From IMG/VR virus record IMGVR_UViG_3300045282_000227, positions 1 through 64,000 of that record: a DNA stretch of 64,000 nucleotides. One strand, given 5' to 3'. Origin of the DNA: a virus. Shown here one piece after another: positions 1 to 64,000 of the stretch. Every line of letters starts with the position of its first letter. The stretch's first letter is position 1. The notes under the pieces are model-generated. The model did no database searches. It was not told the origin of the DNA and was given only the letters and a program-made list of their open reading frames with translations. A program made the position numbers and the translations under genes.

Positions 1-27
1 TGAGATACTGGTCATAGATATAGATGT

Positions 28-112
28 GCCGAGCTGGCGGAACTGGTAGACGCGGCGGCCTCAAAAGCCGCTGCCGCAAGGCGTAAGGGTTCGAGTCCCT
101 TGTTCGGTACCA
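28..112 (+). tRNA. tRNA-Leu (CAA)
   Basis: An 85-base cloverleaf with 7-bp acceptor stem (GCCGAGC with GTTCGGT, two G-T pairs), a Leu-type D arm, anticodon loop CTCAAAA giving anticodon CAA, a long class II variable arm and a TTCGAGT T loop. The CCA end is encoded. It should read UUG codons and opens a phage tRNA cluster. Confidence 0.92.
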
Positions 113-120
113 CAAGATAT

Positions 121-206
121 GGAAGCTAGCGTGCTGCGCACAAACTGGTCTTGAAAACCAGGCCGACACCTAGGTAGGGTCGAGGGTTGAATTCCTTTAG
201 CTTCCG
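121..206 (+). tRNA. tRNA-Ser (UGA)
   Basis: An 86-base class II tRNA. Acceptor GGAAGCT pairs with AGCTTCC, the anticodon stem CTGGT/ACCAG closes loop CTTGAAA with anticodon TGA, and there is an extended variable arm. The discriminator is G and no CCA is encoded, so the end must be added by an enzyme. The T loop (TTGAATT) departs from TTCRA, a slight weakness. Confidence 0.88.
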
Positions 207-216
207 AAGTTTCAAT

Positions 217-295
217 GGTCTAGTGGATGGGAATTGGTATACCCGAATGGTCGAGAGCCATTTGCTTGTCGGTTCGAGTCCGACCTAGACCACCA
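217..295 (+). tRNA. Atypical tRNA, anticodon loop TCGAGAG (GAG, Leu?)
   Basis: Acceptor GGTCTAG pairs perfectly with CTAGACC, followed by A and an encoded CCA. The T arm (GTCGG TTCGAGT CCGAC) and a strong anticodon stem (AATGG/CCATT) are present. The seven-base loop TCGAGAG has C instead of the near-universal U at position 33. The nominal anticodon GAG would be Leu, but there is no class II variable arm, and two extra bases precede the D stem. It is clearly tRNA-derived; amino-acid identity and function are uncertain. Confidence 0.7.
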
Positions 296-356
296 GAAAG
301 CCGTCACTCTAGCTTCCCGGCTGAAGAATAGGAAGACATAACGCGAGGAGTAGAAA

Positions 357-578
357 ATGAATTTACCTTCAAGGTTTCAAATCGATTGTCGTGTGCTTGC
401 TGGTCGTCTCGACGGAGGCAAACCCGGTCAAGTGACTGCCGTGCATTTCACAAAGAGCAAGGTTTCATACGATGTCCTCTTCGATGAAGGACAGCATCGC
501 AAACTGAACAGTGAGCGCGTGCATCCGTCGATTGAATGTGAGGACTATGTCGAGGACGGCTTCACTCGTTACAGATAA
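357..578 (+). CDS. Small protein of unknown function (73 aa)
   Basis: I do not recognise this protein. It starts at ATG 357 after a good ribosome binding site (GCGAGGAG, 7 bases upstream) and lies inside the tRNA cluster. It has no membrane segment or cysteine motif. The middle part alternates hydrophobic and charged residues (VSYDVLFDEGQHRKL), like a small beta-barrel that could resemble a KOW/Tudor-type fold, but that is only an impression. Confidence 0.75.
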   Translation: MNLPSRFQIDCRVLAGRLDGGKPGQVTAVHFTKSKVSYDVLFDEGQHRKLNSERVHPSIECEDYVEDGFTRYR

Positions 579-585
579 GATTCAT

Positions 586-657
586 TGCCCCGGCTATGGA
601 AGACAGTTGACCTCCTAAGTCCACGAATTGTGGGTTCGAATCCCATCGGGGCGACCA
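586..657 (+). tRNA. tRNA-Arg (CCU)
   Basis: A 72-base cloverleaf: acceptor TGCCCCG with CGGGGCG (first pair T-G), loop CTCCTAA with U33 and anticodon CCT, T loop TTCGAAT, discriminator A and encoded CCA. The anticodon stem has one mismatch (T-C) and the D arm is short. It would read AGG, a codon rare in many bacteria. Confidence 0.78.
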
Positions 658-665
658 ATTAAATA
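658..665 (+). promoter_or_regulatory. T4-like late promoter core (weak candidate)
   Basis: ATTAAATA lies directly after the tRNA-Arg gene and 26 bases before the ATG at 692. It matches the TAAATA core repeated elsewhere in the window. Confidence 0.35.
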
Positions 666-691
666 TCTGATACAGAATATCGGAATTCAAA

Positions 692-1273
692 ATGTCAGGT
701 GTCTTTCTCAGAAAGTCTAGTGTGCCACTTCCACAGTATACAGTGACTGTCGACAGAGGAAAGCCGTCAAAGCTCAAGCCGGAAGGTGAAGCTCTGGCTC
801 CAGCAATGAATGCCAAGGATCACAAGGAGACGAAAGACTCTGAAGCGTCCTTCAAGCAATATCAACGACACGTTTCCGGAATCAGAACATCGAAGATTCA
901 CTCGATCAAGGATGGTCATCCGACGCATGTTGGCGATGTGACGCACTTCCCGAACGGCGACGTTCATGTGGATTTCAAAGATCATCGAGAGGCCAATGAA
1001 TGGGCCCGCTCGAAGAAACATCATGAACACGAGGATGCTGAACACGTCCTTCACCATATGTCGGAGAAAGATCACGATCACATCCTGAATGTCCACAATT
1101 GGCATGCACAGAAAGCTCACGAGGAAAGCCTGGCAGCGAAGAACGAAGCGCCGGCTCATGGTCATTTCAAGGATGATGACCTATCCACACTCGACAACCA
1201 CTTGAAGTTGAAACACAAGCTCCACGAGAATCTCACGAAGAAGTTTCGTGATCTCATAGATATGCCGGGGTAG
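692..1273 (+). CDS. His- and charge-rich protein of unknown function (193 aa)
   Basis: Not recognised. The central and C-terminal parts are very rich in His, Lys, Asp and Glu (for example SKKHHEHEDAEHVLHHMSEK) with predicted helix, and the first 40 residues are more extended. The composition could bind metal or coat nucleic acid, but no known domain is visible. The start at ATG 692 has only a weak binding site (CGGAA); an internal ATG at 806 is an alternative. It lies between tRNA genes. Confidence 0.75.
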   Translation: MSGVFLRKSSVPLPQYTVTVDRGKPSKLKPEGEALAPAMNAKDHKETKDSEASFKQYQRHVSGIRTSKIHSIKDGHPTHVGDVTHFPNGDVHVDFKDHREANEWARSKKHHEHEDAEHVLHHMSEKDHDHILNVHNWHAQKAHEESLAAKNEAPAHGHFKDDDLSTLDNHLKLKHKLHENLTKKFRDLIDMPG

Positions 1274-1361
1274 CGGACCATATAGAGGAAAAGATGGTCA
1301 GACGCGTTGGGTTGTGAAATTCAGCAAATCAAAACGAAAATCATACACATCCAAACAGTAT

Positions 1362-1438
1362 GGGTCTCTAGCCCAATTGGCAGAGGCGGTGGCCTTAATC
1401 CCCACACAGTGAGAGTTCGAATCTCTCGAGACCCACCA
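1362..1438 (+). tRNA. tRNA-Leu (UAA), short variable loop
   Basis: Acceptor GGGTCTC pairs with GAGACCC, followed by A and CCA. D stem is GCC/GGC, T arm GAGAG TTCGAAT CTCTC. Loop CTTAATC gives anticodon TAA. The variable loop is only five bases, unusual for Leu, position 37 is T, and one anticodon stem pair is C-C, so charging specificity is uncertain. Confidence 0.75.
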
Positions 1439-1443
1439 AATTT

Positions 1444-1516
1444 GTCCGTATCGTCTACATGGTTAGGACGCCTGACTCTCAATCAGGGAAATCCGGTTCG
1501 ATCCCGGATATGGACG
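1444..1516 (+). tRNA. tRNA-Glu (CUC)
   Basis: A 73-base cloverleaf with acceptor GTCCGTA/TATGGAC, anticodon stem CCTGA/TCAGG, loop CTCTCAA (anticodon CTC) and T arm TCCGG TTCGATC CCGGA. The discriminator is G as in Glu tRNAs. No CCA is encoded (the next bases are CAG). Confidence 0.85.
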
Positions 1517-1521
1517 CAGAT

Positions 1522-1529
1522 TATAAATA
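1522..1529 (+). promoter_or_regulatory. T4-type late promoter TATAAATA
   Basis: Perfect match to the T4 late consensus TATAAATA, placed so that the expected start of transcription (6 bases after its last A) is position 1535, the A of the endonuclease ATG. It follows the tRNA-Glu gene directly. Confidence 0.65.
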
Positions 1530-1534
1530 CAGAT

Positions 1535-2164
1535 ATGAACTATTATCTGTATCGAATCACCAACAAGGTGAACGGAAAGATCTACGTCGGAGTCCATAAA
1601 ACAAGTCGTTTAGACGACGGGTACATGGGTTCTGGGAAGGTCATCGTCCGCGCCATAGAAAAGCACGGTGTGGAAAATTTCCAAAAGGAAATTCTCGAAC
1701 ACTTTGAAGACGCTGCTAAGATGTACGAGCGCGAGAAAGAAGTGGTGACAGATGAGTTCCTTGCAAGAGATGATACGTACAATCTCAGACGCGGTGGAAA
1801 TGGTGGGTTCGATTTCATTAACAAAGATCCTCGATCTTCAGAATGGAAAGAACGTGCTGGCCTAGCGAGTAGTGTCAAATACAAGATACTGTATGAAACA
1901 GATGAGACAGTCAGAGAAAGATTCGCCGAATATAGATCTCGTCGTTCTCGGGAGAAGATGGCAGAAACTCTCAGGAAGACAAATCAAGCTCGACGTGGAA
2001 TTCCGCTTTCAACAGAAACCAAAGCCAAGATAAAGATCGCACGTCAAGGAAAACAGGTTGGAAATCTAAATTCTCAATATGGTTCATTCTGGATCACCGA
2101 CGGATTGATTAGTAAGAAATGTGCTGGTGAAATTCCATCGGGGTGGAGAAGAGGTAGAACTTGA
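1535..2164 (+). CDS. GIY-YIG homing endonuclease with NUMOD3-like tail
   Basis: A 209-residue free-standing endonuclease of the T4 Seg type. The N-terminal domain (residues 1-90) carries the GIY-YIG signature as YLYRIT...KIYVGVHK, followed by a conserved Glu-rich helix. The C-terminal part (140-190) has NUMOD3-like DNA-binding repeats (SREKMAETLRKTNQARRG, STETKAKIKIARQGK). Such enzymes cut intronless alleles and spread their own gene. ATG 1535 is chosen because the homology begins there; it sits 5 bases after a perfect late promoter core and has no ribosome binding site, so a leaderless late message is likely. Confidence 0.88.
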   Translation: MNYYLYRITNKVNGKIYVGVHKTSRLDDGYMGSGKVIVRAIEKHGVENFQKEILEHFEDAAKMYEREKEVVTDEFLARDDTYNLRRGGNGGFDFINKDPRSSEWKERAGLASSVKYKILYETDETVRERFAEYRSRRSREKMAETLRKTNQARRGIPLSTETKAKIKIARQGKQVGNLNSQYGSFWITDGLISKKCAGEIPSGWRRGRT

Positions 2165-2189
2165 CATCAGCTAGGATTCATCGTACCAT
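2161..2189 (+). promoter_or_regulatory. Sigma70-like promoter TTGACA-17-TACCAT
   Basis: -35 TTGACA at 2161-2166, 17-base spacer, -10 TACCAT at 2184-2189. The TGA stop of the endonuclease gene lies within the -35 box. It probably drives the damaged gene at 2251 and the NAD block behind it. Confidence 0.6.
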
Positions 2190-2218
2190 ATGAACTAGGC
2201 TCTCAATGCCACGAAATC

Positions 2219-2224
2219 TAAATA
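2219..2224 (+). promoter_or_regulatory. Late promoter core TAAATA (candidate)
   Basis: TCTAAATA ending at 2224, 26 bases upstream of the GTG at 2251. Similar to the other late cores but without close spacing to a start. Confidence 0.35.
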
Positions 2225-2236
2225 TGAGTATTCAAC

Positions 2237-2249
2237 GGAAGGAGTTTCC
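2237..2249 (+). promoter_or_regulatory. Conserved ribosome binding element GGAAGGAGTTTCC, copy 1
   Basis: A 13-base element repeated exactly before 2527 and 4068. GGAA and TTCC can pair, leaving the Shine-Dalgarno GGAG in the loop. Here it precedes the GTG at 2251. Confidence 0.6.
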
Positions 2250-2250
2250 T

Positions 2251-2513
2251 GTGAATCAGATGAAAGTCTATAAGGCCTCCGAAAAGGAATATTCACTTCC
2301 TCTGATAGACTGATTTTCCTAGGTAACGGCACGGCTGCGATCTGGAACGGTAAAGAAAGAAGGTTGATCCAATCTGACGTCTGCTATCGCTCACCCGATT
2401 CGCATGTCACTGTAGCTAACGAAGAAATCCCATCGAAGTTGTCAGCCTCGAAGATCGAAATCGAACACATAACAAAACACAATATCAATCTACCATTCGC
2501 TTTGAATTCATAG
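2251..2513 (+). pseudogene. Frameshifted small gene upstream of the NAD block
   Basis: From GTG 2251 (or ATG 2260) a frame runs to a TGA at 2311, giving only about 20 codons. A second frame, shifted by -1, is open from just before 2316 to a TAG at 2511 and reads FLGNGTAAIWNGKERR..., with no start codon of its own after its upstream stop. Joined, the two would give a protein of about 86 residues. A strong ribosome binding element precedes the first part, which argues for a real gene broken by one indel near the TTTT run at 2314-2317. Programmed frameshifting or a sequencing error are alternatives. Confidence 0.6.
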
Positions 2514-2525
2514 GAAGGAGTTTCC
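2513..2525 (+). promoter_or_regulatory. Conserved ribosome binding element GGAAGGAGTTTCC, copy 2
   Basis: Exact second copy, one base upstream of the ATG at 2527. It fixes the start of the NadM-Nudix gene. Confidence 0.7.
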
Positions 2526-2526
2526 A

Positions 2527-3615
2527 ATGAAACAATATGCAGACTTGGCCGTATTCATCGGCCGTTTTCAACCACTTCACCTCGGTCATGTTCATGCGAT
2601 CAAGCAGGGTATGACTCACGCCAACCACGTGTTGGTTCTGATGGGTGACACAGGTGGTCCTCGAACAATTAAGAACCCTTGGACCTACGAGGAACGCAAG
2701 CAGATGCTCATGCGTTCGCTCCCGGCCGACTGTGCTTCTGCACCTGACTGCGAGCCGCGTGTCATTATCCGTCGTCTCCAGGACTTCCGTTACCGCGACC
2801 ACGAATGGCTGTCTGAAGTCCATAACCTCGTGAGCTCGACGGCCGAATATCTCGGCGTCGGTGGAAACAAGCCGAAGATCATTCTCATCGGACACGAGAA
2901 AGATGCGTCGAGTTTCTATCTCAAGAAGTTCCCGATGTGGGACTTCGTCGACACTGGCTTCGAAGAGTTCGATGGACAGCACCAGCGTTGCCTCGATGCC
3001 ACAGTCATCCGTGACTTCATCTTCAACAAGCAACTCGGCTACACGGTCGGCGTCCTGTCACGAGAAGTCCGTGATCACATTCACTATCTAGATACCTTGG
3101 ATCCGTCCATCCTCGATGGCATGCGAGTCGAGCGAGAGTTCATTCGCAAGTATCGACAGTCGTGGTCAACAGCACCATTCCCTCCGGTGTTCGTGACGAC
3201 CGATGCCGTTGTCATTCAGTCCGGTCATATTCTCATGATCCGCCGGAAAGACAACCCCGGTGCTGGTCAATGGGCGCTCCCGGGTGGATTCATCGATCAA
3301 ACTGAATCGATCGAAGACTGCTGCATCAGGGAACTGATCGAAGAGACCAACATTCACTTGCAACCAGAAGTCTTGAAGCGCTGCATCACCAATGTCACAG
3401 TGTTCGATCGGGCCGGCGGTGTCTCGTCGGAAGACCGCGGTCGTATCATCACCCATGCGCATCTGATCAAACTCAACGACGAGAAGGACTTTCCGAAAGT
3501 CGTCGGTGGAGATGACGCAGCCGAAGCCGCCTGGATCTCGTTGGGTGAACTGGATCCACGCAAGATCTTTTCTGACCACAACGATATCATCAACGTGATG
3601 CTGGGAAAACTATGA
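2527..3615 (+). CDS. nadM: Bifunctional NMN adenylyltransferase / Nudix hydrolase
   Basis: Two-domain NadM-Nudix protein, 362 aa. The N-terminal domain makes NAD+ from NMN and ATP: it has the nucleotidyltransferase motif GRFQPLHLGH at residues 12-21 and a DATVIR motif near 160 in place of the usual SSTxxR. The C-terminal domain (about 200-355) is a Nudix hydrolase with a complete box from G256 to about 279 (GGFIDQTE...RELIEE); in this family it typically cleaves ADP-ribose. With NadV at 4068 it completes a nicotinamide-to-NAD+ route. Start set by a 13-base ribosome binding element. Length and domain order match known bacterial and phage NadM-Nudix proteins. Confidence 0.93.
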   Translation: MKQYADLAVFIGRFQPLHLGHVHAIKQGMTHANHVLVLMGDTGGPRTIKNPWTYEERKQMLMRSLPADCASAPDCEPRVIIRRLQDFRYRDHEWLSEVHNLVSSTAEYLGVGGNKPKIILIGHEKDASSFYLKKFPMWDFVDTGFEEFDGQHQRCLDATVIRDFIFNKQLGYTVGVLSREVRDHIHYLDTLDPSILDGMRVEREFIRKYRQSWSTAPFPPVFVTTDAVVIQSGHILMIRRKDNPGAGQWALPGGFIDQTESIEDCCIRELIEETNIHLQPEVLKRCITNVTVFDRAGGVSSEDRGRIITHAHLIKLNDEKDFPKVVGGDDAAEAAWISLGELDPRKIFSDHNDIINVMLGKL

Positions 3616-3830
3616 AAATCTATCTGATGGAAAAGGCTTGGTGCGATCCTCTGGAGAACAGGAACGACTTCGGATACAAGATGGTCGGCTATGTTGGCAG
3701 TGAAGACGTGGCCAAAGAGATCGTTGCCGAAGCTGGTTTTCTCCGTGGCGATGAGACCTGGTCACTCAGCTTCGCAAAGCCAAACACAATCCCAGTAATG
3801 CGTTATTCAGAACTGATGCCGTACAAGTAA
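3612..3830 (+). CDS. Small protein of unknown function (72 aa)
   Basis: Not recognised. ATG 3612 overlaps the stop of nadM by four bases (ATGA), so the two are translationally coupled. It is a mixed alpha/beta small soluble protein with no metal-binding motif. The position inside the NAD block may mean a linked role, but nothing in the sequence shows it. Confidence 0.8.
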   Translation: MKIYLMEKAWCDPLENRNDFGYKMVGYVGSEDVAKEIVAEAGFLRGDETWSLSFAKPNTIPVMRYSELMPYK

Positions 3831-3841
3831 GGAGTGTTCCG

Positions 3842-4045
3842 ATGGGAATGGCAACATCAGACGACGAAGAAAAGATCTACCGAGATCATGCTCGGAAGAA
3901 ACACTTGAAGGACATTCCCAAGAATCCTAACACATGGGATCACCGTGCGACGGAAGATGAACGTGCATATTACATACACGATCTAGAAGAGTGGGCGGCG
4001 AATTTGCCAGACGACCGCGCGTGGGAAAACTACGGCAATCGATAA
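3842..4045 (+). CDS. Small acidic protein of unknown function (67 aa)
   Basis: Not recognised. Starts at ATG 3842 after TAAGGAGTGTTCC, a variant of the ribosome binding element used by the NAD genes. The sequence is highly charged and Trp-containing (THE motifs WDHRATEDERAYYI and LEEWAANLPDD), probably helical and soluble. It lies between nadM and nadV and is likely co-transcribed with them. Confidence 0.78.
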   Translation: MGMATSDDEEKIYRDHARKKHLKDIPKNPNTWDHRATEDERAYYIHDLEEWAANLPDDRAWENYGNR

Positions 4046-4053
4046 ACATCACA

Positions 4054-4066
4054 GGAAGGAGTTTCC
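4054..4066 (+). promoter_or_regulatory. Conserved ribosome binding element GGAAGGAGTTTCC, copy 3
   Basis: Exact third copy, one base before the nadV ATG at 4068. The GGAG is six bases plus from the start codon, an optimal distance. Confidence 0.7.
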
Positions 4067-4067
4067 T

Positions 4068-5501
4068 ATGAACCAGATTCTCAGCACTGACAGTTACAAG
4101 TTCTCCCATTTCATGCAGTATCCACCGGGAACGACAGACGTCTCGAGTTACATCGAGGCCCGTGGAACCAAGTTACCGAACGTCAAGGAGCTCGTCTTCC
4201 TTGGACTTCAGAGTTACATCAAAGACCGTCTCATGAAGCCGGTCACCATGGCCGATGTACGTGAAGCCGAAACATTCTGTTCCAAACACGGAGTTCCATT
4301 CAATGTCGAAGGTTGGACGACCATCGTTCGAGATCATGGCGGATTTCTTCCGATCAAGATCACTGCAGTACCAGAGGGCACGGTTGTTCCACTTGGAAAT
4401 ATGCTTGTACAAGTTCACACTCTGGACGAGCGCTTGCCTTGGTTGACCAGCTATGTCGAGACGGACATCTTGCGTTACGTCTGGTATCCGAGCACAGTCG
4501 GAACTGTGAGCCGCGAGATCAAGAAGATCATCAAGGCTGGCCTCGATGTGAGCTCAGACATTCCAGATGTCGTCCTTCCGTTCAAGTTGCATGACTTCGG
4601 CTACCGAGGCGTCTCGAGCACCGAATCGGCTGCACGTGGTGGCTTTGCGCATCTCGTGAACTTCCTCGGGACCGACACCGTCGCTGGCATCGAACATGCG
4701 ATTGAGTTCTATGACGCAGATGTCTGTGCATATTCGATCAGTGCTTCCGAGCATAGCACGATGACCTCGTGGGGTCAGGATTACGAATACGAAGCCTACG
4801 CGAACATGGTGAAGCAGTATGCCAAGAAGGGCGCCATTTTCGCGTGTGTCATTGACAGTTACGACACATTGAACGCCATAGACCTCTGGACACTGCCGCA
4901 ACGGGGCCAGAAGAGCCTGACCGATCAAGTCAAGGAAGCCGGTGCAACGGTCGTCCTGCGTCCCGACTCTGGTCATCCGGTTGACATGCCGGTTCTGGTC
5001 GTGGACACTTTGCTGCGGCGCTTGAGGAAGGAAGGCAAAGTCAACGAGAAGGGCTTCGCGGTTCTCCCAGATCATGTTCGTGTCATCCAGGGCGACGGCA
5101 TCGACATGCACGACGTCAAGAACATTCTCGACAAACTAATCGCCGCAAAGAACAGTACCGAAAACATCGGCTTCGGCATGGGTGGTGGTCTGCTCCAGAA
5201 GTGCGACCGCGACACATTCAAGTTCGCAATGAAGTGCAACGCGATCGAGATCGACGGTGAATGGCGTGCAGTATTCAAGGATCCGATCACCGACAAGGGC
5301 AAGGCTTCCAAGCGCGGACGCCAGGTTCTCCTGCGCCACAAGGAGACGAAGGAGTTCGTGACCGTGCGTGTCGAGTTGGGTGCTGATCTACGACTCGGTG
5401 GTTGGATCTCTGCAACCGAAGTGATGTTCAGTTCATATGCCGGGACAGTGAGGACCAATTTCACGACACTTGACAAGATTCGTGAAAGGGCGGCACTCTA
5501 A
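4068..5501 (+). CDS. nadV: Nicotinamide phosphoribosyltransferase
   Basis: A 477-residue NAMPT/NadV enzyme that joins nicotinamide and PRPP to give NMN. The family landmarks are present in order: the N-terminal TDSYKFSHFMQYP, the active-site loop ASEHSTMTSWG with the catalytic His, RPDSGHP (PRPP/phosphate binding; many homologues have RPDSGDP), GDGID and GFGMGGGLLQ near the C-terminus. Length is typical. NMN can pass to NadM (2527). In phages this pair has been described as an NAD+ rebuilding pathway that defeats NAD-depleting defences. It begins after a conserved ribosome binding element and its stop codon lies within a late promoter core (5499). Confidence 0.96.
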   Translation: MNQILSTDSYKFSHFMQYPPGTTDVSSYIEARGTKLPNVKELVFLGLQSYIKDRLMKPVTMADVREAETFCSKHGVPFNVEGWTTIVRDHGGFLPIKITAVPEGTVVPLGNMLVQVHTLDERLPWLTSYVETDILRYVWYPSTVGTVSREIKKIIKAGLDVSSDIPDVVLPFKLHDFGYRGVSSTESAARGGFAHLVNFLGTDTVAGIEHAIEFYDADVCAYSISASEHSTMTSWGQDYEYEAYANMVKQYAKKGAIFACVIDSYDTLNAIDLWTLPQRGQKSLTDQVKEAGATVVLRPDSGHPVDMPVLVVDTLLRRLRKEGKVNEKGFAVLPDHVRVIQGDGIDMHDVKNILDKLIAAKNSTENIGFGMGGGLLQKCDRDTFKFAMKCNAIEIDGEWRAVFKDPITDKGKASKRGRQVLLRHKETKEFVTVRVELGADLRLGGWISATEVMFSSYAGTVRTNFTTLDKIRERAAL

Positions 5502-5504
5502 ATA
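5497..5504 (+). promoter_or_regulatory. Late promoter core TCTAAATA
   Basis: TCTAAATA overlaps the nadV stop codon and lies 6 bases before the tRNA-Thr gene, so tRNA-Thr and the secreted protein at 5607 could be expressed late. Confidence 0.45.
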
Positions 5505-5510
5505 CTAGAC

Positions 5511-5584
5511 GCTCTGTTAGTATAGTGGTAGTACAGGTGTTTCGTAAGCACTTGGCGTAGGTTCGATTCCTACACGGAGCTCCA
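5511..5584 (+). tRNA. tRNA-Thr (CGU)
   Basis: Acceptor GCTCTGT pairs with ACGGAGC, loop TTCGTAA gives anticodon CGT, T arm GTAGG TTCGATT CCTAC, discriminator T and encoded CCA. It should read ACG. It stands apart from the main tRNA cluster, just after nadV. Confidence 0.9.
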
Positions 5585-5606
5585 ATTGACATTGAGGAGA
5601 AGTGAT

Positions 5607-5819
5607 ATGAAGCTGTCGTTCGTCGGCGTCGTTCTAGGTTTCGTCCTTGGAGTATCGAGCACAGTTCTCGCTACCACCGATCACTTCACCATCAACGGTG
5701 ACAATCAATGCGATCACTATACAATGGTCGTCGTGGCAACAGGTGAAGCCAATGCACAAGGCAAGCGCTATCCGGCCATGGAAGTCCTCTTGGTACCAAA
5801 GTGTGGGCGTTCTGCATAG
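5607..5819 (+). CDS. Small exported protein of unknown function (70 aa)
   Basis: ATG 5607 follows GAGGAGAAGTGAT, a good ribosome binding site, and begins a clear signal peptide or membrane anchor (MKLSFVGVVLGFVLGVSSTVLA), with a possible cleavage after VLA. The remaining roughly 45 residues contain two Cys that could form a disulphide in the periplasm. Function unknown. Confidence 0.78.
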   Translation: MKLSFVGVVLGFVLGVSSTVLATTDHFTINGDNQCDHYTMVVVATGEANAQGKRYPAMEVLLVPKCGRSA

Positions 5820-5825
5820 AAACAC

Positions 5826-5854
5826 TTGACTTCTTCCACGTAACACTATATCAT
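5826..5854 (+). promoter_or_regulatory. Sigma70-like promoter TTGACT-17-TATCAT
   Basis: -35 at 5826-5831, -10 at 5849-5854, exactly 17 apart. The ATG at 5861 lies 6 bases after the -10 box, so the transcript is expected to start at or within a base or two of it. Confidence 0.72.
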
Positions 5855-5860
5855 CGTTGT

Positions 5861-6289
5861 ATGAATAAGAGCTTCAATATGCACTCACTCAGGAAGTTCT
5901 GGTACGAACAGATTTCGTGTCGCATCTGGCCACGTCAGAAGTGGTTGACGAAGCAGATTCCCAAGACCTGGCAAGACAAGGATGGACTCATCGAGGATCT
6001 TGTCTTTGCGTGCCTGGTCAACTTCTGGGAAGCTGAGGACGGCGAAGAGTCCCTCCGTCTTCAGTATATCGATCCTGACAATCGTCTCAGTGATGAGCGA
6101 CGTGCAAAATTCCGCGACATCTACCAGAGACTGAACAAAGCCTACTTCTGGGCGGTCTCTCGTAAGGCATTGTGGGACGACCCAACTCTTTCACCGAAGG
6201 AATTGGTCGAGCAAGAAGCTGTTCTCACCGAGAAAGATTCGTATTTTCTCAAAGAAATCATCGAACTACGTGAATACCTCTGGACCTAG
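5861..6289 (+). CDS. Protein of unknown function (142 aa), leaderless start
   Basis: Not recognised. A Trp-rich, charged, probably helical soluble protein (FWYEQISCRIWPRQKW near the start, WEAEDGEESLRLQYIDP in the middle). ATG 5861 is preferred because it lies exactly 6 bases after a strong TATCAT -10 box, as at 13065, 19539 and 26238; ATG 5879 is an alternative. There is no ribosome binding site upstream of 5861. The acidic C-terminal half has helices ending EIIELREYLWT. Confidence 0.8.
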   Translation: MNKSFNMHSLRKFWYEQISCRIWPRQKWLTKQIPKTWQDKDGLIEDLVFACLVNFWEAEDGEESLRLQYIDPDNRLSDERRAKFRDIYQRLNKAYFWAVSRKALWDDPTLSPKELVEQEAVLTEKDSYFLKEIIELREYLWT

Positions 6290-6300
6290 GAGAATTGAAC

Positions 6301-6534
6301 ATGAGTGTCACTGACCAGCCGATCGAAGAGCTCGACAAGATCAAGCAGCTCGAAGCCATCGTCGAGAAGATTTCGGCTCTCGATACACAGAGAGGCAAGG
6401 CTATCGACGAGATCAACGACGCACTCCAAGGCGTCGAAATCACCGAGGAGCTGCAAGATCGCCTCCAAGACCTCGCCTACGACATCGGCATGGAATGGGA
6501 CGGCGAGCAGTTCTGGGAACCGTCGACCTGCTAA
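6301..6534 (+). CDS. Small coiled-coil protein ending FWEPSTC (77 aa)
   Basis: First of three neighbouring small genes whose products end in a shared motif. ATG 6301 follows CTAGGAGAATTGAAC. Residues 8-70 look like helical coiled coil (IEELDKIKQLEAIVEKISAL). The last nine residues EQFWEPSTC end in Cys and match VQFWKPSSC of the next gene and, loosely, SILWQNSGC of the third. Function unknown; the C-terminal Cys could be a modification or crosslinking site. Confidence 0.82.
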   Translation: MSVTDQPIEELDKIKQLEAIVEKISALDTQRGKAIDEINDALQGVEITEELQDRLQDLAYDIGMEWDGEQFWEPSTC

Positions 6535-6544
6535 GGAGCAGAAC

Positions 6545-6778
6545 ATGAGCGAGAAACTTGAAAGGCTTCACCTGATCGCCGATCAACTTCGGGCACTTCA
6601 AGTCCAGAAGAACGACATCGTCCGCGAGTTGAAAGAGCAGACGAAGGACCTCGACGTGAGCGCGGAGACCGAGGAGAACGAAGAGCTCTTGGACGTCTTG
6701 GAAGACATTGCGTCCTGGGCCGATCTGGAACTGTCAACCCGTTCAAAGGTACAATTCTGGAAACCGTCAAGCTGCTAA
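6545..6778 (+). CDS. Small coiled-coil protein ending FWKPSSC (77 aa)
   Basis: Paralogue of the preceding gene: same length, helical body (LHLIADQLRALQVQKNDIV) and C-terminal VQFWKPSSC. It starts at ATG 6545 after AAGGAGCAGAAC, 10 bases behind the previous stop, and is probably in the same message. Function unknown. Confidence 0.82.
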   Translation: MSEKLERLHLIADQLRALQVQKNDIVRELKEQTKDLDVSAETEENEELLDVLEDIASWADLELSTRSKVQFWKPSSC

Positions 6779-6783
6779 GGTGC

Positions 6784-6812
6784 TTGACATCTGAGTAACA
6801 TTATCGTACAAT
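6784..6812 (+). promoter_or_regulatory. Sigma70-like promoter TTGACA-17-TACAAT
   Basis: -35 at 6784-6789 and -10 at 6807-6812, immediately followed by the palindrome at 6813. It should drive 6842 and the genes after it. Confidence 0.72.
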
Positions 6813-6829
6813 CTGGTTACGTTAACCAG
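6813..6829 (+). promoter_or_regulatory. Palindrome CTGGTTA-CGT-TAACCAG at the transcription start
   Basis: A perfect 7-bp inverted repeat with a 3-base centre begins at the base after the -10 box. It would lie at about +1 to +17 of the message. It may be an operator or a protective 5' hairpin. Confidence 0.5.
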
Positions 6830-6841
6830 TGGGACAGAACG

Positions 6842-7030
6842 ATGAACAAGAAAGCCAAACTTGATGCTATCGTTGAAGGCCTGGCCGAAGCTGCACAGGC
6901 CGGTGATGTTGAGGTTCTCGGCCTCCCGAAAGAAGATCCACAGTGGGAAGCTTCAGACTGCATCGAAGAATGGTACCAGTCCGATTCGTGCACCGACGAA
7001 TCCATCCTCTGGCAAAACTCAGGTTGCTAA
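6842..7030 (+). CDS. Small acidic protein ending LWQNSGC (62 aa)
   Basis: Third member of the Trp/Ser/Cys-tail group. The N-terminal KAKLDAIVEGLAEAA resembles the helix of the first member (LEAIVEKI). The acidic centre holds three Trp and further Cys, and the product ends SILWQNSGC. It has its own promoter with a palindrome at the start site. The ribosome binding site is weak (GGGACAG). Function unknown. Confidence 0.78.
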   Translation: MNKKAKLDAIVEGLAEAAQAGDVEVLGLPKEDPQWEASDCIEEWYQSDSCTDESILWQNSGC

Positions 7031-7034
7031 AACC

Positions 7035-7508
7035 ATGAAGAAGATTGACGAACAAGAGTTACGTGACTTCATGATCAATATGAGTCCTGAGACCAAGATT
7101 TACTTTGGTGCAGACTCGGAGCGATTCAAGCAGAACGGAAGATGGTTCGCAAAGATCGTCACGGTCATCGTCGTGCACATCGAAGGTTGCAAGGGTTGCA
7201 AGATCTTTGCCGAGTCGACTACAATTCCTGACATCGACAAGGACTCAAGCAAGCCCTTCCAGAGAATGATGGCCGAAGCATCTGCCGTGGCTGACCTGCA
7301 CGCTCGCTTCAAGGACGTCTTCTATGACTTCGAAGTCTCGATCCACTTGGACGTCAACCCTCGCAAGACAGCTGGTTCAAGTGTCGCGAAAGAAGCCGCC
7401 GTTGGATACATCAAGGCAATGACTCAGGTCACTCCTGAGTTGAAGCCTCTGGCATTCGCTGCATCATACGCTGCCGACCGTAGCGTCGACCTTGGGATAT
7501 GCAAATGA
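7035..7508 (+). CDS. YkuK-family RNase H-like protein (DUF458)
   Basis: 157 aa. The N-terminal strand KIYFGADSERF with an invariant Asp, the KGCKIFAEST segment and the conserved HLDVNP(R)KxxxS followed by a helix and GY match the YkuK/DUF458 family, which is predicted to have an RNase H fold. Asp in GADS and in HLDVN would be metal ligands. Family activity is not established, so nuclease function is inference. ATG 7035 begins 4 bases after the preceding stop. Confidence 0.75.
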   Translation: MKKIDEQELRDFMINMSPETKIYFGADSERFKQNGRWFAKIVTVIVVHIEGCKGCKIFAESTTIPDIDKDSSKPFQRMMAEASAVADLHARFKDVFYDFEVSIHLDVNPRKTAGSSVAKEAAVGYIKAMTQVTPELKPLAFAASYAADRSVDLGICK

Positions 7509-8053
7509 GTGATCTCACAACACAAATCAACAACTGCGAATCGTTGCTGAAATTCTTAGATCAGATCATCCCGTCTTCTTTCAATGGCGGAATGTTCAGC
7601 AAGCGCGATGTGACTGCTGGCTGTGCAATTCACTGGGCATACAAGTCGAGAAAACTGACGCTCGGCGTACTGTCGGCCATATCCAACTCGCGTGAAACGG
7701 GTGGTGGTGTAATTTCGGAACCAGAAGTCATTGCTGCTTTCGAAGAGAGCTATGGACAAGGATCACCCGATCTCTTCGATAACATTGCGTGTCACTGTGG
7801 AAAGGACATCAACGAGTTCCGAACCTGTCTCAAAGAACACATACAAGATCTGAGAAATAGGCGACGCACCAAGAGCTGGGAGGAACCCGAAGTCAAAGTT
7901 CCTTGGAATTCGAGCTTCGTCGTTCGATACAATGATGTACAATATCTATTCACCGATCGCAAGGTGATGGATGCTGAATTGGCAATCCTAAAGAAATTCC
8001 GTCCAGATGCCAATCCAAAGATCTTCGAATACCAGTTGGTGGAAGTCAAATGA
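7505..8053 (+). CDS. Protein of unknown function (182 aa)
   Basis: Not recognised. ATG 7505 overlaps the stop of the YkuK-like gene (ATGA); an ATG at 7499 in frame is also possible. A mixed alpha/beta soluble protein with two Cys (IACHCGKDINEFRTCL) near residue 100. It overlaps the ParB-like gene by four bases, so the three genes are translated as a unit. Confidence 0.8.
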   Translation: MSDLTTQINNCESLLKFLDQIIPSSFNGGMFSKRDVTAGCAIHWAYKSRKLTLGVLSAISNSRETGGGVISEPEVIAAFEESYGQGSPDLFDNIACHCGKDINEFRTCLKEHIQDLRNRRRTKSWEEPEVKVPWNSSFVVRYNDVQYLFTDRKVMDAELAILKKFRPDANPKIFEYQLVEVK

Positions 8054-8472
8054 TTGTGAACTGGAAGAAGGACTCTTTTGTTAACGAGGAGGAAGAGTTC
8101 CAGCTCGTTGCTACCGAACTGACCAAGAGTTCGGACCACAAAGAGTGGACTCGGAACTTCGAGAAACTGAAGTCGGCCTATCGAAACGGCAAGTTCATGA
8201 AACTCTCCGATGCTTTCTGGCGCCGCCTCGAGAACACCGATTCCTTCAAAGTCAAGACGATGAAGGATATCGAGAAGTTCATCACCACGAATTCTGGTGA
8301 TTCTGGTGCGCGTGACATCTACGAGGTGATCAAAGAGATCGTCTCTGGCGTCTGTCGTGCACCGATCGTCATGAAGAAAGACAGCAAGTACACCTTGGTC
8401 GCCGGCAATGCACGGCTCATGGCAGCAAGACTCTTGGGAATCAGACCAGACGTCATCGTGATGGCGATCTGA
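8050..8472 (+). CDS. ParB/sulfiredoxin-like domain protein (140 aa)
   Basis: The C-terminal 45 residues contain the ParB-like signature: APIVMKKDSKYTLVAGNARL followed by MAARLLGIRPDVIVM, matching the GN(T/H)RLMAARALGI motif of ParB/Srx-fold proteins common in phages. That fold binds nucleotides (CTP or ATP). The N-terminal 85 residues are charged and helical. No helix-turn-helix of true ParB is seen, so a partition role is unlikely. Coupled by ATGA to the previous gene. Confidence 0.72.
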   Translation: MIVNWKKDSFVNEEEEFQLVATELTKSSDHKEWTRNFEKLKSAYRNGKFMKLSDAFWRRLENTDSFKVKTMKDIEKFITTNSGDSGARDIYEVIKEIVSGVCRAPIVMKKDSKYTLVAGNARLMAARLLGIRPDVIVMAI

Positions 8473-8480
8473 CATTTTAC

Positions 8481-8509
8481 TTGACTCCACTCGTCAGACA
8501 TTATACTAT
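8481..8509 (+). promoter_or_regulatory. Sigma70-like promoter TTGACT, -10 TACTAT or TATACT
   Basis: -35 at 8481-8486. TACTAT at 8504-8509 gives a 17-base spacer; the better hexamer TATACT at 8502 gives 15. It precedes the gene at 8535, which has its own ribosome binding site GAGAGG. Confidence 0.65.
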
Positions 8510-8534
8510 GTCAAGACGTAGAGAGGTGTCAGAT

Positions 8535-8693
8535 ATGAATCGCAGTGAGCAGCAAAACAAAGAGATCGAAAGTATCCGGTGGCAACTGGAGCAACTTCGA
8601 GCAGACGGTTTCAACGAGGATAGTGAGCAGGTCTCGTATCTTGAAGATCGTTTGAACGTCCTCTTGTACTGCCAAGACCTGTACCCAGCATGA
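8535..8693 (+). CDS. Small helical protein of unknown function (52 aa)
   Basis: MNRSEQQNKEIESIRWQL...: almost entirely predicted helix with a coiled-coil pattern, ending CQDLYPA. ATG 8535 follows GAGAGGTGTCAGAT. Overlaps the next start by four bases (ATGA). Confidence 0.75.
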   Translation: MNRSEQQNKEIESIRWQLEQLRADGFNEDSEQVSYLEDRLNVLLYCQDLYPA

Positions 8694-8965
8694 GGCGCGT
8701 CGTCTGTGCTGCCAATCGGTTTGAAAAGGTCATTGTCGTCGGACCCAGACATTATGACATGACGATGCATCGTCAGATCGAGAAGTACAGGTTCGTCGGT
8801 GTCATCAGCAATCGTGAATGCCCTGAACAAGGCTTCATCGACCAGCATGGTGTGTTCATGGATCGGAAAGAAGCACTTGAAGTGGCTCTGGCGGCTGGAC
8901 AGATATTGGATATCAAGAAGAAGTGTCACCCCACCAACGAACTCTTCTCTGAAGACATCTACTGA
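8690..8965 (+). CDS. Conserved phage protein of unknown function (91 aa)
   Basis: The sequence RVVCAANRF...VVGPRHYDMTMHRQIE and EQGFIDQHGVFMDRKEALEVA with a final GQI segment matches a small protein type I recognise from many phages, often written as a hypothetical protein. The catalytic role, if any, is unknown. The conserved Cys, His and Asp might bind a metal or nucleotide. Coupled to 8535 upstream. Confidence 0.75.
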   Translation: MRRVVCAANRFEKVIVVGPRHYDMTMHRQIEKYRFVGVISNRECPEQGFIDQHGVFMDRKEALEVALAAGQILDIKKKCHPTNELFSEDIY

Positions 8966-8966
8966 C

Positions 8967-9740
8967 ATGAGCATCAAATTCGGTCTAGCATCCGACCTCC
9001 ACATGGACTTCAAGCCATTGAACCCCGAGTTCTTTGACTGGCGTGGTGATGTCTTGCTCTTGGCTGGTGACCTCGCCGAAGAGGCGCACCTGTGCAAGCA
9101 GAAAGGTTTCTGGGAGAAGGTATCCCAGATGGCCGATCAGGTCCTTGTCATCGCTGGCAACCATGAACATTACCGTGGCGCCATCGACAAGACACACAAG
9201 CACGTTAGTGCTGCGATCAGTGGTCATCGGAACATCTGCTTCATGGAAGATGCATTCTTCCATCTCGACAGTGTCATCGTGTTCGGTTCGACCTTCTGGT
9301 CTGACCTGAGCAACCCACTGTCTGCCTTGCACGTCGAAGGCGGTCTGAACGACTACAAGCAGATTCGTGTGGCCGCGAGGAACTATTCGCGACTCAGGAC
9401 TCACGACACGAATAGCAGGCACCAGAAGTCCAAGTATATCTTGGACGAGATACTGAATAAGAATGCCGACACTGACTTCGTGGTGATGACACATCACGCG
9501 CCGAGCTTCCAGAGCATTCACCCAGATTTCAAGTCTGACCACCGCAATGCAGGATATGCAACCGAGTTGTATGACTGGGTCGCCAACCGCAAGAACATCA
9601 AGGCTTGGGTCCACGGTCACATCCACTACAAGTTCGATTACATGATCGAACAGTGTCGCGTGATGTGCAATGCTCGTGGTTATCCGAACGAGCGTCCGTC
9701 TTTCCTTCCACCGTATCAACCCTTCGACTTCGAGGTGTAA
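8967..9740 (+). CDS. Calcineurin-like metallophosphoesterase (257 aa)
   Basis: Two-metal phosphoesterase fold. The motifs run in order: ASDLHMD (residues 6-12, DxH), LLLAGDLAEE (GDxx), IAGNHEHY (GNHE), VVMTHHAP (H) and WVHGHIHYKFD (GHxH). Substrate unknown; related phage enzymes act on nucleotides or nucleic acid ends. ATG 8967 lies two bases after the preceding stop. A second, different member of this superfamily is at 13397. Confidence 0.9.
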   Translation: MSIKFGLASDLHMDFKPLNPEFFDWRGDVLLLAGDLAEEAHLCKQKGFWEKVSQMADQVLVIAGNHEHYRGAIDKTHKHVSAAISGHRNICFMEDAFFHLDSVIVFGSTFWSDLSNPLSALHVEGGLNDYKQIRVAARNYSRLRTHDTNSRHQKSKYILDEILNKNADTDFVVMTHHAPSFQSIHPDFKSDHRNAGYATELYDWVANRKNIKAWVHGHIHYKFDYMIEQCRVMCNARGYPNERPSFLPPYQPFDFEV

Positions 9741-9741
9741 T

Positions 9742-9861
9742 ATGCTTGACAAATTCAACCAGGTCATCGACTATCTGTGGATGGGCTTCTTCCGCGTGAT
9801 CGTCGCATGTGGTCCAGACGACTACAAGAAGAAGATGAAGGACCTTGGATGGCCTCAGTGA
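9742..9861 (+). CDS. Very small protein (39 aa)
   Basis: MLDKFNQVIDYLWMGFFRVIV...: an amphipathic or membrane-facing helix followed by a basic end (DDYKKKMKDLGWPQ). ATG 9742 follows GAGGTG, 5 bases upstream. Overlaps the next gene by 13 bases. Function unknown; short enough to be doubtful but well placed between coupled genes. Confidence 0.6.
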   Translation: MLDKFNQVIDYLWMGFFRVIVACGPDDYKKKMKDLGWPQ

Positions 9862-10370
9862 GATGGTATTCGACCGAGTATAACGAGCCGCTCGATGGGC
9901 AGAATTATGGCTCTGGTTGCTATGCCACCGCCGAGACACTCGCCGATGTCGTGAACAAGCGCGGCCTCGGCGAACGCCAGATGTTCGCGTCTGATGTCTA
10001 TCCAGAGAGGGGTTGGCCGCTTCCTTCGAAGACCATCAAGGAATTGCATCTCGGCGCACCCGTGTCGACCCTGAAAGAACTCTTACACACTGCCATGTGG
10101 GTGGGTTACCAGGCCACCAAAGCTGATCCCAAGGGCGTCGACCTAGCATTCGGCGACAAAGGGGTCGTCCACGAGTTGGTCCATATCATCAACGATCTTG
10201 GCTTCACGGACTACGAATACCGAGAACTCCACAAACACTGCCTCGAACTTGAATTGCTGGTGCCAGGCTTGTTGAACGAAGCCGAACAGACAGAGCATTG
10301 GTTTGAGTTGACATCCGAGTCAAGGCGTCGTACAATAAATCAAACCAAGGAATCAAATGAATCAGTTTGA
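9849..10370 (+). CDS. Protein of unknown function (173 aa)
   Basis: Not recognised. ATG 9849 overlaps the preceding gene; GTG 9858 in the same frame is an alternative. A soluble alpha/beta protein; the central part has KGVVHELVHIINDLGF, which contains HExxH-like spacing only as HELVH (H-E-L-V-H), a possible zinc site with no further support. It runs through the promoter at 10308 and overlaps the next start by 14 bases. Confidence 0.75.
   Translation: MASVRWYSTEYNEPLDGQNYGSGCYATAETLADVVNKRGLGERQMFASDVYPERGWPLPSKTIKELHLGAPVSTLKELLHTAMWVGYQATKADPKGVDLAFGDKGVVHELVHIINDLGFTDYEYRELHKHCLELELLVPGLLNEAEQTEHWFELTSESRRRTINQTKESNESV
10308..10336 (+). promoter_or_regulatory. Sigma70-like promoter TTGACA-17-TACAAT
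   Basis: Lies inside the 3' end of the preceding gene. -35 at 10308-10313, -10 at 10331-10336. The next ATG (10357) is 20 bases downstream with AAGGA in between. Confidence 0.7.
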
Positions 10371-10608
10371 CCAGCGTGCGTGGATTTTCCAGACGAAGAA
10401 AGGCGCGAAACAGGTCTTCTTCACTCTCTCCGAAGCACAAGATTTCTTGAAAGATTCGACGACATCGGGTGAGTTCGTCGGCGTCATGGAACAAAGGTAC
10501 GTCGAGAAGCGATTCAAGAGTCTTCCGATTTCGATGTGGTGGCTTGGCGATGAACTGAAGGCCGCACAACCCGAAGCACTGAACAAAGCAAGAAGGATCT
10601 GTGGCTGA
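10357..10608 (+). CDS. Small basic protein of unknown function (83 aa)
   Basis: Not recognised. ATG 10357 follows CCAAGGAATCAA and its own promoter. Aromatic and basic sequence with a possible beta-strand start (RAWIFQTKKGAKQVFFTL) and an EAQDFL helix. Confidence 0.78.
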   Translation: MNQFDQRAWIFQTKKGAKQVFFTLSEAQDFLKDSTTSGEFVGVMEQRYVEKRFKSLPISMWWLGDELKAAQPEALNKARRICG

Positions 10609-10828
10609 TATGAACAAGTTGAAAGATATGGTCGCCGATGGCAAGAAGGTCATCTTCCAGTACTACAGGAAGGGTGAACTCTGGTATGCCACCGAGTGCG
10701 GCTTCAATTTCCCTGTTCCCATCGAAGACACAGGTGAGGCGTTCTTCAAGAACGAAGACCGAGCCTTGTACTTCATGCGCTGGATCATGCGACATATCAA
10801 GTTCCTCGAAAAGGCCAAGGAAGCATAA
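10601..10828 (+). CDS. Small protein of unknown function (75 aa)
   Basis: GTG 10601 or ATG 10610 starts this gene; AAGGA at 10594 is close to the GTG and rather far from the ATG, so the longer form is given. The product is alpha/beta with many aromatic residues (KKVIFQYYRKGELWYATE) and a basic C-terminal helix. Looks similar in style to the preceding protein. Function unknown. Confidence 0.72.
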   Translation: MADMNKLKDMVADGKKVIFQYYRKGELWYATECGFNFPVPIEDTGEAFFKNEDRALYFMRWIMRHIKFLEKAKEA

Positions 10829-11809
10829 ATGGGCGGTAACCTATTCAAAGAGGCAGAACGCATCCCAGCGGATCTCTACGAGGTCATCGTCGCTGGTGTC
10901 CACTGGAATCCGTGGGCATACATTCCGGCTTCTGTTGACGAGAAGGAATCGTTCGGCGACGTTGACATCCTCGTCGATGCGTCGGGTCCTGATCAGTTCG
11001 CTGAAGTGGTGAACGCGTTCCTCGCCAAAGAGAAGGTTCTTGCTCCCATCGAAAAGGACAACCAGTCCTGGCATGCGCTGGTCGACTGTGCAGGCGTCAA
11101 ATGTCAGTTCGACTTCATCAAACACTTCGATAGCGATACACTCAATTTCGCGATCGGCTACTTCTCATACAACGACCTTGGCAACCTGATCGGTCGCATT
11201 GCTCACCGTCAAGGCTTCAAGTTCGGTCACGATGGTCTCTGGTGGACCTACCGAGACGGCGACCTGTTGGTCCAAGACATCAAGCTCACCAATGATTATG
11301 ACGAGGCCACCAATTTCCTAGGCTTCGGTCGTGTTCCGATCGAGGGATTCGCGACATTCGACGAGATGTTCGAATGGGTTCGTAGTTGCTCTCGCTTTGA
11401 ATACAGCGCATTCCCGCTCGAGCACCGAAATCATCGTTCAAGAGTTCGTGATGCCAAGCGAAAGACATACAATATGTTTCTCGATTGGCTGTCGACTCGC
11501 TACAACCTACTCGACTACCATGAATCCGACAAGGACTATCAAGGTCGTCGTCTAAAGGAAGCATTCGTTCGTTGGCCCAAGGCACGAGACGAATTCCAGA
11601 CAGCTTTCAACAAGCACACCGAGGATCAACACTTCAAGACGAAGTTCAACGGCGACATCGTCCGCGAGATCACTGGCCAAGAAGGCAAGGCTCTCGGTCT
11701 GGTCTGCCAGAGAATGAAGCAGACTCTTTCGAGAGATTGGATCCTGAAGGCCCCACAGGCAGACATCAACCAAGCGATTGCGGCTCTGTTCGTCGCATTC
11801 AAAATCTGA
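10829..11809 (+). CDS. Nucleotidyltransferase-fold protein (326 aa)
   Basis: The segment SFGDVDILVDASG (residues 33-45) fits the GDxD motif of Pol-beta type nucleotidyltransferases, and VKCQFDFIK near 90 provides the usual third acidic residue on a strand. The C-terminal 150 residues are helical and may bind the substrate. Candidates are RNA or antibiotic nucleotidyltransferases; a CCA-adding role would suit the phage tRNAs that lack CCA, but the CCA-enzyme signature is not complete. ATG 10829 directly follows the previous stop. Confidence 0.68.
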   Translation: MGGNLFKEAERIPADLYEVIVAGVHWNPWAYIPASVDEKESFGDVDILVDASGPDQFAEVVNAFLAKEKVLAPIEKDNQSWHALVDCAGVKCQFDFIKHFDSDTLNFAIGYFSYNDLGNLIGRIAHRQGFKFGHDGLWWTYRDGDLLVQDIKLTNDYDEATNFLGFGRVPIEGFATFDEMFEWVRSCSRFEYSAFPLEHRNHRSRVRDAKRKTYNMFLDWLSTRYNLLDYHESDKDYQGRRLKEAFVRWPKARDEFQTAFNKHTEDQHFKTKFNGDIVREITGQEGKALGLVCQRMKQTLSRDWILKAPQADINQAIAALFVAFKI

Positions 11810-11818
11810 GGATTCATT

Positions 11819-12286
11819 ATGTCATCCGGAACCATTGGACTCAAGCTCAACTATCTACGCAAGATTACTGACATTGCACTCGCTCGTCGTGCGCTTTTCG
11901 TTTCCCTAGAGAAGGCAAGACTGAAAGTTCTGGCAGCCGATAGGATGGTAGAAGCTGCCAAGAAGAATGACAAGATGTCGTGGTGGACGAAGCTTTTCTT
12001 CGATCCCGATTGGATTCCAACATTCGAAGAAGTCGACAAAGAACTCGAGAATTTCGTTGAGTTGGACAAGAAACTGTGTTGGGGTTCTCGCTGGGGAATG
12101 TACTTCGAGACGAAAGATCTACGAGGACTGAAGCGTGGTCATCAATACATCGGTGACATCGCTCGCCTGAGAGATACTCTGACCCATGTGCGAGAAGACA
12201 CATCATGGGAAAGCGACAAGTCTGAATTCGTCGACGTCGATCTCGAACTGCTCAACCAGATCTACTACTGGAGATTCCATACATGA
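11819..12286 (+). CDS. Protein of unknown function (155 aa)
   Basis: Not recognised. Largely helical, with an Ala/Arg-rich first half and a Trp-rich centre (KMSWWTKLFFDPDWIPTFEEV). ATG 11819 follows TGAGGATTCATT. Overlaps the cupin gene by four bases. Confidence 0.78.
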   Translation: MSSGTIGLKLNYLRKITDIALARRALFVSLEKARLKVLAADRMVEAAKKNDKMSWWTKLFFDPDWIPTFEEVDKELENFVELDKKLCWGSRWGMYFETKDLRGLKRGHQYIGDIARLRDTLTHVREDTSWESDKSEFVDVDLELLNQIYYWRFHT

Positions 12287-12834
12287 AAGATTTCACGCCG
12301 ACCAAAGAAACGATCAGCCTCCACGGACTTGGGTTCATCCAGCTCGTCCTTGGCGGCAACCAGCGGATGCATGTCTGGCACCCTGATCTACCTCGGCGTG
12401 ATTGCTATCTCGACTCGGCCGTCCATAATCACCGATTCAGTTTCAATTCCAGAGTTCTGAAGGGCACACAAGTCAATCAGCGCTGTGATCTCGAGATCGT
12501 GAAGCCTGGTACAGGGACACATGTTCTCATCAGCCACAACGGTCCACGGTCGGACAAGGGTGGACGTCTTAGCTATCCGGTTGCCGATGTCAATGTCACG
12601 ATGCGAGAGATCGAGTACTATGAACCTGGTGAAGAGTACTACATGCCGGCGATGGAATACCACCACACACCCTGCAACGGCATCGTCGTAACGCTCATGC
12701 AGAAAGTCGAAGAGACCAAGCTTCACGCGAACAGCGTTTGCAAGCAAGGCACAGTATTCCACTATGACTTCGATCGCTTCCAGCTGTCACCGGAAAAGCT
12801 GTTCGGGTACGTGGTCGAAGCACTTCAATCGTAG
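12283..12834 (+). CDS. Cupin-type protein, cysteine dioxygenase-like (183 aa)
   Basis: The pattern DSAVHNHRFSFNSRVLKG (H-x-H plus a glycine turn) and later YYMPAMEYHHTPCNG fits the two cupin motifs with three His and Glu as metal ligands. Similar phage proteins are annotated as cysteine dioxygenase-like or cupin proteins. The substrate is unknown. It follows 11819 in a coupled arrangement (ATGA). Confidence 0.6.
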   Translation: MKDFTPTKETISLHGLGFIQLVLGGNQRMHVWHPDLPRRDCYLDSAVHNHRFSFNSRVLKGTQVNQRCDLEIVKPGTGTHVLISHNGPRSDKGGRLSYPVADVNVTMREIEYYEPGEEYYMPAMEYHHTPCNGIVVTLMQKVEETKLHANSVCKQGTVFHYDFDRFQLSPEKLFGYVVEALQS

Positions 12835-12843
12835 GAGAAAGAG

Positions 12844-13023
12844 ATGGGACTTTTCAAGAGCTTGACCAAGGCAGTCGTGGGTGTGGTTGTCGCAACGCCA
12901 GTGGCATTGGTGGCAGACGCAATCACGATGGGTGGCGCCATGAATGATCGTCGTGAACCATACACGGCCACGGCACTCAAGAATGTGGTGAAGAATGTCG
13001 AAAAGGCCACCAAATCCGACTGA
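12844..13023 (+). CDS. Small membrane-associated protein (59 aa)
   Basis: MGLFKSLTKAVVGVVVATPVALVADAITMGG: a basic start, a hydrophobic segment at about 9-24, then a polar tail with KNVVKNVEKATKSD. ATG 12844 follows GTAGGAGAAAGAG. This type of short GLFK... protein occurs in many phages; function unknown. Confidence 0.8.
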   Translation: MGLFKSLTKAVVGVVVATPVALVADAITMGGAMNDRREPYTATALKNVVKNVEKATKSD

Positions 13024-13029
13024 AATCGC

Positions 13030-13058
13030 TTGACTCCATTCATGAAACATTATATCAT
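13030..13058 (+). promoter_or_regulatory. Sigma70-like promoter TTGACT-17-TATCAT
   Basis: -35 at 13030-13035, -10 at 13053-13058. ATG 13065 lies 6 bases downstream, so the message should be leaderless. Confidence 0.72.
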
Positions 13059-13064
13059 CTGTGA

Positions 13065-13400
13065 ATGGAAAAGCATACCGCAATCATAGCAAAGAGCCGA
13101 CTTCGAAGCATCATCTTCCGAGATCGCCTTGTATCCAGACTGAGTGAGACACTACAAGGGCAGGCCGCTCTTCTAGTGTCTCACGCTTACAATGCGCCCA
13201 ATCTGATAGCCGAACAGCTACTCAGTGTCCAGCCAATGACAGCAGAGACGACCCAGATATTCAAAATCAGATACGTCGAACGCCGTTGGTGGAAGCGCGT
13301 CTGGAATTGGTTGCGGAAACTGAAGAGGAAATCTTTTCCGAGGAATGAACTCGACGTCGCTTTTGACCATGTCGAAAACATCATAAGGAACTCGAAGTGA
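13065..13400 (+). CDS. Basic protein of unknown function (111 aa), leaderless start
   Basis: Not recognised. Strongly basic, with a Trp/Arg/Lys-rich region (RRWWKRVWNWLRKLKRK) that could bind nucleic acid or membrane. ATG 13065 lies 6 bases after a -10 box and has no ribosome binding site. Overlaps the next start by four bases (GTGA). Confidence 0.78.
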   Translation: MEKHTAIIAKSRLRSIIFRDRLVSRLSETLQGQAALLVSHAYNAPNLIAEQLLSVQPMTAETTQIFKIRYVERRWWKRVWNWLRKLKRKSFPRNELDVAFDHVENIIRNSK

Positions 13401-13951
13401 CAAGCCCACGAATTTGGTTCACATCTGACCAGCACTTTGGTCATGCGAACATCATGAAGTACTACCCGGGTCGCGAAAGCCTCGGCACGGTCGAAGCCGT
13501 CGATCAGACAATGATCACACAGTGGAACCGAGTGGTTGGCTATTCCGACCTCGTGTATGTCATCGGTGATATTGCGATGGGTGGCAATGTTGAGAAGACG
13601 ATGGGAATCTACCAGCGTCTCAATGGCACGAAGATCTTGGTGACAGGCAATCACGACAACAAGATGCTACGCAACCCGAAGTTCTTTGAACTCTTCAAGG
13701 AAGTGCATCTCACCTATCACGAGCGTGTGATCAATGGTCAGCTGATCGTGATGTGTCATTTCCCGATCTGGGAGTGGCACCAGATACACCGAAACTCTTG
13801 GCACCTGCATGGTCACCTGCACGGCAAGCCGCACGGCATTCCGGGCAAGATACTGGATGTCAGCGCCGACGGTCACGATCTCACTCCATGGAGCTTCGAA
13901 GATGTCAAGCGATACATGGATAAGCGCGAATTGCGCACACATCACACTTGA
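13397..13951 (+). CDS. Metallophosphoesterase, phage YfcE/MPP-like (184 aa)
   Basis: GTG start overlapping the previous stop. Motifs: FTSDQHFGHANI (residues 7-18, DxHxGH), VIGDIAMGG (GD), LVTGNHDNK (GNHD), VMCHFPIWEW (H) and WHLHGHLHGKPHG (HGHxH). This short form of the calcineurin-like superfamily is widespread in phages and bacteria. Substrate unknown. Confidence 0.9.
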   Translation: MTSPRIWFTSDQHFGHANIMKYYPGRESLGTVEAVDQTMITQWNRVVGYSDLVYVIGDIAMGGNVEKTMGIYQRLNGTKILVTGNHDNKMLRNPKFFELFKEVHLTYHERVINGQLIVMCHFPIWEWHQIHRNSWHLHGHLHGKPHGIPGKILDVSADGHDLTPWSFEDVKRYMDKRELRTHHT

Positions 13952-13976
13952 CATTGGATGAGATTCATTATATCAT
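13948..13976 (+). promoter_or_regulatory. Sigma70-like promoter TTGACA-17-TATCAT
   Basis: The stop TGA of the phosphoesterase gene is inside the -35 box. -10 at 13971-13976. It drives 14002, which has AGGAG at 13991. Confidence 0.72.
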
Positions 13977-14001
13977 TCATGTACGATAAGAGGAGTTCTT
14001 A

Positions 14002-14397
14002 GTGGCCAAGATTACCATCAGGACCGATGCCTTTTTCATAGAGCGCATCGCGAAATGTCTCAGGAAGATCGTTGCCATCCGAGAAGCCAAGTGGGATGAT
14101 GCAAAGGTCAGGTATGTTCGTGAGTACAACCAGCGGCGCCTGGTTCGGTGGGGTTTCAAGCCCACCATTGACATGTTCGACGCCGCGCTGCTTCTTGGGC
14201 GCAACGGTCGCTATCACTCGATGCCCGAAGGCCCTGGCTGGTACAACCCAAGCACTCGTGAGCGTTGCAACGTTCACAAAGAACACTATGAAACACTTCT
14301 TCGGATTGGACAGGCGGCCGCGTTGTCTCCCTATCCTGTCAAGATGGTTCTTGACGCAGAAGAAGCTGCCGTGATTGACTACTGGGAAAAGCAATGA
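14002..14397 (+). CDS. Protein of unknown function (131 aa)
   Basis: GTG start 6 bases after AGGAG. Basic, helical N-terminal half (FFIERIAKCLRKIVAIREAKW), then a Pro/Gly/Arg-rich stretch (PEGPGWYNPSTRERC) and a helical end. Not recognised. Overlaps the next gene by four bases. Confidence 0.78.
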   Translation: MAKITIRTDAFFIERIAKCLRKIVAIREAKWDDAKVRYVREYNQRRLVRWGFKPTIDMFDAALLLGRNGRYHSMPEGPGWYNPSTRERCNVHKEHYETLLRIGQAAALSPYPVKMVLDAEEAAVIDYWEKQ

Positions 14398-14576
14398 AGA
14401 CGCATGTTCTGGCACCCATCGAACCGACCAAAGAGATGCTCCAGGCGGCCTACGACACACAAAATCAATTCTTGAAAAACCTCGTCATTTACTATGAGGG
14501 CAATCGAGAACCACAACCTGATCTTTGCACCATGATCTACAAGGCAATGCTTTCGAAAGTCAAGGAACCGAAATGA
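14394..14576 (+). CDS. Small protein of unknown function (60 aa)
   Basis: MKTHVLAPIEPTKEMLQAAYDTQ: the PTxEMLxAA pattern is shared by a short phage and bacterial protein family with no known role. Coupled both ways (ATGA at each end). Confidence 0.76.
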   Translation: MKTHVLAPIEPTKEMLQAAYDTQNQFLKNLVIYYEGNREPQPDLCTMIYKAMLSKVKEPK

Positions 14577-14887
14577 ATCTCGAAACGAAACACTTGGTTC
14601 TGATGAATGCCGTCGTGGCTCGCACGACTCTGAGCACCATGCACGATGCTCGTGAATTCTCCAAGACCGACTCGACCCTGAAAGCCCTCCGTGAAGCAGG
14701 GCACGCCATCGACATCTACGACGTCGGCCGTCATCGCTTTGCCAAGTTCTACTTCGGCGACCAGGCGATCGAAGTCCATGTTGGTCCGAAGCCCGATCGT
14801 CCGAAGATCGGTGCGCCGGATGCAGGTCCAGAATCTCCGGATCCGGGCACCCCGGGTACGACCATCCCAACGGCCCTCGCGGCCTAA
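14573..14887 (+). CDS. Small protein with Pro/Gly-rich tail (104 aa)
   Basis: ATG 14573 overlaps the previous stop. Residues 1-70 form a compact alpha/beta domain (KALREAGHAIDIYDVGRHRF). The last 30 residues are a flexible GPESPDPGTPGTT tail. Not recognised. Confidence 0.75.
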   Translation: MNLETKHLVLMNAVVARTTLSTMHDAREFSKTDSTLKALREAGHAIDIYDVGRHRFAKFYFGDQAIEVHVGPKPDRPKIGAPDAGPESPDPGTPGTTIPTALAA

Positions 14888-14901
14888 CTCGAGAGATCAA
14901 A

Positions 14902-15276
14902 ATGAAACGTGAAACTCTTCGCAAGAAAGAACGCTTGAACAAACTGGCCGACCATCTCGAAAATTCTGTTCTCGACAAGGAATACAATCACGGCTCGTAT
15001 TGTGGCAAGAACTTGTGCCGGACGACTCATTGCGCTCTAGGTCATGCGGCGGCAACCAAAGGGAAATTCCCGGGCCTGCAACTCGATTTCGATCAATTCG
15101 GCGTCCTGATCAATCTGACCGGAAGCTGGTGCGACGAGGACATCGAAGCTGATCGATACTTCGGCGACAAAGCATACAGGACCATTTTCGGCGGTGGTGC
15201 GTTCAAGTCGTATAAACCGAAGCGCAAGACGGTTATCAAGCGCATCCGCCAGTTCAGCAATTCACTCCAGGACTAA
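14902..15276 (+). CDS. Paralogous small protein A, CALGHA/YFG/SYK type (124 aa)
   Basis: Pairs with the gene at 15422: both share CALG(H/L)A, FPGLxLxF, a YFGxxAxxxIF segment, a SYK motif and a KTVIxxIRxF helix. This copy also has GSYCGKNLCRTTHC, which with the next Cys may bind zinc. ATG 14902 follows CTCGAGAGATCAAA, a weak site. Function unknown. Confidence 0.8.
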   Translation: MKRETLRKKERLNKLADHLENSVLDKEYNHGSYCGKNLCRTTHCALGHAAATKGKFPGLQLDFDQFGVLINLTGSWCDEDIEADRYFGDKAYRTIFGGGAFKSYKPKRKTVIKRIRQFSNSLQD

Positions 15277-15279
15277 GAC

Positions 15280-15411
15280 ATGCTCAACTCAATCTTCATC
15301 TTCGTCCTGCGATTGACTCGCAAGGAAGTGTCAGACGGAAACTTCTGCATGGTACTGGCAGAGCTCGTGGCGACCGTGGTAATCGTCGCTATCATCCGCA
15401 ACACGCACTGA
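15280..15411 (+). CDS. Small membrane protein (43 aa)
   Basis: Starts at ATG 15280, three bases after the previous stop. The first 10 residues are hydrophobic (MLNSIFIFVL), and residues 22-39 form a good membrane helix (MVLAELVATVVIVAII). It lies between the two paralogues at 14902 and 15422. Confidence 0.65.
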   Translation: MLNSIFIFVLRLTRKEVSDGNFCMVLAELVATVVIVAIIRNTH

Positions 15412-15421
15412 GGAGAACGAA

Positions 15422-15817
15422 ATGTTCACTCGCGAAAACGAACGTCAGTACTTGCGCCTCGATAAACTCGTGGAAGCCCTGCGCGGCCTTGGTCCTGATC
15501 ATTACTACCACGGAGCCTATGTGTATAAAGGCTTTGGTGCAAAGGCCGGACACATGCAGTATTGTGCACTTGGCTTGGCTGTCACTCTCAAAGACATCTT
15601 CCCGGGTTTGCACCTACAGTTCAGTGGATACAATATCGTTCTTGCTCCTGGATACGAACACCTATCAGTGCGTTTTGTCACTGACAAGTACTTTGGCCGC
15701 AGAGCGAACCAATACATCTTCAGAAATGGTTGTTTGTCGTCATACAAAGGCACCCCGAACCTGAAGACAGTCATTCGCCACATCAGAACCTTTCAGAAGA
15801 AAATGCTACGCGCATGA
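15422..15817 (+). CDS. Paralogous small protein B, CALGLA/YFG/SYK type (131 aa)
   Basis: Second copy of the family described at 14902, with YCALGLAVTLKDIFPGLHLQF, DKYFGRRANQYIF, SSYKG and KTVIRHIRTF. It lacks the first copy's Cys cluster. ATG 15422 follows GAGGAGAACGAA. Function unknown. Confidence 0.8.
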   Translation: MFTRENERQYLRLDKLVEALRGLGPDHYYHGAYVYKGFGAKAGHMQYCALGLAVTLKDIFPGLHLQFSGYNIVLAPGYEHLSVRFVTDKYFGRRANQYIFRNGCLSSYKGTPNLKTVIRHIRTFQKKMLRA

Positions 15818-16023
15818 AAGTTCAGCTCGCCCATCTATTCAGAACACGTGGGCACCTGTCCCACCTGGCTGAGTTCGACCAAGGATGGATCGAGGGCGAT
15901 CTGATAGCTGGTGACGAACGCTGCAACATCATCAACTCCGAGGGTAACTTCCTAGTCAAGGGCGCTACTCCTGAGTTCATCAAGACCTTAAAAGATAAGG
16001 GTCTTCTGAGGAAAACCAGTTGA
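15814..16023 (+). CDS. Small protein of unknown function (69 aa)
   Basis: ATG 15814 overlaps the preceding stop (ATGA). Acidic, beta-rich middle (GWIEGDLIAGDERCNI) and helical end. Its stop codon lies in the -35 box of the next promoter. Confidence 0.74.
   Translation: MKVQLAHLFRTRGHLSHLAEFDQGWIEGDLIAGDERCNIINSEGNFLVKGATPEFIKTLKDKGLLRKTS
15982..16005 (+). terminator. Possible terminator hairpin
   Basis: AAGACCTT-AAAAGAT-AAGGGTCTT: an 8-bp stem with one bulged G at the 3' end of a gene and just before the promoter at 16020. There is no U-run behind it, so the call is weak. Confidence 0.3.
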
Positions 16024-16048
16024 CATCTGATATACATTATCGTACAAT
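16020..16048 (+). promoter_or_regulatory. Sigma70-like promoter TTGACA-17-TACAAT
   Basis: -35 at 16020-16025 contains the TGA stop of the previous gene; -10 at 16043-16048. It drives the polynucleotide kinase gene. Confidence 0.74.
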
Positions 16049-16075
16049 CAGAACACATTGAAGTAGGACTGTAAG

Positions 16076-16981
16076 ATGACAAAGGAAGCGATTCTGACAA
16101 TTGGTGTTTCGGCTTCGGGTAAGTCTACCTGGGCGTTCAATGAACAATCTCGACAACGCGCTCTCGGTCAGGAATGTGTGACAATCGAACGCGATCGATT
16201 TCGCCGCGCCATCTATGTCAACAAGAACATGGGTGAACAGTTCAAGTGGAATTTTTGGAACTGGAAGTGGGAGAACGAAGTCAACGAATTGCAAGATGCT
16301 GCCCTGAAAGAGGTCATCCGGGCCGGCGCCAATGTTATCATCTCCGACACGAACCTGAATCCCAAGACTCGCGAGGCTCTGACCAAGCGTCTCGAAGATG
16401 CTGGTTTTGTCGTCAAGCACCAAGTGTTCGATATCTCTTTCGAAGACGCCGTCAAGCGCGACATCAACCGAGACTATCCGGTTGGTGCTTTCGTGATTGC
16501 CAAGCAGATGCAGCAGTTCCAGGAACAGTTCGGCGAGAAGCTCGTCGTGATGGATCCGACACTCCCGAAGGCGGCGATCGTCGACATCGACGGCACCGTG
16601 GCCCTGATGAATGGCCGCAAGCCATACGACTGGATGCGAGTGATCGAAGACCTGCCGCATGAGCCGGTTGTCGACATGGTCCACGGTCTGGCTGCAGGTG
16701 GCCACAAGATCCTGTTCACTTCGGGTCGCGATAGCGTCTGCCGCTTGGCCACCGAGACCTGGCTGAACACGGTGTTCGGCAGCATCGACTTCCACTTGTT
16801 CATGCGTCCAGCAGACGACATGCGCAAGGATTCGATCATCAAGCGTGAGCTGTTCGAAGAGCACATCGAACCGTTCTACAATGTCAAGGTTGTCCTAGAC
16901 GATCGTCCACAGGTCACCGATTTGTGGCGCTCGATGGGACTGAACGTCGTACAAATCGGCAACCCATACGTGAGGTTCTAA
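16076..16981 (+). CDS. pseT: Polynucleotide 5'-kinase / 3'-phosphatase (T4 Pnk type)
   Basis: 301 aa, the same length as T4 Pnk. Kinase domain: P-loop GVSASGKST at residues 10-18 and the ERDRFR segment. Phosphatase domain: acylphosphatase motif DIDGT at 170-174, FTSGRDS, then the KRELFEEHI and LDDRPQV motifs of the HAD type. The enzyme heals RNA ends (5'-OH to 5'-P, removes 2',3'-cyclic phosphate) so that RNA ligase can rejoin cut tRNAs. The ligases at 36443 and 27056 are its expected partners. Promoter at 16020; the ribosome binding site AGTAGGA is fairly weak. Confidence 0.95.
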   Translation: MTKEAILTIGVSASGKSTWAFNEQSRQRALGQECVTIERDRFRRAIYVNKNMGEQFKWNFWNWKWENEVNELQDAALKEVIRAGANVIISDTNLNPKTREALTKRLEDAGFVVKHQVFDISFEDAVKRDINRDYPVGAFVIAKQMQQFQEQFGEKLVVMDPTLPKAAIVDIDGTVALMNGRKPYDWMRVIEDLPHEPVVDMVHGLAAGGHKILFTSGRDSVCRLATETWLNTVFGSIDFHLFMRPADDMRKDSIIKRELFEEHIEPFYNVKVVLDDRPQVTDLWRSMGLNVVQIGNPYVRF

Positions 16982-17310
16982 TGAACACCGAAAAACTCAA
17001 ACTCGTTGGTACCGTTGACCCATGCGCTGACGGCTTCGTCATCGGCGGCCTGAAGCCGGGCACCAAGATTTACATCGAAGAACCTGTTCCGAAGCCTGTC
17101 AAATTGGAAATCAATGTCGACGAAGCCCAGACTCTTCTGACGCTCTTGCAGTTTGTCGGTGGCGACCCTACGGCAACTCGTCGAGGTCACGTACTAGACA
17201 TCGAAAACAAGTTGTATGCTCTGGGAATCACGAAGCTGGATACACACAAGTTCTTGGATCAAGCTCGGACATACGCAGGCGCCTTGTACATCGGTGCACC
17301 GAAGCCGTAA
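16981..17310 (+). CDS. Protein of unknown function (109 aa)
   Basis: ATG 16981 overlaps the pnk stop (TAATG). The N-terminal 40 residues are beta-rich (GTVDPCADGFVIGGLKPGTK), then an EAQTLLTLLQFVGG helix and a C-terminal helical part. Not recognised. Overlaps the next start by one base. Confidence 0.76.
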   Translation: MNTEKLKLVGTVDPCADGFVIGGLKPGTKIYIEEPVPKPVKLEINVDEAQTLLTLLQFVGGDPTATRRGHVLDIENKLYALGITKLDTHKFLDQARTYAGALYIGAPKP

Positions 17311-17495
17311 TGCCGATCTACGAATTTCAATGTAAGGTCTGTGGGAAGCGTTATGAGGTCTTACAGCGCTATGACGATCCGCTGCCGAAGTGTTCATGTG
17401 GTCTCACAGACGAAAGAATGGATCGCTTGATCTCTGCCGGGAACTTTGAACTCAAAGGCACCGGTTGGTACAAGACAGATTTCAAAGGAGGCTAG
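17310..17495 (+). CDS. FmdB-type zinc ribbon protein (61 aa)
   Basis: MPIYEFQCKVCGKRYEVL is the classic start of FmdB/CxxC regulatory zinc ribbons, followed by the second half of the ribbon, KCSCG (residues 28-32). The four Cys would bind one zinc. Family members are thought to regulate or assist other proteins; the phage role is unknown. Confidence 0.85.
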   Translation: MPIYEFQCKVCGKRYEVLQRYDDPLPKCSCGLTDERMDRLISAGNFELKGTGWYKTDFKGG

Positions 17496-17497
17496 AC

Positions 17498-17713
17498 ATG
17501 CGTTGGGTGAATCCAGAAGCGAAAGAAGGTGATTGTCGCGATCGTTCGGGCTTCCTTTGGACTCGGAAGACGAACATCATCACCAAAGAAACTCGTTGGC
17601 TCGAATTCGCTAGCTGGCGAGAGGTCTACACGTCGTCCAAGAATGGATACTATTGGGCTGTCGTCTGGTGGCACGACCAGGAAGGAATTACAGGATTTCT
17701 GTTGACAACGTAG
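17498..17713 (+). CDS. Small Trp-rich protein of unknown function (71 aa)
   Basis: ATG 17498 follows AAAGGAGGCTAGAC, an almost ideal ribosome binding site that overlaps the end of the FmdB gene. Beta-rich and very Trp-rich (ETRWLEFASWREVY, YYWAVVWWHD). The next promoter overlaps its 3' end. Confidence 0.76.
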   Translation: MRWVNPEAKEGDCRDRSGFLWTRKTNIITKETRWLEFASWREVYTSSKNGYYWAVVWWHDQEGITGFLLTT

Positions 17714-17730
17714 TCGGAATACTCTATACT
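17702..17730 (+). promoter_or_regulatory. Sigma70-like promoter TTGACA-17-TATACT
   Basis: -35 at 17702-17707 inside the 3' end of the preceding gene, -10 at 17725-17730. Transcription should begin near 17737, just before two close ATG codons (17739, 17751). Confidence 0.72.
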
Positions 17731-17750
17731 ATATCTAAATGGAGACGACA

Positions 17751-17993
17751 ATGGACAAGATCAGAATCGAACCGCTAACGCTTTCAACAGGCGAGCATTC
17801 CGAGACTGAACGAGTCGTAGTCGAGTCCATTTCGAGGCATGTAGATCGAGTCTGGACAGGTTCCAGGAGTATCGACTATCACGATGTCTATACCGAACAG
17901 TTCAGAGACGACGAGGCCGAGGCATATTGCAAAGCCTGGGCTCCGATCTGGAAAGATCAGAAACCCTTCCCAATTGGTTCACGCTTCGACTAG
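17751..17993 (+). CDS. Small acidic protein of unknown function (80 aa)
   Basis: Two starts are possible. ATG 17751 has GGAGA 5 bases upstream and is given here; ATG 17739 (METTM...) would be almost leaderless. The product is soluble and acidic with aromatic residues (DYHDVYTEQFRDDEAEAY). Not recognised. Confidence 0.74.
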   Translation: MDKIRIEPLTLSTGEHSETERVVVESISRHVDRVWTGSRSIDYHDVYTEQFRDDEAEAYCKAWAPIWKDQKPFPIGSRFD

Positions 17994-18003
17994 GAGTTTC
18001 AAA

Positions 18004-18204
18004 ATGGCCGACAAGAATATGTTCCTCGTGACTGCAGGATGGCGCAAAGGGCAGATCGGTGAAAAGGTCTCGCACTACTCCGCCAAGAAATACACCTGGT
18101 ATGTCATGCGCTTCCCGAACGAGGACATGCTCGCGCACATCCAAATCGAGCACGTAGTCCGTGCACCGAAACCGGCCGAAGTGGTCGAAGAACCCAAAGT
18201 CTGA
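18004..18204 (+). CDS. Small beta-rich protein of unknown function (66 aa)
   Basis: ATG 18004 follows CTAGGAGTTTCAAA. The sequence KNMFLVTAGWRKGQIGEKV... KYTWYVMRFPNEDMLAHIQIEHVV has the look of a small SH3/KOW-like barrel with a Pro/Glu tail. Function unknown. Confidence 0.75.
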   Translation: MADKNMFLVTAGWRKGQIGEKVSHYSAKKYTWYVMRFPNEDMLAHIQIEHVVRAPKPAEVVEEPKV

Positions 18205-18214
18205 GGAGACTGAC

Positions 18215-19204
18215 ATGGCACATGAATTATCCATCCGCGAAAACGGTTTCGCCGAAATGGCATTCACTGGCTCGCGAGACGCAATCTGGCACGGTCTTGG
18301 TCAGAGCATCAAACCCGATGCCTCACTCGATGAGTGGAAGAAAGAAGCCGGCATGGACTGGGAAGTCCACGAAAGCCCGGGTAGCTATACTCGAGTGGTC
18401 GGTACCACAACCGAACAGCTTCAGATTCCCGATCGCAAGGTTCTCTTCCGCTCGGACAACGGCGCGATGCTCGGCATGGTCGGCACCGAGTTCAAGGTCG
18501 TCAACCCAGGCACCGTGATCGACTTCTTCAAGGACCTGGTCGAGCAGTTCGGCTTCCGTCTCAGCACGGCAGGTTGCCTGTTCGGTGGCAAGAAGTTTTG
18601 GGCCCTGGCAGACACCGGCAAGTCGGGTGAAGTCAGCACCGGTGACCGGATCGATGGTCACTTGCTCCTGACCACCGCAGTCGACGGCACGATGTCGACG
18701 CAAGGTCGATTCACAAGCACCCGAGTGGTTTGCAATAACACACTCAGCATTGCACTTTCTGGAGTCAGCGCCCGTCCCATCGTCCGAGTCACTCACAAGC
18801 GTGACTTCGATGCATCGGCCGTGAAGATCGATCTCGGTGTCATCGACAAGGGCTGGGTCCAGTTCATGGACAACATGAAGAAGCTCTCGAACACGAAGAT
18901 GGGCCCGACCCAGACTCGTGACTTCTTCGAAGAGCAACTGTTCGACCCGGACCGTTCCAAGAACGACCAAACCTGGTCCATCCAGCGTGAAGTGGATCGC
19001 TTGATCAACCTGGCGCTCAGTGGCTCGGGTAGTGACATGTCCAAAGGCACGGCCTATGGTGCTCTCAATGCGGTCACGGAGTACTTCACCCATGGTACTG
19101 GTCGCCGTGAAGCATCGCGACAGTTCTGGGATGCATACGCCGGCGCCGGCGATTCGAAGAAGCAGGTCCTGTACCGCGCTCTGATGCGTAAGGTAGCGGC
19201 ATGA
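18215..19204 (+). CDS. DUF932 phage/plasmid protein (329 aa)
   Basis: The N-terminal motif TGSRDAIWHGLGQSI and the internal TRVVCNNTLSIALSG are the hallmarks of DUF932 (phage/plasmid-like protein family). Family length is about 300-400 aa. The role is unproven; members are found on plasmids and phages and some have been linked to protection from host restriction, which I regard as inference here. ATG 18215 follows GAGGAGACTGAC. Overlaps the next start by four bases. Confidence 0.85.
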   Translation: MAHELSIRENGFAEMAFTGSRDAIWHGLGQSIKPDASLDEWKKEAGMDWEVHESPGSYTRVVGTTTEQLQIPDRKVLFRSDNGAMLGMVGTEFKVVNPGTVIDFFKDLVEQFGFRLSTAGCLFGGKKFWALADTGKSGEVSTGDRIDGHLLLTTAVDGTMSTQGRFTSTRVVCNNTLSIALSGVSARPIVRVTHKRDFDASAVKIDLGVIDKGWVQFMDNMKKLSNTKMGPTQTRDFFEEQLFDPDRSKNDQTWSIQREVDRLINLALSGSGSDMSKGTAYGALNAVTEYFTHGTGRREASRQFWDAYAGAGDSKKQVLYRALMRKVAA

Positions 19205-19296
19205 CCGACATCGTGCTCAAGATCATCGCCTTCGCGGTGGTCTTGGGTCTCGGGGCCTTGTGGTTCTATGTCAAAGGAAATCGAAGTGACGACTAA
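19201..19296 (+). CDS. Very small membrane protein (31 aa)
   Basis: MTDIVLKIIAFAVVLGLGALWFYV with KGNRSDD at the end: one membrane helix and a short charged tail. ATG 19201 overlaps the DUF932 stop (ATGA), and its end overlaps 19268 by 29 bases. Supported by coupling and composition only. Confidence 0.6.
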   Translation: MTDIVLKIIAFAVVLGLGALWFYVKGNRSDD

Positions 19297-19507
19297 ATTC
19301 CAACAGGCAAATGCGTACGATCTCCTTTGCCTCATGTTCGTTTACCTGAAACTGTCACATCAGGTCGACTGGTCGTGGTGGTGGATCATGCTGCCGTGGT
19401 ATGGCCAGATCGCGATCATGTTCTTCGCAGAAATCTTCGCACACGTGTACGCCGAAAGTCAAGGAAAGATTTCAATCGTCGATTTACTTCGCAAAGAAAA
19501 AGGTTGA
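19268..19507 (+). CDS. Small membrane protein (79 aa)
   Basis: The centre (residues 36-65, WSWWWIMLPWYGQIAIMFFA) is a strong membrane segment, with an earlier hydrophobic stretch YDLLCLMFVYLKL. The end is charged. Its stop TGA is inside the next -35 box. Function unknown. Confidence 0.75.
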   Translation: MSKEIEVTTKFQQANAYDLLCLMFVYLKLSHQVDWSWWWIMLPWYGQIAIMFFAEIFAHVYAESQGKISIVDLLRKEKG

Positions 19508-19532
19508 CTTCTGATTCGGGATACAGTATCAT
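19504..19532 (+). promoter_or_regulatory. Sigma70-like promoter TTGACT-17-TATCAT
   Basis: -35 at 19504-19509, -10 at 19527-19532. ATG 19539 is 6 bases downstream, so the message is expected to be leaderless. Confidence 0.72.
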
Positions 19533-19538
19533 TTGAGA

Positions 19539-19772
19539 ATGGAAAAGAAACGTCTAACGCTAAAGAAAGTGAACAGCGAATTGAAATCGCTCGGTTTGTC
19601 CGTTGAACTTGTCCAAGGTCGCGGATATTTCTACTTCTCGGGTGAAGACGTTTTGACCTGTCGCATGGAAACTGGTGTCTATGGTGCGGGTCAGCAGTTG
19701 AACAACCTGACCCTTGACCAATGGATCGAAGAGGCTCGTGAGCGAGCCGAAGACGCAAAGGCCAATCAATGA
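19539..19772 (+). CDS. Small protein of unknown function (77 aa), leaderless start
   Basis: ATG 19539 lies exactly 6 bases after TATCAT. Alpha/beta protein: a basic helix (KKRLTLKKVNSELKSLGL), beta strands (ELVQGRGYFYFSGEDVL) and a C-terminal acidic helix. The GYFYF strand is reminiscent of small DNA/RNA-binding proteins. Not recognised. Confidence 0.76.
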   Translation: MEKKRLTLKKVNSELKSLGLSVELVQGRGYFYFSGEDVLTCRMETGVYGAGQQLNNLTLDQWIEEARERAEDAKANQ

Positions 19773-19805
19773 AATCGTTTTCTATCCGATGATCAAAACC
19801 AAGTA

Positions 19806-20222
19806 ATGGACAAGTTCGTGACCAAACTCGTATTCCACAAAGACGGCACACTTCCCATCGGAGACGAGATCTTTGTCTTCGGATCGAATTTTGCGGGCAT
19901 TCACGGAGCCGGTGCGGCTCGAGTGGCGTACGATTCGTTCGGAGCCAAATGGGGCGAAGGTGAGGGCGTGACAGGTGATTGCTATGCGATCCCGACCAAG
20001 GACTACTCGCTCAAGACTCTCCCGCTTCGTGCCATAGAACTTGCGATCCTGGCGTTCTGTGACGAGGCCGCTCGGTGGAAGCACACCGATGTCTACTTCG
20101 TGACCCGAGTCGGCTGTGGTCTGGCTGGCTACAAGGACTCAGACATAGCACCGCTCTTCAAGAAGTGCATGCAGAGCACCAACTTCGACTTCCCTGAGAA
20201 CTGGAAGGAATACTTGTTATGA
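19806..20222 (+). CDS. Macro-domain-like protein (138 aa)
   Basis: The pattern EIFVFGSNFAGIHGAGAARVA, then YAIPTKD, and VTRVGCGLAGYKDSDIAPLF is that of a short family of macro-domain-like phage and bacterial proteins. FGSN...HGAGAA corresponds to the macro motif that binds ADP-ribose, and GCGLAGY to the second phosphate loop. Likely substrate: an ADP-ribose derivative (inference). In this phage the same theme recurs with Nudix, SLOG and NADAR proteins. ATG 19806; the upstream sequence lacks a good ribosome binding site. Confidence 0.72.
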   Translation: MDKFVTKLVFHKDGTLPIGDEIFVFGSNFAGIHGAGAARVAYDSFGAKWGEGEGVTGDCYAIPTKDYSLKTLPLRAIELAILAFCDEAARWKHTDVYFVTRVGCGLAGYKDSDIAPLFKKCMQSTNFDFPENWKEYLL

Positions 20223-20485
20223 GCATCGTTGACACTTCACATCTGTTCGGCGTTGGACTGCGTGTGTTCATCGAGCAGTATTGCAAGCTGAACCAGACAC
20301 GGTACTCGTTTGCGATGCTGCACCAGGGTGGTTATGACCATGCCGTCAAGCAGTTCTTTATCCACTCGGATCAGCTCGATCAGTACCAAGAGGGCGTGAT
20401 TCCGGATTGGATGAAGGACGTCTTCATCGTGAACGAACTGGACTATTTCAATCAGAACTTCTTTCAGAAGAGAGTCGTCAAATGA
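20219..20485 (+). CDS. Protein of unknown function (88 aa)
   Basis: ATG 20219 overlaps the macro-like gene's stop. Soluble, alpha/beta, with aromatic residues and DYFNQNFFQKR at the end. Not recognised; translated with its neighbours on both sides (ATGA). Confidence 0.76.
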   Translation: MSIVDTSHLFGVGLRVFIEQYCKLNQTRYSFAMLHQGGYDHAVKQFFIHSDQLDQYQEGVIPDWMKDVFIVNELDYFNQNFFQKRVVK

Positions 20486-20838
20486 AAAAGGCAAGAGAGA
20501 ACATGACCGTCGAAGAACTCCACGAGAAGCGTCTCGAGGTTCTCGACACCATCCGCGAGTTGCATACGACCGTGCACCTGGAAGAGCAGTCGATGGTCAT
20601 CCTGAAGAAGGTGATCCAATCGGTCGGCAACCTCATCCAGCTCAACCGTCGTGAGCTCATCAGCGACTACGACGACCTGCTCGATGGCAACCTGACGACT
20701 CTGGTTCGCCACTACAATCGACAACGCCACCACAATCGTGTTTGCGTCCGAGAGCTCGGCGAGACCTTGAAAGCGGCAAAGGTCGCCGTCAAAGAGTTGA
20801 GCCGCGAAATCAGTTATCTGGAAAGGGAACTGCCATGA
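20482..20838 (+). CDS. Long coiled-coil protein (118 aa)
   Basis: Almost entirely helical with heptad pattern (TVEELHEKRLEVLDTIRELH at the start; VAVKELSREISYLERELP at the end). No enzyme motif. It may be a scaffold or oligomerisation protein. ATGA overlaps at both ends. Confidence 0.75.
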   Translation: MKKARENMTVEELHEKRLEVLDTIRELHTTVHLEEQSMVILKKVIQSVGNLIQLNRRELISDYDDLLDGNLTTLVRHYNRQRHHNRVCVRELGETLKAAKVAVKELSREISYLERELP

Positions 20839-21023
20839 ATTTTCTCTGCATGATGATCTTGCACTTCGGCATGGGCAACCCGGTGTTCTGTCATAACGAC
20901 GAACGCCAATATCCCGTGCACCCGCCGCATCGTCACTATCAGCCGTACTACCCACCGGAGCCAGGTCCGACTCCTTGCCCGGTGCCCGATACCTATGGTG
21001 TCTGCACCAAACCAGGCGGCTGA
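20835..21023 (+). CDS. Small Pro/His/Tyr-rich protein (62 aa)
   Basis: A hydrophobic start (MNFLCMMILHFGMG) that could anchor or export it, then a Pro-rich tail with PPHRHYQPYYPPEPGPTPCP. Function unknown. Confidence 0.65.
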   Translation: MNFLCMMILHFGMGNPVFCHNDERQYPVHPPHRHYQPYYPPEPGPTPCPVPDTYGVCTKPGG

Positions 21024-21024
21024 G

Positions 21025-21558
21025 ATGACCACCGAACTTGAACAGGTCAAAGCGGAACTCGAGAAGGCGCGTGAATGTGTCCGTGCCATCAAGATCCGAC
21101 TTCACTTCATGGACTGGCCAGCCGAGTCATTCTGGAACGCTGGCTCGGAAGAATCTCCGTGGTGGATCTCTGACTGGCGCTACGAAATTGGCCTGATCGA
21201 GAACGTGCTTCACGGCACTCCGATCACCCAACCCGAGAAGCCAGACGATACGCAGCCCGCAAATGTCTTGGCCGAAAAGGGTCTGCTCCCGAGAGCCTGG
21301 AAGGATCCAGATAACGCACAACCACTCCCACCTGGAACCCAGGCGTTCTTGCTCGGACACGAGTACAAGACACTCGGTGGTGACACCGTCAAGCTCGTCA
21401 CCATCTCTAACGGTGGAACTGACTACGAATGCATGGCCGATGAAGCCGGCGTTCACAGATACACTCGTCGATTCAACACATGGGAATTTGGTCGGACCAC
21501 TGGTTCACCAATCGACTGCCCAAAGAACCTCGTCCCTGTAGTCCGGAGATTCAAATGA
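21025..21558 (+). CDS. Protein of unknown function (177 aa)
   Basis: N-terminal coiled coil (ELEQVKAELEKARECVRAIK), a Trp-rich middle and a C-terminal beta-rich domain (QAFLLGHEYKTLGGDTVKL). Not recognised. ATG 21025 follows the previous stop by one base; ATGA overlap with the next gene. Confidence 0.77.
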   Translation: MTTELEQVKAELEKARECVRAIKIRLHFMDWPAESFWNAGSEESPWWISDWRYEIGLIENVLHGTPITQPEKPDDTQPANVLAEKGLLPRAWKDPDNAQPLPPGTQAFLLGHEYKTLGGDTVKLVTISNGGTDYECMADEAGVHRYTRRFNTWEFGRTTGSPIDCPKNLVPVVRRFK

Positions 21559-21824
21559 TCAAGGGCAAGGATTTCGATCTGTCCAACAAGGATGAGATTC
21601 AGTATGATGCGTTCATACCGAACTTCTCGCGGAACAAGCACGATCGTCATGACATCATGTCACGCGAACTCTGGCTCAGCGAAGTCGAAACGCACGGGTT
21701 CATTGACTATGACGGCTACGGTGATGCAGTGACCGATGATGGCACGATCCTCCAGCGCATTCGACCTTCGATCGCCAAGGACCTCCATCCGATGGCTACC
21801 TGGATCGTCTGGTACAACCGATGA
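21555..21824 (+). CDS. Protein of unknown function (89 aa)
   Basis: ATG 21555 overlaps the previous stop. Acidic, Asp-rich (DYDGYGDAVTDDG) and ends WIVWYNR. Not recognised. Confidence 0.75.
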   Translation: MIKGKDFDLSNKDEIQYDAFIPNFSRNKHDRHDIMSRELWLSEVETHGFIDYDGYGDAVTDDGTILQRIRPSIAKDLHPMATWIVWYNR

Positions 21825-22234
21825 GCGACTTCCCGAAACTGAATGTCAGAACCGGCAACGGCAGTGGACTCGAAATCCAATGTAAGTTACCAGAGGCCTT
21901 CAACTGCGTAGAGTTCACCCTTCGTGGTGATGTTCCACAGACGATCTTGATGGCACCGTGGATGCAGTTCGAACCAGCCGCTCTGGCAGACTTCCGTCAG
22001 AAAATGGCCTATGAGATTGCACGCCGCGCCGAAGTTCACGATGATCTCATCAAGGAAGTGACTCACCTCCAAGAACAGGTGGAAACTCTGCATCAGATAA
22101 TGGATCGTCGTCACACAACCCAAGAGACGACATTCAAGATGTGGAAGAACGACCGTGCGAAGGCAGGCTTCCCTGAAGACTTCTCAGACATCAACTGGCC
22201 ACCCGAAATGATGAGCGGATACGACCGAGTATGA
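21821..22234 (+). CDS. Protein of unknown function (137 aa)
   Basis: ATGA-coupled to both neighbours. Beta-rich first half (EIQCKLPEAFNCVEFTLRG), then a long helix with coiled-coil pattern (VTHLQEQVETLHQIMDRRH). Not recognised. Confidence 0.75.
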   Translation: MSDFPKLNVRTGNGSGLEIQCKLPEAFNCVEFTLRGDVPQTILMAPWMQFEPAALADFRQKMAYEIARRAEVHDDLIKEVTHLQEQVETLHQIMDRRHTTQETTFKMWKNDRAKAGFPEDFSDINWPPEMMSGYDRV

Positions 22235-22431
22235 AGACTCTCGAATACAACACAGGTGATCCCATCGAGAAAGGTGTCTATGCGTGCCGAGTCGATGGCA
22301 AGATGCCTCCATTCCACGAGGACAAGTTCCTGATGTGGTTCGATGGTGACTGGGGTTACCTCGGAAGCGACCAGAGCTATCGAGGTGTCGTCCACGGATG
22401 GATTGGTCCACTGAGCAGGACGAGATCATGA
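22231..22431 (+). CDS. Small Trp/Gly-rich protein (66 aa)
   Basis: KGVYACRVDGKMPPFHEDKF followed by LMWFDGDWGYLGS: a beta-rich pattern seen in small phage proteins that resemble single WW- or SH3-like folds. Function unknown. ATGA overlaps at both ends. Confidence 0.74.
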   Translation: MKTLEYNTGDPIEKGVYACRVDGKMPPFHEDKFLMWFDGDWGYLGSDQSYRGVVHGWIGPLSRTRS

Positions 22432-22634
22432 ACGTCTATCACGGTTGTGTAGATGAGCGGGGTTCCTGGGGTTACTACCTGTACATTGACATTGTCATTG
22501 TCGCAAACACCGAGGCAGAAGCTCTAGGTCTCGCTCTCGAGAGCAATTCAGACACCAATGCGAGTCAATGGAAGATCGAACAGCTTGACTTGTCCAAGCC
22601 CGGAACGTATCATATCTCGAGAGGAGAATCTTGA
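22428..22634 (+). CDS. Small protein of unknown function (68 aa)
   Basis: Beta-alpha-beta pattern (YLYIDIVIVANTEAEALGLAL ... WKIEQLDLSKPG), like a ferredoxin-like or DUF-type small domain. Its end carries a promoter (22585) for the next gene. Confidence 0.75.
   Translation: MNVYHGCVDERGSWGYYLYIDIVIVANTEAEALGLALESNSDTNASQWKIEQLDLSKPGTYHISRGES
22585..22613 (+). promoter_or_regulatory. Sigma70-like promoter TTGACT-17-TATCAT
   Basis: -35 at 22585-22590 and -10 at 22608-22613, inside the preceding gene and 23 bases before ATG 22636, which has GAGAGGAG upstream. Confidence 0.65.
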
Positions 22635-22635
22635 C

Positions 22636-22776
22636 ATGTTCAAAATGCATCCAGTTGATTTCATCTTCATCCTGTTCTTCTGCCTCGTCGGCTTCCTCAT
22701 CGGTGGCGGACATGGTGCACTGATAGGCCTGACCGTTGCGTTAGGCATCCTGCTGTTCAGCGCTTTCTTCCTCTGA
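22636..22776 (+). CDS. Small membrane protein (46 aa)
   Basis: ATG 22636 after GAGAGGAG. Two hydrophobic helices (FIFILFFCLVGFLIGGG and LIGLTVALGILLFSAFFL) with a short HG turn, a hairpin membrane protein. It could act in lysis or superinfection exclusion, but nothing specific shows this. Confidence 0.75.
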   Translation: MFKMHPVDFIFILFFCLVGFLIGGGHGALIGLTVALGILLFSAFFL

Positions 22777-22777
22777 G

Positions 22778-23068
22778 ATGGACAAGCGCAAGCAAAAGAA
22801 GATTAAACGAGGGCTTGCAGCATATCGCAAGCCACCTTCGCCCTGTCCCAACTGTGGGAAGCCAGGTTCGCATTTCATCCCACCTTGTTTCGGTGATCCG
22901 GGAATGTGGGCATGTGCCGCATTTAATCAGTTGACACCGAAGAAACTTCTCGACGAGAATCGGCGCGACTACGATCCGGAGACTTACGGCCTGAACGAAG
23001 GCCGTATCCGAGAGCTCATTCTGCCAAATGGTTTCGACGTCGACTCAATGGGGATTTCATTCGAATGA
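22778..23068 (+). CDS. Small zinc-finger-like protein (96 aa)
   Basis: A basic start (MDKRKQKKIKRG), then CPNCGKPGSHFIPPCFG with further Cys in WACAAF: likely one zinc site of the CxxC...H/C type. The rest is charged. Overlaps thyX by four bases (ATGA). Confidence 0.75.
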   Translation: MDKRKQKKIKRGLAAYRKPPSPCPNCGKPGSHFIPPCFGDPGMWACAAFNQLTPKKLLDENRRDYDPETYGLNEGRIRELILPNGFDVDSMGISFE

Positions 23069-24021
23069 CAATTTCAGCAAAGGTGGTTGCGGACTCTGTG
23101 TCTGCAACGTCGGGTGCTCGTCTCACGACATTCGAGCTCGAGTATCCGCGATTCGTTCATGCGGAGTTCATGACCCACAGACTGTTCTCGCGCAACGCTG
23201 CTTCGTCTCGTGCCATCCCGGTCAAGCGTGCGATCGAGTTGATCCTCGAGAACACGGCCAAACCAATCCACTGGGGCAAGAACCAACCCGGAATGTCGGC
23301 CAAGGAAGAATGCGAGGCACGAATCGGTGCCGACTCTGAATTCTACGGCTACACGCGCCAAGAATGGTGGGAAGAAGCCCGTGATGCTGCCATCCTCCAT
23401 GCCCAAGGATTCGACCGTTCTGGCTATCACAAGCAGATCGTCAATCGACTCCTCGAACCATATTCACACATCAAGGTCATCTGCTCAGCGACTGAGTTCG
23501 ACAATTTCTTCCACCTGCGCCGTCACCCGGATGCACAGCCCGAGATTCGTGAGCTGGCAGACCAGATGTGGCTGGCACGCGAGAATAGTATGCCAGTGCC
23601 GCTTGATCAAGGTGAATGGCATCTTCCATATTTCAGAGATGAATACACATCTGGATTTTGGACGGAACGCCAGAAAGATATCACTTCCCTCGAGGATGCT
23701 ATCTCGATCTCGGCATCCTGCTGTGCCCAGGTGAGCTACAGGAAGCTCGACGACTCGTTGGAAAAGGCTCGCGACATCTACAAGCGATTGGTTGAATCAC
23801 AACCTGTGCATGCTTCGCCGTTCGAGCACCAAGCGACGCCGATCGAATATGGTCCGGATGCACCGAGTCCGTTCGAGATCAAAGGCGTCACGCACTTCAC
23901 GAACCTTGCAAGACTCGGTCTACCTGAGTCAATCGCAGATGCGTGGTCGGGGAACTTCCGTGGTTGGGTCCAGCACAGGCACCTGATCCCAGACAACACC
24001 AAGTGGAGATACGTCGGGTGA
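23065..24021 (+). CDS. thyX: FAD-dependent thymidylate synthase
   Basis: 318 aa. Makes dTMP from dUMP using methylene-THF, NADPH and FAD. The ThyX motif RHRxxSxNxxSxR is present at residues 37-49 as T-HRLFSRNAASSR (first Arg replaced by Thr). The C-terminal part includes HASPFEHQATP and NFRGWVQHRH, both typical. The gene overlaps its neighbours on both sides (ATGA and GTGA) and supports phage DNA synthesis. Confidence 0.93.
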   Translation: MTISAKVVADSVSATSGARLTTFELEYPRFVHAEFMTHRLFSRNAASSRAIPVKRAIELILENTAKPIHWGKNQPGMSAKEECEARIGADSEFYGYTRQEWWEEARDAAILHAQGFDRSGYHKQIVNRLLEPYSHIKVICSATEFDNFFHLRRHPDAQPEIRELADQMWLARENSMPVPLDQGEWHLPYFRDEYTSGFWTERQKDITSLEDAISISASCCAQVSYRKLDDSLEKARDIYKRLVESQPVHASPFEHQATPIEYGPDAPSPFEIKGVTHFTNLARLGLPESIADAWSGNFRGWVQHRHLIPDNTKWRYVG

Positions 24022-24323
24022 CCTACGAATATGTGGGTCAGTTCCTCCTCGTAGTCTTGTTGATGGCGGTTGTCGATGTCTGCTATGCGAGGTACACTCT
24101 CGAGATGGTCGCCAAGCGTGCAATGCCGGCGGCCCTCTGGTCTGGATCGATCATGGCGTGCGGATCATTCGTCACGGTGAACTATGTCCACGACCGGACG
24201 TTCATCTTCGCTGCCATCCTCGGTGCCTTCATTGGTACATACTACACCATCCTACATTCAAACAGGAACGACGATGAACCAGCAGCTACAGAAATTGGTG
24301 GCCACCATGGAACTGCGGTTTAA
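24018..24323 (+). CDS. Membrane protein of the DUF2061/holin-like type (101 aa)
   Basis: GTG start overlapping the thyX stop. Three hydrophobic segments: residues 5-23 (GQFLLVVLLMAVVDVCYA), 38-55 (PAALWSGSIMACGSFVTV) and 63-80 (TFIFAAILGAFIGTYYTI), then a polar tail. Similar small membrane proteins occur in phages near nucleotide genes; function unknown. Confidence 0.72.
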   Translation: MTYEYVGQFLLVVLLMAVVDVCYARYTLEMVAKRAMPAALWSGSIMACGSFVTVNYVHDRTFIFAAILGAFIGTYYTILHSNRNDDEPAATEIGGHHGTAV

Positions 24324-24438
24324 GTCAGGGAACTCGGTTCCTGTCGAGCGCGCCTATATCAAGCCAGAAGAGTGGGCGCTGGTCCGTCAGCAACTCCAAG
24401 TAGCGGATGGTCTGATCATGCTTGCGTTGAAGAAATGA
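24274..24438 (+). CDS. Small protein of unknown function (54 aa)
   Basis: ATG 24274 within the end of the preceding gene, after CAGGAACGACG. Helical and basic-hydrophobic, with SVPVERAYIKPEEWALV. Overlaps the next start by four bases, which supports translation. Confidence 0.68.
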   Translation: MNQQLQKLVATMELRFKSGNSVPVERAYIKPEEWALVRQQLQVADGLIMLALKK

Positions 24439-24803
24439 AAATCCTAGTAACCGGCGGTCGCGACTTCACAGGACGAGATCTTGTCAAGAAGACTCTTCTC
24501 GAGTTCGTCACTATCTTTGGACGACCAGAACTCCTGATCCACGGCGGTGCACGCGGTGCGGATACCATCTGCGGTGAAGAGGCCACGAAGCTCGGTATCA
24601 GAACTCTAGTGGTTCTGCCAGATTGGGAAAGGTTCAAACACACCGCGGCCATCCTGCGCAACCAAGAGATGGTTGACATGAAACCCGACTTCCTTCTCCC
24701 GTTTCCCGGTGGAAGTGGAACTCGAGATTGCATGAAAAGGGCCAAGAAAGCAGGCATTCCTTTCTACCAGTACCAAGAGCCGCTAGACGATAATTTCTTT
24801 TGA
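24435..24803 (+). CDS. YspA-type SLOG protein (DUF2493)
   Basis: 122 aa. The pattern KILVTGGRDFTGRDLV, LIHGGARGADTICGEEA and a late Pro-rich GGSGTRDCMKRAKKAG fits the YspA/DUF2493 branch of the SLOG Rossmann-like superfamily. SLOG domains bind nucleotides; in bacterial defence systems some sense NAD-derived cyclic ADP-ribose. Comparative genomics has linked YspA proteins with NADAR and macro domains in ADP-ribose networks, and here a NADAR gene lies directly downstream. Confidence 0.85.
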   Translation: MKILVTGGRDFTGRDLVKKTLLEFVTIFGRPELLIHGGARGADTICGEEATKLGIRTLVVLPDWERFKHTAAILRNQEMVDMKPDFLLPFPGGSGTRDCMKRAKKAGIPFYQYQEPLDDNFF

Positions 24804-24931
24804 AGTTTCCTTGTAAGTCATTGAAATCCATTGACAAACACGATTTAGACTCCGTTTGGCATTTTCAATAGAATCAATGGGTTAGCGAGTGAAAAGATTT
24901 ATGACCAGAACGCAAATACAACACATTCTTC

Positions 24932-24939
24932 TCTAAATA
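24932..24939 (+). promoter_or_regulatory. Late promoter core TCTAAATA before the NADAR gene
   Basis: The last A of the core is 6 bases before ATG 24945, so the expected start site is the A of the start codon. There is no ribosome binding site in between. Confidence 0.55.
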
Positions 24940-24944
24940 CACGG

Positions 24945-25415
24945 ATGAAGAAGATTGTTGAGTTCAGGCATCAATACAATTGGTTGAGTAATTTCTTTGC
25001 CTCACCGATCGAGTCTGCCTGTGGCCTAACCTTCCCAACGGCTGAACATTGCTACCAGGCACAGAAGTCTCTGAACCCAGAGATCCATCTTCTGATGTCG
25101 AAATTGTGCTTCCCCTCACACGCCAAGAAGTTCGGACAGACAATCAGGATTCGCCCAGGTTGGATGGACTGCAGAGTTGCCGTCATGCGCAACGTGATTG
25201 AGGCCAAGTTCGAACAGCATCCCGTCCTTGCAAACTGCCTTGTGAATACAGACGATGCCGAACTGATTGAGGGCAACGAATGGGGTGATCGCTTCTGGGG
25301 TGTGTACAACGGCGAAGGCGAGAACTGGCTCGGAAGGATTCTGATGGAACGCCGTTCGATTCTTCAAGGTAAGATCCCGAGCCTCCCGTGGGAAACAATA
25401 TCTCGACGTTCTTGA
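24945..25415 (+). CDS. NADAR (YbiA-like) N-glycosidase
   Basis: 156 aa. The family landmarks are visible: FRHQYNWLSNFFASPI, TAEHCYQAQKSL, a central WMDCRVAVMRNVIEAKFEQHP helix and the WGDRFWGVYNGEGENWLGRILM motif near the C-terminus. NADAR proteins cut N-glycosidic bonds; recent work shows members that remove ADP-ribose from guanine in DNA and so undo DarT toxins. The gene follows a SLOG gene and starts 5 bases after a late core. Confidence 0.88.
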   Translation: MKKIVEFRHQYNWLSNFFASPIESACGLTFPTAEHCYQAQKSLNPEIHLLMSKLCFPSHAKKFGQTIRIRPGWMDCRVAVMRNVIEAKFEQHPVLANCLVNTDDAELIEGNEWGDRFWGVYNGEGENWLGRILMERRSILQGKIPSLPWETISRRS

Positions 25416-25440
25416 GTTCCACACGGTCCCACCGTATCAT
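25412..25440 (+). promoter_or_regulatory. Sigma70-like promoter TTGAGT-17-TATCAT
   Basis: -35 TTGAGT at 25412-25417 overlaps the stop of the NADAR gene; -10 TATCAT at 25435-25440. The short reading frame at 25447 starts 6 bases later. Confidence 0.65.
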
Positions 25441-25446
25441 TTGATT

Positions 25447-25470
25447 ATGAATCCAGTGAGTTCAATATGA
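25447..25470 (+). CDS. Seven-codon leader peptide MNPVSSI (candidate)
   Basis: ATG 25447 lies 6 bases after the -10 box, in the same position as the starts of 5861, 13065, 19539 and 26238. It ends in TGA 25468-25470, which overlaps the queD-like ATG at 25467 as ATGA. It could load ribosomes at the 5' end and couple translation of the next gene. Confidence 0.45.
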   Translation: MNPVSSI

Positions 25471-25973
25471 GCAAGCGTTTCGTTTCGACCAAAGAATACA
25501 AGGACCTCGGCCCGGTTGCATATCACCAATGGCGCGATCGCGACGGGAATTGCAACCTCCTCCACGGCTACAGCCTGAGCTTCTATTTCGAGTTCGAGTC
25601 AGACAGTCTCGACTTCCGGAATTGGGTGGTGGACTACGGTTCGCTGAAGCCCTTGAAAGACACTCTCGAGGACTGGTTCGACCACACTCTGCTCGTGGCG
25701 TCCGATGATCCGATGTACGCCGAACTGGTGCGCTTGGGTGAGCTCGGCCTCGCCAAGATCACTGAAGTCGAAGCCACGGGCTGTGAAGCCCTGGCAGATT
25801 TCATATACAAGTGGATCAACTCTGGCTTCCTCCAAGACCTCGGTTGCCCGAAAGACGTCTGGTGCTCCAAGGTCCAGGTTCGTGAGACCGAGCGCAACAT
25901 GGCATTCCGTCAAGGTCACCGAGAGGACAACGAAGATCTGTTCTGTCCATCTGCCATGTATCGGAGGAACTGA
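25467..25973 (+). CDS. queD: QueD-like 6-carboxytetrahydropterin synthase family protein
   Basis: 168 aa. The core has GNCNLLHGYSL (catalytic Cys and Zn-binding His), LDFRNWVVDYGSLKPLK (the [M/W]VxDF strand and helix), FDHTLLVASDD and later VQVRETERNMA, which are the QueD/PTPS landmarks. The usual HGH is HGY, as in a subfamily I know from bacteria and phages; the upstream YHQW His may be the second ligand. The product could feed queuosine or 7-deazaguanine DNA modification. No other genes of that pathway are seen in the window. Confidence 0.8.
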   Translation: MSKRFVSTKEYKDLGPVAYHQWRDRDGNCNLLHGYSLSFYFEFESDSLDFRNWVVDYGSLKPLKDTLEDWFDHTLLVASDDPMYAELVRLGELGLAKITEVEATGCEALADFIYKWINSGFLQDLGCPKDVWCSKVQVRETERNMAFRQGHREDNEDLFCPSAMYRRN

Positions 25974-26206
25974 TGTTCAGTGACCAAGCAATCCAGAATT
26001 TCATAACCAATGGCGTGAAGCACCGCATCGAAGTTTCGTTGCTGAAACTGAATCTCGCTCTAGAAGATGCTCGTAAGCTCGGTATCGAACTGACTTTGTA
26101 TTCTTACTATGACAGTGGTAAGCAGTTTGGCAAGGTGGAATACAAGAATCCGCTACCTCCACAAGCACCAAGCGAGCGTTGGGTCGGAGATCGACAAGAC
26201 ACTTGA
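25973..26206 (+). CDS. Small protein of unknown function (77 aa)
   Basis: ATG 25973 overlaps the previous stop by one base (TGATG). Helical first half (RIEVSLLKLNLALEDARKLG), then beta (ELTLYSYYDSGKQFG) and a Pro-rich end. Its stop TGA is within the -35 box of the next promoter. Confidence 0.75.
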   Translation: MFSDQAIQNFITNGVKHRIEVSLLKLNLALEDARKLGIELTLYSYYDSGKQFGKVEYKNPLPPQAPSERWVGDRQDT

Positions 26207-26231
26207 CACCATAAACGAATTCCATTAGTAT
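26203..26231 (+). promoter_or_regulatory. Sigma70-like promoter TTGACA-17-TAGTAT
   Basis: -35 at 26203-26208 with the previous TGA stop inside it, -10 TAGTAT at 26226-26231. ATG 26238 follows after 6 bases. Confidence 0.68.
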
Positions 26232-26237
26232 GGTGGG

Positions 26238-27002
26238 ATGGTAGAGCCAGATACTCTAAATACAGATGTCTCTAATTTCAGACTCTGTATGATCAAGAAC
26301 TTGCAAGATCTGGCTGTTCAATTCGTCGAACAAGAGTTCAAGGCGCAAGTCGAATTCATCAAGAATCGATATGAGTTTGGATCTGAGTACGATCCGAAGC
26401 TCATCGTAAACCACAAATCAACTGCAAGACAGCACGAGGGCGGCATCATTGATGGTCGTCCTTACATACAGGTTGTCCTCTACGAGATCGAGGATTATGT
26501 CGGCAAGGTCGACGAAGACGTTCAATTCAACGAATATGACTTCATCAAGAATGATCCAGACATCGGAAACATCAAGGCCAACTGGAAACGCTACCTAGCT
26601 TGCATCATCGCGCACGAGCTGGCACACACGGTCACGTTTCACTCACTACCAGGTCTTCGTGAACATGTGGCCAGCTTCTATCCACACAAGGTTGCCAAGG
26701 ATTGGAGACGCGATCATGGTCTTCTCTGGAGGGCGGTTTACCGTGAAATCAGAGTTTGGATCCGTTCGAGAGAGTTCCCGGTTCGAATGGTCTATGATAG
26801 CTCCAAGCTCAAACTCACGAAGACCAAGGCCGGCCAGAAGATCTATGTCAACTTCAATGTCTTGAACGATGACGAGTGGAGTGTGATCCATAGTTACGTG
26901 AAGCGCGAGGGACGGATTTATGCCATCAAGCCAGTCGGACTGATGGAGACAACATTCAAGGATTTCAAAGAAATCAGGAAGTGGTTGATCGGAAAGACTT
27001 GA
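26238..27002 (+). CDS. SprT-like zinc metallopeptidase (254 aa), leaderless start
   Basis: The active-site helix IIAHELAHTVTF carries HExxH at residues 126-130, and a third ligand is likely in RDHGLLWRAVYREI (about 162), an arrangement typical of SprT/SPRTN-like and related phage peptidases. Target unknown; SPRTN cuts proteins crosslinked to DNA. ATG 26238 is 6 bases after the -10 box and there is no ribosome binding site. The C-terminal 80 residues are a beta-rich domain without a recognised zinc ribbon. A TAAATA core at 26257 lies inside the gene and probably means nothing. Confidence 0.8.
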   Translation: MVEPDTLNTDVSNFRLCMIKNLQDLAVQFVEQEFKAQVEFIKNRYEFGSEYDPKLIVNHKSTARQHEGGIIDGRPYIQVVLYEIEDYVGKVDEDVQFNEYDFIKNDPDIGNIKANWKRYLACIIAHELAHTVTFHSLPGLREHVASFYPHKVAKDWRRDHGLLWRAVYREIRVWIRSREFPVRMVYDSSKLKLTKTKAGQKIYVNFNVLNDDEWSVIHSYVKREGRIYAIKPVGLMETTFKDFKEIRKWLIGKT

Positions 27003-27027
27003 CAAGAACTGTCATATCTGACATAAT
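26999..27027 (+). promoter_or_regulatory. Sigma70-like promoter TTGACA-17-CATAAT
   Basis: The TGA stop of the metallopeptidase gene lies in the -35 box (26999-27004); -10 at 27022-27027. The RNA ligase ATG is at 27056. Confidence 0.68.
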
Positions 27028-27055
27028 TAGTGACAATTGAGATTGGACTCATACT

Positions 27056-28111
27056 ATGCGCAAACTCGTGACACTCCGCCGTATCAAAGACATCCAGCCC
27101 ATCCCGAATGCCGACGCTATCGAAGTCGCAACGGTTGATGGTTGGAAAGTCGTCGTCAAGAAAGGTGAATTCAAGATCAACGATCTTGTCATCTATTTCG
27201 AGATCGACTCAGTCCTTCCACAGGGACGCGAAGAGTTCGAGTTCCTCATGCCACGCGGCTGCAAGTCCTGGACGACAGAAGACAACGATACTCTGGTCGG
27301 CCACCGTCTCCGTTCGATCAAGCTCCGCGGCCAGGTCTCGCAGGGTCTGATCATTCCCGTGGATCCAAAAGTCGTAGACATTGATTTCGACACTGAAGGT
27401 GATATGAGTCATATCTTCGGCGTCAAGAAGTACGAAATGCCGATCTCCCCGCAGATGGCCGGACAGATCCGTGGCAACTATCCAGGTTGGTTGCCGAAGA
27501 CCGATCAGGAGCGCGTCCAGAACTGCCACGATGTGATCCCACCGGGCTTGTACACAGTCGAGGAGAAGATGGAAGGTTCAAGCATGACCATCTACCACGA
27601 CAGTGAATCACTCGGCGTCACCTCTCGGAATGTCGATCTCAAGCTCGATCAAGAAGGCAACATCTTCGTCGATCTAGCCAAAGACACTGGACTGTTCGAG
27701 GGTCTGACGAATTGGTCTGTGAACAACCCTGGCATGAGAATTGCCATCCGTGGCGAACTGCTAGGTCCTGGTGTACAAGGCAATATCTACCGGAACCAGC
27801 ACAATATCTTCCATATCTTTGACATCTGGATCGATGGCGAGTATCTCACGTATGCTGAGCGCTCTGATTTCTTCGAAGCACACCTCTTGCCGCATGTCAA
27901 CAGAAACCACACCGTCGACTTCGCTAAGGAACTCTTTCGGGCTGCTCTACCTGTTCCGATCGAAACGCTGATCGCACTGGCAGATGGTCAGTCTGGTTAC
28001 TTCCCGACTTTGAGGGAAGGTTTGGTCTTCAAGAGTACGTTCAGAACACCGTCAGGCGTGTTCAGCTTTAAGTCTGTGTCTCAGAAGTATCTCTTAGCTG
28101 AGAAGCAGTAA
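27056..28111 (+). CDS. RNA ligase, Rnl5 (DraRnl)-like
   Basis: 351 aa. The N-terminal 110 residues are an OB-like domain (RKLVTLRRIKDIQPIPNADA...), as in the Deinococcus-type Rnl5 family. The nucleotidyltransferase domain has motif I EEKMEGSS with the AMP-accepting Lys at 171, then SRNVDLKL (motif Ia/III area), AIRGELLGPGVQGN (motif III-like) and a final REGLVFKS...FSFKSVSQKYLL (motifs IV and V). It seals RNA nicks or breaks. It is a second RNA ligase beside Rnl1 at 36443. Its end overlaps the minus-strand gene at 28068 by 44 bases. Confidence 0.9.
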   Translation: MRKLVTLRRIKDIQPIPNADAIEVATVDGWKVVVKKGEFKINDLVIYFEIDSVLPQGREEFEFLMPRGCKSWTTEDNDTLVGHRLRSIKLRGQVSQGLIIPVDPKVVDIDFDTEGDMSHIFGVKKYEMPISPQMAGQIRGNYPGWLPKTDQERVQNCHDVIPPGLYTVEEKMEGSSMTIYHDSESLGVTSRNVDLKLDQEGNIFVDLAKDTGLFEGLTNWSVNNPGMRIAIRGELLGPGVQGNIYRNQHNIFHIFDIWIDGEYLTYAERSDFFEAHLLPHVNRNHTVDFAKELFRAALPVPIETLIALADGQSGYFPTLREGLVFKSTFRTPSGVFSFKSVSQKYLLAEKQ

Positions 28112-28418
28112 GTCGATTCACCAAGATTTGCAGGAGCGCAGTCTGTGACTTCAGCTGCGCATTCTGTACTGTGAGTTTCCGAATCGTTTCGATAGCCGAC
28201 TTGTTTTCGCCACCGACGGACATCATGTCGGCCTTGAGAGCCTTGACCTCTGCCAAGGCATTTTCTCTCTGACGAATCAAGAGATCGATCACATCTGTTT
28301 CGGCTCGATCCTTTGCAAGTTCGAGTCGGTCCTTACTGATACGGCGTAGGAAAACGAAAGCGCCGAGAACGGCGCTTAGAAATGCCCCACCGAGGAAGGT
28401 AGTAAGATCAAGGGTCAC
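28068..28418 (-). CDS. Membrane-anchored coiled-coil protein (116 aa)
   Basis: The start MTLDLTTFLGGAFLSAVLGAFVFL is a single N-terminal membrane helix, followed by an Arg/Lys/Glu-rich coiled coil through the whole periplasmic part (ISKDRLELAKDRAETDVIDL, ALAEVKALKADM). This is the layout of a phage inner-membrane spanin (Rz). The partner could be the lipoprotein at 38761, but that is speculative. It overlaps the 28415 gene by four bases and converges with RNA ligase. Confidence 0.65.
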   Translation of the reverse strand: MTLDLTTFLGGAFLSAVLGAFVFLRRISKDRLELAKDRAETDVIDLLIRQRENALAEVKALKADMMSVGGENKSAIETIRKLTVQNAQLKSQTALLQILVNRLTASQLRDTSETQT

Positions 28419-28693
28419 GATAGTAGTTTGATAAGGTATCGGCGAAAACGGCCTTTCTGCCTATACTCGTGCCATGATTTGTGTCCTTCGAGATCGCTGT
28501 CTGGGAAGGCCCTATCTATCACGGATTGAATTTTGGCTTGTAAAGCAAGTCCTTGGGCTTCACATTCTACCAATCGAGCGTCGTAGAACTCAACATCTTG
28601 ACGAAGGTCTTGGACTAGAATGAGAATCTGAGTAAGGAGGGCGTCAGAATCAGGCGTCGGGGTCATGGAAGAAGGGCTGAGTATGGGGTTCAC
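28415..28693 (-). CDS. Small helical protein of unknown function (92 aa)
   Basis: GTG start at 28693 (ATG at 28666 is an alternative). A late core (TAAATA on this strand, 28702-28697) lies three bases before the GTG. Coiled-coil-like middle (LTQILILVQDLRQDVEFYDARLVECE) and a basic end. Coupled (ATGA) to the membrane protein downstream at 28418. Confidence 0.7.
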   Translation of the reverse strand: MNPILSPSSMTPTPDSDALLTQILILVQDLRQDVEFYDARLVECEAQGLALQAKIQSVIDRAFPDSDLEGHKSWHEYRQKGRFRRYLIKLLS

Positions 28694-28696
28694 ACA

Positions 28697-28702
28697 TATT
28701 TA
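28697..28702 (-). promoter_or_regulatory. Late promoter core TAAATA, minus strand
   Basis: CTTAAATA on the minus strand, three bases before the GTG at 28693. Confidence 0.5.
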
Positions 28703-28715
28703 AGAGATTTGAGAC

Positions 28716-28723
28716 CTTAAATA
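28716..28723 (+). promoter_or_regulatory. Late promoter core CTTAAATA, plus strand
   Basis: CTTAAATA at 28716-28723, 24 bases before ATG 28748. With the minus-strand core it forms a divergent late promoter pair that separates the spanin-like genes from the fibre genes. Confidence 0.55.
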
Positions 28724-28747
28724 TCATTGATAATACAGGTGGATTCT

Positions 28748-29047
28748 ATGGCTGTCACGAAAGCTAACGTCATTACATTACTAGCCTCTGGAGCCAATTG
28801 GACTACTGGTGCTGGTGCCCGAAAGGCCAACGGTAAACCCTGCGCGCCGTGCCATCCACTCGCCGTGAAATGGGACCTCGAGGGTGCGCTCATGAAGCTC
28901 TGCCGAGCCGATACGCCTGGCAACTATACAACCTATCACGCACTTCTCGCGAATATCGAAAGCAACATTCCTGGTCACCAGAAAGACATCGGAAGATGGA
29001 ACGATGGTCAGGTCTGGAATGCAATTCTAGGAATCCTCAATGCTTGA
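28748..29047 (+). CDS. DUF6197-like protein (99 aa)
   Basis: ATG 28748 after AGGTGGATTCT. The order KPCAPCHPLAVKWDLEGALMKLC, then a helix and IGRWNDGQVWNAILGIL recalls the DUF6197 pattern (GAL...WND...evl..L). Function of that family is unknown. It lies before the fibre genes and overlaps the next start by 8 bases. Confidence 0.6.
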   Translation: MAVTKANVITLLASGANWTTGAGARKANGKPCAPCHPLAVKWDLEGALMKLCRADTPGNYTTYHALLANIESNIPGHQKDIGRWNDGQVWNAILGILNA

Positions 29048-29669
29048 TCTACCTGTTGTAACTGACGACTTCGACGGTCAATGTGCTGCGCTCGATGGAT
29101 CCATTCGAGCTGCTGCCATTGCGAATATGTTTTACTACGAAGCCCTCGCTCCGGTGTTCCTCCCTATCGAGATCATTCCCGATGTCGTCGCCAAACTGGT
29201 CAGACACTACACCCTTCGTGGCTTCAATGTCCACTATGATGGCATCCTCGGCAAACTGACGATAGCATGGGATCACCCCTCCATGAACATCGGCGAACTT
29301 GCCCAGATCAATCGCGCAATCCCGGCCATGGTCCCGAATCTCGGCATCAAGTTCAGAGCCGGTCTCCTCTATCTCTGCATGACAAACAATACCGATCTAC
29401 GTGATCACTCTGATGTGACGATGCAGCGCGAGTTGGATGCAGGTATCAAGGCAGCTGCCGCTCTTGGCAACACTGATCTCGAGTTTGGTTTCCCAGACGT
29501 TCCGGCTCCGGTCGTTCAGCGTCTCTTTGCCGCTACATTCCAGAAGTTGCAGGACAAGGGCTTCATGGTTCTCTTCGACGTCAACTCGAACATGTTCATT
29601 GCACGCTGGGGCAATACATTATCTCTATCGATGTTGGATGGTTCAACCGCAAGTGTAGTGATGGCCTGA
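29040..29669 (+). CDS. Protein of unknown function (209 aa)
   Basis: ATG 29040 overlaps the preceding stop by 8 bases. Two internally similar halves may exist: a helix-strand stretch with DVVAKLVRHYTLRGFNVHYDGILGKLTIAW and later APVVQRLFAATFQKLQDKGFMVLFDVNSNMFIARW. Each has a basic helix followed by G-F-x-V and a strand ending in W. It may be a duplicated domain. Located next to structural genes. Confidence 0.75.
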   Translation: MLDLPVVTDDFDGQCAALDGSIRAAAIANMFYYEALAPVFLPIEIIPDVVAKLVRHYTLRGFNVHYDGILGKLTIAWDHPSMNIGELAQINRAIPAMVPNLGIKFRAGLLYLCMTNNTDLRDHSDVTMQRELDAGIKAAAALGNTDLEFGFPDVPAPVVQRLFAATFQKLQDKGFMVLFDVNSNMFIARWGNTLSLSMLDGSTASVVMA

Positions 29670-29675
29670 TACGAC

Positions 29676-30353
29676 ATGGGATCACTTGTCATTGGTAGCC
29701 GTAAGCGCCGAGTGCCTGGCCTAGAAATCGACTACAGCCAGAACCGTTCGAACTCTGGTTACGTTCCGCTACAACCAAATCCAGGTGATCCGGTCACCAC
29801 GATTCCTGTTACTGGTGTCGGTGACATGTACAAGGCGATCTATGACCAAAACAACAACAATGTCGTCGACAATGTAGACGCGGTTGGTATTCCACAAGTC
29901 ACTGGCTTGCAGCAAGTCCTAATCGATCTCGAGAATCAGATCGGCTCTGGCTCGCCAGGAACCGGAACACCGAACATCATCACAATCTTGAACTCGGGCA
30001 CCGACTCGTTCATCCCAGGTCGTCCAGTCTGCAAGCTCCAGGATGGCACCGTCATGATCGGTAGTGCTCTCGAGCCATACCAGAGAGTCATCGGTCTAGC
30101 TGTCGAGGATACATTACCTGGCCAGATGTTGAAGGTTCAGGTCTCAGGCATCATGTCATTGACTGTGAGTCAATGGGAGAACGTAACGAACATTTTCGGC
30201 GGTCTACAGGCGGGCCCACTCTACTACGTGAGCGCCGCATCGTGGATCACTCCAGTCGTAACAACCAACAGACCAGAATGGTTGATTAAGGTAGGGCAGG
30301 GAATAAATACAACTGACCTCCTGATAGATCTCGACTTGTCTGTCAAATTGTGA
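29676..30353 (+). CDS. Structural protein, fibre-associated (225 aa)
   Basis: A Gly/Asn/Pro-rich virion-type protein. The N-terminal part is disordered (VPLQPNPGDPVTTIPVTGVG), and the C-terminal 120 residues (KLQDGTVMIGS...VQVSGIMSL...GPLYYVSAASWITP) resemble small fibre or head-decoration domains with beta structure; the fibre at 30380 ends with a similar arrangement (GIMVATTVQWD ... GARYFLS). Probably part of the distal tail fibre or an adhesin. Confidence 0.68.
   Translation: MGSLVIGSRKRRVPGLEIDYSQNRSNSGYVPLQPNPGDPVTTIPVTGVGDMYKAIYDQNNNNVVDNVDAVGIPQVTGLQQVLIDLENQIGSGSPGTGTPNIITILNSGTDSFIPGRPVCKLQDGTVMIGSALEPYQRVIGLAVEDTLPGQMLKVQVSGIMSLTVSQWENVTNIFGGLQAGPLYYVSAASWITPVVTTNRPEWLIKVGQGINTTDLLIDLDLSVKL
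30302..30309 (+). promoter_or_regulatory. Late promoter core AATAAATA
   Basis: Within the 3' end of the preceding gene, 70 bases before the fibre ATG at 30380. Confidence 0.4.
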
Positions 30354-30379
30354 ACCAAATCATCTAAAGAGAAGCTAAT

Positions 30380-32128
30380 ATGGCCGACAAGAAACCCATT
30401 TATGTAGATGCCTCTGGTAATCTCGTAGTAATGCAGTCCGGCGACACCCTTGGCATTGCCAACGGTGGTACTGGCGCAACTACAGCAGCCGCTGCTCGAA
30501 CCGGTCTCGGTTTGGCAATTGGTACAGACGTCCTCGCATACAGCCTTGACCTGACCAACCTCACGGCACTGAATACCACCACTGGTATTCCGGCTCGAAC
30601 AGGTACGAACACATGGTCAATGCGCACCATCACTGGTAGCACCCGTGTCTCGGTCACCAACGGTGGCGGTGTTGCAGGTAACCCGACCCTCGACTTGAGC
30701 ACATACTCAGACGGTGGCGGTGGTTCATTCCTCAAATTCACTCGTGACTCACAAGGTCTGATCTCTGGTACGACAGCCGTCGTCCAAGGTGACATCACTA
30801 CCTTGGTCAACTCGGTCTATGCACCGATCGCATCTCCGACGTTCACTGGTACGGTCACATTGCCGACTCAGACCCCATCTGCTGCTCTTGAAGCCGCATC
30901 CAAGGGTTACGTCGACGCAATGGTTGCTGGTCAGCGCGTCAAGGACGCCGTCCGAGTAGCAACCACAGCAACCGGTACCCTGTCAACAGCATACGAGAAC
31001 GGTGACACCGTCGACGGCGTTGTCTTGGCAACCGGCGACCGCATCTTGATCAAGAACCAGACAACTGGTTCTGAAAACGGTGTTTACATTGTCGCGGCTT
31101 CTGGTACTCCGACCCGTGCAACGGACTTCGACGGTAACAGCTCGACAGGTGAAGTGGTCGGTGGTGCAACATTCTGGGTCAATGAAGGTACAACCAACGG
31201 TGACACCGCTTGGACATTGACGAATGACGGCACAATCACTGTCAACACAACCTCTTTGACCTTCACCCAGTCTTCTGGCTTGGGTCAGGTCACTGCATCG
31301 GCTCCGTTGAGCAAGTCTGGTAACGTACTCAGCGCGACCCTCTCTGCTCGTATCGTCAACACCGCGAACGCCTTCGACTTGGCTTCTGGTATCGCAACCC
31401 CGGGTACCTACACCAAGGTCACGGTCGATACCTATGGTCGTGTAACTCTAGGCGCAACTGCTGTTCCATCTGATATCGGTGCACAGCCTGTCGACACTGG
31501 TTTGACCAACATCGCCGCCTTGACTGGTGCCGGTTACTTGGCATTCTCGGCTACCGACGTTGCGGTCATGCGTACCCTCACAGGCAGCGCACGAGTCACG
31601 GTCAGCAACGGTGACGGCACGACAGGTAACCCGGTATTCGACTTGGCATCTGGTGTCGTAACTCCAGGCACATACAACTCGGTCACGGTCGACACGTATG
31701 GTCGAGTCACTGCTGGTACATCGTCTGCATCGACATACTTGGCAGACAACTTCACCAACAACAATGCTGGTACGATCGTCATCGGTCGAGCTGTCTATGC
31801 AACTGGTACGACAGACAAGGTCGACCTCGCAAACGCCAACGCATCGGGTACCAAGGACGTCATTGGCTTGGTCCAGGCGACAAGCATCGCATCGTCTGCA
31901 TCGGGTTCGATCGCAGTCGACGGTATCATGGTCGCAACTACCGTCCAGTGGGACGTTGTCACTGGTCAGTCAGGTGGTTTGACTCCAGGCGCTCGTTACT
32001 TCTTGTCGAACTCAACGGCAGGTGCATTGACAACCACAGCACCGTCAACAGGTTACTTGTGTGACGTTGGTGTGGCAATGAGCACAACCAAGATGAAGCT
32101 CCGTTTCGGTCTACCGGTTCAGTTGTAA
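30380..32128 (+). CDS. Tail fibre protein with VTVDTYGRVT repeats (582 aa)
   Basis: A long beta-rich, Gly/Thr/Ser-rich protein. The N-terminus has the ANGGTGATTAAAARTGLG motif common to phage fibres. The protein repeats TPGTYTKVTVDTYGRVT twice (about residues 346 and 433), and GSARVTVSNGDGTTGNPVFDL twice. The C-terminus resembles that of the previous gene. It likely forms a trimeric fibre shaft. ATG 30380 follows AAAGAGAAGCTAAT. The repeat also occurs in the small gene at 41371. Confidence 0.85.
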   Translation: MADKKPIYVDASGNLVVMQSGDTLGIANGGTGATTAAAARTGLGLAIGTDVLAYSLDLTNLTALNTTTGIPARTGTNTWSMRTITGSTRVSVTNGGGVAGNPTLDLSTYSDGGGGSFLKFTRDSQGLISGTTAVVQGDITTLVNSVYAPIASPTFTGTVTLPTQTPSAALEAASKGYVDAMVAGQRVKDAVRVATTATGTLSTAYENGDTVDGVVLATGDRILIKNQTTGSENGVYIVAASGTPTRATDFDGNSSTGEVVGGATFWVNEGTTNGDTAWTLTNDGTITVNTTSLTFTQSSGLGQVTASAPLSKSGNVLSATLSARIVNTANAFDLASGIATPGTYTKVTVDTYGRVTLGATAVPSDIGAQPVDTGLTNIAALTGAGYLAFSATDVAVMRTLTGSARVTVSNGDGTTGNPVFDLASGVVTPGTYNSVTVDTYGRVTAGTSSASTYLADNFTNNNAGTIVIGRAVYATGTTDKVDLANANASGTKDVIGLVQATSIASSASGSIAVDGIMVATTVQWDVVTGQSGGLTPGARYFLSNSTAGALTTTAPSTGYLCDVGVAMSTTKMKLRFGLPVQL

Positions 32129-32150
32129 TATTCTTCCTTAGGGATTTAAC

Positions 32151-35100
32151 ATGGCTCTACGTAAACCTGTAGTCATCTCTGGCTCACCTCCCTATGTAGG
32201 CAATATTCAATCAGGCGACTCAATTGATCCCGTCTGGTTGAATCCACCAACAGGTACCGGCTTTGAGCATGTCACTGCCGGCGTTCGTGACTCTGCCGCA
32301 TATGATCTATTCGGATCAGCCAATACCTGGACTGGTTCTGTCAATGACTTCCACATCGTCACGGGTACATTCTTCGGCGTAGGTGCATACAACCTCGTCG
32401 CAGCCTATAACTCAGAAACTACAACCAACGGCGTCGGTGCATTCGGCGCCTCTATGTTCCGTGAAGTCACGGCTATTGGTACAGGTTGGACAGCAGCCGC
32501 CACCTATAATTCTTTCTATAGCAACCCCTCTGTCACAGGCACAGGTTCTAATCCATTAGTTGGATCCTTGAACGCTTTCGTGGCCGCTGGCGCGACCATT
32601 GCAGTTGGTTCTACCATCCCAGAACAGGATGGTTTCAAAGTTGCAGCCGGTGTCACCAATGGTACTCTGAACTATGGTTTCCGTGGACTACTAGCGGCCG
32701 ATCCGGGTTCGCCGACATCATACACGGCTAGAACAATCACCAACGTCGCAGTCACTTCAAACGTCGTCACTGTCACGACATCAGCTGCTCACGGATTCAC
32801 GGTTGGTCAGATTGTCACGGTTGGTGCCAACACGAACGTATCGATCAATGGTTCGGCTATCGTCATTGCGTCGACCCCATTGACAACAACCTTCACGTAT
32901 GCCCGTACGATGGGCAACATCACTTCTGGCGCAGACACTGGTACGGTTACACCGAATCAGCGCTGGAACCTGTACATGGATGGCGCGGCTCGAAACTATA
33001 TCTCGACTGTCTTGATTGGTTCGACGACTGACTCTCTAAGTGGTGCCAAACTCCAGGTCAACGGGACCAGTGAATTCAACGGCAACGTCTCGATATCATC
33101 TACGACGAACTACTTCAGAACCTATGGTGGCGGTGCAAGCCTCATGGGATACAAGGCCGGCGCAGACTCTGGCTTCACTGCATCGGTTGGTTTCTTCACT
33201 GGTGATCCAGGTACAGCTGCCAACCAGCGTTGGGCGATTGCTAAATCAGCTGCCACAGAAACAGGTTCCAACGTCGGTTCGAATCTTGAAATCTATGGTT
33301 ACAGTGACACGGGTTCATTCCTGGGTACATGGCTCAGCCTCGGCCGTTCGACAGGTAACATTGGTCTAGGTGGTTCTGCTTCGGCATCAATAGCATGCTA
33401 TCTACAAGGATCGGCATCTGGTGGCACGGCATTGACAGGTTACCGCAACGTCCAGGCGGTACAGTCCGACGTCACTACACAGTATGTCAGCTACCACAGC
33501 ATGCTGAATACGCTGGCCTCGCCGTTCGTGCTTGGTGCCTACTATCACTACTTGACGGCTGTCAACCTCCGCGGTCAGGCTTCTATCGTCACCAACCACT
33601 ATGGATTCATCACCCATGCAATGGCGGAAGGTACGAACAACTATGGCTACATGGGTCAGGTAGTTGTCGAGCCAGGTTCACCGACCACCTTTGCCAACAA
33701 GACGATCAGCAACGTAGCCGTCACTTCAAACGTCGTTACCATCACAACTTCAACGGCCCACGGTTACACGGTCGGTCAGGTTGTAACAGTGAACTGCGGA
33801 ACCAACACACAGTTGAATGGCTCCGGCATCACCATTGCATCGACTCCGTTGACGACCACTTTCACGTATGCATTGACAACAGCGAACGTCACTTCTGTGG
33901 CCGACACAGGCACAGTGACACCTAACCGTCGTTGGAACCTGTATATGAACGGTACGGCCAACAACTACTTGAATGGTAGGTTGTTGCTAGGTAGCAACAC
34001 AGACGATGGTACCAACCAGCTACAGGTAACTGGCACATCGACCTTCACAGGACAGATCACGTCGACACTGGCGATAGGTACAGCCCCGTTCGCCGTGACG
34101 TCGACGACCAAGGTCACCAACCTCAACTCTGATTATCTCCAAGGTTTGCAGCTTGGACAGAGCGGCACGGCAATCCCACAGCTCAACTTATCAAATCAGT
34201 GGGGTGCTACTCAGAGATTCAATGCCACAATTTCTGTGGGTGCTGCACCGTCTCTAGACAAATCCTTCTGGTCAAGCTATGCAACCTATGGTGGCGTAGG
34301 CACCACCTATGGTATATCGATGGAAGACGTGGCAGCGTCGGCCAACACTACCGCATATATCAACTTCAGAGCAATGGGCACAACATCTGCCAATGCTTTC
34401 ACCATGGTGAACTACTATGGTTTTCAGTGTGCAACGATTACCAAGGGTGCTGGTTCGACCATCACCAATCACAATGGTTTCTATGCAGCTGACCAAACAG
34501 ACGCGACCAACGTCTATGGCTTCTATGGTAACGTAGCTTCTGGTTCGACCAAGCGTAACCTATACATGGTTGGTACGGCCATCAACCACTTGGCCGGCGC
34601 GTTGATGATCGGTTCGAACACCGATGACACAGTAAGTAAGCTCCAGGTCACAGGTGACACCAAGCTAACTGGTAAGCTAGGTCTGACGGATTTGATGACC
34701 TTTGCAACAGGTACGACGTCGTTGGCAGCATACAATGTCCCAGCTGGTACCTTGAAGACCACGCCGGTCGCGGGTGACAATGAATTTGATGGTGTCAACT
34801 TCTATGCAACCATTGACACGACCAGCAAGCGCGGTTGCATTCCGGTCGAACAGTACTTCCATCTCACGGCCGACGGCTCGAACATCACGACAACGATTGC
34901 CAACTTCTTCGGCACCACCTCGAACATCTCATTAGTGGCCAGCGCCTACTATGACATTGAAATGATGCTGGTCTTCACCAAGACGACCACAGAAGCTCTG
35001 ACCATCACACTCACGAATTCTGCAGCGCCGACCTCCCAGAACATCTATTGGGAAGAAAGCCCAGCATCTGGTTTGGTCGCACCACCGGGTACGGCTACGG

Positions 35101-35333
35101 CATTGACGGGCTTTGTACGCAACGACGCAACAGCAGCCAAGGCAATCGTCACGGCGTCGTTGACAACTGCCACAGACCATTACATCTACATCAGGATTCA
35201 ACTCAAGAACGGTACGGGTACGTCCTTGAAGATCCAGGCAACCAATCCGGCAGGTAGCATCACGCCACGCCTTGGTTCGTTCTGGCGTTGCCGTCGCATG
35301 AGCCCAAACAACGTGGGTACATTCGCAGCATAA
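32151..35333 (+). CDS. Large tail fibre protein with internal duplication (1060 aa)
   Basis: Gly/Thr/Asn-rich, beta-sheet fibre protein. A block of about 80 residues occurs twice (about 195-285 and 515-605): TITNVAVTSNVVTVTTS, AHGFTVGQIVTV, ASTPLTTTFTYA, then RWNLYM(D/N)G. Further RNLYM(V/N)G and LQVNGT/LQVTGT segments mark other shaft repeats. The final 200 residues, with no repeats, may be the receptor-binding tip. ATG 32151 follows TTAGGGATTTAAC. No chaperone gene is evident next to it. Confidence 0.87.
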   Translation: MALRKPVVISGSPPYVGNIQSGDSIDPVWLNPPTGTGFEHVTAGVRDSAAYDLFGSANTWTGSVNDFHIVTGTFFGVGAYNLVAAYNSETTTNGVGAFGASMFREVTAIGTGWTAAATYNSFYSNPSVTGTGSNPLVGSLNAFVAAGATIAVGSTIPEQDGFKVAAGVTNGTLNYGFRGLLAADPGSPTSYTARTITNVAVTSNVVTVTTSAAHGFTVGQIVTVGANTNVSINGSAIVIASTPLTTTFTYARTMGNITSGADTGTVTPNQRWNLYMDGAARNYISTVLIGSTTDSLSGAKLQVNGTSEFNGNVSISSTTNYFRTYGGGASLMGYKAGADSGFTASVGFFTGDPGTAANQRWAIAKSAATETGSNVGSNLEIYGYSDTGSFLGTWLSLGRSTGNIGLGGSASASIACYLQGSASGGTALTGYRNVQAVQSDVTTQYVSYHSMLNTLASPFVLGAYYHYLTAVNLRGQASIVTNHYGFITHAMAEGTNNYGYMGQVVVEPGSPTTFANKTISNVAVTSNVVTITTSTAHGYTVGQVVTVNCGTNTQLNGSGITIASTPLTTTFTYALTTANVTSVADTGTVTPNRRWNLYMNGTANNYLNGRLLLGSNTDDGTNQLQVTGTSTFTGQITSTLAIGTAPFAVTSTTKVTNLNSDYLQGLQLGQSGTAIPQLNLSNQWGATQRFNATISVGAAPSLDKSFWSSYATYGGVGTTYGISMEDVAASANTTAYINFRAMGTTSANAFTMVNYYGFQCATITKGAGSTITNHNGFYAADQTDATNVYGFYGNVASGSTKRNLYMVGTAINHLAGALMIGSNTDDTVSKLQVTGDTKLTGKLGLTDLMTFATGTTSLAAYNVPAGTLKTTPVAGDNEFDGVNFYATIDTTSKRGCIPVEQYFHLTADGSNITTTIANFFGTTSNISLVASAYYDIEMMLVFTKTTTEALTITLTNSAAPTSQNIYWEESPASGLVAPPGTATALTGFVRNDATAAKAIVTASLTTATDHYIYIRIQLKNGTGTSLKIQATNPAGSITPRLGSFWRCRRMSPNNVGTFAA

Positions 35334-35356
35334 GATATACAATATGTCAGAAGTCT

Positions 35357-35386
35357 TTGACTTCCGTGTTCGAAATCCGTTATACT
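35357..35386 (+). promoter_or_regulatory. Sigma70-like promoter TTGACT-18-TATACT
   Basis: -35 at 35357-35362 and -10 at 35381-35386 between the fibre and lysis genes. It points to 35429. Confidence 0.6.
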
Positions 35387-35428
35387 CTGATTTATAAAGA
35401 AGTACCACCAACCAAAGAGGCTCTATCA

Positions 35429-35644
35429 ATGAACCAACCAGTGAACCAACCTACGAACCAAGACATCGTCGCCTTGACCATGCCGATCCAACTCGTGAAT
35501 GCGATTCTCCAGTACCTCGGCACCAAGCCGTATCTGGAAGTCCGTGGTCTGGTTGACGCCGTTCAAGCCGAAGGTCAGCCGCACTTCAAGGAACCGCCGC
35601 AGGCAGCACCGGCCGTCGTTCCAGCAGCCGAGCCTTCAACGTGA
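35429..35644 (+). CDS. Small protein, QPxNQ start and Pro/Ala tail (71 aa)
   Basis: ATG 35429 after CCAAAGAGGCTCTATCA. The middle IVALTMPIQLVNAILQYLG is helix-rich and recurs in small phage proteins of unknown function with ...YLGTKPYLEVRGLVDAVQ. The end is Pro/Ala-rich. Overlaps the endolysin start by four bases. Confidence 0.75.
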   Translation: MNQPVNQPTNQDIVALTMPIQLVNAILQYLGTKPYLEVRGLVDAVQAEGQPHFKEPPQAAPAVVPAAEPST

Positions 35645-36150
35645 AGGCCCTTCTGGTTTTCCTCCTTTGCTTCTCGATGCAATGTCAAGCAGTGGAGGAA
35701 GATTGGATACCGATTCCCTCGCCATATTTTCCAGCAGCAACACAAGAAGTCCAGACACCGGACGTTGATCTACAAGAACAACTCTGTCTACAAAAGAACA
35801 TCTACTACGAGGCACGTGGCGAAGGTGTAGAGGGAATGAAGGCCGTGGCGGCGGTCGTGATGAATCGAACCAAGAGCGGCCGCTTTCCAGACACAGCGTG
35901 CGGAGTGGTGTATCAGAAGTACAAGAAGACCTGCCAGTTCTCTTGGGTCTGTCATCCGCAGAAAGTCAAGATGGTTCCGACACTCTGGGACGAGGCAGGA
36001 GAGATAGCCCGAGATGCACTTTCGGGACAATTGATTCACCGAGTCGGCGCGGCGATGTTCTTCCACAATCGTCACATCAGACCAAGATGGGCAAGTCAAA
36101 TGACCAGAGTCGCTACAATCTCTGGTCATATCTTCTATAGGTATCGATAG
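35641..36150 (+). CDS. Exported SleB-type cell wall hydrolase (endolysin)
   Basis: 169 aa, GTG start overlapping the previous stop. A signal peptide (MKALLVFLLCFSMQCQAV) is followed by an SleB/Hydrolase_2 domain: NIYYEARGEGVEGMKAVAAVV and MNRTKSGRFPDTACGVVYQ, with the catalytic Glu in YYEARGE. This family cuts peptidoglycan. It is probably exported by the Sec system rather than held for a holin, and is the only wall enzyme in the window besides gp25. Its host-independent signal peptide suggests a secreted or SAR-type endolysin. Confidence 0.88.
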   Translation: MKALLVFLLCFSMQCQAVEEDWIPIPSPYFPAATQEVQTPDVDLQEQLCLQKNIYYEARGEGVEGMKAVAAVVMNRTKSGRFPDTACGVVYQKYKKTCQFSWVCHPQKVKMVPTLWDEAGEIARDALSGQLIHRVGAAMFFHNRHIRPRWASQMTRVATISGHIFYRYR

Positions 36151-36154
36151 TCAA

Positions 36155-36391
36155 ATGGAGATCGCAGCCATGAAGTTCGGTGTCGTTCATTACATGAAGG
36201 ATCTCGAAGAAGAGTTTGCAGTTTTCTTGATTGACAAGACATGGACGTCTGGTCCGGTGGTACGCAACGAATATGGTGAACCCGTGATGAAGTTCACCGG
36301 CACTCGATTGACGGCGCTCGAGAAGATGGCCCGTCCAGGAACCTTCCATGTCTTCTTGAATTCAATCGACAATCTTCGAGAATCCGCTTGA
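36155..36391 (+). CDS. Small protein of unknown function (78 aa)
   Basis: Beta-rich (KFGVVHYMKDLEEEFAVFLIDKTW) with a C-terminal helix. ATG 36155 or ATG 36170. Not recognised. Its TGA stop lies in the -35 box of the next promoter. Confidence 0.72.
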   Translation: MEIAAMKFGVVHYMKDLEEEFAVFLIDKTWTSGPVVRNEYGEPVMKFTGTRLTALEKMARPGTFHVFLNSIDNLRESA

Positions 36392-36416
36392 CATTTGGTG
36401 AGTTTTAATACATAAT
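36388..36416 (+). promoter_or_regulatory. Sigma70-like promoter TTGACA-17-CATAAT
   Basis: -35 at 36388-36393, -10 at 36411-36416. It drives the RNA ligase 1 gene. Confidence 0.68.
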
Positions 36417-36442
36417 CGTTCTACCAAATAACGGATTCTACC

Positions 36443-37570
36443 ATGTACAAGTTAGCCCAGTTCCGCGAAGCTCTCAAGGATATCAAGGAAGTTCGGCTCG
36501 CGGAAGAAGTCGTAAATGGTCGTAGCTTTACCATCGTCTCGTACATGGTATCGAACGACGACATCTGGAAGATCCGCGAGGGTCTCGAATCCCGCGGTAC
36601 GACCTTCGACACCGAAACCGGCGAAGTCGTTTCGTTGCCGTTCGAGAAATTCTTCAACGTCGGCGAAAAGGCCCAGACTCAGCCGCACATGGTCCAGGAA
36701 GACATGTACGACGGCTTCTATGTCGCAGAGAAGCGCGACGGCTCGATGATCACTCCAGTGGTTGTCGACGGTGATGTCTTCCTCAAGACCAAGAAATCAT
36801 TCACTTCGGACGTTGCTAAGCAAGCACAGGCGGCGATGCCGGAGAACGTCGAGAACTTCTGCCATCTCATGTGGCAGTTGGGCATCTGCCCGATATTCGA
36901 GTTCACTTGCCCAGACAACAAGGTCGTTCTTGACTACGGCTCCGAGCCGAAGTTCGTCCTACTCGCGGCGCGCTTCTTGAACAACGGCGTCTATGCAAGT
37001 CGCGATTGGCTTGAGAGCCAGGCATTCTTCCATGAACTCGAGTTGGTTCCGTTGAATGACTTCGAGAACCTCCAGAGCATCTTCGAGCACGCTGCCCTTG
37101 TCGAGGGTGTCGAGGGTTGGGTGATCTACACCACCCGAAGCCGCTACAAGGTCAAGACCCAATGGTACATCGACCGTCACGGCCTGATCGATATCCGTGA
37201 GCGTGACATTGCCGAAATGGCGCTCGACGACAAGCTCGACGACCTGAAGTCCAACATCGCCCAGATCGGTGGTGACATCGAACGTGTCTGTACTATCGAA
37301 CACGAAGTCTCGGACGCTGTCTGGCAGCTTTCACAGGAAGCTCGAACCCTTGCCAATGAAGCGATGTGTCTTCCAGTGGGTCGTGAACGTGCGGCTTTCA
37401 TCAAGGCACGTGCTGGCGAACTCGAGAAGCTCGTATTCAAGCTCTGCTCGCATGGTCCGAATTATGACCTCGACGATCTCTTGAAGAACATCTACCGCCG
37501 GAACTACCTGAAGTCGTGGTCGTTGCGTTCGGTCGGCAACCCAAATTTCAGTCCCTCTGAGGAAGATTAA
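36443..37570 (+). CDS. rnlA: RNA ligase 1 (T4 gp63/RnlA type)
   Basis: 375 aa, one residue more than T4 Rnl1. Motif I AEKRDGSMI carries the adenylated Lys at residue 97 (T4: Lys99). Then KTKKSFTSD (motif Ia/III), PIFEFTCPDNKVVLDYG, EGVEGWVIYT (motif IV) and YKVKTQWYI (motif V). It rejoins tRNA anticodon loops healed by Pnk (16076), countering anticodon nucleases such as PrrC. The C-terminal tRNA-binding part is about as long as in T4. Confidence 0.93.
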   Translation: MYKLAQFREALKDIKEVRLAEEVVNGRSFTIVSYMVSNDDIWKIREGLESRGTTFDTETGEVVSLPFEKFFNVGEKAQTQPHMVQEDMYDGFYVAEKRDGSMITPVVVDGDVFLKTKKSFTSDVAKQAQAAMPENVENFCHLMWQLGICPIFEFTCPDNKVVLDYGSEPKFVLLAARFLNNGVYASRDWLESQAFFHELELVPLNDFENLQSIFEHAALVEGVEGWVIYTTRSRYKVKTQWYIDRHGLIDIRERDIAEMALDDKLDDLKSNIAQIGGDIERVCTIEHEVSDAVWQLSQEARTLANEAMCLPVGRERAAFIKARAGELEKLVFKLCSHGPNYDLDDLLKNIYRRNYLKSWSLRSVGNPNFSPSEED

Positions 37571-38025
37571 TGAAAGATAGAGCCATTGGTGTCTTCGCCG
37601 CCAGGAGTCTGGTCCCAGTGATGCTGGCGGCGATCGAGATCCTTGACAAGAACGCAAAGGAACTGTCACAGACATTCCTCGAGGCGGCCGAGGATCACTA
37701 TGACGAACGCGAGCATAAAGGTCGTTCGTGGTGGCAGTTCTGGGTTCCGAAGATCAAAGACTTCGTCCTGCGCGAAGAACTGAATCTCATGGAACCGCTG
37801 AAGAATTTCGATGCTCCAGACACAGACTTCGACGAAGACTACTATAATGCCTGGTACCAATTCCAGAATCTATACAATCGTGACATCGAAGGCTACAACG
37901 ATGCCGTGACAATCCTTGAGAGTATGACGGAAGGCGGTGCGGAGTTCATCCACATGTCAACCGAACTGTTCTACAAGTACTACAATCTGGTCAACCGTGA
38001 AGAGGAAGATGAAAATGCAGAGTGA
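37570..38025 (+). CDS. Acidic protein of unknown function (151 aa)
   Basis: ATG 37570 overlaps the ligase stop by one base (TAATG). Helical and acidic (FDAPDTDFDEDYYNAWYQFQ), with a Trp-rich centre (RSWWQFWVPKIKDF). Not recognised. Confidence 0.76.
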   Translation: MKDRAIGVFAARSLVPVMLAAIEILDKNAKELSQTFLEAAEDHYDEREHKGRSWWQFWVPKIKDFVLREELNLMEPLKNFDAPDTDFDEDYYNAWYQFQNLYNRDIEGYNDAVTILESMTEGGAEFIHMSTELFYKYYNLVNREEEDENAE

Positions 38026-38221
38026 ACCGAACACCGTCGAAGTCCCCGAAGAGCAGATCCCTTCGCCCGAACAGCAAGAGCGCATCAAGGCATTTCTTCG
38101 GCAGCTCGAAAAGAAATCACTGGTCAAGGCCCAGCGTCGCATCCATGCCTTGAAGAAGCAGAGGCGAGTTCGGGTTCGCAACAAGATCGCCCGTGCGTCT
38201 CGGAAAGCCAACCGCGTCTAA
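38015..38221 (+). CDS. Small highly basic protein (68 aa)
   Basis: ATG 38015 is 8 bases after GAGGA (ATG 38009 in frame is an alternative). The last 35 residues are Arg/Lys-rich (AQRRIHALKKQRRVRVRNK) and likely bind nucleic acid. N-terminal 25 residues are acidic. Not recognised; overlaps the previous gene by 11 bases. Confidence 0.74.
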   Translation: MQSEPNTVEVPEEQIPSPEQQERIKAFLRQLEKKSLVKAQRRIHALKKQRRVRVRNKIARASRKANRV

Positions 38222-38230
38222 GGAACTTCG

Positions 38231-38764
38231 ATGGACGAGCATAACGTGGCGCCGAGGAACAAAGTCAAGACACTGATTGAGGAGATTATCTTCAACGCGC
38301 GATGGCTCCTGATTCCGTTCTATTTCGGCTTGATCCTGGTATTGTGCCTGTATGAATTCGCATTCGCGAGACAGGTGCTGTCGATGTTCTCGCTGGACAA
38401 GATCACCACCGAGACAATGATGTTGGTGGTGCTCGAAGCCGTCGACGTTGTGATGATTGCGAATCTGGTCAAGATGATCATCTCCGGATCATACAACTCG
38501 TTCGTCACCAAGGACCATGGCTACCAAGGCGAGAACGCCTCGAGCGGAATGCTCAAGGTCAAGATGTCGATGTCAATCATCGGCGTCTCATCCATCCACC
38601 TCTTGCAGACATTCGTCGAGGCAGCACACGTCCCGATGGAAGTCATTGTCAAGAAATTGCTCATCCATGGAACATTCATCGTCGGCACCTTGGTGATCGC
38701 TGTCGTCGAATATCTACATGTCAAGGGCGATGCACTAGAAAACTCTGAATCCATCCACAAGTGA
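38231..38764 (+). CDS. yqhA: YqhA family inner membrane protein
   Basis: 177 aa, four hydrophobic segments (WLLIPFYFGLILVLCLYEF, MLVVLEAVDVVMIANLV, MSMSIIGVSSIHLLQTF, LLIHGTFIVGTLVIAVVEYL). Conserved YqhA/UPF0114 features: EEIIFNARWLLIPFYFGL at the start and DVVMIANLVKMIISGSYNSF in the second segment. A chromosomal bacterial family of unknown function; the phage copy may alter the host membrane. Overlaps the lipoprotein gene by four bases. Confidence 0.87.
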   Translation: MDEHNVAPRNKVKTLIEEIIFNARWLLIPFYFGLILVLCLYEFAFARQVLSMFSLDKITTETMMLVVLEAVDVVMIANLVKMIISGSYNSFVTKDHGYQGENASSGMLKVKMSMSIIGVSSIHLLQTFVEAAHVPMEVIVKKLLIHGTFIVGTLVIAVVEYLHVKGDALENSESIHK

Positions 38765-39318
38765 GGTCTACCATGCGTCTACACACCATTCTCGCCGTTG
38801 CATTGGTCGTCGGTCTCTCGGGTTGCCATCTGCCCGACCAACAGCATCACCAGGTCGCAGAGACGAGTACAGTCCATGTTCGTCAAGTGTCCAACTCGAC
38901 CGACAACACGCTGCTCTGGTACTACATCTTGTTCTCGAGTCCCAGTTCAAGCACCTGCCCTTGCTATGTTGCATCGAGTCCGACACGAACCAGTGATATG
39001 TCTTCACTGAGCTTCACACGTTCGCCATCACTTCCGAGCGACGCAGGCTATGGTGGTAAGGATGGCACAACGACCGTCGAGAAAGAAGAGACGGAAGAAG
39101 TGGCCACTGAGGAACTACCCGAAGCCACTCAAGCAGAACTGGTCCAAGATGAAATGACCGACGGTGCCAGCGAGGAAGTCGAAGCAGCGCCAGCCACACC
39201 TGCCGAGGAACCGGCTGAATCTCAAGAATCCTCAAGCGACTCTTCGAACGACACGTCAAGCGACAGTGGTTCGAGTGGCGGTGATTCCGGCGGTGGTGAC
39301 TCAGGTGGCGGCGAGTAA
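38761..39318 (+). CDS. Acidic lipoprotein (185 aa)
   Basis: GTG 38761 or ATG 38773 (MRLHTILAV...). Signal peptide with lipobox LSGC, so Cys would be lipidated, here at residue 22 from the GTG. The body is Ser/Thr-rich, then a long Glu/Asp/Ala-rich disordered tail ending in GGDSGGGDSGGGE. Possibly an outer-membrane spanin or surface modifier; the tail makes it larger than usual spanins. Follows yqhA in an overlapping arrangement. Confidence 0.78.
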   Translation: MRSTMRLHTILAVALVVGLSGCHLPDQQHHQVAETSTVHVRQVSNSTDNTLLWYYILFSSPSSSTCPCYVASSPTRTSDMSSLSFTRSPSLPSDAGYGGKDGTTTVEKEETEEVATEELPEATQAELVQDEMTDGASEEVEAAPATPAEEPAESQESSSDSSNDTSSDSGSSGGDSGGGDSGGGE

Positions 39319-39336
39319 ATCTTTTCAAAGAAACTC

Positions 39337-39365
39337 TTGACAGGTGACATACATTATCATATACT
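39337..39365 (+). promoter_or_regulatory. Sigma70-like promoter TTGACA-17-TATACT
   Basis: -35 at 39337-39342, -10 at 39360-39365. It drives the group of small genes from 39401. Confidence 0.72.
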
Positions 39366-39400
39366 CTTTCTGTGGTAGGAATTAACCAAAGAGAATTGAA

Positions 39401-39583
39401 ATGACCTTTGAAGAGTTCTTTGCTAAGAAGTTTCCGGATACCTCGGCATTGGTTCCGGTGATGGTTGCAGCTTTCCGAGAAATCGCCGAGGAAGCATACA
39501 ACGCGGGCCGCGAAGACGGCTACGACGATGGCTATGACGCCGGGTACGATGTGGCGTATTCCATCCACGGAGAAGGCCCGTGA
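39401..39583 (+). CDS. Small protein with GYDDGYDAGYD repeats (60 aa)
   Basis: ATG 39401 after CAAAGAGAATTGAA. The C-terminal half is a periodic GREDGYDDGYDAGYDVAY, a Gly/Tyr/Asp zipper-like repeat found in short phage and bacterial proteins. Function unknown. Confidence 0.74.
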   Translation: MTFEEFFAKKFPDTSALVPVMVAAFREIAEEAYNAGREDGYDDGYDAGYDVAYSIHGEGP

Positions 39584-39831
39584 CCTACGATGACTTCGCT
39601 GGTCGCCCATTCCCCGGCAAGAAGCCGCAAGACCTCGTCTCCCTAAGGAAGAATGCCATGAACAGGCCGTATGTGGAATATCGTACCACCTTGCAGAAGA
39701 TGGATTACGATCGTCTCTTGGTCGAAGCCCGCGATGTCTGGGCAATCGACCATCCCGAAACCATGCAGGCCAAAGAGCTGATCGAAGTGATGGTCGGCCG
39801 TGACGAAGACGAGTGGAGCCGCGGACGATGA
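39580..39831 (+). CDS. Small protein of unknown function (83 aa)
   Basis: GTG start overlapping the previous stop. Charged and helical in the second half (YDRLLVEARDVWAIDHPE). Not recognised. Confidence 0.72.
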   Translation: MTYDDFAGRPFPGKKPQDLVSLRKNAMNRPYVEYRTTLQKMDYDRLLVEARDVWAIDHPETMQAKELIEVMVGRDEDEWSRGR

Positions 39832-40112
39832 GCGAGTTCATGGCAGAAACCAAAAAGCGCGACACCGAGCGACGTGCCCAAGCACTCGATCCGGCCGAAG
39901 CTCTCTCCAAGGCCCAAGAGTTCGTCCAGAACAATCTCTTCGAACTCTGCAACGAGGCGCTGCTCTTGAACATCGGCCAGTACCACGACAAGGACGGCAA
40001 GTTCTTGCAACTGGTAGAGATCTTGAAAGACATCACTGCCAACAACGCACACGCCGTGGCACGTACTCTAGTTGCCGAGCGTGCGATGCGGACGATCGCA
40101 GAGGGCATATGA
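39828..40112 (+). CDS. Helical protein of unknown function (94 aa)
   Basis: ATG 39828 overlaps the previous stop (ATGA). Ala/Glu-rich helices (AEALSKAQEFVQNNLFELC) and a basic helical end. Overlaps the next start. Confidence 0.74.
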   Translation: MSEFMAETKKRDTERRAQALDPAEALSKAQEFVQNNLFELCNEALLLNIGQYHDKDGKFLQLVEILKDITANNAHAVARTLVAERAMRTIAEGI

Positions 40113-40507
40113 AATCCGAATACGGAAATTGCATGACCTGTCAGGTTGAATTGGGTCATGTTGACGAGGATCCAAACGGTGACATCGGCACCAAATGCGC
40201 ACGGTGTCTTGCCGAAGAGGAACACGATTTCGACGTGCTGCGCGACGCCGAGTATGACCGTTCTGGAAATCTCATCGAGCGCATCCAGAACGAGCTGGCT
40301 ACGGAAAAGGAACAGCTGCGCGACGAACGAGTCGTCGCCATTCTTGAAGACCGACGCCAGAAGATGTATGCTGCCATGACGGCTATCTTCGAAATCGAGA
40401 AAACCTATCCAACCGACAGTTGGGAACGCAGGTTTGCATTCCGTGCTCGCTGTGAGCTCGGATACCTGGAGGACATCATCCTCCGCGATATAGGAATCAG
40501 ATCATGA
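40109..40507 (+). CDS. Zinc-ribbon protein with coiled coil (132 aa)
   Basis: CMTCQVEL and GTKCARCLAE form a two-part CxxC/CxxC zinc site within the first 35 residues. A long helix follows (IQNELATEKEQLRDERVVAIL). Not a recognised family. ATGA overlaps at both ends. Confidence 0.77.
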   Translation: MKSEYGNCMTCQVELGHVDEDPNGDIGTKCARCLAEEEHDFDVLRDAEYDRSGNLIERIQNELATEKEQLRDERVVAILEDRRQKMYAAMTAIFEIEKTYPTDSWERRFAFRARCELGYLEDIILRDIGIRS

Positions 40508-40716
40508 AACTTGACAGATGGGGCGCATTCATTCTTGGCGTCAATCTAGGTGTCTGGCTCGTGATAGCTGGCAGTTTCATATCCGGCGACCGGGCCATTG
40601 TGCAGAAGGCGCACATTTCACAGAAGCAATGTGAGGCTCGACTCCCACGCGATCAACACTGTGTCATGGCATACATGCCAGAATTTCTGATGAAGGAGCC
40701 AGCTGATGGCAAATGA
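40504..40716 (+). CDS. Small membrane protein (70 aa)
   Basis: One membrane helix near the start (GAFILGVNLGVWLVIAGSFI), then a basic tail with two Cys. Overlaps neighbours. Function unknown. Confidence 0.73.
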   Translation: MKLDRWGAFILGVNLGVWLVIAGSFISGDRAIVQKAHISQKQCEARLPRDQHCVMAYMPEFLMKEPADGK

Positions 40717-40927
40717 AGTCGAACGTCGTACGCAAGAAAAGCCTGCGACAACCTGGCAAGAACGCGTTCTTGATGAACGCAAAGATCTGACCTACAAGAT
40801 CGAGGCGCTGGCCAGGTTCCTATTCAAGATGGATTCGAACGATTCCCGGTTCGGCATCTTGAATCGCCAGTTCAATGCGATGATCACGTACCAAGGTATC
40901 TTGGACGAACGCATCGCTCAATTCTAG
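40706..40927 (+). CDS. Conserved small phage protein, cyclase-associated type (73 aa)
   Basis: TWQERVLDERKDLTYKIEALARFLF and YQGILDERIAQF match a short family of small phage proteins (often annotated crAss001_48-like): a helix with W-Q-x-R-V-x-x-E, then a second helix pairing with it. Function unknown. ATG 40706 after AAGGAGCCAGCTG. Confidence 0.75.
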   Translation: MANEVERRTQEKPATTWQERVLDERKDLTYKIEALARFLFKMDSNDSRFGILNRQFNAMITYQGILDERIAQF

Positions 40928-40935
40928 GAACCGTC

Positions 40936-41358
40936 ATGAGTGACATACCGAAGGCCGCACCACTACCCGAACTCTTGCCGTGTCCATTCTGTGGATCGCA
41001 GGCAAAACTGCGCTTGGTTGGAAACGAATACTTCGTCACATGTACGAAGAGTGGTGTCTGCTACGGCTTCCATGATATCTATCAGCGCGATCGTGATGGA
41101 CATCGAGTTCACGGATACACGTATGCTCAGGATGCGATCGACATCTGGAACCGTCGAGCACCGGCAGAAGGCCAGTTGAATTGGCAGCGTATGACAGCCG
41201 AAGCTCGAGCTCTCCAAGCCAGACACCTCGATAAGCACGAGGGCGATGTCTATCACGCGATGCAATATCTAGCTGTCAAGTTCGGCAGCAAGGAGCCGTG
41301 GTCGCTGACTCAACCTCTCACAGTAACCGGCGACGGCGATCAGCTCATTCGCAACTAG
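40936..41358 (+). CDS. Lar-type zinc-finger protein (140 aa)
   Basis: ELLPCPFCGSQAKLR and then a second Cys site (VTCTKSGVC) plus the downstream AIDIWNRRA is the signature of the Lar/restriction-alleviation zinc-ribbon family (Lar_restr_allev). Rac-prophage Lar reduces type I restriction; for this phage an anti-restriction role is inference. The C-terminal 60 residues are an added region. ATG 40936 follows CTAGGAACCGTC. Confidence 0.75.
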   Translation: MSDIPKAAPLPELLPCPFCGSQAKLRLVGNEYFVTCTKSGVCYGFHDIYQRDRDGHRVHGYTYAQDAIDIWNRRAPAEGQLNWQRMTAEARALQARHLDKHEGDVYHAMQYLAVKFGSKEPWSLTQPLTVTGDGDQLIRN

Positions 41359-41370
41359 AGGTAATCGAAC

Positions 41371-41553
41371 ATGAACCCATTCTCTGGTACGTACGTCAGC
41401 GTGACAGTCGATACCTATGGACGCGTCACCAACACTGTACCGCCACCGACCTTCAGTCCGGTCATGCGTAACAAATGCGTTTCATGTGGTTCTCGAGAGT
41501 TCAAGAAACACGGCGACCTATTGGTGTGCGCCTACTGTCGAAGTACAACCTGA
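41371..41553 (+). CDS. Fibre-repeat plus zinc-ribbon mini-protein (60 aa)
   Basis: Residues 5-22 (GTYVSVTVDTYGRVTN) copy the repeat of the fibre at 30380 (TPGTYNSVTVDTYGRVT). Residues 35-58 form a zinc ribbon (CVSCGSREF...LVCAYCRS). The mixture suggests a fibre fragment joined to a zinc ribbon. ATG 41371 follows AGAGGTAATCGAAC. Its end overlaps the minus-strand gene at 41518 by 36 bases. Confidence 0.7.
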   Translation: MNPFSGTYVSVTVDTYGRVTNTVPPPTFSPVMRNKCVSCGSREFKKHGDLLVCAYCRSTT

Positions 41554-41991
41554 CTGAACGCCTTCCAGCTTGCCGATGTGTGAGCGTCGTGTGCGGATCA
41601 TTATCCACGAGTTATACCAGTAGTCGTCCTCAAGGACGCGCCGCTCGAACTGCTCACGTGCCTCTAGGTAGCTCAAGGTTCCAAGAGATGGACAGAGATG
41701 CAAGATCTCTCGCTCGAAGAACTCCTCGCCGTGCAGCTCTAGTTGAGCGACCAACTCATCATTCGAACCAAAGTACTCGGGCCAATTTGAACTGACCTTC
41801 TGGCGCTTCTTCATCCCTTTGACGACCTTGGTTTTCTTGAGGAAGAAACTCTTCTTGCCTAGATACGCTCGATTGTTCTTCGTGTCACGAATGACATACA
41901 CGAATCCCACCAGGTCTGTTTCCATTCCACTGACGAATGGCTCGCCACGAAATAGCCACGGCTTGTAGTTTTTCGGCACTTTCTTAGCCAT
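41518..41991 (-). CDS. GIY-YIG-like protein of T4-type phages (157 aa)
   Basis: The segment VGFVYVIRDTKNNRAYLGKKSFF is a GIY-YIG-type strand pair (VYVI...AYLG), and the C-terminal part (YFGSNDELVAQLELHG, FEREILHLC, EAREQFE) continues as in a family of proteins found next to tube genes in T4-like phages, with the start KVPKNYKPWLFRGEPF. It is not a typical homing enzyme as it lacks NUMOD repeats. It may cut or bind DNA. It converges with 41371. Confidence 0.72.
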   Translation of the reverse strand: MAKKVPKNYKPWLFRGEPFVSGMETDLVGFVYVIRDTKNNRAYLGKKSFFLKKTKVVKGMKKRQKVSSNWPEYFGSNDELVAQLELHGEEFFEREILHLCPSLGTLSYLEAREQFERRVLEDDYWYNSWIMIRTRRSHIGKLEGVQSGCTSTVGAHQ

Positions 41992-42114
41992 GTGGGTCTA
42001 GGCCTTCGTTTAGATGTAGAACATGATGAATGAAACTGTAACTCATTGATTCCTAACAGGAAACACCAACGAGCCAGCATGGTGTAAGTCATTGATTTAT
42101 ATGGCGTTCGAGAA

Positions 42115-42645
42115 TTAACTCGGAAACAATCCGGTGCCAACTTTCAGGTTATTCCAGTTCTTGTAAGTCATTGTCACGGTCACAGTCTGAGCATGGTTTG
42201 AGTTTCCATACGAGACGTCCATCGAACCAATCGAAGCCGGCCAGGCTTCCAAGAGCTCGACGCCATATCGACGTTGACCGGCTTCATCCAAAGAATACAT
42301 CTTGATTGAGCCGACATAGTTCGCATAGTACTCGGCTGACATCGTGGCCACATTGAACGAACGTTCGTTCCAGGTCTCAAACCAGCGACGCGTGTCACCG
42401 CCGGCATTCGCATAGAAGCTGAAGGTCACCGGATCGTTTGCAAAACCGCTCGCATGTCTACGCGGGGCAGTATTGGTGCGCGACTCGGCCGACTGCATCA
42501 TGCGAGCCGGGAAGGTCGCGGTGTGACATTTGATATTGATTGTCTTGCTGGACGCGGTGAACGGAGGATTGAACTCCACTTCGAAGCGGGCAACTTTCAT
42601 CACACCTTGTGAGAAGTGGTGAATGAAATCTTGAAATTGACTCAT
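42115..42645 (-). CDS. gp19: Tail tube protein (T4 gp19-like)
   Basis: 176 aa (T4 gp19 is 163). MSQFQDFIHHFSQGVMKVARFEVEF, then a beta-sandwich with HTATFPARMM, VTFSFYANAGGD, ETWNERSF, YYANYVGSIKMYSLD and a final VTVTMTYKNWNN: the typical gp19/tube order. It polymerises into the inner tail tube. Start ATG 42645 is chosen because the homology begins there. On the minus strand, opposite the baseplate genes. Overlaps the next gene by four bases. Confidence 0.88.
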   Translation of the reverse strand: MSQFQDFIHHFSQGVMKVARFEVEFNPPFTASSKTINIKCHTATFPARMMQSAESRTNTAPRRHASGFANDPVTFSFYANAGGDTRRWFETWNERSFNVATMSAEYYANYVGSIKMYSLDEAGQRRYGVELLEAWPASIGSMDVSYGNSNHAQTVTVTMTYKNWNNLKVGTGLFPS

Positions 42646-43205
42646 CTTGTCTGACTCCAGATCTCTCGAGACGTTGCACCAATGAATTTCTGTAGCGGCA
42701 ACATGGCAACCTGTTCCCAATACTTGTCATCGACTCTGAGCATTCGAGTGACGACATGGTTTCCTAGATATCTGTGAATCGTCGGACCAAACCAGCGATC
42801 TTTGACGAGGCCGTTCAAGAACTGATAACTCACCTTCATGTATGCTCGCGGAGTTCCCTCGCGCTTCTTGAAGTAGAGGAGCTTGTCGAGCAACTTGGCC
42901 CTGAGCATCGGCGGAAGGTAATGCAGGTTCATTCCCAGCCAGCCATCGTTATAGATGCTGATAGGGATGATCACCGGAAGCGTGTCGTACCAAGGGAGAG
43001 TGTCTTTGGTCTTCGGGTCATAGCCATAGATGAACATACCACCGATGAACACGTTGGTTTGTAGTCTGGCGTTGAAGGCTTCGACAGGGACCGTGCTAGA
43101 ACGCAGCTTCGGCGCCATTGAGTAAAGCCATTTGACCGAAGCCTTGGAGTCTCCTGGTCCGGATCTCTTGAGCTTGTCTTCGATTGTAGGAGTTGTAGTC
43201 GGCAT
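42642..43205 (-). CDS. T4-type virion protein, unassigned (187 aa)
   Basis: A structural-type protein between gp4 and gp19 on the minus strand. It has NVFIGGMFIYGYDPKTKDTL, DTLPVIIPISIYNDGWLGMN and NLHYLPPMLRAKLLDKLLYF, a pattern I know from T4-like phages (LGLNLHYLPPxLRAxLLDxL), but I cannot give it a T4 gene number. A late core (TAAATA at 43215-43210 on this strand) precedes the ATG by 4 bases. Confidence 0.7.
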   Translation of the reverse strand: MPTTTPTIEDKLKRSGPGDSKASVKWLYSMAPKLRSSTVPVEAFNARLQTNVFIGGMFIYGYDPKTKDTLPWYDTLPVIIPISIYNDGWLGMNLHYLPPMLRAKLLDKLLYFKKREGTPRAYMKVSYQFLNGLVKDRWFGPTIHRYLGNHVVTRMLRVDDKYWEQVAMLPLQKFIGATSREIWSQTR

Positions 43206-43209
43206 CTTG

Positions 43210-43217
43210 TATTTATC
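43210..43217 (-). promoter_or_regulatory. Late promoter core GATAAATA, minus strand
   Basis: On the minus strand the core GATAAATA ends 4 bases before the ATG at 43205, so the message would start at or next to the start codon. Confidence 0.55.
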
Positions 43218-43665
43218 GACGTTTCTTGAGGCCGATATCGTATTCGGTCAGCACGCGGAAGTCCATGCCGTTCTTCTTGGCATACTCGGTCGCCGCTTCC
43301 CATTTGTCTTGGTTGACCTGGTAGGTGTACAGGCGTTCCATCTGTGCTCGAGTGTTCCTCTGGGCCTTGGGTGGACGCGTCTCGGCATCTGGTTTGATCT
43401 CAATCAGTAGCGTCTTCACTTCGCCGGAAGACGTCTTGATCTTGACGATGAAGTCAACGAAGTAGCGGCGCATCTTGTTGTCCATCTTCGAGAAGTATGG
43501 TACGACGCAGCCTTCAGAGTTCCAGTGAATGACCGAGGGATTCAGATCACACCAGTGAAACATCTTCAGTTCCCAGGACGAACGGAAGACAATGTCGTTC
43601 ACGTTGCCCACGTACTTCTTTGGGTTGGATGGATAGAAGCGGCCTTGCCTGTAGTTACGAGCCAA
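43213..43665 (-). CDS. gp4: Head completion protein, TnsA-like nuclease fold (T4 gp4-like)
   Basis: 150 aa, the same length as T4 gp4. ARNYRQGRFYPSNPKKYVGN, YRSSWELKMFHWCDLNPSVIHW, RRYFVDFIVK, LLIEIKPDAETRPP and WEAATEYAKKNGMDF give the family order; D-x-x...EIK is a nuclease-type PD-(D/E)xK core. T4 gp4 completes the head before tail joining. It starts with TTG at 43665, or an upstream alternative was missed; a late-type core lies at 43712-43707 on the same strand. Confidence 0.9.
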   Translation of the reverse strand: MARNYRQGRFYPSNPKKYVGNVNDIVFRSSWELKMFHWCDLNPSVIHWNSEGCVVPYFSKMDNKMRRYFVDFIVKIKTSSGEVKTLLIEIKPDAETRPPKAQRNTRAQMERLYTYQVNQDKWEAATEYAKKNGMDFRVLTEYDIGLKKRR

Positions 43666-43677
43666 GATTTTCGCCCT

Positions 43678-43683
43678 TAAATA
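43678..43683 (+). promoter_or_regulatory. Late promoter core TAAATA, plus strand
   Basis: CTTAAATA ending at 43683, 30 bases before ATG 43714. Confidence 0.45.
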
Positions 43684-43700
43684 TCAATGTAATTCATAGG

Positions 43701-43708
43701 TATAGATA
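43701..43708 (+). promoter_or_regulatory. Late promoter core TATAGATA
   Basis: One mismatch to TATAAATA. Its last base is 6 before the A of ATG 43714, the same leaderless spacing as at 1535 and 24945. On the minus strand the overlapping TAAATA (43712-43707) points to gp4. Confidence 0.45.
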
Positions 43709-43713
43709 TTTAG

Positions 43714-44604
43714 ATGACAGACACGATTCTCCAATATCCACCAGATATCGGCCAGCCAGAGAACAGTCCGGCTTGGGCTCACTTCACGTTCTTCGAGTGG
43801 GGTCGTTCGGGTCTGGCCAAGGAAGGAATGGCTCCCGGCGCCCAGGTGGGTCTCTACATGCCAGAGCGTGTCAAGTCACCGGGCACAACTCGTTGGGATG
43901 CTGAACAGTTGGGATTCGTCGGCGCCAAGGCAGTTGATGCCGAACGTGGTATCTTGAACACGATGACAGGTCAGCAAGACAACACAAACTTCTTCTCACA
44001 GATCACATCCAAGATCTCTGACATCGCTTCCCAAGGTCTACAGGTTGGTGCAGCTCATATCGGCGCAGACCTCCTCGCTGACACTGTCAACCTGTTCGGC
44101 GGCAAGGCATCGGCAGAAGGCATTCTTGGTGCGGCTGCAGGTAGAACCTTCAACCCATATCTGACCATGCTCTTCAAGAGCGTTGACTTCCGGACGTTCT
44201 CGTTCAACTTCAAGTTCATCGCCCGCAACGAATCCGAAACCCGGCTGATCGACCAGATCGTCAAGACCTTCAGGAAGGCCTCGTTGCCGACATACAACAC
44301 CGACGTGATCAGCTCAACCACCTCGTCCAGCGGAAGTGCTACCGACGCCGTTCCGTTCTTCGGCTATCCGAATGTCTGTGAGATCAGATTCAAATGGGGT
44401 CACGGCGACAATCGTTGGCTCCCGAGAATGAAGCGCGCAGCACTCGTTGACGTTGACGTTGAATATGGCTCACAAGGTCAGTACATTGGCTTCGCCGCAT
44501 CGGAAGGTGCACCTCTCGAAGTCTCACTCTCAACGAAGTGGCAAGAGATCGAACTGGTCACGGCTGGCGACATCAACACTTCACCTGGATCGCAGAGCTA
44601 CTAA
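43714..44604 (+). CDS. gp48: Baseplate tail-tube cap protein (T4 gp48-like)
   Basis: 296 aa. The N-terminal 130 residues are Gly/Ala-rich and mixed; the core has AAAGRTFNPYLTMLFKSVDF and FRTFSFNFKFIARNESET, a gp48/gp54-type tube-like domain that ends the baseplate and starts the tube, followed by VCEIRFKWG and VEVSLSTKWQEIELVTA. Adjacent to gp53 and hub genes, as expected. It could also be gp54; the single copy here leaves this open. Confidence 0.75.
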   Translation: MTDTILQYPPDIGQPENSPAWAHFTFFEWGRSGLAKEGMAPGAQVGLYMPERVKSPGTTRWDAEQLGFVGAKAVDAERGILNTMTGQQDNTNFFSQITSKISDIASQGLQVGAAHIGADLLADTVNLFGGKASAEGILGAAAGRTFNPYLTMLFKSVDFRTFSFNFKFIARNESETRLIDQIVKTFRKASLPTYNTDVISSTTSSSGSATDAVPFFGYPNVCEIRFKWGHGDNRWLPRMKRAALVDVDVEYGSQGQYIGFAASEGAPLEVSLSTKWQEIELVTAGDINTSPGSQSY

Positions 44605-45140
44605 TGTTCTTCAAGAAATTCGGTTCGATCAATTATCAGCTTGATGGCTACTCGAAAGACGCCATGAACATCCTGACTGCCGTTGTTCTGCGCAGTTTGA
44701 ATGTCGACAAGTCCTACGTCTACCAACAGTACATCGTTCCGGCTGGTGCGGGTCCAGAAGTCGTCGCCAATACACTCTACAAGAACCCAGATCACTACTG
44801 GACCGTACTACTCATCAACGGAATGGTCGATCCATTCGTGGACTGGCCAATGTCAGACGAGACGCTCGAGGAATGGGTGACGGCCCGATACGATGATCCG
44901 TTCAAGGTCATCTACTTCACGAATGTCACGGATGGTTCGAACTACGACGATGTGGACTCGAAGCTGTTCTTCGATATGGTCGAGAACAACGAAACTCTCC
45001 CATACAATGTTCATCCCGTAACTGCTCTAGAAGATGCACAGATCGCAAACAACAAGAAGCGCGAGATCACAGTGATTGGACCTGGCTATATCGATACCTT
45101 TGTCGAACTCTTTGAACGTGCGCTCGAGGACCGAGCATGA
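44604..45140 (+). CDS. gp53: Baseplate wedge protein (T4 gp53-like)
   Basis: 178 aa. The N-terminal DIxNI/VVLRSLNVDKSYVYQQYIVP and then YKNPDHYWTVLLINGMVDPFVDWPMSD are characteristic of gp53 (YxNPxxxWVILxxN...DWP). The C-terminal part has a LysM-like or extended stretch. It is part of the wedge that joins to the hub. ATG 44604 overlaps the gp48 stop by one base; GAGCA overlap with the next gene (ATGA). Confidence 0.87.
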   Translation: MFFKKFGSINYQLDGYSKDAMNILTAVVLRSLNVDKSYVYQQYIVPAGAGPEVVANTLYKNPDHYWTVLLINGMVDPFVDWPMSDETLEEWVTARYDDPFKVIYFTNVTDGSNYDDVDSKLFFDMVENNETLPYNVHPVTALEDAQIANNKKREITVIGPGYIDTFVELFERALEDRA

Positions 45141-46360
45141 TTGGTGGCAACAAGATAGCCGATGTCAAGAAGTGGCTAATCAATATCGAGGGTGTGGACG
45201 TTTCGGACGCCGTCCTATCTGTGAACGTTCACCAAGACATCTTTGCGCCATGCACGACTGCAATCTTCAGATTCAATGACACGAACAACCTGCTCATGAA
45301 CCTGCCGATTCGTGCAGGACTTCGAATCGCGTTCGCGTACCAGACCGAGACCGGATCGGAGGTCGGTGACGGCAACAAGCAATGGAACTTCGTGATCCAC
45401 AAGATCGCCGACAAGGAAATGACAGGCCAGCAGCAGCAAACCTATTCGGTCTATGCTGTTGACAGAACCTTCTTGGCCAACGAGGTACAACGCGTTCGCA
45501 AGGCCTACAAGAACACAAAGGTCTCTGAGATTGCATCGAGCATCATTTCTGAGAAACTGAATCGCCAGGTCGACGTCCATCCGACCGACAACAATATGTC
45601 GATCGTCGTCCCGGCCTGGACTCCATATGATACGCTCGCATGGCTGACCAAGGTTGCGATGAAGGACAAGGCAGCCGATTACATCTTCTTCATGCAGCAC
45701 GATGGGAAGTTCGCGTTCAAATCCTTTGAACAACTCTATTCGTCGTCTAGCGAATCTTGCAAGATTCGCTTCCAGATCGCACCGAACAGCATCACGAATC
45801 AGACAGGTGAGCCGATTCACGATCGCACCACATTCATCGAGCAATACCAGTTCGAGCATTTCGACGCCCTGATGAACCTGAAGTCTGGCTACTACAAGAA
45901 CAAGCTGTTCACGTATGACGTTCTCACCAAGAAGTGGGAAGAGAAGGTGTTCACGTTCGGCGACGACAACGCAGCCGACAAGAAGGTTCAGCCCGTGGAC
46001 GAGTTCATGTCCGGCACGGAAGATGTGACCTTTGGTTTCCTTCCGAAGCACACACAGATGAACACGACCGCAAACTATCTCGACACAAGCACGGATTGGT
46101 TCGGTTCACGAAAGTCAAGCATCCAGAAGTTCGAACAAGAAAAGCTGCTCTTCCAGGTTCCTGGCTCTGCCAAGTCTTGTGAGTGGTTTGGAAAGAACTG
46201 CGTCGTCGATCTTCCATCACAAGATGAACAATCGGGCGAGCGTTTCGATAAGCATCGCAGAGGCAACTACTTGATTACTGCAATGACACACATGGTAGGT
46301 CGCGAGGCATACATGGTCAACATCGAAGGCGTCAAGAAGCGTCTCGAGGTGGCAGCATGA
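45137..46360 (+). CDS. gp27: Baseplate hub protein (T4 gp27-like)
   Basis: 407 aa. INIEGVDVSDAVLSVNVHQDIFAP starts the first tube-like domain; SIVVPAWTPYDTLAWLTKVAMKDKAADYIFFMQHDGKFAF is the conserved hub core of gp27/late-control D proteins; the C-terminus has RRGNYLITAMTHMVGREAYMVNIEGVKK. It forms the trimeric ring that holds the gp5 spike. The next gene is the HEG inserted before gp5. Confidence 0.87.
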   Translation: MIGGNKIADVKKWLINIEGVDVSDAVLSVNVHQDIFAPCTTAIFRFNDTNNLLMNLPIRAGLRIAFAYQTETGSEVGDGNKQWNFVIHKIADKEMTGQQQQTYSVYAVDRTFLANEVQRVRKAYKNTKVSEIASSIISEKLNRQVDVHPTDNNMSIVVPAWTPYDTLAWLTKVAMKDKAADYIFFMQHDGKFAFKSFEQLYSSSSESCKIRFQIAPNSITNQTGEPIHDRTTFIEQYQFEHFDALMNLKSGYYKNKLFTYDVLTKKWEEKVFTFGDDNAADKKVQPVDEFMSGTEDVTFGFLPKHTQMNTTANYLDTSTDWFGSRKSSIQKFEQEKLLFQVPGSAKSCEWFGKNCVVDLPSQDEQSGERFDKHRRGNYLITAMTHMVGREAYMVNIEGVKKRLEVAA

Positions 46361-46947
46361 ATAGATATGATCAATTAGCATATACATATCTTATAGGATG
46401 GCCCTCTTTGAGGAAGTGGTACTATGGGTACAGATGTGCTAATCGTAAATCTCCAGAAGAAGATTTCTGGATTGAATATTTTACATCTTCGCCTTTGGTG
46501 AAGCAATTCATAGAATTCTATGGTCAACCTGAATTCAAAGAAATCGACCAGACTTTTCCGAATGGTAATGAAGCTCATCAACACGAAATTCAAACATTGA
46601 TGAAGTTGAATGCCGGCAAATCGAATCAGTTTCTTAATCAGTATGTTTGGGTAAGTGGTGGGCAGATGAGCGATGCAACTCGTGCAAAAATGTCAGCATC
46701 TCATACAGGAAAATCGCACCCACAGAAAAAGAAACCACCATTCTCTCTAACGCACAGACAGAATCTTTCATTATCGAAAACGGGGATTAAGAATACACTC
46801 TTTGGAAAATCCCTCAGTCTGGAAAGACGTAAACAGATGTCCGAGACGCGTAAAGGTGTGAACAATTCTTTCTTTGGAAAGCACCACAATGACGAAACCA
46901 AAAGAAAGATTTCAGAAACCAAGAGATTGAGAAAACAACATGCATAA
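46357..46947 (+). CDS. Free-standing homing endonuclease 1 (GIY-YIG variant, NUMOD3)
   Basis: 196 aa. TYLIGWPSLRKWYYGYRCAN is a GIY-YIG variant (YLIGW...WYYGYR). The C-terminal 80 residues have NUMOD3-type helices (SDATRAKMSASHTGKSHPQ, SLERRKQMSETRKG, NDETKRKISETKRLRKQ). Its paralogue is at 58779. It is more A+T-rich than its neighbours, a sign of transfer. It overlaps gp27 by four bases (ATGA) and gp5 by 8 (ATGCATAA), so it is wedged between two essential genes. Confidence 0.85.
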   Translation: MNRYDQLAYTYLIGWPSLRKWYYGYRCANRKSPEEDFWIEYFTSSPLVKQFIEFYGQPEFKEIDQTFPNGNEAHQHEIQTLMKLNAGKSNQFLNQYVWVSGGQMSDATRAKMSASHTGKSHPQKKKPPFSLTHRQNLSLSKTGIKNTLFGKSLSLERRKQMSETRKGVNNSFFGKHHNDETKRKISETKRLRKQHA

Positions 46948-48367
46948 TTTCTCATTTGGTGAGTTTTGTTGGTTCATCGGCGTCGTAGAGGATCGCGAGG
47001 ATCCTAACAAGCTAGGACGTGTGAAGGTTCGAGTATTCGGCTACCACTCACAAGACACTTCTGAGGTCACGAAAGAAGATCTGCCGTGGGCCACTGTCAT
47101 GTTGCCTACGAACTCTGCGTCCAAGAAGGGCATCGGTCAGGCTCCGGTCGGTATGCAGGTCGGCACACACGTCGTCGGTTTCTTCCTCGATTCCGAGAAT
47201 GCCCAGGTTCCTATGATCATGGGCACGTTGGTTGGTATGCCAGATGAAGAGCCAGACACGAACAAACTCGTTCGAGGTGAACAACTAGACGAGACGATCA
47301 TCCAGGACAAGATCGACAATCTCTTGACGTCTGATCCGAACGGTTCCTCAATGAGCGCAAGTTCGTTGACTCAGCAGCTCACAGATGCAACCAAGCTCAT
47401 GGACACGAATGTCCTCTCGGCTCGTTCCTTGACCGGGAGTCTCCAGATCCCAAGTCTGTCTGACATTCAGGCGAACATGGGTTCGATCCTTGCGAATGCG
47501 TCGGGTCCAATCACAGCCGAAGGTGCCTTGGCACAGATCCAGAATACGATCGGAAACATTCAAGGACAGGTCGCGACCATCCAGCAGACGACCGAACGAC
47601 TCAAGAGCATCACGAATTCGGCCGACCAATTCGACGTCCAGAACATCCTCCATTCACAGATCGACGGCTTCAAGCAGAGTGTTGAAGGTGCTGCGTCGGG
47701 CATCCTCGGTCCGTTCACACAACAGATCGGCAATCTCACCTCCGCAGTCGATGCTCTACAGAACCTAAAGTCTGCAACTCTGAGTTTCAATAGTCTGCAG
47801 CAGGCTCTGAGTTCTGTCAGCCAGCTTCTTGGTGCGATTGGTCAGCTCAAGGCTCTTTCGAGATTCCTCGGCGGCAGCGCAGCAGCGACCATCAACGGAC
47901 TGAAGGCCGGTGCGTTGTCCAATGTCTGGAACGAAGCACCATCGAGAGCTGCACCGAAGTATCCATACAACGACATCAAGGCCACTGAAGGTGGACACGT
48001 TGACGAGTTCGACAATACGCCGGGCTCTGAACGACGTGCTTGGTACCACCCAACCGGAACCTTTCAAGAGGTCGCTCCGGATGGTACGATAGTGACAAAG
48101 ATAGTGAAAGACAATTATTCGATTACGATGGGAGATCATAAGGTTCATGTGGAAGGTGAAGTTCAAGTCAATATTCTCGGTAATGCTAAGGTTGTCGTTG
48201 CTGGCGATCTTGCTCTGCGCGTTGACGGTAATCGCACTGATATCGTCTCTGGAGACTACACTCTGGCTGTCGCAGGTGATTATTCACTCGCCATAGACGG
48301 AGCCTGCAACATCAAATCGAATACACACTTCAAAGTTCTGGCGCCACGAGTTGATTTGAACGAGTAA
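46940..48367 (+). CDS. gp5: Baseplate central spike protein (T4 gp5-like), no lysozyme domain
   Basis: 475 aa. N-terminal OB fold about 1-120: FIGVVEDREDPNKLGRVKVRVFGYHS, QAPVGMQVGTHVVGFFLDS and MIMGTLVG are gp5/VgrG OB motifs. The region 130-330 is helical and Ser/Thr/Gln-rich, and replaces the T4 lysozyme domain, whose catalytic motifs are absent. Residues about 380-475 form the beta-helix (SITMGDHKVHVEGEVQVNI ... LALRVDGNRTDIVSGDY). The PAAR gene is at 58115. Confidence 0.85.
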   Translation: MHNFSFGEFCWFIGVVEDREDPNKLGRVKVRVFGYHSQDTSEVTKEDLPWATVMLPTNSASKKGIGQAPVGMQVGTHVVGFFLDSENAQVPMIMGTLVGMPDEEPDTNKLVRGEQLDETIIQDKIDNLLTSDPNGSSMSASSLTQQLTDATKLMDTNVLSARSLTGSLQIPSLSDIQANMGSILANASGPITAEGALAQIQNTIGNIQGQVATIQQTTERLKSITNSADQFDVQNILHSQIDGFKQSVEGAASGILGPFTQQIGNLTSAVDALQNLKSATLSFNSLQQALSSVSQLLGAIGQLKALSRFLGGSAAATINGLKAGALSNVWNEAPSRAAPKYPYNDIKATEGGHVDEFDNTPGSERRAWYHPTGTFQEVAPDGTIVTKIVKDNYSITMGDHKVHVEGEVQVNILGNAKVVVAGDLALRVDGNRTDIVSGDYTLAVAGDYSLAIDGACNIKSNTHFKVLAPRVDLNE

Positions 48368-48377
48368 TTTCTGGCAC

Positions 48378-48385
48378 CATAAATA
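48378..48385 (+). promoter_or_regulatory. Late promoter core CATAAATA
   Basis: CATAAATA at 48378-48385, 27 bases before ATG 48413, which also has AAGGAGA. Confidence 0.5.
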
Positions 48386-48412
48386 ACAACGTAACCCAAG
48401 GAGATTTAGACA

Positions 48413-48844
48413 ATGGCAGGCACAACTGCAACCCGTTTTCAATTTGAAGCATTCTTGACCTGGCTCTTGAAAGGCACACCGACGTATTCGCGTCCGTCCT
48501 CTTTTTGGGTCGGCCTGTTCACTGTGGCTCCGAACCTCATCACGAATACCTCGGGAACCGAAGTTTCGACCTCGGGCACGGCATACGAGCGAGTGAATAT
48601 CGCTGCGTCGGCATGGGGTGGTCCGTCGGGTGACTACAGCGTCTACTCGAACACTTCGGCTATCGTATGGCCGAACGCACCGACCGGCAACTGGGGCACA
48701 ATCGTAGGCGCAGGCTTGTTCGATGCGTCGACTTCTGGCAACCTTTGCTACTACGCCGCTCTACAGACCGCCAAGACCGTGAACAACGGCGACGGTGCAC
48801 CGCGTATCGAAATCGGTCAGTTCCAGGTCAGCCGCGCTACTTGA
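48413..48844 (+). CDS. Structural protein with immunoglobulin-like or fibre pattern (143 aa)
   Basis: ATG 48413 after CAAGGAGATTTAGAC. A hydrophobic, Gly/Ser/Thr-rich protein (FLTWLLKGTPTYSRPSSFWV, YERVNIAASAWGG, GTIVGAGLFDASTSGNLCYYA). This layout is found in small virion proteins of unknown place. It begins the surface-protein group after the spike gene. Confidence 0.72.
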   Translation: MAGTTATRFQFEAFLTWLLKGTPTYSRPSSFWVGLFTVAPNLITNTSGTEVSTSGTAYERVNIAASAWGGPSGDYSVYSNTSAIVWPNAPTGNWGTIVGAGLFDASTSGNLCYYAALQTAKTVNNGDGAPRIEIGQFQVSRAT

Positions 48845-48880
48845 TCCGTAGTCTCGACTTCATTGTCCAGACTCTTGTTA

Positions 48881-48910
48881 GAGAATGCGTCTGCAATATG
48901 GCGCATTCTC
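48881..48910 (+). terminator. Perfect 9-bp hairpin after gene 48413
   Basis: GAGAATGCG and CGCATTCTC are separated by 12 bases. It lies in an 86-base gap before the next gene. There is no U-run, so it may be a processing or stabilising hairpin rather than a terminator. Confidence 0.4.
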
Positions 48911-48930
48911 CTCTATGTGGTGATCTCTGA

Positions 48931-50760
48931 ATGCCTGGCTATAAAGAAACTGTCCAATCACTCAATCCCGTCTTCTTCCTGACGTTCGACGGCGATTCTG
49001 TCAATCCGACGACTCATACATTCAACTCCGGCGATCTGATCGACGAGTCGGGCTACTCTGCCCCGACAATGATAATGAATGAAGACCCGGCGCATCCTGC
49101 CTATCGTGCAGGAATTCAGTCGTTGGTCAATCTCGAACCAGCCGGACAGTATGCAACCTCATTCGGTTGGTACGGCTATCAGCCAGCAGCAACCACTCGT
49201 TGGCCACAAGCGTTCGTTCAGGTCACTCACCAAGCCCAACACCACTTCGACGCAAACAATGGATCGTTCACGGTCTCATTGATGTTCGATAAAGAGGTCA
49301 CCGACTCAGCCTGGCGTTCGGTTGAATTCAATCTTGCTGGTAACTGGACAGCTACCAGAATCAGCCCGATGATCCGCAAGGGTTCGTCGTTCAGAATATT
49401 CTTGTATGAACCCTATGGAAGTCCGACCGGTGTCATCCGTGTGGTGCTCCCGAATGGCACGAACATGGATTGGGGTCTCCCAGGTTGGTTCTACAACCGT
49501 CGCAACCATATCACGTTCACCTGGAATGTCTACCAGACGCTCGAGGGAACCTGGATCATGGAAGCCACTCTGTATGTCAATGGACATGTCAGAGCTACAC
49601 AGACATTCACTGACGTCGATGACTATGTCAACTCGTCTTCAACCGACAATATCGAAATCGCAGGAACAAGTGAGACGACCGATTCGGCCTTCAGTAACCG
49701 TTGTGTCTCGAATGTCGAGTTTGACCAGATCTTCATCATCGATCGTGCCTTGACGGCAGACGAGAACGCTCGCCTATACAGAAAGACGATGTTGTATCGC
49801 GATATCGTCCTAGCAGCTCAGCCGGCATTCTTCTATCCGATGGGCGATGCCCAGACGTCACTCGACTTCACAATGTCGAATGCCATCCCGGGTGGTCTGA
49901 ATGGTCTCTACCAAGGTGGCCTCGGCAAGCTCACTCGTGAACAGCCAGGCCCGACGATTCCGATTGGCAGCTCTTCGACAGACTTCCACGGCGGAACGGC
50001 TGTCGTTCACGCCTATAACAACTGCGGTGGCGAGTCGACCATCTTCAACCCAGGCGGCGACTACACGGTCGAGACCTGGTTCAAGATTTCTACGGCCGAT
50101 CGCTCGATTCTGTTCTCGTCACAGTCTGATGACCTTCCATGGAACGGCATCCTGGTCGAGATGAATCGCCGAAACAATCTGTTCCAGTCTGGCATGATTC
50201 AATTCTCGATCAATTCAGACTACCAGGTGAGCACTCGAGTCCTCACAGACACCGGTGGCCTGTACAACTTCACCGACAATCTCTGGCACTACTTGACATT
50301 GGTTAGAAAGGCAAACAAGATCTATATCTGGGTCGATGCCGTTCTGCACACTGTGATCGACGCGCCACTCGTCTCAACCGGTCTGCCTGGTCAGTTCTTC
50401 TTCATGGGAATGATGCCAGGCAATCTAAACACGTTCGGATTCTTGAGCAACTTTGTCATCTACAACTATGCCCTGGACGACGCCGAGATTCGGATGCGCA
50501 ACACCTATTCGAGCATCTATCGTATTCAAGGCAATGTCACGCTGCAGGGCAATCCGTATGGTGCGACAATCAGACTATACAATCACAGGACTGGTCAGCT
50601 TGCCCAAGAGACAGCAAGCAACCCAGATTCAGGTTACTACAATGCCTTGCTCTATGACAATTCACTGATTGATTTGGTCGCGATGAACAAGCAAGACGCC
50701 AATGTGCGCTATCGAGTCTATGGACCGTTGGTGCCTGGATTTTACGAGGATCTACCCTAA
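48931..50760 (+). CDS. Virion protein with two LamG-like domains (609 aa)
   Basis: Beta-rich surface protein. The first concanavalin/LamG-like domain covers about 95-275 (FTVSLMFDKEVTDSAWRSVEF, HITFTWNVYQTLEGTW...ATLYVNGHVRATQTF, VEFDQIFIIDRALTADEN) and the second about 370-525 (YTVETWFKIST, LWHYLTLVRKANKIYIWVDAVLH, FLSNFVIYNYALDDAEI). The typical NxxWHxL/NGxxV and dE.R.ly motifs are present. The C-terminal 80 residues are a third, Ig-like domain (TLQGNPYGATIRLYNHRTG). Such modules bind glycans. Likely a tail fibre or baseplate appendage. Confidence 0.85.
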   Translation: MPGYKETVQSLNPVFFLTFDGDSVNPTTHTFNSGDLIDESGYSAPTMIMNEDPAHPAYRAGIQSLVNLEPAGQYATSFGWYGYQPAATTRWPQAFVQVTHQAQHHFDANNGSFTVSLMFDKEVTDSAWRSVEFNLAGNWTATRISPMIRKGSSFRIFLYEPYGSPTGVIRVVLPNGTNMDWGLPGWFYNRRNHITFTWNVYQTLEGTWIMEATLYVNGHVRATQTFTDVDDYVNSSSTDNIEIAGTSETTDSAFSNRCVSNVEFDQIFIIDRALTADENARLYRKTMLYRDIVLAAQPAFFYPMGDAQTSLDFTMSNAIPGGLNGLYQGGLGKLTREQPGPTIPIGSSSTDFHGGTAVVHAYNNCGGESTIFNPGGDYTVETWFKISTADRSILFSSQSDDLPWNGILVEMNRRNNLFQSGMIQFSINSDYQVSTRVLTDTGGLYNFTDNLWHYLTLVRKANKIYIWVDAVLHTVIDAPLVSTGLPGQFFFMGMMPGNLNTFGFLSNFVIYNYALDDAEIRMRNTYSSIYRIQGNVTLQGNPYGATIRLYNHRTGQLAQETASNPDSGYYNALLYDNSLIDLVAMNKQDANVRYRVYGPLVPGFYEDLP

Positions 50761-51899
50761 TGGCATACGATAGCGTTCAAAGAATTTGGTTGCCACCGTG
50801 CAAGCATCTACACGGTGATCTGACCTCATGGAAGCTCTTGGTTGCTGACATCGATGCCTCGCTCATAGCTGCTGGAATCGTGCATACGTCTGACACGGGC
50901 CAGCTAGACATCAGTGCCGTCTCGAGCATAGGTTCAGGCGCCAACACAACCTATCTGGGATACAAGATCTATGCGTTCAATGACTCATGGCAGTCTACGA
51001 TGCCGATCTACTTCCGAATGGATTACGGTTGCGGATACGATCGCAGCACATCGAACGGTGTTCAGCGTGCACTCGTCATCAAACTTCAGTTCTCAACTGC
51101 TACCAACGGCAGTGGAACTCTGACAGGAACGCTGAGCTACCAGAGTAAGTTCCCAGGAAACACTGTGCCTGATACGGCTGCTGGTTCTGATCCAACATGG
51201 CCGAACTACTACCAAGGAACCAATTACATCAGTCACAACAAGACGGTCGGATTCCTTGGTTTCCTTTACCAGAGTCTTGGTCGCGGAACCGTGGCTTCGT
51301 ACACCAATCAATTCGCCACGACGAACTATGCGGGTTGCACAATTGCATTCGCGGTTCAAAGAACCCACGGTCCTGATGGTCTACCAGATGGTAAGGGATT
51401 CGTTATCTACGATCCAAGGCGTAGCTGGTTCAACGGAAACGATCACACATTCACATCGATGTCACAGACGATCTGGTATTCGCCGGCGATGACAAACAGC
51501 ACGGCACCAACAACATGGAACGCTGATGCTTCTAGTTCTGGTGACATCTGGTTGACATACGTCCCTGGCCTCGAATACGAAGGTTCTTGGACCACAGGTG
51601 GCACTCCAACTCACCAACCTGACTCTACCTATGGTGGCAAGCCTATCGCGTTCCCTATCAACTATTGGAATTTCGACAAGGGTCCAACACCGTTCGATTG
51701 TATGGCCGGCTTCTTGGCCAACTCTAGCTATGGTGGTGGCCAACTCGTTACTATCGAAACCATTCCTGGCTTGAAGAGGAAGTTCTTGATTCTTCCACAC
51801 CACTCGACGTTCAACTTCTCGAGACAATTCATCTTTGGTGCGAGTGGTGCTGACCTACGAAACAGTGCAGCGGGTCGCGTCGCTTTCTTGTGGGAGTGA
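50760..51899 (+). CDS. Virion protein of unknown fold (379 aa)
   Basis: ATG 50760 overlaps the previous stop by one base. Aromatic and Gly/Thr/Ser-rich, with YLGYKIYAFNDSWQSTMPIYFRM, TGTLSYQSKF, GKGFVIYDPRRSW and near the end IPGLKRKFLILPHHSTFNFSRQF. Homologues occur in structural clusters as fibre or adhesin units. No catalytic motif. Confidence 0.77.
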   Translation: MAYDSVQRIWLPPCKHLHGDLTSWKLLVADIDASLIAAGIVHTSDTGQLDISAVSSIGSGANTTYLGYKIYAFNDSWQSTMPIYFRMDYGCGYDRSTSNGVQRALVIKLQFSTATNGSGTLTGTLSYQSKFPGNTVPDTAAGSDPTWPNYYQGTNYISHNKTVGFLGFLYQSLGRGTVASYTNQFATTNYAGCTIAFAVQRTHGPDGLPDGKGFVIYDPRRSWFNGNDHTFTSMSQTIWYSPAMTNSTAPTTWNADASSSGDIWLTYVPGLEYEGSWTTGGTPTHQPDSTYGGKPIAFPINYWNFDKGPTPFDCMAGFLANSSYGGGQLVTIETIPGLKRKFLILPHHSTFNFSRQFIFGASGADLRNSAAGRVAFLWE

Positions 51900-51902
51900 C
51901 CT

Positions 51903-53600
51903 GTGACAACACAGACAGCAAGATACTGGTGCTTTTGGTTCCGCAATGTCTTCGGCAATGCACTCATCAGTGCCCAAAGTGTCATCAAGGGAATCACTCT
52001 CCGCGATGGTAGTGGTACAGCTATCTCGTATGCTGATGCAAGGGCCTACAGTCCAGAGAATCGCGTAGATTCTGGTTCGGGAACTCGAGCTCTCCTTGAC
52101 GCCGACAGTTCTACATTCTGTGCTTTCTATACAGCGACCGATTACTTTGTTCTGTTCGATTTCGGAACAGCCGTTACAGTTGGCTCCTATGACATCCAAG
52201 GTTCGGCGTCTGTAAAGGAATCGCCGAATCATTGGTTACTGATGTGTCGAAATGATTATCCGTTCGATTGGTCACAGAATTGGACAGAGCTCGGCCTGTT
52301 TCAGATTGCGTCTCCTTGGACGGCCAGTCAAACCAAATCATTCAACCTCTCCGACGCCAATCCACCTTTCGAAGAAGCTGTCTGGGCTCAAGGTGGTCAG
52401 ACATCTTGGGTTGCCGATAGCGCTGATATGCTTCTCACGGATTTTGGTGATGCCACAGGTGAAGCAATCTGGCTAGGTCGAACTGGCGATAAGCGTCAGA
52501 GCTACTGGGGTGACGGAATCATCTCTGGTAGTGTGACAGACAGCAGCGGATTCATCTCCGGTGCCAAGGTCTATCTCGTCGATCCAGCGAACAGGAACCA
52601 TGTAGCCGAGACAACGGCAGACGGCGTTGGCTTCTATCAGTTCTTGAATCTCGATCGTACTTGCCTCTTCGACATCGTTGCACAAGATCCGGCAGGTCTC
52701 TGGGAGAAACGCGTTTCGAGTAGCCGTCGTCCTTGGGCCCAGGCACAGATGGTCATCAATGTCGCCGACGAACCATTCAATGGACAGCGCCCTGGCCAGT
52801 TCGGTATACAACTGAATTCGAAAGAATCTCCTAAACTGGTTGCTACATTCGGTGTAGGTGAGGACACCTGGACGGCCCTGAATTGTTCTGATCCGTTTTT
52901 CAAGTATGTCACTGCCTTGATTCGCATTGACGATACAGGTGCCATCTACGACATGTCGAAGACGCAGATGGCACACACCTCAGGAACAGCTGCCGCGTCG
53001 AACGTCGTCACACCACCAACGGGATTCGGAAACAACTCTTTGAGAATCGGTGTCAGTGGTGACGCCTACAGTTTCTACACATTCAGCAATTTCCCGAATG
53101 TCATGGATAGAGACTTCACCTGTGAGTACTACCTCTATCCGCTTTCGTCGCCAGGCGCCTCACAAGGTTATCAAATCTGTTTCGATGAGTCGGGTTGGCA
53201 GTCTGCCAAGAACGGTAACTACCTGTTCTATACTCACCCGAACACATCACCGTCACAGGTGAATTTCCTCACACCACAACAGAATGTATCTTGGATCTAT
53301 TTGTTCGGCGGAAACCCTGCCGGTTCTGGTACGGCCAATGCCTTGACTATGGACGCTTGGCAGCATGTCGAGGTGTCAAGACAGAACAATACATACAGAA
53401 TCTTCATCGACGGTGTCAAGAAGACCGAACAGAGCTACACCACATACTCAGTCGCCAACGATCTCTATCCCAATGTGTTCATGCTGGGCGTGTACACGTA
53501 CTCGACGCCATCCTATATGACTGGTATCAGATTCACTGACGGCATCTGCAGACACACTGCCACTTTCACGCCGCCGACTTTCGCCGAGATGTATCAATGA
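51903..53600 (+). CDS. Virion protein with discoidin-like, Ig-like and LamG domains (565 aa)
   Basis: GTG start, ATG absent nearby. Domain order: 1-150 an F5/8 type C (discoidin)-like half, judged by the YFVLFDFGTAVTVGSYDI and WTELGLFQI strands; about 200-290 a carboxypeptidase-regulatory/Ig-like domain (GSVTDSSGFISGAKVYLVD...FYQFLNL); about 360-555 a LamG-like domain (FTCEYYLYPLSSPG, DAWQHVEVSRQNNTYRIFIDGVK, MTGIRFTDGICRHTATF). The order suggests a sugar-binding tail appendage. Confidence 0.83.
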   Translation: MTTQTARYWCFWFRNVFGNALISAQSVIKGITLRDGSGTAISYADARAYSPENRVDSGSGTRALLDADSSTFCAFYTATDYFVLFDFGTAVTVGSYDIQGSASVKESPNHWLLMCRNDYPFDWSQNWTELGLFQIASPWTASQTKSFNLSDANPPFEEAVWAQGGQTSWVADSADMLLTDFGDATGEAIWLGRTGDKRQSYWGDGIISGSVTDSSGFISGAKVYLVDPANRNHVAETTADGVGFYQFLNLDRTCLFDIVAQDPAGLWEKRVSSSRRPWAQAQMVINVADEPFNGQRPGQFGIQLNSKESPKLVATFGVGEDTWTALNCSDPFFKYVTALIRIDDTGAIYDMSKTQMAHTSGTAAASNVVTPPTGFGNNSLRIGVSGDAYSFYTFSNFPNVMDRDFTCEYYLYPLSSPGASQGYQICFDESGWQSAKNGNYLFYTHPNTSPSQVNFLTPQQNVSWIYLFGGNPAGSGTANALTMDAWQHVEVSRQNNTYRIFIDGVKKTEQSYTTYSVANDLYPNVFMLGVYTYSTPSYMTGIRFTDGICRHTATFTPPTFAEMYQ

Positions 53601-54001
53601 ACCAACTCTATGCAAAGGCCTCCAAGAGATTCCTCGAGGGTTCAATCAACTGGAACTCTGATACCATCAAAGTGTATCTCGTTGACCAGTCTGTCTATGG
53701 TCCTGACCTTGCCAATGACGAATACTTGAGTGATGTTCCTTCGGGTGCTCGCGTGGCTGGTCCTGTCACTCTATCCGGAAAGACTACAACAGGTGGAGCA
53801 GCCGACGCCAACGACGTGACCTTCACGGCCGTGACTGGTGTGAACATTGAGTACGTTCTGATCTACAAGGATACAGGAACAGAGTCGACCTCACCGCTGA
53901 TTGCCTTGATCGACCAGGCTGCAACTCTCCCACTCTCGCCCGATGGCTCTGACATCAATGTGAATTGGAGCAACGGAACGAACAAAATCTTCCACTTGTA
54001 A
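53597..54001 (+). CDS. Structural protein, phage tail appendage type (134 aa)
   Basis: ATGA overlap with the previous gene. LYAKASKRFLEGSINWNSDTIKVYLVDQSVYG followed by DVTFTAVTGVNIEYVLIYKDTG is a compact virion domain common in myovirus fibre clusters. Function: unknown structural unit. Confidence 0.8.
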   Translation: MNQLYAKASKRFLEGSINWNSDTIKVYLVDQSVYGPDLANDEYLSDVPSGARVAGPVTLSGKTTTGGAADANDVTFTAVTGVNIEYVLIYKDTGTESTSPLIALIDQAATLPLSPDGSDINVNWSNGTNKIFHL

Positions 54002-54006
54002 ACCGA

Positions 54007-54014
54007 CCTAAATA
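54007..54014 (+). promoter_or_regulatory. Late promoter core CCTAAATA
   Basis: CCTAAATA at 54007-54014, 47 bases before ATG 54062, which has AAGGATAATTC. Confidence 0.45.
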
Positions 54015-54061
54015 CTTTGGGATCTATCAAGCCCGCGCCCTTTGACCTTCAAGGATAATTC

Positions 54062-56587
54062 ATGATTCTTAGTCCACTAGGATGGCAACAATCCCTAGTG
54101 GGCTATCCTGGAATAGCGCACCAGGAAGTCAATTGCTACTGGGTCTTCCGTCCTGGTAACAATGTTCCCATCCGTCTCGATACCACCTGGGCTCCGCGCT
54201 CAGGTAACGACGCGGCTATCGTATTCACCTGTTCGTCGATCTTCATCCCTCCGACCAACTTCGACGGATTCATCAATGTCTATGATGGCATCGCTCTTGA
54301 TGTCATCCTGCTCACGTCGATCAGAGTGTTCATGCCGGTCGGTGAATATACGACGGCTGGGCTCTACACATACGTATTCACCAACTTCGACCCGTTCGCG
54401 GATGGTGCATATACAACTGTTCAGGTACTCGAACTCAATCTTCTCTTCAAAGCCTATGACGGCGTTGATTCGACGGCCGTCCTGCACGAGACATTCTTCT
54501 GTCGTGCCTATGATGGTGCTGCAACAGGCTCGGCTTGCGCAGGTGTCAGTTTCGATCAGTTCTCGCATGTCTCGTCGGCAGGTAACGCGACCACTGTCAG
54601 CCCACCGACTGGCTTTGTACTCAAGACGTCTGGCGATGCGACCTATGGTGACAACCTAAGCACTGGCGTCACGACGACCTACGACAAGCCTGTCTCGATC
54701 ACATGGACACAGGTTGCCAACGGAACACTGGTCTCTGATAACTCGACTACGTTCTCGCCGTATGCGTTTGCTCACTTCTTCACGAACAACCCGGCAAGCA
54801 TAACGACCACAACGTCGACGGATCCTGGTCGTAACCCGTTCGGTGCCGCTCTTGTAACATCGAACCCGCCATACATTGCCCTTGCACTTCCGAAGACGCC
54901 TGGCTCGGCCATCACCCTTCGTGTATCGGACGGAACGACATCTTCTGATACGAGCATCACAGCGACCGGCGTCGACCTATTCGACGGTCTGCCAATCAAT
55001 GTCACTCTGAAGAAGGCGCTCGACGGAAAGGCGGCTGTCGAGGTCTGGCACAACGATGCACTGCTCTACGACGCCGAAACTTCGCTGAATTATCCGTCCG
55101 ACGTCTTGCCGATATGGCACTTCGACAATGGCGCGAACAGTTCTGCAAACAATATCACCGTCGACAACCTTGCTTCCTGCGATGGCCACGAGTTCATCCA
55201 CTTTGCCCAGGCAGATGTCCTTGTACCAAATGCACACCAGGTAGGCGAGTTCTGTCAGGCGAACCTGTATACTCGAGTCTCGTTCGTCTGCTCACAGTTC
55301 GTCGGCGAAGACATCTCGATCAACCTGACCCTACCGAACAGAACGCTGCCGACTGCGTTCGTCAAGGACGGCATTGCAATCACTGTCGACATGATCGTCG
55401 GCAACAATCTCGGCATCGTCCCGAACAAAGATGGCGCCTATGCAACGGCCGACATCACTGTCTCGCACCCACTCGGAACCATCAACGCATATGACGGCGT
55501 CGACAGCACGGTTGTTGATCTTTACGTCCTCCCGGCAATCAGAGCTGACGTCTATGATGGCGTCGCTATCTCGATCGACCTCAGACTCGATCCGGTGTTC
55601 GGTGAGACCTTTGCGTTCGACGGCGTCGCGTTCAGTCCGGCACTCACAGTCAACCACCCACAGAACTTTGGCATACTGAATGTCTATGATGGTCCGTATC
55701 TCACTCTGGTCCTCCACCACCCAGAAGCAGTGTTCTTCTACCCACGTCCGTTCTATGCTGGTGAAGAGTTCTACTCTGATGAGATTGGCTTCCGCTCCAT
55801 GGATCTCGACTATGACATCGTCGTGGATCCATGGTTCAACGGTCACGCGAATATCGAATTGGCGGGTGGTCCGCCTGCTCATGCTAGGTATTGGGGTTGC
55901 GGTCTCGAATGTGAAATCCGAGTCGACCTCAAGACTCTACCTGTCTTGCATCCGGTCGGTGCCTTCGACGGCCCAAGTATGTCGATCGTCGATCAGATCG
56001 TCCTACAGGTTGCACCATTCTATGTCGGCACCAATGCGACGCTCGAATGCATGGTTGTCGACTACACGAACATCAAGCTCTGCCCGGGTAACTTCATCCC
56101 GGACGGCGACCACGCAGACATCGAGTTCCTCTATACATATCCAGAATGCGGAATCGTATACAAAGTCTATGACGGTGCTCGAATCGACTGCTATCTCTCG
56201 GCTCATTATGGATTCTTCCTTCCGTCCTATGACGGTCCGTACATGTATTGCAACCTGTTCGTTCCGGAGCCGGTTGACATCTGGCACCTGAATGCCTATG
56301 ATGGTCCGTTCATGCGTGTCAGCAATCCAGAGTTCGATCCGAAGGCCTACGATGGCGCAGCAACGTACTTCGAATTCGCACCAGACAGATACTTCGCGTA
56401 TGATGGTGCCTTCTGCACCGTGACTAAATTGACATTGGACTACAATGTAGAATTCCTTGAATCTGGTTGCCTCGACAACGAGTTCGTCCCGACGACACCA
56501 GAAGGCTATCTCGACTACAGCAAATTCAACCCGGTTCCGGTGGAGCTCGACTACTTCGAGCATAGCGTCCTGGCGCACTGCTTCTAA
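54062..56587 (+). CDS. Large virion protein with YDG repeats (841 aa)
   Basis: Repeat-rich, mostly beta protein. At least eleven YDG motifs with the consensus (A/V)YDGxxxxxxL occur, mostly between residues 75 and 805 (for example NVYDGIALDVIL, KAYDGVDSTAVL, NAYDGPFMRV, KAYDGAATYF), plus three FDG variants. The spacing is roughly 20-60 residues. Between them one LamG-like region (about 150-380: QFSHVSSAGNATTVSPPTG..., KAAVEVWHNDALLYDAE). I do not recognise the family; likely a baseplate or fibre protein. ATG 54062 follows AAGGATAATTC. Confidence 0.8.
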   Translation: MILSPLGWQQSLVGYPGIAHQEVNCYWVFRPGNNVPIRLDTTWAPRSGNDAAIVFTCSSIFIPPTNFDGFINVYDGIALDVILLTSIRVFMPVGEYTTAGLYTYVFTNFDPFADGAYTTVQVLELNLLFKAYDGVDSTAVLHETFFCRAYDGAATGSACAGVSFDQFSHVSSAGNATTVSPPTGFVLKTSGDATYGDNLSTGVTTTYDKPVSITWTQVANGTLVSDNSTTFSPYAFAHFFTNNPASITTTTSTDPGRNPFGAALVTSNPPYIALALPKTPGSAITLRVSDGTTSSDTSITATGVDLFDGLPINVTLKKALDGKAAVEVWHNDALLYDAETSLNYPSDVLPIWHFDNGANSSANNITVDNLASCDGHEFIHFAQADVLVPNAHQVGEFCQANLYTRVSFVCSQFVGEDISINLTLPNRTLPTAFVKDGIAITVDMIVGNNLGIVPNKDGAYATADITVSHPLGTINAYDGVDSTVVDLYVLPAIRADVYDGVAISIDLRLDPVFGETFAFDGVAFSPALTVNHPQNFGILNVYDGPYLTLVLHHPEAVFFYPRPFYAGEEFYSDEIGFRSMDLDYDIVVDPWFNGHANIELAGGPPAHARYWGCGLECEIRVDLKTLPVLHPVGAFDGPSMSIVDQIVLQVAPFYVGTNATLECMVVDYTNIKLCPGNFIPDGDHADIEFLYTYPECGIVYKVYDGARIDCYLSAHYGFFLPSYDGPYMYCNLFVPEPVDIWHLNAYDGPFMRVSNPEFDPKAYDGAATYFEFAPDRYFAYDGAFCTVTKLTLDYNVEFLESGCLDNEFVPTTPEGYLDYSKFNPVPVELDYFEHSVLAHCF

Positions 56588-57888
56588 TGACTACTTGCCT
56601 CACATCAATCGCAGGAATGGGTTCGTACAGTTCTCTCACAGAGATCGTCCCGAGCACTACCTTTGGCCTCAGTCTCACATCGAGCGTCAATCAGCTCTTC
56701 CGTTTGTCGTCTCCGTTGTTCCAGACGGTGTCGATTACATTCAATATCTCGTCGTTCAGTCCGAACATCACACTCGCTGTCTACTCATGGAATGGCTCGA
56801 CAGCTACCTTTGTCGGATCGGCCAATTGTACATCTTCTATCGTTACCACGAGCATCGATCTCTCGGCTGGCAACTACATCTTTTGCTTCCATTCGAATAC
56901 TGGCAACGCGACCGGAAACTTCATCGCTCTATTCACAGGATTCCCACAGCTTCCGGTCTTCCAACCGTCGCCTGTGTTCGTGGGTGAACAAGGTACTGTA
57001 TCGGTTCTCGTGGTTCCGAAGCCACCGCGAATCTGTCACCAGACAATTTACTTCGAGAAAGTCGACGGAGAGTTCCCACCAGGCATCAGCATCACGAACC
57101 TCGGATCCATCCGTGGCTGGCTTCCGAACCTCGACTGCGTTCCTGATCCACTCAGTCCATCTATGAACTGGTGGTACACAGAGGAAGATGGAACCACGTG
57201 GCCATGGGGTCGTGAATGGAGATTCGAACTGCGTTGCTGGTTGGCAGATGTCATCGAAATTGAAGACTTCGAATGGTTCTGCATCCGCGTCCACAACAAC
57301 TGGTCGCTCGACCAAGATGCGTTCCTCAAGAAGGTTCCATTCGTCAATGTCGTTGAGGTTCGAGTCGTCGAGGATCCTGTCAAGCTGCCACCGAATCTCT
57401 GTGTGCCGTGCAAAGACACCGAAGGCATGCCGGCTTTCGTTCCACAGCCAATCGAAACGCCTTGCCTCCCATGCGGCGACTCTGGACAGACGACAACAAT
57501 TGAGCTGATCCCGATTCCACTCGATCTCTGCACCTGCCCTGCGGAGGGATTCATTGACTGGTACGAGACGAACAAAGACACGACTTTCATCAATCCACTG
57601 ATCGAGAAGTTCAAGAACGATCTGGCCAATTCGGCGGCTTTCAATCTTCTCAGAACCAAGGCTGGTAAATCCACAAGTGACCTCACCGAAGAACAGAAGG
57701 CTCGACAGTTCGTGGCGGCGACCGCGTTCCAGAACTTCCTCCAGCTGGCAACGGTTCGCGCAGAAGACACAGCCAACCCGAATGATATGGCCCAATTACT
57801 TGAGAAGTGGCGCTCGTATGAAAATCAGATTCTACCAATGCGATTCGCGAATCGAGACGGAGTGAACGTCAGTGTCAACTTTGCCTAA
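56587..57888 (+). CDS. Structural protein with Cys-Pro-rich joints (433 aa)
   Basis: TAATG overlap with the previous gene. N-terminal 120 residues are beta-rich (SLTSSVNQLFRLSSPLFQT). A central domain about 150-250 with HQTIYFEKVDGEFPPGISI, WWYTEEDGTTWPWGREW resembles domains in T4-like phage structural proteins. Then two Cys pairs, LCVPCKDTEG and TPCLPCGDSG, and LDLCTCPAEG, which could cross-link or bind metal, and a helical tail. Same Cys motif as the next gene. Confidence 0.75.
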   Translation: MTTCLTSIAGMGSYSSLTEIVPSTTFGLSLTSSVNQLFRLSSPLFQTVSITFNISSFSPNITLAVYSWNGSTATFVGSANCTSSIVTTSIDLSAGNYIFCFHSNTGNATGNFIALFTGFPQLPVFQPSPVFVGEQGTVSVLVVPKPPRICHQTIYFEKVDGEFPPGISITNLGSIRGWLPNLDCVPDPLSPSMNWWYTEEDGTTWPWGREWRFELRCWLADVIEIEDFEWFCIRVHNNWSLDQDAFLKKVPFVNVVEVRVVEDPVKLPPNLCVPCKDTEGMPAFVPQPIETPCLPCGDSGQTTTIELIPIPLDLCTCPAEGFIDWYETNKDTTFINPLIEKFKNDLANSAAFNLLRTKAGKSTSDLTEEQKARQFVAATAFQNFLQLATVRAEDTANPNDMAQLLEKWRSYENQILPMRFANRDGVNVSVNFA

Positions 57889-58093
57889 TACACTCTGCCC
57901 ACCGTGCGACGTTGTCCAGGACTTCGTTCCGATACAGCTTCCGGCTGAGCTCTGCCCGTGCCCGCCACCTCCGCCCGCGAAACTGATCTTGCCTACCGTT
58001 TCGAGTGTCACTGTCACCACAGACTGCCTGCTAGAGACCCTCAGGGGCCTCACACAGACACTTTTCTGTGATGTTGATCCACCTGGTTGTTGA
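57872..58093 (+). CDS. Small Cys/Pro-rich protein (73 aa)
   Basis: GTG start overlapping the end of 56587 by 17 bases. TLCPPCDVVQDF, then PAELCPCPPPPPAK: the LCxPC...LCxCP pair of the preceding protein repeated in miniature. May be an accessory structural protein. The start is uncertain as no ribosome binding site is obvious. Confidence 0.62.
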   Translation: MSTLPNTLCPPCDVVQDFVPIQLPAELCPCPPPPPAKLILPTVSSVTVTTDCLLETLRGLTQTLFCDVDPPGC

Positions 58094-58102
58094 AAAGTCT
58101 GA

Positions 58103-58110
58103 CTTAAATA
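58103..58110 (+). promoter_or_regulatory. Late promoter core CTTAAATA before PAAR gene
   Basis: CTTAAATA ends at 58110, four bases before ATG 58115, which has no ribosome binding site. The start of the message should be at or next to the ATG. Confidence 0.6.
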
Positions 58111-58114
58111 CAAG

Positions 58115-58399
58115 ATGGGAATGGCTGCCTGCAGAATGTTTGATATGACGATGGGACACGGTTGCTGGCCGCCCCAGAAACTCATACAGGGTTCGCACAA
58201 TGTCTTCATCGAGTCAAAGCCAGCACACCGAGTCGGTGACAAAATCGTATCGCATTGCTGCTACGGCTGTCACCCAAGCGTTTCGGCCAAAGGATCAAGT
58301 ACAGTGTTTGTAAACGGTAGACCACTAATGCGGGTTTCTGATCTAGCCAATTGCGGCTCTGTCATGATGACCGGCGCAATGACAGTGTGGGCAGGATGA
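58115..58399 (+). CDS. PAAR-domain spike-tip protein (94 aa)
   Basis: MAACRMFDMTMGHGCWPPQKL, GSHNVFIESKPAHRVGDKIVSH, CHPSVSAKGSSTVFVNGRPLMRVSD and CGSVMMTGAMTVWAG follow the PAAR pattern (S..VFvnGkpaar.gD...). Three His/Cys ligands for iron or zinc are likely. It caps the gp5-like spike (46940). Overlaps gp25 by four bases. Confidence 0.9.
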   Translation: MGMAACRMFDMTMGHGCWPPQKLIQGSHNVFIESKPAHRVGDKIVSHCCYGCHPSVSAKGSSTVFVNGRPLMRVSDLANCGSVMMTGAMTVWAG

Positions 58400-58782
58400 A
58401 AGAGAATCCGATCTACACTGACATCGATCTGTCGTTCGTAGCTCATCCATTGACAGGTGATCTACCGACGCGAGTGAATCAAGAGGCCTTGAAGCGAACG
58501 ATCATTCATCTCTTCAAGATCAACCCTTTCGATATCCCGTTCCGCACATACAAGTCGAACATGAAGCGCTACTTGTTCGAGACCGATTCGCCCATCATCC
58601 GTGCCGCCGTCCAAACCGATCTATCGTGGATCATCAAGAAGCTCGAGCCACGAATTGTTCTGCGCGAACTCACAGTGACTCCGGTCAACGAGGGTCGCGC
58701 GTGGAACATCGAAGTCACATATTCTGTCAGGTCGCTCAATGGTGACCAGACGTTCGATCTAGTAGTGGAGCGTGTCCGTTGA
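58396..58782 (+). CDS. gp25: Baseplate wedge protein (T4 gp25-like)
   Basis: 128 aa (T4 gp25 is 132). IYTDIDLSFVAHPLTGDLPTRVN then a helix-strand pattern with KRTIIHLFKINPFDIPFRTY and WNIEVTYSVRSLNGDQTF is the gp25/GPW family pattern. Gp25 is a lysozyme-related wedge unit that starts sheath assembly. ATGA overlap with PAAR, and a second (TTGA) with the endonuclease downstream. Confidence 0.92.
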   Translation: MKENPIYTDIDLSFVAHPLTGDLPTRVNQEALKRTIIHLFKINPFDIPFRTYKSNMKRYLFETDSPIIRAAVQTDLSWIIKKLEPRIVLRELTVTPVNEGRAWNIEVTYSVRSLNGDQTFDLVVERVR

Positions 58783-59468
58783 ACAGGTTCGGCCAATACT
58801 GCTACACGTATCTCATAGGGTGGCGCACATTGGATGTGTGGTACTATGGTTATCGTGCAGGTAACAAGATGGCACCCTCTAACGATCTCTGGAACGTGTA
58901 TCCTACCTCTTCACAACACGTCAAGGATTTCAGAGCTCTACACGGTGAGCCAGATGTTGTACGAGTGCATAGACTCTTTGAAACCAAAACCGAGGCAAAG
59001 AGATACGAGACGAGATTCATTCAGAGAGTGAACGCTGTATTGAGTGATCGCTGGCTGAATAAGTATGACGGTATTAAATTCCATGGTCCTTCGCAGTTCT
59101 CAACGAAATCGCGGAAGATGATGAGCGTTGCCAAGCTAGGCAAGAAGCGTGGACCACCATCTATCGAAACCAGAATGAAAATGTCAATCGCTATGAAAGG
59201 CAAGGTGTTTCCTCCGATTTCAGATGCAACAAGACTGAAGATGTCTAGAACTCGAAAAGGTAGATCACATTCTATAGAACATAGACATAATTTGTCTGAG
59301 GCTCATATGGGTAGAAGAAATTCTGTAGAAACTCGAATCAAGATTAGCCAAACACATCTAGGCATCAGGCAGTTGATAGTGACATGTCCACATTGTAATG
59401 TTTCTGGAGGGTCTCGAGCCTTGTCCCGTTGGCATTTCGACAATTGTAAGGTATTAGCAAATGCGTAA
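58779..59468 (+). CDS. Free-standing homing endonuclease 2 (GIY-YIG variant, NUMOD3, zinc finger)
   Basis: 229 aa. Paralogue of 46357: YTYLIGWRTLDVWYYGYRAGN matches YTYLIGWPSLRKWYYGYRCAN. Five NUMOD3-like helices (STKSRKMMSVAKLGKKRG, SIETRMKMSIAMKGKV, SDATRLKMSRTRKGR, and so on) are followed by a zinc finger CPHCNVSGG...HFDNC typical of T4-type HEGs. Its TTG start lies in the gp25 stop and its TAA overlaps the gp6 ATG in ATGCGTAA. More A+T-rich than the surroundings. Confidence 0.85.
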   Translation: MNRFGQYCYTYLIGWRTLDVWYYGYRAGNKMAPSNDLWNVYPTSSQHVKDFRALHGEPDVVRVHRLFETKTEAKRYETRFIQRVNAVLSDRWLNKYDGIKFHGPSQFSTKSRKMMSVAKLGKKRGPPSIETRMKMSIAMKGKVFPPISDATRLKMSRTRKGRSHSIEHRHNLSEAHMGRRNSVETRIKISQTHLGIRQLIVTCPHCNVSGGSRALSRWHFDNCKVLANA

Positions 59469-61242
59469 TCTCCCAATTCAATCACTCCAGTTTGACGTCA
59501 TCAAGCAGAACTTCAAGGACTTCTTGAAGGGAAACGAGCGTTATAAGGATTATAATTTTGAGGCCTCTGGCATTGGTACGATCGTCAATCTCATGTCGTA
59601 CCAGACACACTACCTTGGCTTCTTTGTCAAGATGCTCTTGGACGAATCATTCGTTGACTCGGCTCACACTCGCCAGGCTCAACTCTCGCATGCCAAGAAG
59701 ACAGGCTATGTGCCCAAAGGTCGTCGTGCATCCAAGGCCGAAGTTCGCCTCAAGGTGTTCACCGATACGAGCAGCGAACCTGCTACCAAGACCTTCCAGC
59801 TCGAACGTGGCCAGACCTTCTCGGCTACGAACTCAACACAAGACAGCCGTGTGTTCACAGTCGTCGACGGTTCTCTGATCACATCAAGAACGTTGGTCGG
59901 ATCGGCTGTCACTTATACGTCGGATCCGATCGTCGTCCTAGAGGGCGTGATCCGCACATGGAACTTCGTGGTCGATTCATCGATCATCAATCAGCGATTC
60001 ATTATCAAAGACCCGTCCATTGACATCGACACCATCCGTGTTCGTGTCCGCGAGAATTCAACTTCGACCAGCTTCTCTGAATACATTCTCGCCAAGAACA
60101 TCTCTGATCTCGACGCCAATTCGAAAGTCTATTTCGTGACAACCGATGAGTTCGGCAACTACCAAGTGTTCTTTGGTAACGACGTGTTCGGTGTACAACC
60201 ACAGACTGGCAACGCGATCGAAGTCACGTATGTCTCGACCAATGGTGAGTCCGGCGATGGCGCCAAGTCATTCACGTTCAACACGCCTATCACCGGTTCT
60301 TTGGCAGGCTTCGTGAACACCGAGGTCGTCACTCTGGCCACCGCGTCTGGCGGTGCAGAACCACAGACGGCAGACGAACTACGCTTTGCAATCCCGAACA
60401 GCTATCGCCGCCAGGACCGTCTCATCACACCAGACGACTATCGCACGATTCTCTTGGATGAGTACCGTAATATCGACAGCCTGAATGTCTGGGGTGGAGA
60501 AGACAACGTACCGCGTGATTATGGTAAGACCTATCTGAGCATCAAGCCACGCAACTCGAACCGTCTCACCGCTCTCGCGCGCGAAGAGATCAGACAGACG
60601 ATCGTCAAGAAATTCGGTGCCATCGGTGCTGATGTTGTGTTTGTCGATCCAGACTTCATCGACGTCAACCTGACCATTCTCTGCAAATTCGATCTACGCA
60701 AGACGGCACGTACGGTTCCTGAATTGGTGAACGTTGTCCAGGCGGCCATCGACGCATACAACTCAGATACACTTTCGAAGTTCAACACATTCCTCTCGGA
60801 CGTCGAGCTCTTGTCAGATATCCGAAGCCAAGACCCAGCGTTCGTCTCAATGTATTCGAGAAAGGTTCTCGGCAAGACGATTACCCAGATCCACGGATCA
60901 ACCTCTGCCCAGACAGTTCGATTCGGCAATGCACTCGTGCCTAGCACGGTCGCCAGCGCTGACATTGTCTACTCGACCTTTGTTGCGAACATCAAGGACA
61001 ATGGACAAGGCCTCTTGAACCTCGTGAACAAGGCGAACGGCCAGGCTCTGGTCGCTGCTGGCAAAGTGGACTATGAGACGGGTGCAGTGACCTACAATCT
61101 GCCACAATTCGCAAAGGTCGCAGGATACGAAACCGGAACAACCGGCCAACTCGTGTTCAATGGCGTACCTGTCAACCCAGATGTCAACACGTACCTGAAC
61201 AATATCGTTCGCATCGCCTCGTCTAAGGTAACGGTCCTGTGA
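59461..61242 (+). CDS. gp6: Baseplate wedge protein (T4 gp6/baseplate J-like)
   Basis: 593 aa. SLQFDVIKQNFKDFLKGNERYKDYNFEASGIGTIVNLMSYQTHYLGFFVKMLLDESFVDSAH at the N-terminus and RRQDRLITPDDYRTILLDEYRNIDSLNVWGGED in the second half are the marks of the gp6 (baseplate J) family. Gp6 dimers form the ring of wedges. ATG 59461 overlaps the HEG stop by 8 bases; the gene that follows starts inside its end. Confidence 0.92.
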   Translation: MRNLPIQSLQFDVIKQNFKDFLKGNERYKDYNFEASGIGTIVNLMSYQTHYLGFFVKMLLDESFVDSAHTRQAQLSHAKKTGYVPKGRRASKAEVRLKVFTDTSSEPATKTFQLERGQTFSATNSTQDSRVFTVVDGSLITSRTLVGSAVTYTSDPIVVLEGVIRTWNFVVDSSIINQRFIIKDPSIDIDTIRVRVRENSTSTSFSEYILAKNISDLDANSKVYFVTTDEFGNYQVFFGNDVFGVQPQTGNAIEVTYVSTNGESGDGAKSFTFNTPITGSLAGFVNTEVVTLATASGGAEPQTADELRFAIPNSYRRQDRLITPDDYRTILLDEYRNIDSLNVWGGEDNVPRDYGKTYLSIKPRNSNRLTALAREEIRQTIVKKFGAIGADVVFVDPDFIDVNLTILCKFDLRKTARTVPELVNVVQAAIDAYNSDTLSKFNTFLSDVELLSDIRSQDPAFVSMYSRKVLGKTITQIHGSTSAQTVRFGNALVPSTVASADIVYSTFVANIKDNGQGLLNLVNKANGQALVAAGKVDYETGAVTYNLPQFAKVAGYETGTTGQLVFNGVPVNPDVNTYLNNIVRIASSKVTVL

Positions 61243-62678
61243 TCCAATCAACCCTGGTACCTATTCTCGCAAACAGACTTCCTGAGTTTGTCAAGGATCT
61301 GTACCCGAACTTTGAACAGTTCATTCGAGACTACTTGACCTGGCTTGAACAGGACGAGAACTTCCTGCGCATCCTTGAAGACTGGCGTTCGAACAACGAA
61401 GTCACTCTACAGGTCGAACCATATATCGATGCCATCTTGGTCGATCTCGGATTCGTCTACAACCAACCACTCGCAATCGACAAGAAGCTCTTGGTGCATG
61501 TGCTCCGTGACTTCTACATGTCTCGCGGCTCTGAGGGTTCGTTGAAGACTCTGTTCAAGATCTTGTATGGTAAGGACGGCGAAGTCGAGATTCGTTATCC
61601 ACGTGACGAGATGCTGATCCCGTCCTATGCAGAATATGGCAAGCGGTTCTTCATGTTCTCGACGGCGACCTCACTTGACACAGATGATTTCAACGCTATT
61701 GCGGCGAACATCATCCACGCTGGCGGAACCGTCACAGGTGGCGTGAGTGGAACTACTGCGTTCATCGAAGACATCCAGATCGTATTCGGTCAAGGTCAGA
61801 CCTACTTCAAAATCGAAATACTCGAACCAACCTCAGCCTTCTTGAATGGTGAACAGCTCACGATTGCCTGCAAAGGTATCGAAGTCGTTGAAACACTCAA
61901 GCCATCTGTGGCTATCGAGATCGACGACGGTGGTTCGGGTTATGCGCCCACCGATACGATCGGCATCAATGGAACCAAGCTCTATGGCTCTGTACGCATC
62001 GACTCACTCAGTCGCGGCGGTGTCGACGGTCTAAACATCACGACACTTGGCACGGGATATGCAATCGGCGACAGAATCTCAGCTTCCATCGAGTCTGGCT
62101 TTGGCTTCACTGCATACGTGACAACCATCAATCTCAGTGGCGGAATCACTGGTTACCAAATTCAGTCGAAGGGATACAACTACACCCAGCTTCCACTCAT
62201 CTCCGTCAAGTCAACAGGTGGCACAGGCGCAGTGATTGCAGCGACCAGCACAGAGATCGGCTCTGTTCGTAGGATCAGTTTCGATGCTCCGTTTGTAGAT
62301 TTCACCATTGCTATTGCAGACGTTTCGAGTGCTACAGGTTCCGGTGCAGAACTGACGATCGTCCCACAACCAATCTGGTCTATCAGTGATTGGGCTAATC
62401 GTAGGGGTTTCCTCGAGGAAAATAGTACGCTGATTGACAGTGATAAATATCAGCAGTTCTCCTATACCGTTGTTTCTCAGAAACCGGCCAGTGAGTATGA
62501 AAAGTTCCTGGATGAGTGGATTCACCCAGCAGGTTACATCCGAATCAGTTCGTTCGAGCTTCAAGACGACCTCAACTTCAACCTTCTACCCGGCGATTCA
62601 GAACTCAGCAATCAGATTTCTAAGATTTATGAATCCACATTGACGTTGGCCCTAGCACTCGAATTCCAGATAGCATAA
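61239..62678 (+). CDS. Virion protein behind gp6 with GSGY repeats (479 aa)
   Basis: N-terminal helical region (FEQFIRDYLTWLEQDENFLRILEDW, KKLLVHVLRDFYMSRGSEGSLKTLFKILYGKDGEVEIRYP), then repeated beta units DDGGSGYAPTDTI, TTLGTGYAIGDRI, QSKGYNYTQLPLI. This arrangement occurs in T4-like phages of environmental hosts after gp6. It may belong to the wedge (possibly gp7-like). ATGA overlap with gp6. Confidence 0.77.
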   Translation: MIQSTLVPILANRLPEFVKDLYPNFEQFIRDYLTWLEQDENFLRILEDWRSNNEVTLQVEPYIDAILVDLGFVYNQPLAIDKKLLVHVLRDFYMSRGSEGSLKTLFKILYGKDGEVEIRYPRDEMLIPSYAEYGKRFFMFSTATSLDTDDFNAIAANIIHAGGTVTGGVSGTTAFIEDIQIVFGQGQTYFKIEILEPTSAFLNGEQLTIACKGIEVVETLKPSVAIEIDDGGSGYAPTDTIGINGTKLYGSVRIDSLSRGGVDGLNITTLGTGYAIGDRISASIESGFGFTAYVTTINLSGGITGYQIQSKGYNYTQLPLISVKSTGGTGAVIAATSTEIGSVRRISFDAPFVDFTIAIADVSSATGSGAELTIVPQPIWSISDWANRRGFLEENSTLIDSDKYQQFSYTVVSQKPASEYEKFLDEWIHPAGYIRISSFELQDDLNFNLLPGDSELSNQISKIYESTLTLALALEFQIA

Positions 62679-62693
62679 CCCGAGATCATAAGA

Positions 62694-64000
62694 ATGACCG
62701 CATCATTTGTAACATCTGCTAAACCCTTCCTGGCCGCTTTGATCAAGGACTCTTTGAGTTCTATCAGACCAGTCTCGCGTAAGGCAAGCACCGCATACAC
62801 GCAGGGAACCCATGTTACCAACGGTGGCAAACTGTATGTCGCATCGGTTGCCGGTACGACTGGTACGGGTGCAGGTCCGACGGCAGTGACCGGAACGAGT
62901 GTGGATGGAACGGTGACCTGGCTTGCGCTCGGAACCTATTCGACCACCGACTTCACGAACAACCTTTACCTGGGCGTTGGCAAGACGACCGCGTGGTCGA
63001 ACGAAGGTAGCCCGCCGAGCCCGTCTCTCGATCCACTCTCACAGAAGACAGTGAAGGGCGATCTGCTCTATCTCTTGCAACTCAGCGCCAACGACATCCG
63101 CCTCGGCATGATCAAGAATGTCTGGACGACCGGAACGATCTACTCACAGTACGATCCGTCCGTTGATCAGACGAGTTATCCGACTCCGAACTATGTCGTG
63201 GTCGGTGGTTCATTCGTATACAAGTGTTTGGATAATAACAATGGCGCAACCTCGACCGTTCAACCGTCTGGTACAAGCGCTTCGATTGCTGAGCTCGCAG
63301 ATGGTTATGTTTGGTTGTATATCGGCACCATTGCTAGCCAAGATTCGACGCGTTTCACGACCACGAATTTCTATCCGCTCCCAGCTCTGTCTGGACTGGC
63401 ACAGGCTGGGTCAATTTCGACATTCTCAAATGTCGTGACCTCGGCTGCAACATTCACGACCTCTGACACGATTGTGACTTCCGTCGTGGGCGATGGCTCG
63501 GGTGCACAGGCTGCAGTCAGAACCAATACCGTCTCAACCGCCGTCACGGTTACTGATATGTTCGCGGCCGCTCTCGGTACGAACTACTCGGACGCCTATG
63601 GTATCGCATACAAGAGTGGCGCAACAGGCACAGGTGCATTGGTGACTGTCAACATCACTTCTGGTGCAATCTCCTCGTACACAGTCGATGTAGGTGGATC
63701 GGGCTATGCCAATACCAACGGCGCGATCGTCCTCTTGATTGGCGACGGTACAGGTGGTGCAGCAGGCGCGGTCACAGTTTCTGGCGGCGTGGTCACAGGC
63801 GTAGCGAACATGACAGGTGGTACCGGATACACATGGGCCAAGGCCTTCGTGATCCCGGGCACCAAGGGTGCATTGGCACGAGCTGTCTTGGCTCCGTTGG
63901 GTGGACATGGTTCGAATCTGATCGAAGAACTCGGCGCTGGTCAGGTCTTGCTATCGAAGACTCTGGCAACCAGCCTAGGTGCTTATGTTCCGGTCGTATC
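62694..64000 (+). CDS. gp8: Baseplate wedge protein (T4 gp8-like), 3' end beyond the window
   Basis: Starts at ATG 62694 after ATCATAAGA; open to the end, at least 435 codons. The early part has DFTNNLYLGVGKTTAWSNEGSPPSP, typical of gp8-like proteins of T4 relatives, and APLGGHGSNLIEELGAGQVLLSKTL near residue 400 (gp8 family PxGGHGxxxxxELG). GSGY units (VGGSGYANTNGAIVLL, TGGTGYTWAKA) resemble those in the preceding gene. Truncated by the window. Confidence 0.75.
   Translation, partial: MTASFVTSAKPFLAALIKDSLSSIRPVSRKASTAYTQGTHVTNGGKLYVASVAGTTGTGAGPTAVTGTSVDGTVTWLALGTYSTTDFTNNLYLGVGKTTAWSNEGSPPSPSLDPLSQKTVKGDLLYLLQLSANDIRLGMIKNVWTTGTIYSQYDPSVDQTSYPTPNYVVVGGSFVYKCLDNNNGATSTVQPSGTSASIAELADGYVWLYIGTIASQDSTRFTTTNFYPLPALSGLAQAGSISTFSNVVTSAATFTTSDTIVTSVVGDGSGAQAAVRTNTVSTAVTVTDMFAAALGTNYSDAYGIAYKSGATGTGALVTVNITSGAISSYTVDVGGSGYANTNGAIVLLIGDGTGGAAGAVTVSGGVVTGVANMTGGTGYTWAKAFVIPGTKGALARAVLAPLGGHGSNLIEELGAGQVLLSKTLATSLGAYVPVV

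Follow-up and report, generated by a model that had tools for sequence, protein, structure and literature searches.

Does a phage that encodes five proteins of NAD+ and ADP-ribose metabolism carry a single counter-defence system, or a set of modules that are exchanged separately? The question is raised by the window analysed here, 64.0 kb of an IMG/VR record of 66,012 bases (IMGVR_UViG_3300045282_000227), in which an earlier note had recognised a NadM-Nudix protein, NadV, a macro-like protein, a YspA-type SLOG protein, and a NADAR protein and had proposed that all five act jointly against host defences. All five open reading frames were confirmed on the plus strand, and a motif check of the five proteins found the catalytic motifs undamaged (Table 1). 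The five family identities also proved right, with the SLOG and NADAR proteins placed by Pfam searches and the macro-like protein encoded at 19806 placed by structure prediction and profile comparison. The genes occupy three separate locations spread over 23 kb, with other genes intervening. Based on these data and those below, we consider it probable that the NAD+ salvage pair and the three ADP-ribose-family genes are independently exchanged modules rather than one system, the pair likely being NARP2-like.

Table 1. Positions in the window of the genes and promoter candidates considered in the text.
Feature	Position	Strand	Remarks
Sigma70-like promoter candidate	2161..2189	+	5' of NadM; consensus match only
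NadM-Nudix, 362 aa	2527..3615	+	Bifunctional NMN adenylyltransferase / ADP-ribose pyrophosphatase-type Nudix
NadV, 477 aa	4068..5501	+	Nicotinamide phosphoribosyltransferase
PNKP-type kinase-phosphatase	16076
Sigma70-like promoter candidate	19504..19532	+	5' of ORF 19533 and the macrodomain gene; consensus match only
Macrodomain, 138 aa	19806..20222	+	A1S_2505 / phrog_2072 / N4 gp14 family
YAcAr (YspA-type) SLOG, 122 aa	24435..24803	+	GGR aa 7, HGGARGAD aa 36, GGSGT aa 92
NADAR, YbiA type, 156 aa	24945..25415	+	Glu109 in LIE
RNA ligases, two	27056, 36443

The general idea of such a toolkit was already published in 2022, in a survey that found Macro, NADAR, SLOG, and Nudix together in DNA viruses above chance (PMC9503650), and the window adds one more lineage to that pattern. 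It covers part of the genome of a large, T4-like myovirus whose relatives are Xanthomonas phage X1, Acidovorax phage ACP17 (Busanvirus), and the Mendera group of Stenotrophomonas phages. No near-identical nucleotide match to the first 25 kb was found in 50,697 phage records, and the proteins shared with ACP17 and X1 are approximately 45-60% identical, the window being a distinct, incomplete lineage relative to these two phages. ACP17 encodes all five families, as the window does, and X1 encodes four of the five in a similar gene order and additionally has genes annotated as an NAD+ synthase and as a large ADP-ribosyltransferase. Family searches of KVP40 recovered NadM, NadV, YAcAr, a PF01661 macro protein, and a weak NADAR match. 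These recurring combinations favour one integrated layer, in which NadV and NadM would refill NAD+ while the macrodomain, SLOG, and NADAR proteins would strip signals and adducts, and the above-chance co-occurrence in the 2022 survey argues against full independence of the modules. Such a layer is nonetheless distinctly improbable given the lack of physical linkage among the three locations and the distribution of the single families considered below. A PADLOC scan returned no named defence system and two matches, both to unnamed candidate models.

For the NadM-Nudix protein, family searches identified both domains (CTP_transf_like, 2.9e-9; NUDIX, 5.1e-18), and the NCBIfam model for NMN adenylyltransferase/Nudix matched at 4e-95 with 319 bits, below its strict cut-off of 397 bits. 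The closest solved relatives, 2qjo and 2qjt, matched over the full length, and the closest phage NadM, that of Stenotrophomonas phage DLP_6, was 61% identical at the protein level. GRFQPLHLGH at residue 12 and DATVIR at residue 157 conform to the GRFQPxHxGH and DATVIR motifs of NMN adenylyltransferases, and a Nudix box is present at residue 254. NadV matched NF006629 with 518 bits against a cut-off of 405, with 7yqo as its closest solved relative (2.8e-130) and GTDT, SEHST, and RPDSG motifs at residues 201, 227, and 298. The two genes lie on the same strand with two short ORFs between them, and NadM-Nudix and NadV also lie near each other in X1 (109627-112638), ACP17 (112278-114663), Moby, DLP6, and RAS14. 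NadV has been found in every phage with NadM (PMC9503650). Together the predicted proteins cover the whole route from nicotinamide to NAD+, in the manner of the published NARP2/KVP40 pairs, and the proposal that they rebuild NAD+ is backed by the undamaged motifs, the gene pairing, and published work (PMC12300627, PMC9503650).

NadV would convert nicotinamide and PRPP to NMN, which the NadM domain would adenylate to NAD+, and the fused Nudix domain could clear ADP-ribose. Both nicotinamide and ADP-ribose are left over once NADase defences have acted, so the most likely function of the pair is to replenish the NAD+ of the infected cell, as NARP2 does. Nutritional NAD+ salvage apart from any defence is possible for NadV and NadM. 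An explanation that we regard as unlikely extends this to the NADAR protein, with NadV and NadM as ordinary metabolic genes raising NAD+ for replication and NADAR as a YbiA-like, house-cleaning N-glycosidase acting on riboflavin- or pterin-type intermediates. For the pair, the published action of NARP2 against NADase defences, as summarised in PMC12300627, argues the other way.

The freshest result of the analysis is the assignment of the protein encoded at 19806, and of its phage family, to the macrodomains. The protein had no Pfam match, falling short of the cut-off for Macro (PF01661), and was matched by NF049995, "A1S_2505 family phage non-structural protein" (2.5e-38), and by phrog_2072 (1.2e-41). 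An AlphaFold2 model (pLDDT 93.6, pTM 0.88) gave overwhelmingly macrodomains as Foldseek matches, including DarG with ADP-ribose (5m3e, TMq 0.71) and TARG1 (2l8r and 4j5s, 0.70). A single-sequence search for macrodomain relatives gave none, and an alignment-based search was used instead. With hhalign, the family aligned to phage macrodomains at 4.6e-7; of 50 control profiles the best reached 8.2e-3, and the reversed macro profile scored at noise level; a MacroD-type profile, probably too thin at three sequences, did not match the family. Compared with solved structures, the single sequence had no match and the family profile gave only individually weak ones (E 0.07 to 0.75), and the assignment therefore depends on the predicted fold and the comparison of profiles, which together place the modelled protein among the macrodomains, close to DarG and TARG1. 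Its motifs comprise a GSN-x2-G-x-HGAGAA loop at residue 26, Lys65 within PTKD, and GCGLAG at residue 103. Lys65 aligned to Lys84 of TARG1, the position of Lys80 in DarG, and the position of TARG1 Asp125 is occupied by Ala107; DarG likewise has no counterpart of this aspartate (PMC9411070). Its most likely ligand or substrate is an ADP-ribose adduct, bound or hydrolysed through the lysine used by DarG and TARG1.

The family occurs in more than 400 sequenced phage records, that of the classic laboratory phage N4 among them, where it is mostly labelled "hypothetical protein". Knowing that these are predicted macrodomains with the DarG/TARG1 lysine makes the role of the family directly testable in E. 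coli K-12 with tools already available. The lysine was conserved in 92 of the 93 viral-contig relatives and in 93 of 94 viral copies of the family, and methionine occupied this position in 62 of 82 bacterial relatives. Among 24 long bacterial members, the fusion partners were ADP-ribosylglycohydrolase (nine), microbial PARG (three), DUF4326 (one), and a weak DprA/SLOG match (one). The DNA-binding domain of NrtR, a regulator type that senses ADP-ribose, was present in 10 of 145 operonic neighbours of the bacterial relatives, and at 12 of their loci an NrtR relative lay on the same strand within about 1.1 kb. These fusions and neighbours fell mostly in the bacterial methionine clade, the lysine clade having NrtR at Ramlibacter L214 only. 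Members of the methionine clade frequently carry a fused ADP-ribosylglycohydrolase or PARG domain or have an NrtR gene as a neighbour. We tentatively suggest that this overlooked family may have two branches, a lysine-keeping phage branch that would undo host ADP-ribosylation of DNA or signals and a methionine branch in bacteria, mostly Bacteroidales, that would act on the host side of that contest. DUF4326 was also considered as a regular viral neighbour and rejected, as it did not rank among the top 25 neighbour families in viruses by frequency and was seen in N4 and one bacterial fusion.

Carriers of the macrodomain family were compared across 15 large phage records that are not related, a small sample in which some records may be incomplete; NadV occurred in one, YAcAr in two, and NADAR in three. 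These counts are not above the frequencies reported for medium and jumbo phages (PMC9503650). NADAR absences called with PF08719 are soft, as this model finds nothing in T4 despite the divergent gp30.3 NADAR of that phage (PMC11125620). Of the proposed joint action, that of the NadM-NadV pair is supported; the macrodomain, SLOG, and NADAR genes lie in separate places, and in this sample of unrelated phages the macrodomain gene does not appear to track the others.

The SLOG protein matched YAcAr (PF10686) with 45.8 bits against a cut-off of 28.2 and had only chance sequence matches to solved structures; an adenine-ribose signal is its most likely ligand or cleavage substrate. The NADAR protein scored 83 bits with PF08719 (cut-off 35.1), had E. 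coli YbiA (2b3w, 4.8e-19) as its closest solved relative, and carries Glu34 and Lys41 of the T-x-EH-x2-Q-x2-K motif together with Glu109 in the last strand, residues whose roles have been described (PMC11543638, PMC11125620). It most likely cleaves an N-glycosidic ADP-ribose bond or a related ribosyl bond. The earlier note held that NADAR members remove ADP-ribose from DNA bases, which is true of tested members in vitro, but DarT1 antitoxin activity in cells was restricted to the E. coli C7 and EPEC NADARs, with neither YbiA nor the T4 NADAR protecting (PMC11125620). That a phage NADAR of the YbiA type would protect is thus unproven, which also weakens the case for an integrated five-part layer.

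The surroundings of the NADAR gene bear on what else it might do. In relatives its neighbours are QueD and RNA ligase genes, an RNA ligase adjoining it in ACP17 and X1 and lying 1.6 kb away in the window, which also encodes a PNKP-type kinase-phosphatase, a second RNA ligase, and six tRNAs. These genes, and a link between NADAR and RNA repair noted previously (PMC9503650), would fit a function of NADAR, and perhaps of the macrodomain, in RNA or nucleotide repair, cleaning up ADP-ribose or damaged ribosyl products alongside the polynucleotide kinase and RNA ligases of a tRNA-repair set. We give this little credence, as in Moby the NADAR gene overlaps QueD rather than adjoining an RNA ligase, and searches of the window record and of seven other phages, relatives or chosen for comparison, found no KptA 2'-phosphotransferase. 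ADP-ribose phosphates classically arise in repair through KptA, so that source is missing, and KptA-based repair was rejected as the origin of the substrate. The house-cleaning explanation draws on the YbiA type of this NADAR, its match to the riboflavin-intermediate glycosidase model, and the QueD-type pterin synthase gene that adjoins it in the window and neighbours it in Moby. Against it, QueC is absent from the window record and none was convincing in X1, leaving no full deazaguanine pathway for NADAR and QueD to serve; participation in such a pathway was rejected for the window record.

Independently exchanged modules thus remain our preferred reading, and each can be compared with a known system. 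The salvage pair, known here from its sequence alone, shares with NARP2/KVP40-type salvage both genes, the order NadM-Nudix then NadV, undamaged motifs, and a large myovirus genome. With the ALC1/TARG1/DarG class, the macrodomain protein has in common the fold (TMq approximately 0.7), the ADP-ribose loop, and the lysine, and with DarG also the lack of the aspartate, but as a single domain of 138 aa it is too distant in sequence for PF01661, and unlike DarG it has neither a DarT partner nor the DarG C-terminal half. N4 gp14 belongs to the same family, with 52% identity over the core, and is encoded two genes from a DUF4326 gene, a neighbour not noted at 19806. The SLOG protein shares the HGGARGAD and GGSGT motifs of the YAcAr/YspA SLOG proteins (DUF2493) of large phages, with nothing distinctive of its own, and is a stand-alone protein, as is the YAcAr of ACP17. 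Finally, the NADAR protein differs from T4 gp30.3, a His-type NADAR, in having Glu109, and shares all three catalytic positions, Glu34, Lys41, and Glu109, with E. coli YbiA.

All five genes of the NAD+/ADP-ribose toolkit proposed in an earlier note were present as plus-strand ORFs at the proposed starts. Searches with Pfam, PHROGs and NCBIfam assigned four of them directly (NadM-Nudix, NadV, YAcAr SLOG and NADAR), with the product of 24435 an ordinary YAcAr member. The fifth, ORF 19806, matched no Pfam model but matched NF049995, "A1S_2505 family phage non-structural protein" (2.5e-38), and phrog_2072 (1.2e-41).

Features of the window discussed in the text
Feature	Position	Strand	Remark
tRNA genes (six)	28-295, 1362-1517, 5511-5584
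NadM-Nudix	2527-3615	+
NadV	4068-5501	+
PNKP-type polynucleotide kinase	16076-16981
ORF 19806	19806-20222	+	NF049995, phrog_2072
YAcAr SLOG	24435-24803	+	ATG within longer reading frame
NADAR	24945-25415	+
QueD / 6-pyruvoyl tetrahydropterin synthase	25467-25973		directly after NADAR
RNA ligases, PHA02142/RNA_ligase and T4 Rnl1 types	27056-28111, 36443-37570		two different types
Baseplate gp6	59461-61242		59% identity to Xanthomonas phage X1 homologue
Strong sigma70-like promoter candidates	2161, 5826, 6784, 10308, 13030, 13948, 16020, 17702, 19504, 22585, 26999	+	TTGACA-N17-TACAAT/TATCAT, consensus match

The record carrying the window is a virus contig of 66,012 bases, and among 50,697 phage records there was no near nucleotide match to the window's first 25 kb. 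For the baseplate gp6, identity was also 57% with the proteins of Stenotrophomonas phages Moby and Mendera, falling to 51% with that of Acidovorax phage ACP17, and the gene order resembled that of X1 (metallophosphoesterases, polynucleotide kinase, DUF932, 19806 homologue, thymidylate synthase, QueD-type protein, NADAR). Together, these comparisons indicate that the window is a fragment of a T4-like myovirus. A 326-aa protein (10829-11809) has an apparent X1 counterpart of 331 aa in the same gene order, with no Pfam family for either. Three ORFs (1307-2164, 46357-46947, 58779-59468), one of them around a tRNA cluster, resembled GIY-YIG-type homing endonucleases by eye, and the PNKP-type kinase, the two RNA ligases and the six tRNAs form an RNA-repair set. 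Near its NadM-NadV genes, X1 carries a 1395-aa annotated ADP-ribosyltransferase (508-4695) and an annotated NAD+ synthase (11880-12710); the corresponding stretch precedes the start of the window record.

Despite the lack of a Pfam model, the proposal that 19806 is macro-like was borne out. A profile of 60 relatives, run against solved structures, gave weak E-values for its best matches, including TARG1 (0.07), the macrodomain protein 5e3b (0.16) and the DarG-containing 7omu (0.75), and aligned Lys65 of 19806 at what we take to be the position of TARG1 Lys84. Profile-profile comparison with 62 phage macrodomain sequences (relatives of PF01661 hits) gave a probability of 92.6 and an E-value of 4.6e-7 over 105 columns, against 8.2e-3 for the best of 50 control profiles. 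With the AlphaFold2 model (pLDDT 93.6, pTM 0.88), Foldseek retrieved macrodomains almost exclusively from solved structures (TMq 0.71 for DarG with ADP-ribose, 5m3e; 0.70 for TARG1, 2l8r; at most 0.74 for Chikungunya nsP3), two of the top four by E-value, 2fg1 and 2afc, being Bacteroides proteins of unknown function. Among viral models, a crAss-like phage protein with the name ART-PolyVal-like also contained the domain. The predicted fold and the profile-profile match thus identify the family, which includes N4 gp14 (52.5% identity to 19806), as a macrodomain. Like DarG, which retains the lysine but not TARG1 Asp125 (PMC9411070), 19806 keeps the lysine and has Ala107 in place of the aspartate.

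NAD+ salvage by NadM and NadV is the best-supported functional claim. NadM keeps GRFQPLHLGH and DATVIR, and its Nudix box is intact, sharing its G-to-N form with the solved relative 2qjt, while NadV keeps GTDT, SEHST and RPDSG; the proposed rebuilding of NAD+ therefore stands as a proven type of pathway with intact motifs, its activity here being predicted. Two small ORFs separate the genes, which are also close together in X1, ACP17, Moby, DLP6 and RAS14. The ribosome-binding-site block GGAAGGAGTTTCC recurs at 2232, 2508 and 4049, ahead of NadM and NadV and at one earlier position. PMC12300627 describes NARP2 as reconstituting NAD+ from alternative metabolites and countering NAD+ depletion, and PMC9503650 reports NadV in every phage having NadM.

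The NADAR protein keeps the YbiA-type Glu34, Lys41 and last-strand Glu109 but lacks the His of T4 gp30.3 (residue roles from PMC11543638 and PMC11125620). The suggested removal of ADP-ribose from DNA bases by NADAR members held in part: tested NADARs remove guanine-ADP-ribose in vitro, but in cells neither E. coli YbiA nor T4 NADAR gave antitoxin protection against DarT1 (PMC11125620). The NADAR-QueD pair recurs in Moby, with the genes overlapping, and the neighbour in ACP17 and X1 is an RNA ligase; a search of the window record found no QueC. Given the QueD-type and RNA ligase neighbours, NADAR may act in repair or house-cleaning. The ACP17 NADAR gene (1786-2172) is missed in its record, where a short opposite-strand "swarming motility" gene is annotated.

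That the five genes act as one counter-defence layer was not supported. ACP17 does carry all five families (NADAR 1786, macro 110608, NadM 112266, NadV 113287, YAcAr 126021), X1 carries four, and KVP40 has NadM, NadV and YAcAr together with a PF01661 macro, its NADAR match being weak. However, among 15 unrelated large virus records with the 19806 family (ACP17, the 16th, left out), NadV occurred in one, YAcAr in two and NADAR in three, rates not above those reported for medium and jumbo phages in PMC9503650 (22-33%, 19-31% and 48%). Multiplying the frequencies from that paper, with 0.6 assumed for NadM given NadV, we estimated that all five would coincide by chance in ~0.5 to 1.6% of such phages. 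The genes also occupy three separate places, with several sigma70-like promoter candidates between them (29 candidates in 1-20000, against 14.0 +/- 3.1 in shuffles). Based on the low rates, the three places and the intervening candidates, we concluded that the genes are probably independent modules, a NadV-NadM pathway of proven type plus three ADP-ribose-family proteins. The earlier interpretation is thus partly supported, and the literature had already anticipated the toolkit idea.

The 19806 family occurs in 414 phage records, N4 among them. The lysine is retained in 93 of 94 viral members, the window included, whereas most of the 82 bacterial members (62) have Met and 17 have Lys; the Met members fall in a single clade (support 0.99). 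Assignment of the N4 gp14 family as a macrodomain, together with this Lys/Met split, is a useful addition. The 24 long members (23 from bacterial genomes) contained ADP-ribosylglycohydrolase (9), microbial PARG (3), DUF4326 (1) and a weak DprA/SLOG match (1). In bacterial genomes, 10 of 145 operonic neighbours had the winged-helix domain of NrtR, an ADP-ribose-sensing regulator family, and a NrtR relative lay within ~1.1 kb on the same strand at 12 loci. At six Bacteroidales loci, NrtR is followed by an ADP-ribosylglycohydrolase or microbial PARG fused to a 19806-type macrodomain, an arrangement that may be a host operon for ADP-ribose processing. Because PMC9503650 reports Macro in 11% of podoviruses, N4-like members may already be counted there. 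The same paper predicts ARG-plus-Nudix-regulator systems, mentioning coupled Macro domains in general terms, and the bacterial context of the family, with ADP-ribosylglycohydrolase or PARG and NrtR, fits these predicted systems.

Follow-up and report, generated by a model that had tools for sequence, protein, structure and literature searches.

The 841-residue protein encoded on the + strand at positions 54062–56587 of the window (a 64,000-nucleotide stretch of viral DNA, positions 1 to 64,000 of IMG/VR record IMGVR_UViG_3300045282_000227) is a member of a previously unnamed, uncatalogued family of repeat proteins carried by one group of T4-related phages. The family is real, and its function is read from context. 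As judged from the sequences compared, the YDG motif that punctuates this protein is the local form, in the window's phage, of a wider unit of ~21 residues. On balance, we lean toward a role as a non-catalytic scaffold rod of the virion adsorption apparatus, which would be anchored at its C-terminus and present lectin-like domains. The segments of the repeat protein and the cassette and baseplate genes of the window described below lie on the + strand.

Architecture of the repeat protein

The open reading frame begins with ATG and is supported by its translation, its homologues, and a held-out repeat score; its boundaries and product length are those of the original prediction. It contains eleven YDG motifs (ten AYDG or VYDG and one SYDG) and four FDG motifs. 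The abundance first reported therefore holds, with ten A/V-type copies rather than at least eleven and four FDG copies rather than three. These fifteen [YF]DG motifs compare with a mean of 0.62 and a maximum of 5 in composition shuffles (n = 5000). Hydrophobic residues are concentrated at G+3, G+5, and G+7 (67, 80, and 67%) in contrast to G+4, G+6, and G+8 (20, 40, and 33%), against a background of 38%, in agreement with the beta-like stretch of alternating hydrophobic residues predicted to follow the motif. The alternation also occupies G-7 and G-5, and its presence on either side of the motif points to a strand, a turn, and a second strand. The protein holds about twenty copies of the unit, ~21 residues apart in the main array and 17–23 residues apart toward the C-terminus. 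The YDG-punctuated repeat is genuine, although its first description missed units spelled KDG, FVGE, PDGD, and PVGE, as well as a non-repeat insert at approximately residues 155–390.

The N-terminal part (residues 1–154; 54062–54523), identified with the repeat profile, is the variable end of the protein. Its units are anchored at G32, G76, G94, and G134, including PGNN and PVGE spellings, and it aligns poorly among relatives, whose N-termini differ from one to another. It is followed by the non-repeat insert (about residues 155–392; 54524–55237), common to the window protein and phage X1, and by the main array (residues 387–580; 55220–55801), in which nine consecutive units are anchored at G395, 415, 437, 458, 479, 500, 521, 544, and 567 and from which residues 429–558 were modelled with AlphaFold2. 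The C-terminal block (residues 560–841; 55739–56584) is the family's conserved end, with units at G637, 656, 682, 705, 725, 748, 765, and 782. The whole protein is strongly acidic (96 D+E against 33 K+R), as are the proteins of the family.

Relatives in T4-related phages

Searches with tblastn found homologues in 20 phage records that correspond to 13 distinct phages: Xanthomonas phage X1, ten Menderavirus (Moby, Marzo, and Ps15 among them), Acidovorax ACP17, and Variovorax V45v66. Further homologues come from IMG/VR contigs. The X1 homologue is 28% identical over 96% of the window protein (E 1e-67), and homologue lengths range from 577 to 1604 residues. All are unnamed, being either annotated as hypothetical protein or left unannotated; the window protein has no match in Pfam, PHROGs, NCBIfam, or PDB sequences, and no relative was found in the bacterial genomes searched. 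The early impression that this is no known phage family is borne out. The X1, Menderavirus, ACP17, and V45v66 proteins are true homologues that share gene order, the C-terminal block, and the ~21-residue unit with the window protein, but in them YTGE, YEGA, and YQGE outnumber YDG, and array length and inserts are unlike those of the window.

In the X1 homologue, some 250 residues at the N-terminus (L001:8149–9020) carry a different repeat that is also present in Pseudomonas phages vB_PaeM_USP_25 and USP_18. The N-terminal W-x-P-x-x-G-[DN]-x-h-x-h-x-[FV] units of ACP17 and the Variovorax phage (L003, L004) resemble the ~21-residue unit in a proline-spelled version. A scan for paired YTGE codons returned mostly unrelated 12- or 24-residue repeats. 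In another type of phage, a 373-residue protein (L059:532–1650) has 20–22-residue ITPxxGxLxYTGE units and no partner gene of the kind described below; its likeness in pattern makes it a possible analogue or distant relative.

The ~21-residue unit

The unit common to the window protein and its homologues has the consensus h-x-h-x-A-[YF]-x-G-[EA]-x-h-x-h-D-L-x-T. YDG does not define it, since relatives spell this turn YTGE, YEGA, YSGE, or YQGE. A profile from whose training the window and X1 were withheld, built as a position matrix with chained anchors and units 17–25 residues apart, scored the window chain at 187.9 (200 shuffles: mean 6.8, maximum 29.5) and the X1 homologue at 260.1 (best of 200 shuffles, 26.4), with the proviso that the training anchors had been placed by a matrix holding a few percent window contribution. 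The chained matrix detected no array in the other structural proteins of the window that were tested. An HMMER profile of the unit built without the window (21 columns, 96 effective sequences) scored the window at noise level, which we attribute to a 21-column profile being too specific; the chained matrix settled the matter. The Pfam 'YDG' domain PF18657, created in the study of Periscope Proteins (PMC8201768), has the letters YDG in common and occurs as repeats in variable-length surface proteins, but it spans 85 positions against ~21 residues here, and a search of the contig with its profile, up to E <= 10, came back empty.

The residues at the turn follow the phage. Mutual information with phage identity is 1.08 bits for the x of YxG (shuffled maximum 0.66) and 0.73 bits for the residue after G (shuffled maximum 0.50). 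In the window protein, x is D in 13 of the 16 YxG-type units; at orthologous C-terminal units it is T or E in Menderavirus, and many copies in Marzo have shifted to Q. The turn residues are homogenised within each phage, in what looks like either concerted evolution or lineage-wide selection. The YDG codons are mixed, and DNA similarities, found around some copies, extend over 18–22 nt only, so the array is not the product of a recent expansion at the DNA level.

Units come in two lengths, short (19–20 residues) and long (22–23 residues), that tend to alternate. What sets them apart is a proline-bearing loop spanning G+9 to G+14, found in 82 of 125 long units versus 34 of 115 short ones (p 2e-8). 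In the longest arrays the alternation is marked (lag-1 -0.49 to -0.52, p 0.004–0.009, for three related arrays), whereas it is weak when all arrays are pooled (260 of 5000 shuffles reach it). The alternation raises the possibility that the structural unit of the longest arrays may be a ~42-residue pair.

Conserved C-terminal end and variable insert

Four residues of the C-terminal block, C674 (56081–56083), C803 (56468–56470), H834 (56561–56563), and C840 (56579–56581), are invariant in 19 of 19 proteins that are otherwise mostly 16–32% identical to the window protein, and the spacing of the block is fixed across the family. Because the cytoplasm in which phage proteins fold is reducing, this C/C/H/C set is perhaps a metal site, for which it supplies the candidate ligands.

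The inserts of the window and X1 proteins have no Pfam match, including Laminin-G/ConA-like PF13385, and no PDB sequence match. The window insert is perhaps distantly shared with insert 2 of three IMG/VR relatives, L025, L033, and L036 (pairwise hhalign E 5e-4, probability 33%). In two of these, Laminin_G_3 (PF13385) is embedded in the array (L033, E 3e-12; L036, E 4e-11). To call residues 155–392 of the window protein a lectin-like sandwich is a guess.

Fold of the array

Full-length AlphaFold2 modelling with 11 homologues gave a pLDDT of 31. For the 130-residue, six-unit segment 429–558, a 44-row alignment of non-overlapping family segments gave a model with pLDDT 59 and pTM 0.42, in which a short strand precedes and a long strand follows each motif. 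All motifs occupy the equivalent turn rather than the unrelated loops that would have spoken against the first description. The model superposes on 3ljy (VIA-align Z 10.2; 2.1 Å over 117). Foldseek against the PDB gave nothing significant, with no hit better than E 0.26; against BFVD, Foldseek returned one structural match, the uncharacterised A0A6J5M9D8 (TM 0.73, prob 1.00, E 0.1). The low-confidence model also aligns with other single-chain beta-solenoids, namely an antigen 43 domain (4kh3) and bactofilin, beside the putative adhesin 3ljy. These alignments of a regular model to solved solenoids lend a little weight to the original suggestion of a new solenoid, which is tempered by the pLDDT of 59 and by the known tendency of AlphaFold2 to over-predict beta-solenoids for repeats (PMC11795689). 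Given this bias, our reading of the model goes no further than a regular turn, formed by the motif between strands.

A homotrimeric beta-spiral shaft of the adenovirus fibre type, or a string of beta-hairpins, is a serious contender that we hold at somewhat below even chances, and it would leave the proposed function unchanged. A unit made of a single tight turn and two strands, each strand with one hydrophobic side, suits this shape as well as a single-chain solenoid. The alternation of short and long units in the longest arrays, with its proline loop and a unit of perhaps ~42 residues, and the solenoid bias of AlphaFold2 also speak for it, while the sole usable model is a solenoid. The adenovirus fibre shaft, a triple beta-spiral, is itself built of beta repeats that are short and conserve a glycine at the turn. 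The window protein is alike in both features but has no profile or sequence match to it. T4-type tail fibres likewise have a repeat shaft encoded beside baseplate genes, as in the window; no match to the T4 short and long tail fibre families (gp12, gp34–37) was found in PHROGs, Pfam, NCBIfam, or PDB sequences. Compared with the T4 and adenovirus shafts, the unit in the window is longer, and the conserved end of the family is the C-terminus. A bolder reading, which we consider rather doubtful, is a fold absent from solved structures: a rod whose period is two units (~42 residues), with a C/C/H/C metal site closing it and a shared unit stacking it on the partner. Such a rod would serve as a host-adhesion device that bears lectins and is found in a single T4-related clade.

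A cassette beside the baseplate genes

In the window, the repeat gene is part of a cassette that begins downstream of a gp5-like baseplate hub/spike gene (46940–48367). The cassette encodes a 609-residue protein with a Laminin_G_3/ConA-like domain (LamG609, phrog_31125; 48931–50760), a 379-residue protein of no family (50760–51899), a 565-residue protein that has Laminin_G_3 and also a weak match of carboxypeptidase-regulatory-like type (51903–53600), a 134-residue protein (53597–54001; phrog_644, annotated unknown function), the repeat protein, its 433-residue partner (56587–57888; phrog_29085, annotated unknown function), and a conserved small protein of 73 residues (57872–58093). It is followed by genes for a PAAR spike-tip protein (58115–58399), a gp25-like baseplate wedge protein (58351–58782, with a start probably near 58399; the X1 and ACP17 homologues here are annotated baseplate wedge), and a gp6-like baseplate wedge protein (59461–61242). 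In Ps15 (L065), the cassette LamG/lectin genes at 1621–3495 and 4904–6355 are publicly annotated as amine dehydrogenase and pectate lyase, which is probably misleading.

The 20 phage records with the repeat protein are exactly those with the partner and those with the 609-residue LamG protein (20 of 20), whereas gp6 occurs in 710 T4-related records. The 20 cassette carriers are the 20 best gp6 matches (47–59%), the next being at 30–32%. In IMG/VR, 17 partner loci have upstream sequence on their contig, and in all 17 the repeat gene lies directly upstream of the partner. A single repeat unit (8–20 bits) sits near residue 133 of the partner in every tested relative. The two genes are coupled, the start of the partner overlapping the stop of the repeat gene as TAATG. 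A frameshift fusion of the two proteins was considered and rejected, as the intergenic gap varies (43 nt in X1, 16 nt in L025).

In the window, X1, ACP17, the Variovorax phage, and contigs, gp5 flanks the cassette on one side and PAAR/gp25/gp6 on the other. This order, common to most relatives, and the conservation of the C-terminal block and the partner would suit a structural protein at the baseplate periphery, standing in for T4 proteins such as gp9–gp12 and serving assembly, not host contact. We regard that role as improbable: a length range of 577–1604 residues and embedded LamG domains are odd for a fixed part, and Menderavirus has the cassette at a distance from gp6 (in Moby, cassette at 119.7–130.7 kb and gp6 at 145.1 kb, ~15 kb apart). 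This separate placement indicates that the cassette is a unit of its own.

Proposed role

In the scaffold rod that we infer, about 20–25 beta units of ~21 residues would stack into an extended, strongly acidic shaft, which in long relatives may be made from pairs, one unit short and the other long with a proline loop. Held by the C/C/H/C set and perhaps its metal, the conserved C-terminal block would anchor the rod to the virion together with the partner, which may cap or continue the stack through its one repeat unit. The variable N-terminal side with its inserted ~240-residue domain would point outward, a direction read from conservation. Lectin-like domains, either in the same chain as cis inserts or in trans on the cassette LamG proteins, would touch the host surface. 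Within Menderavirus, mean identity is 90% for the repeat protein and 94% for the partner, compared with 60 and 69% for the lectin genes 2 and 4 of the cassette, a contrast that suggests a conserved scaffold with variable tips; LamG609 is 93% conserved, so not all lectin genes are variable. A variable-length repeat stalk that presents adhesive domains is also the design of bacterial fibrillar adhesins and Periscope Proteins (PMC9210967, PMC8201768), but these are cellular surface proteins, and no sequence relationship to the window protein was found.

The same comparisons bear on a rival role for the repeat protein, that of receptor-binding adhesin in its own right. A surface glycan would then be bound by exposed turn residues (x in YxG and the position following G) or by the ~240-residue insert, with the LamG proteins otherwise employed. 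Such a role, which we judge unlikely, would account for turn residues that are lineage-specific and for an insert that varies among lineages; it sits poorly with a Menderavirus repeat protein that is among the better-conserved cassette products, unlike the lectin genes, and with a window protein that has no known binding domain in Pfam. The initial proposal of an adhesin or spacer gains support from gene context, and the evidence favours a spacer or scaffold over a receptor-binding tip. The papers found on Ps15 and X1 contain no mass spectrometry, and we found no proteomics placing the repeat protein in the virion, which leaves some room for a secreted or intracellular non-virion protein, such as a decoy or superinfection factor; adjoining baseplate genes and the strict linkage to LamG genes, some of them annotated structural, make this very improbable.

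The proposed scaffold rod and its cassette have practical interest. Phages of this clade, which infect Stenotrophomonas, Xanthomonas, and Acidovorax, are under study for use in therapy and crop protection while their host recognition is unannotated, and the lectin genes, rod, and partner are concrete candidates for it. The C-terminal block and the partner together form a marker for recognising the cassette in new genomes, and the rods of the family, about 600 to 1600 residues long, form a natural series that differs in inserted domains and in the number of units.

Other features of the window

A GIY-YIG-like open reading frame lies between gp25 and gp6 (58779–59468). ACP17 has a homologue at the same junction (43%, annotated homing endonuclease), and the frame is absent from this junction in X1, the Variovorax phage, and the IMG/VR relatives. 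Six tRNA genes (three Leu, Ser, Glu, and Thr) lie at positions 28–5584, near the contig's left end.
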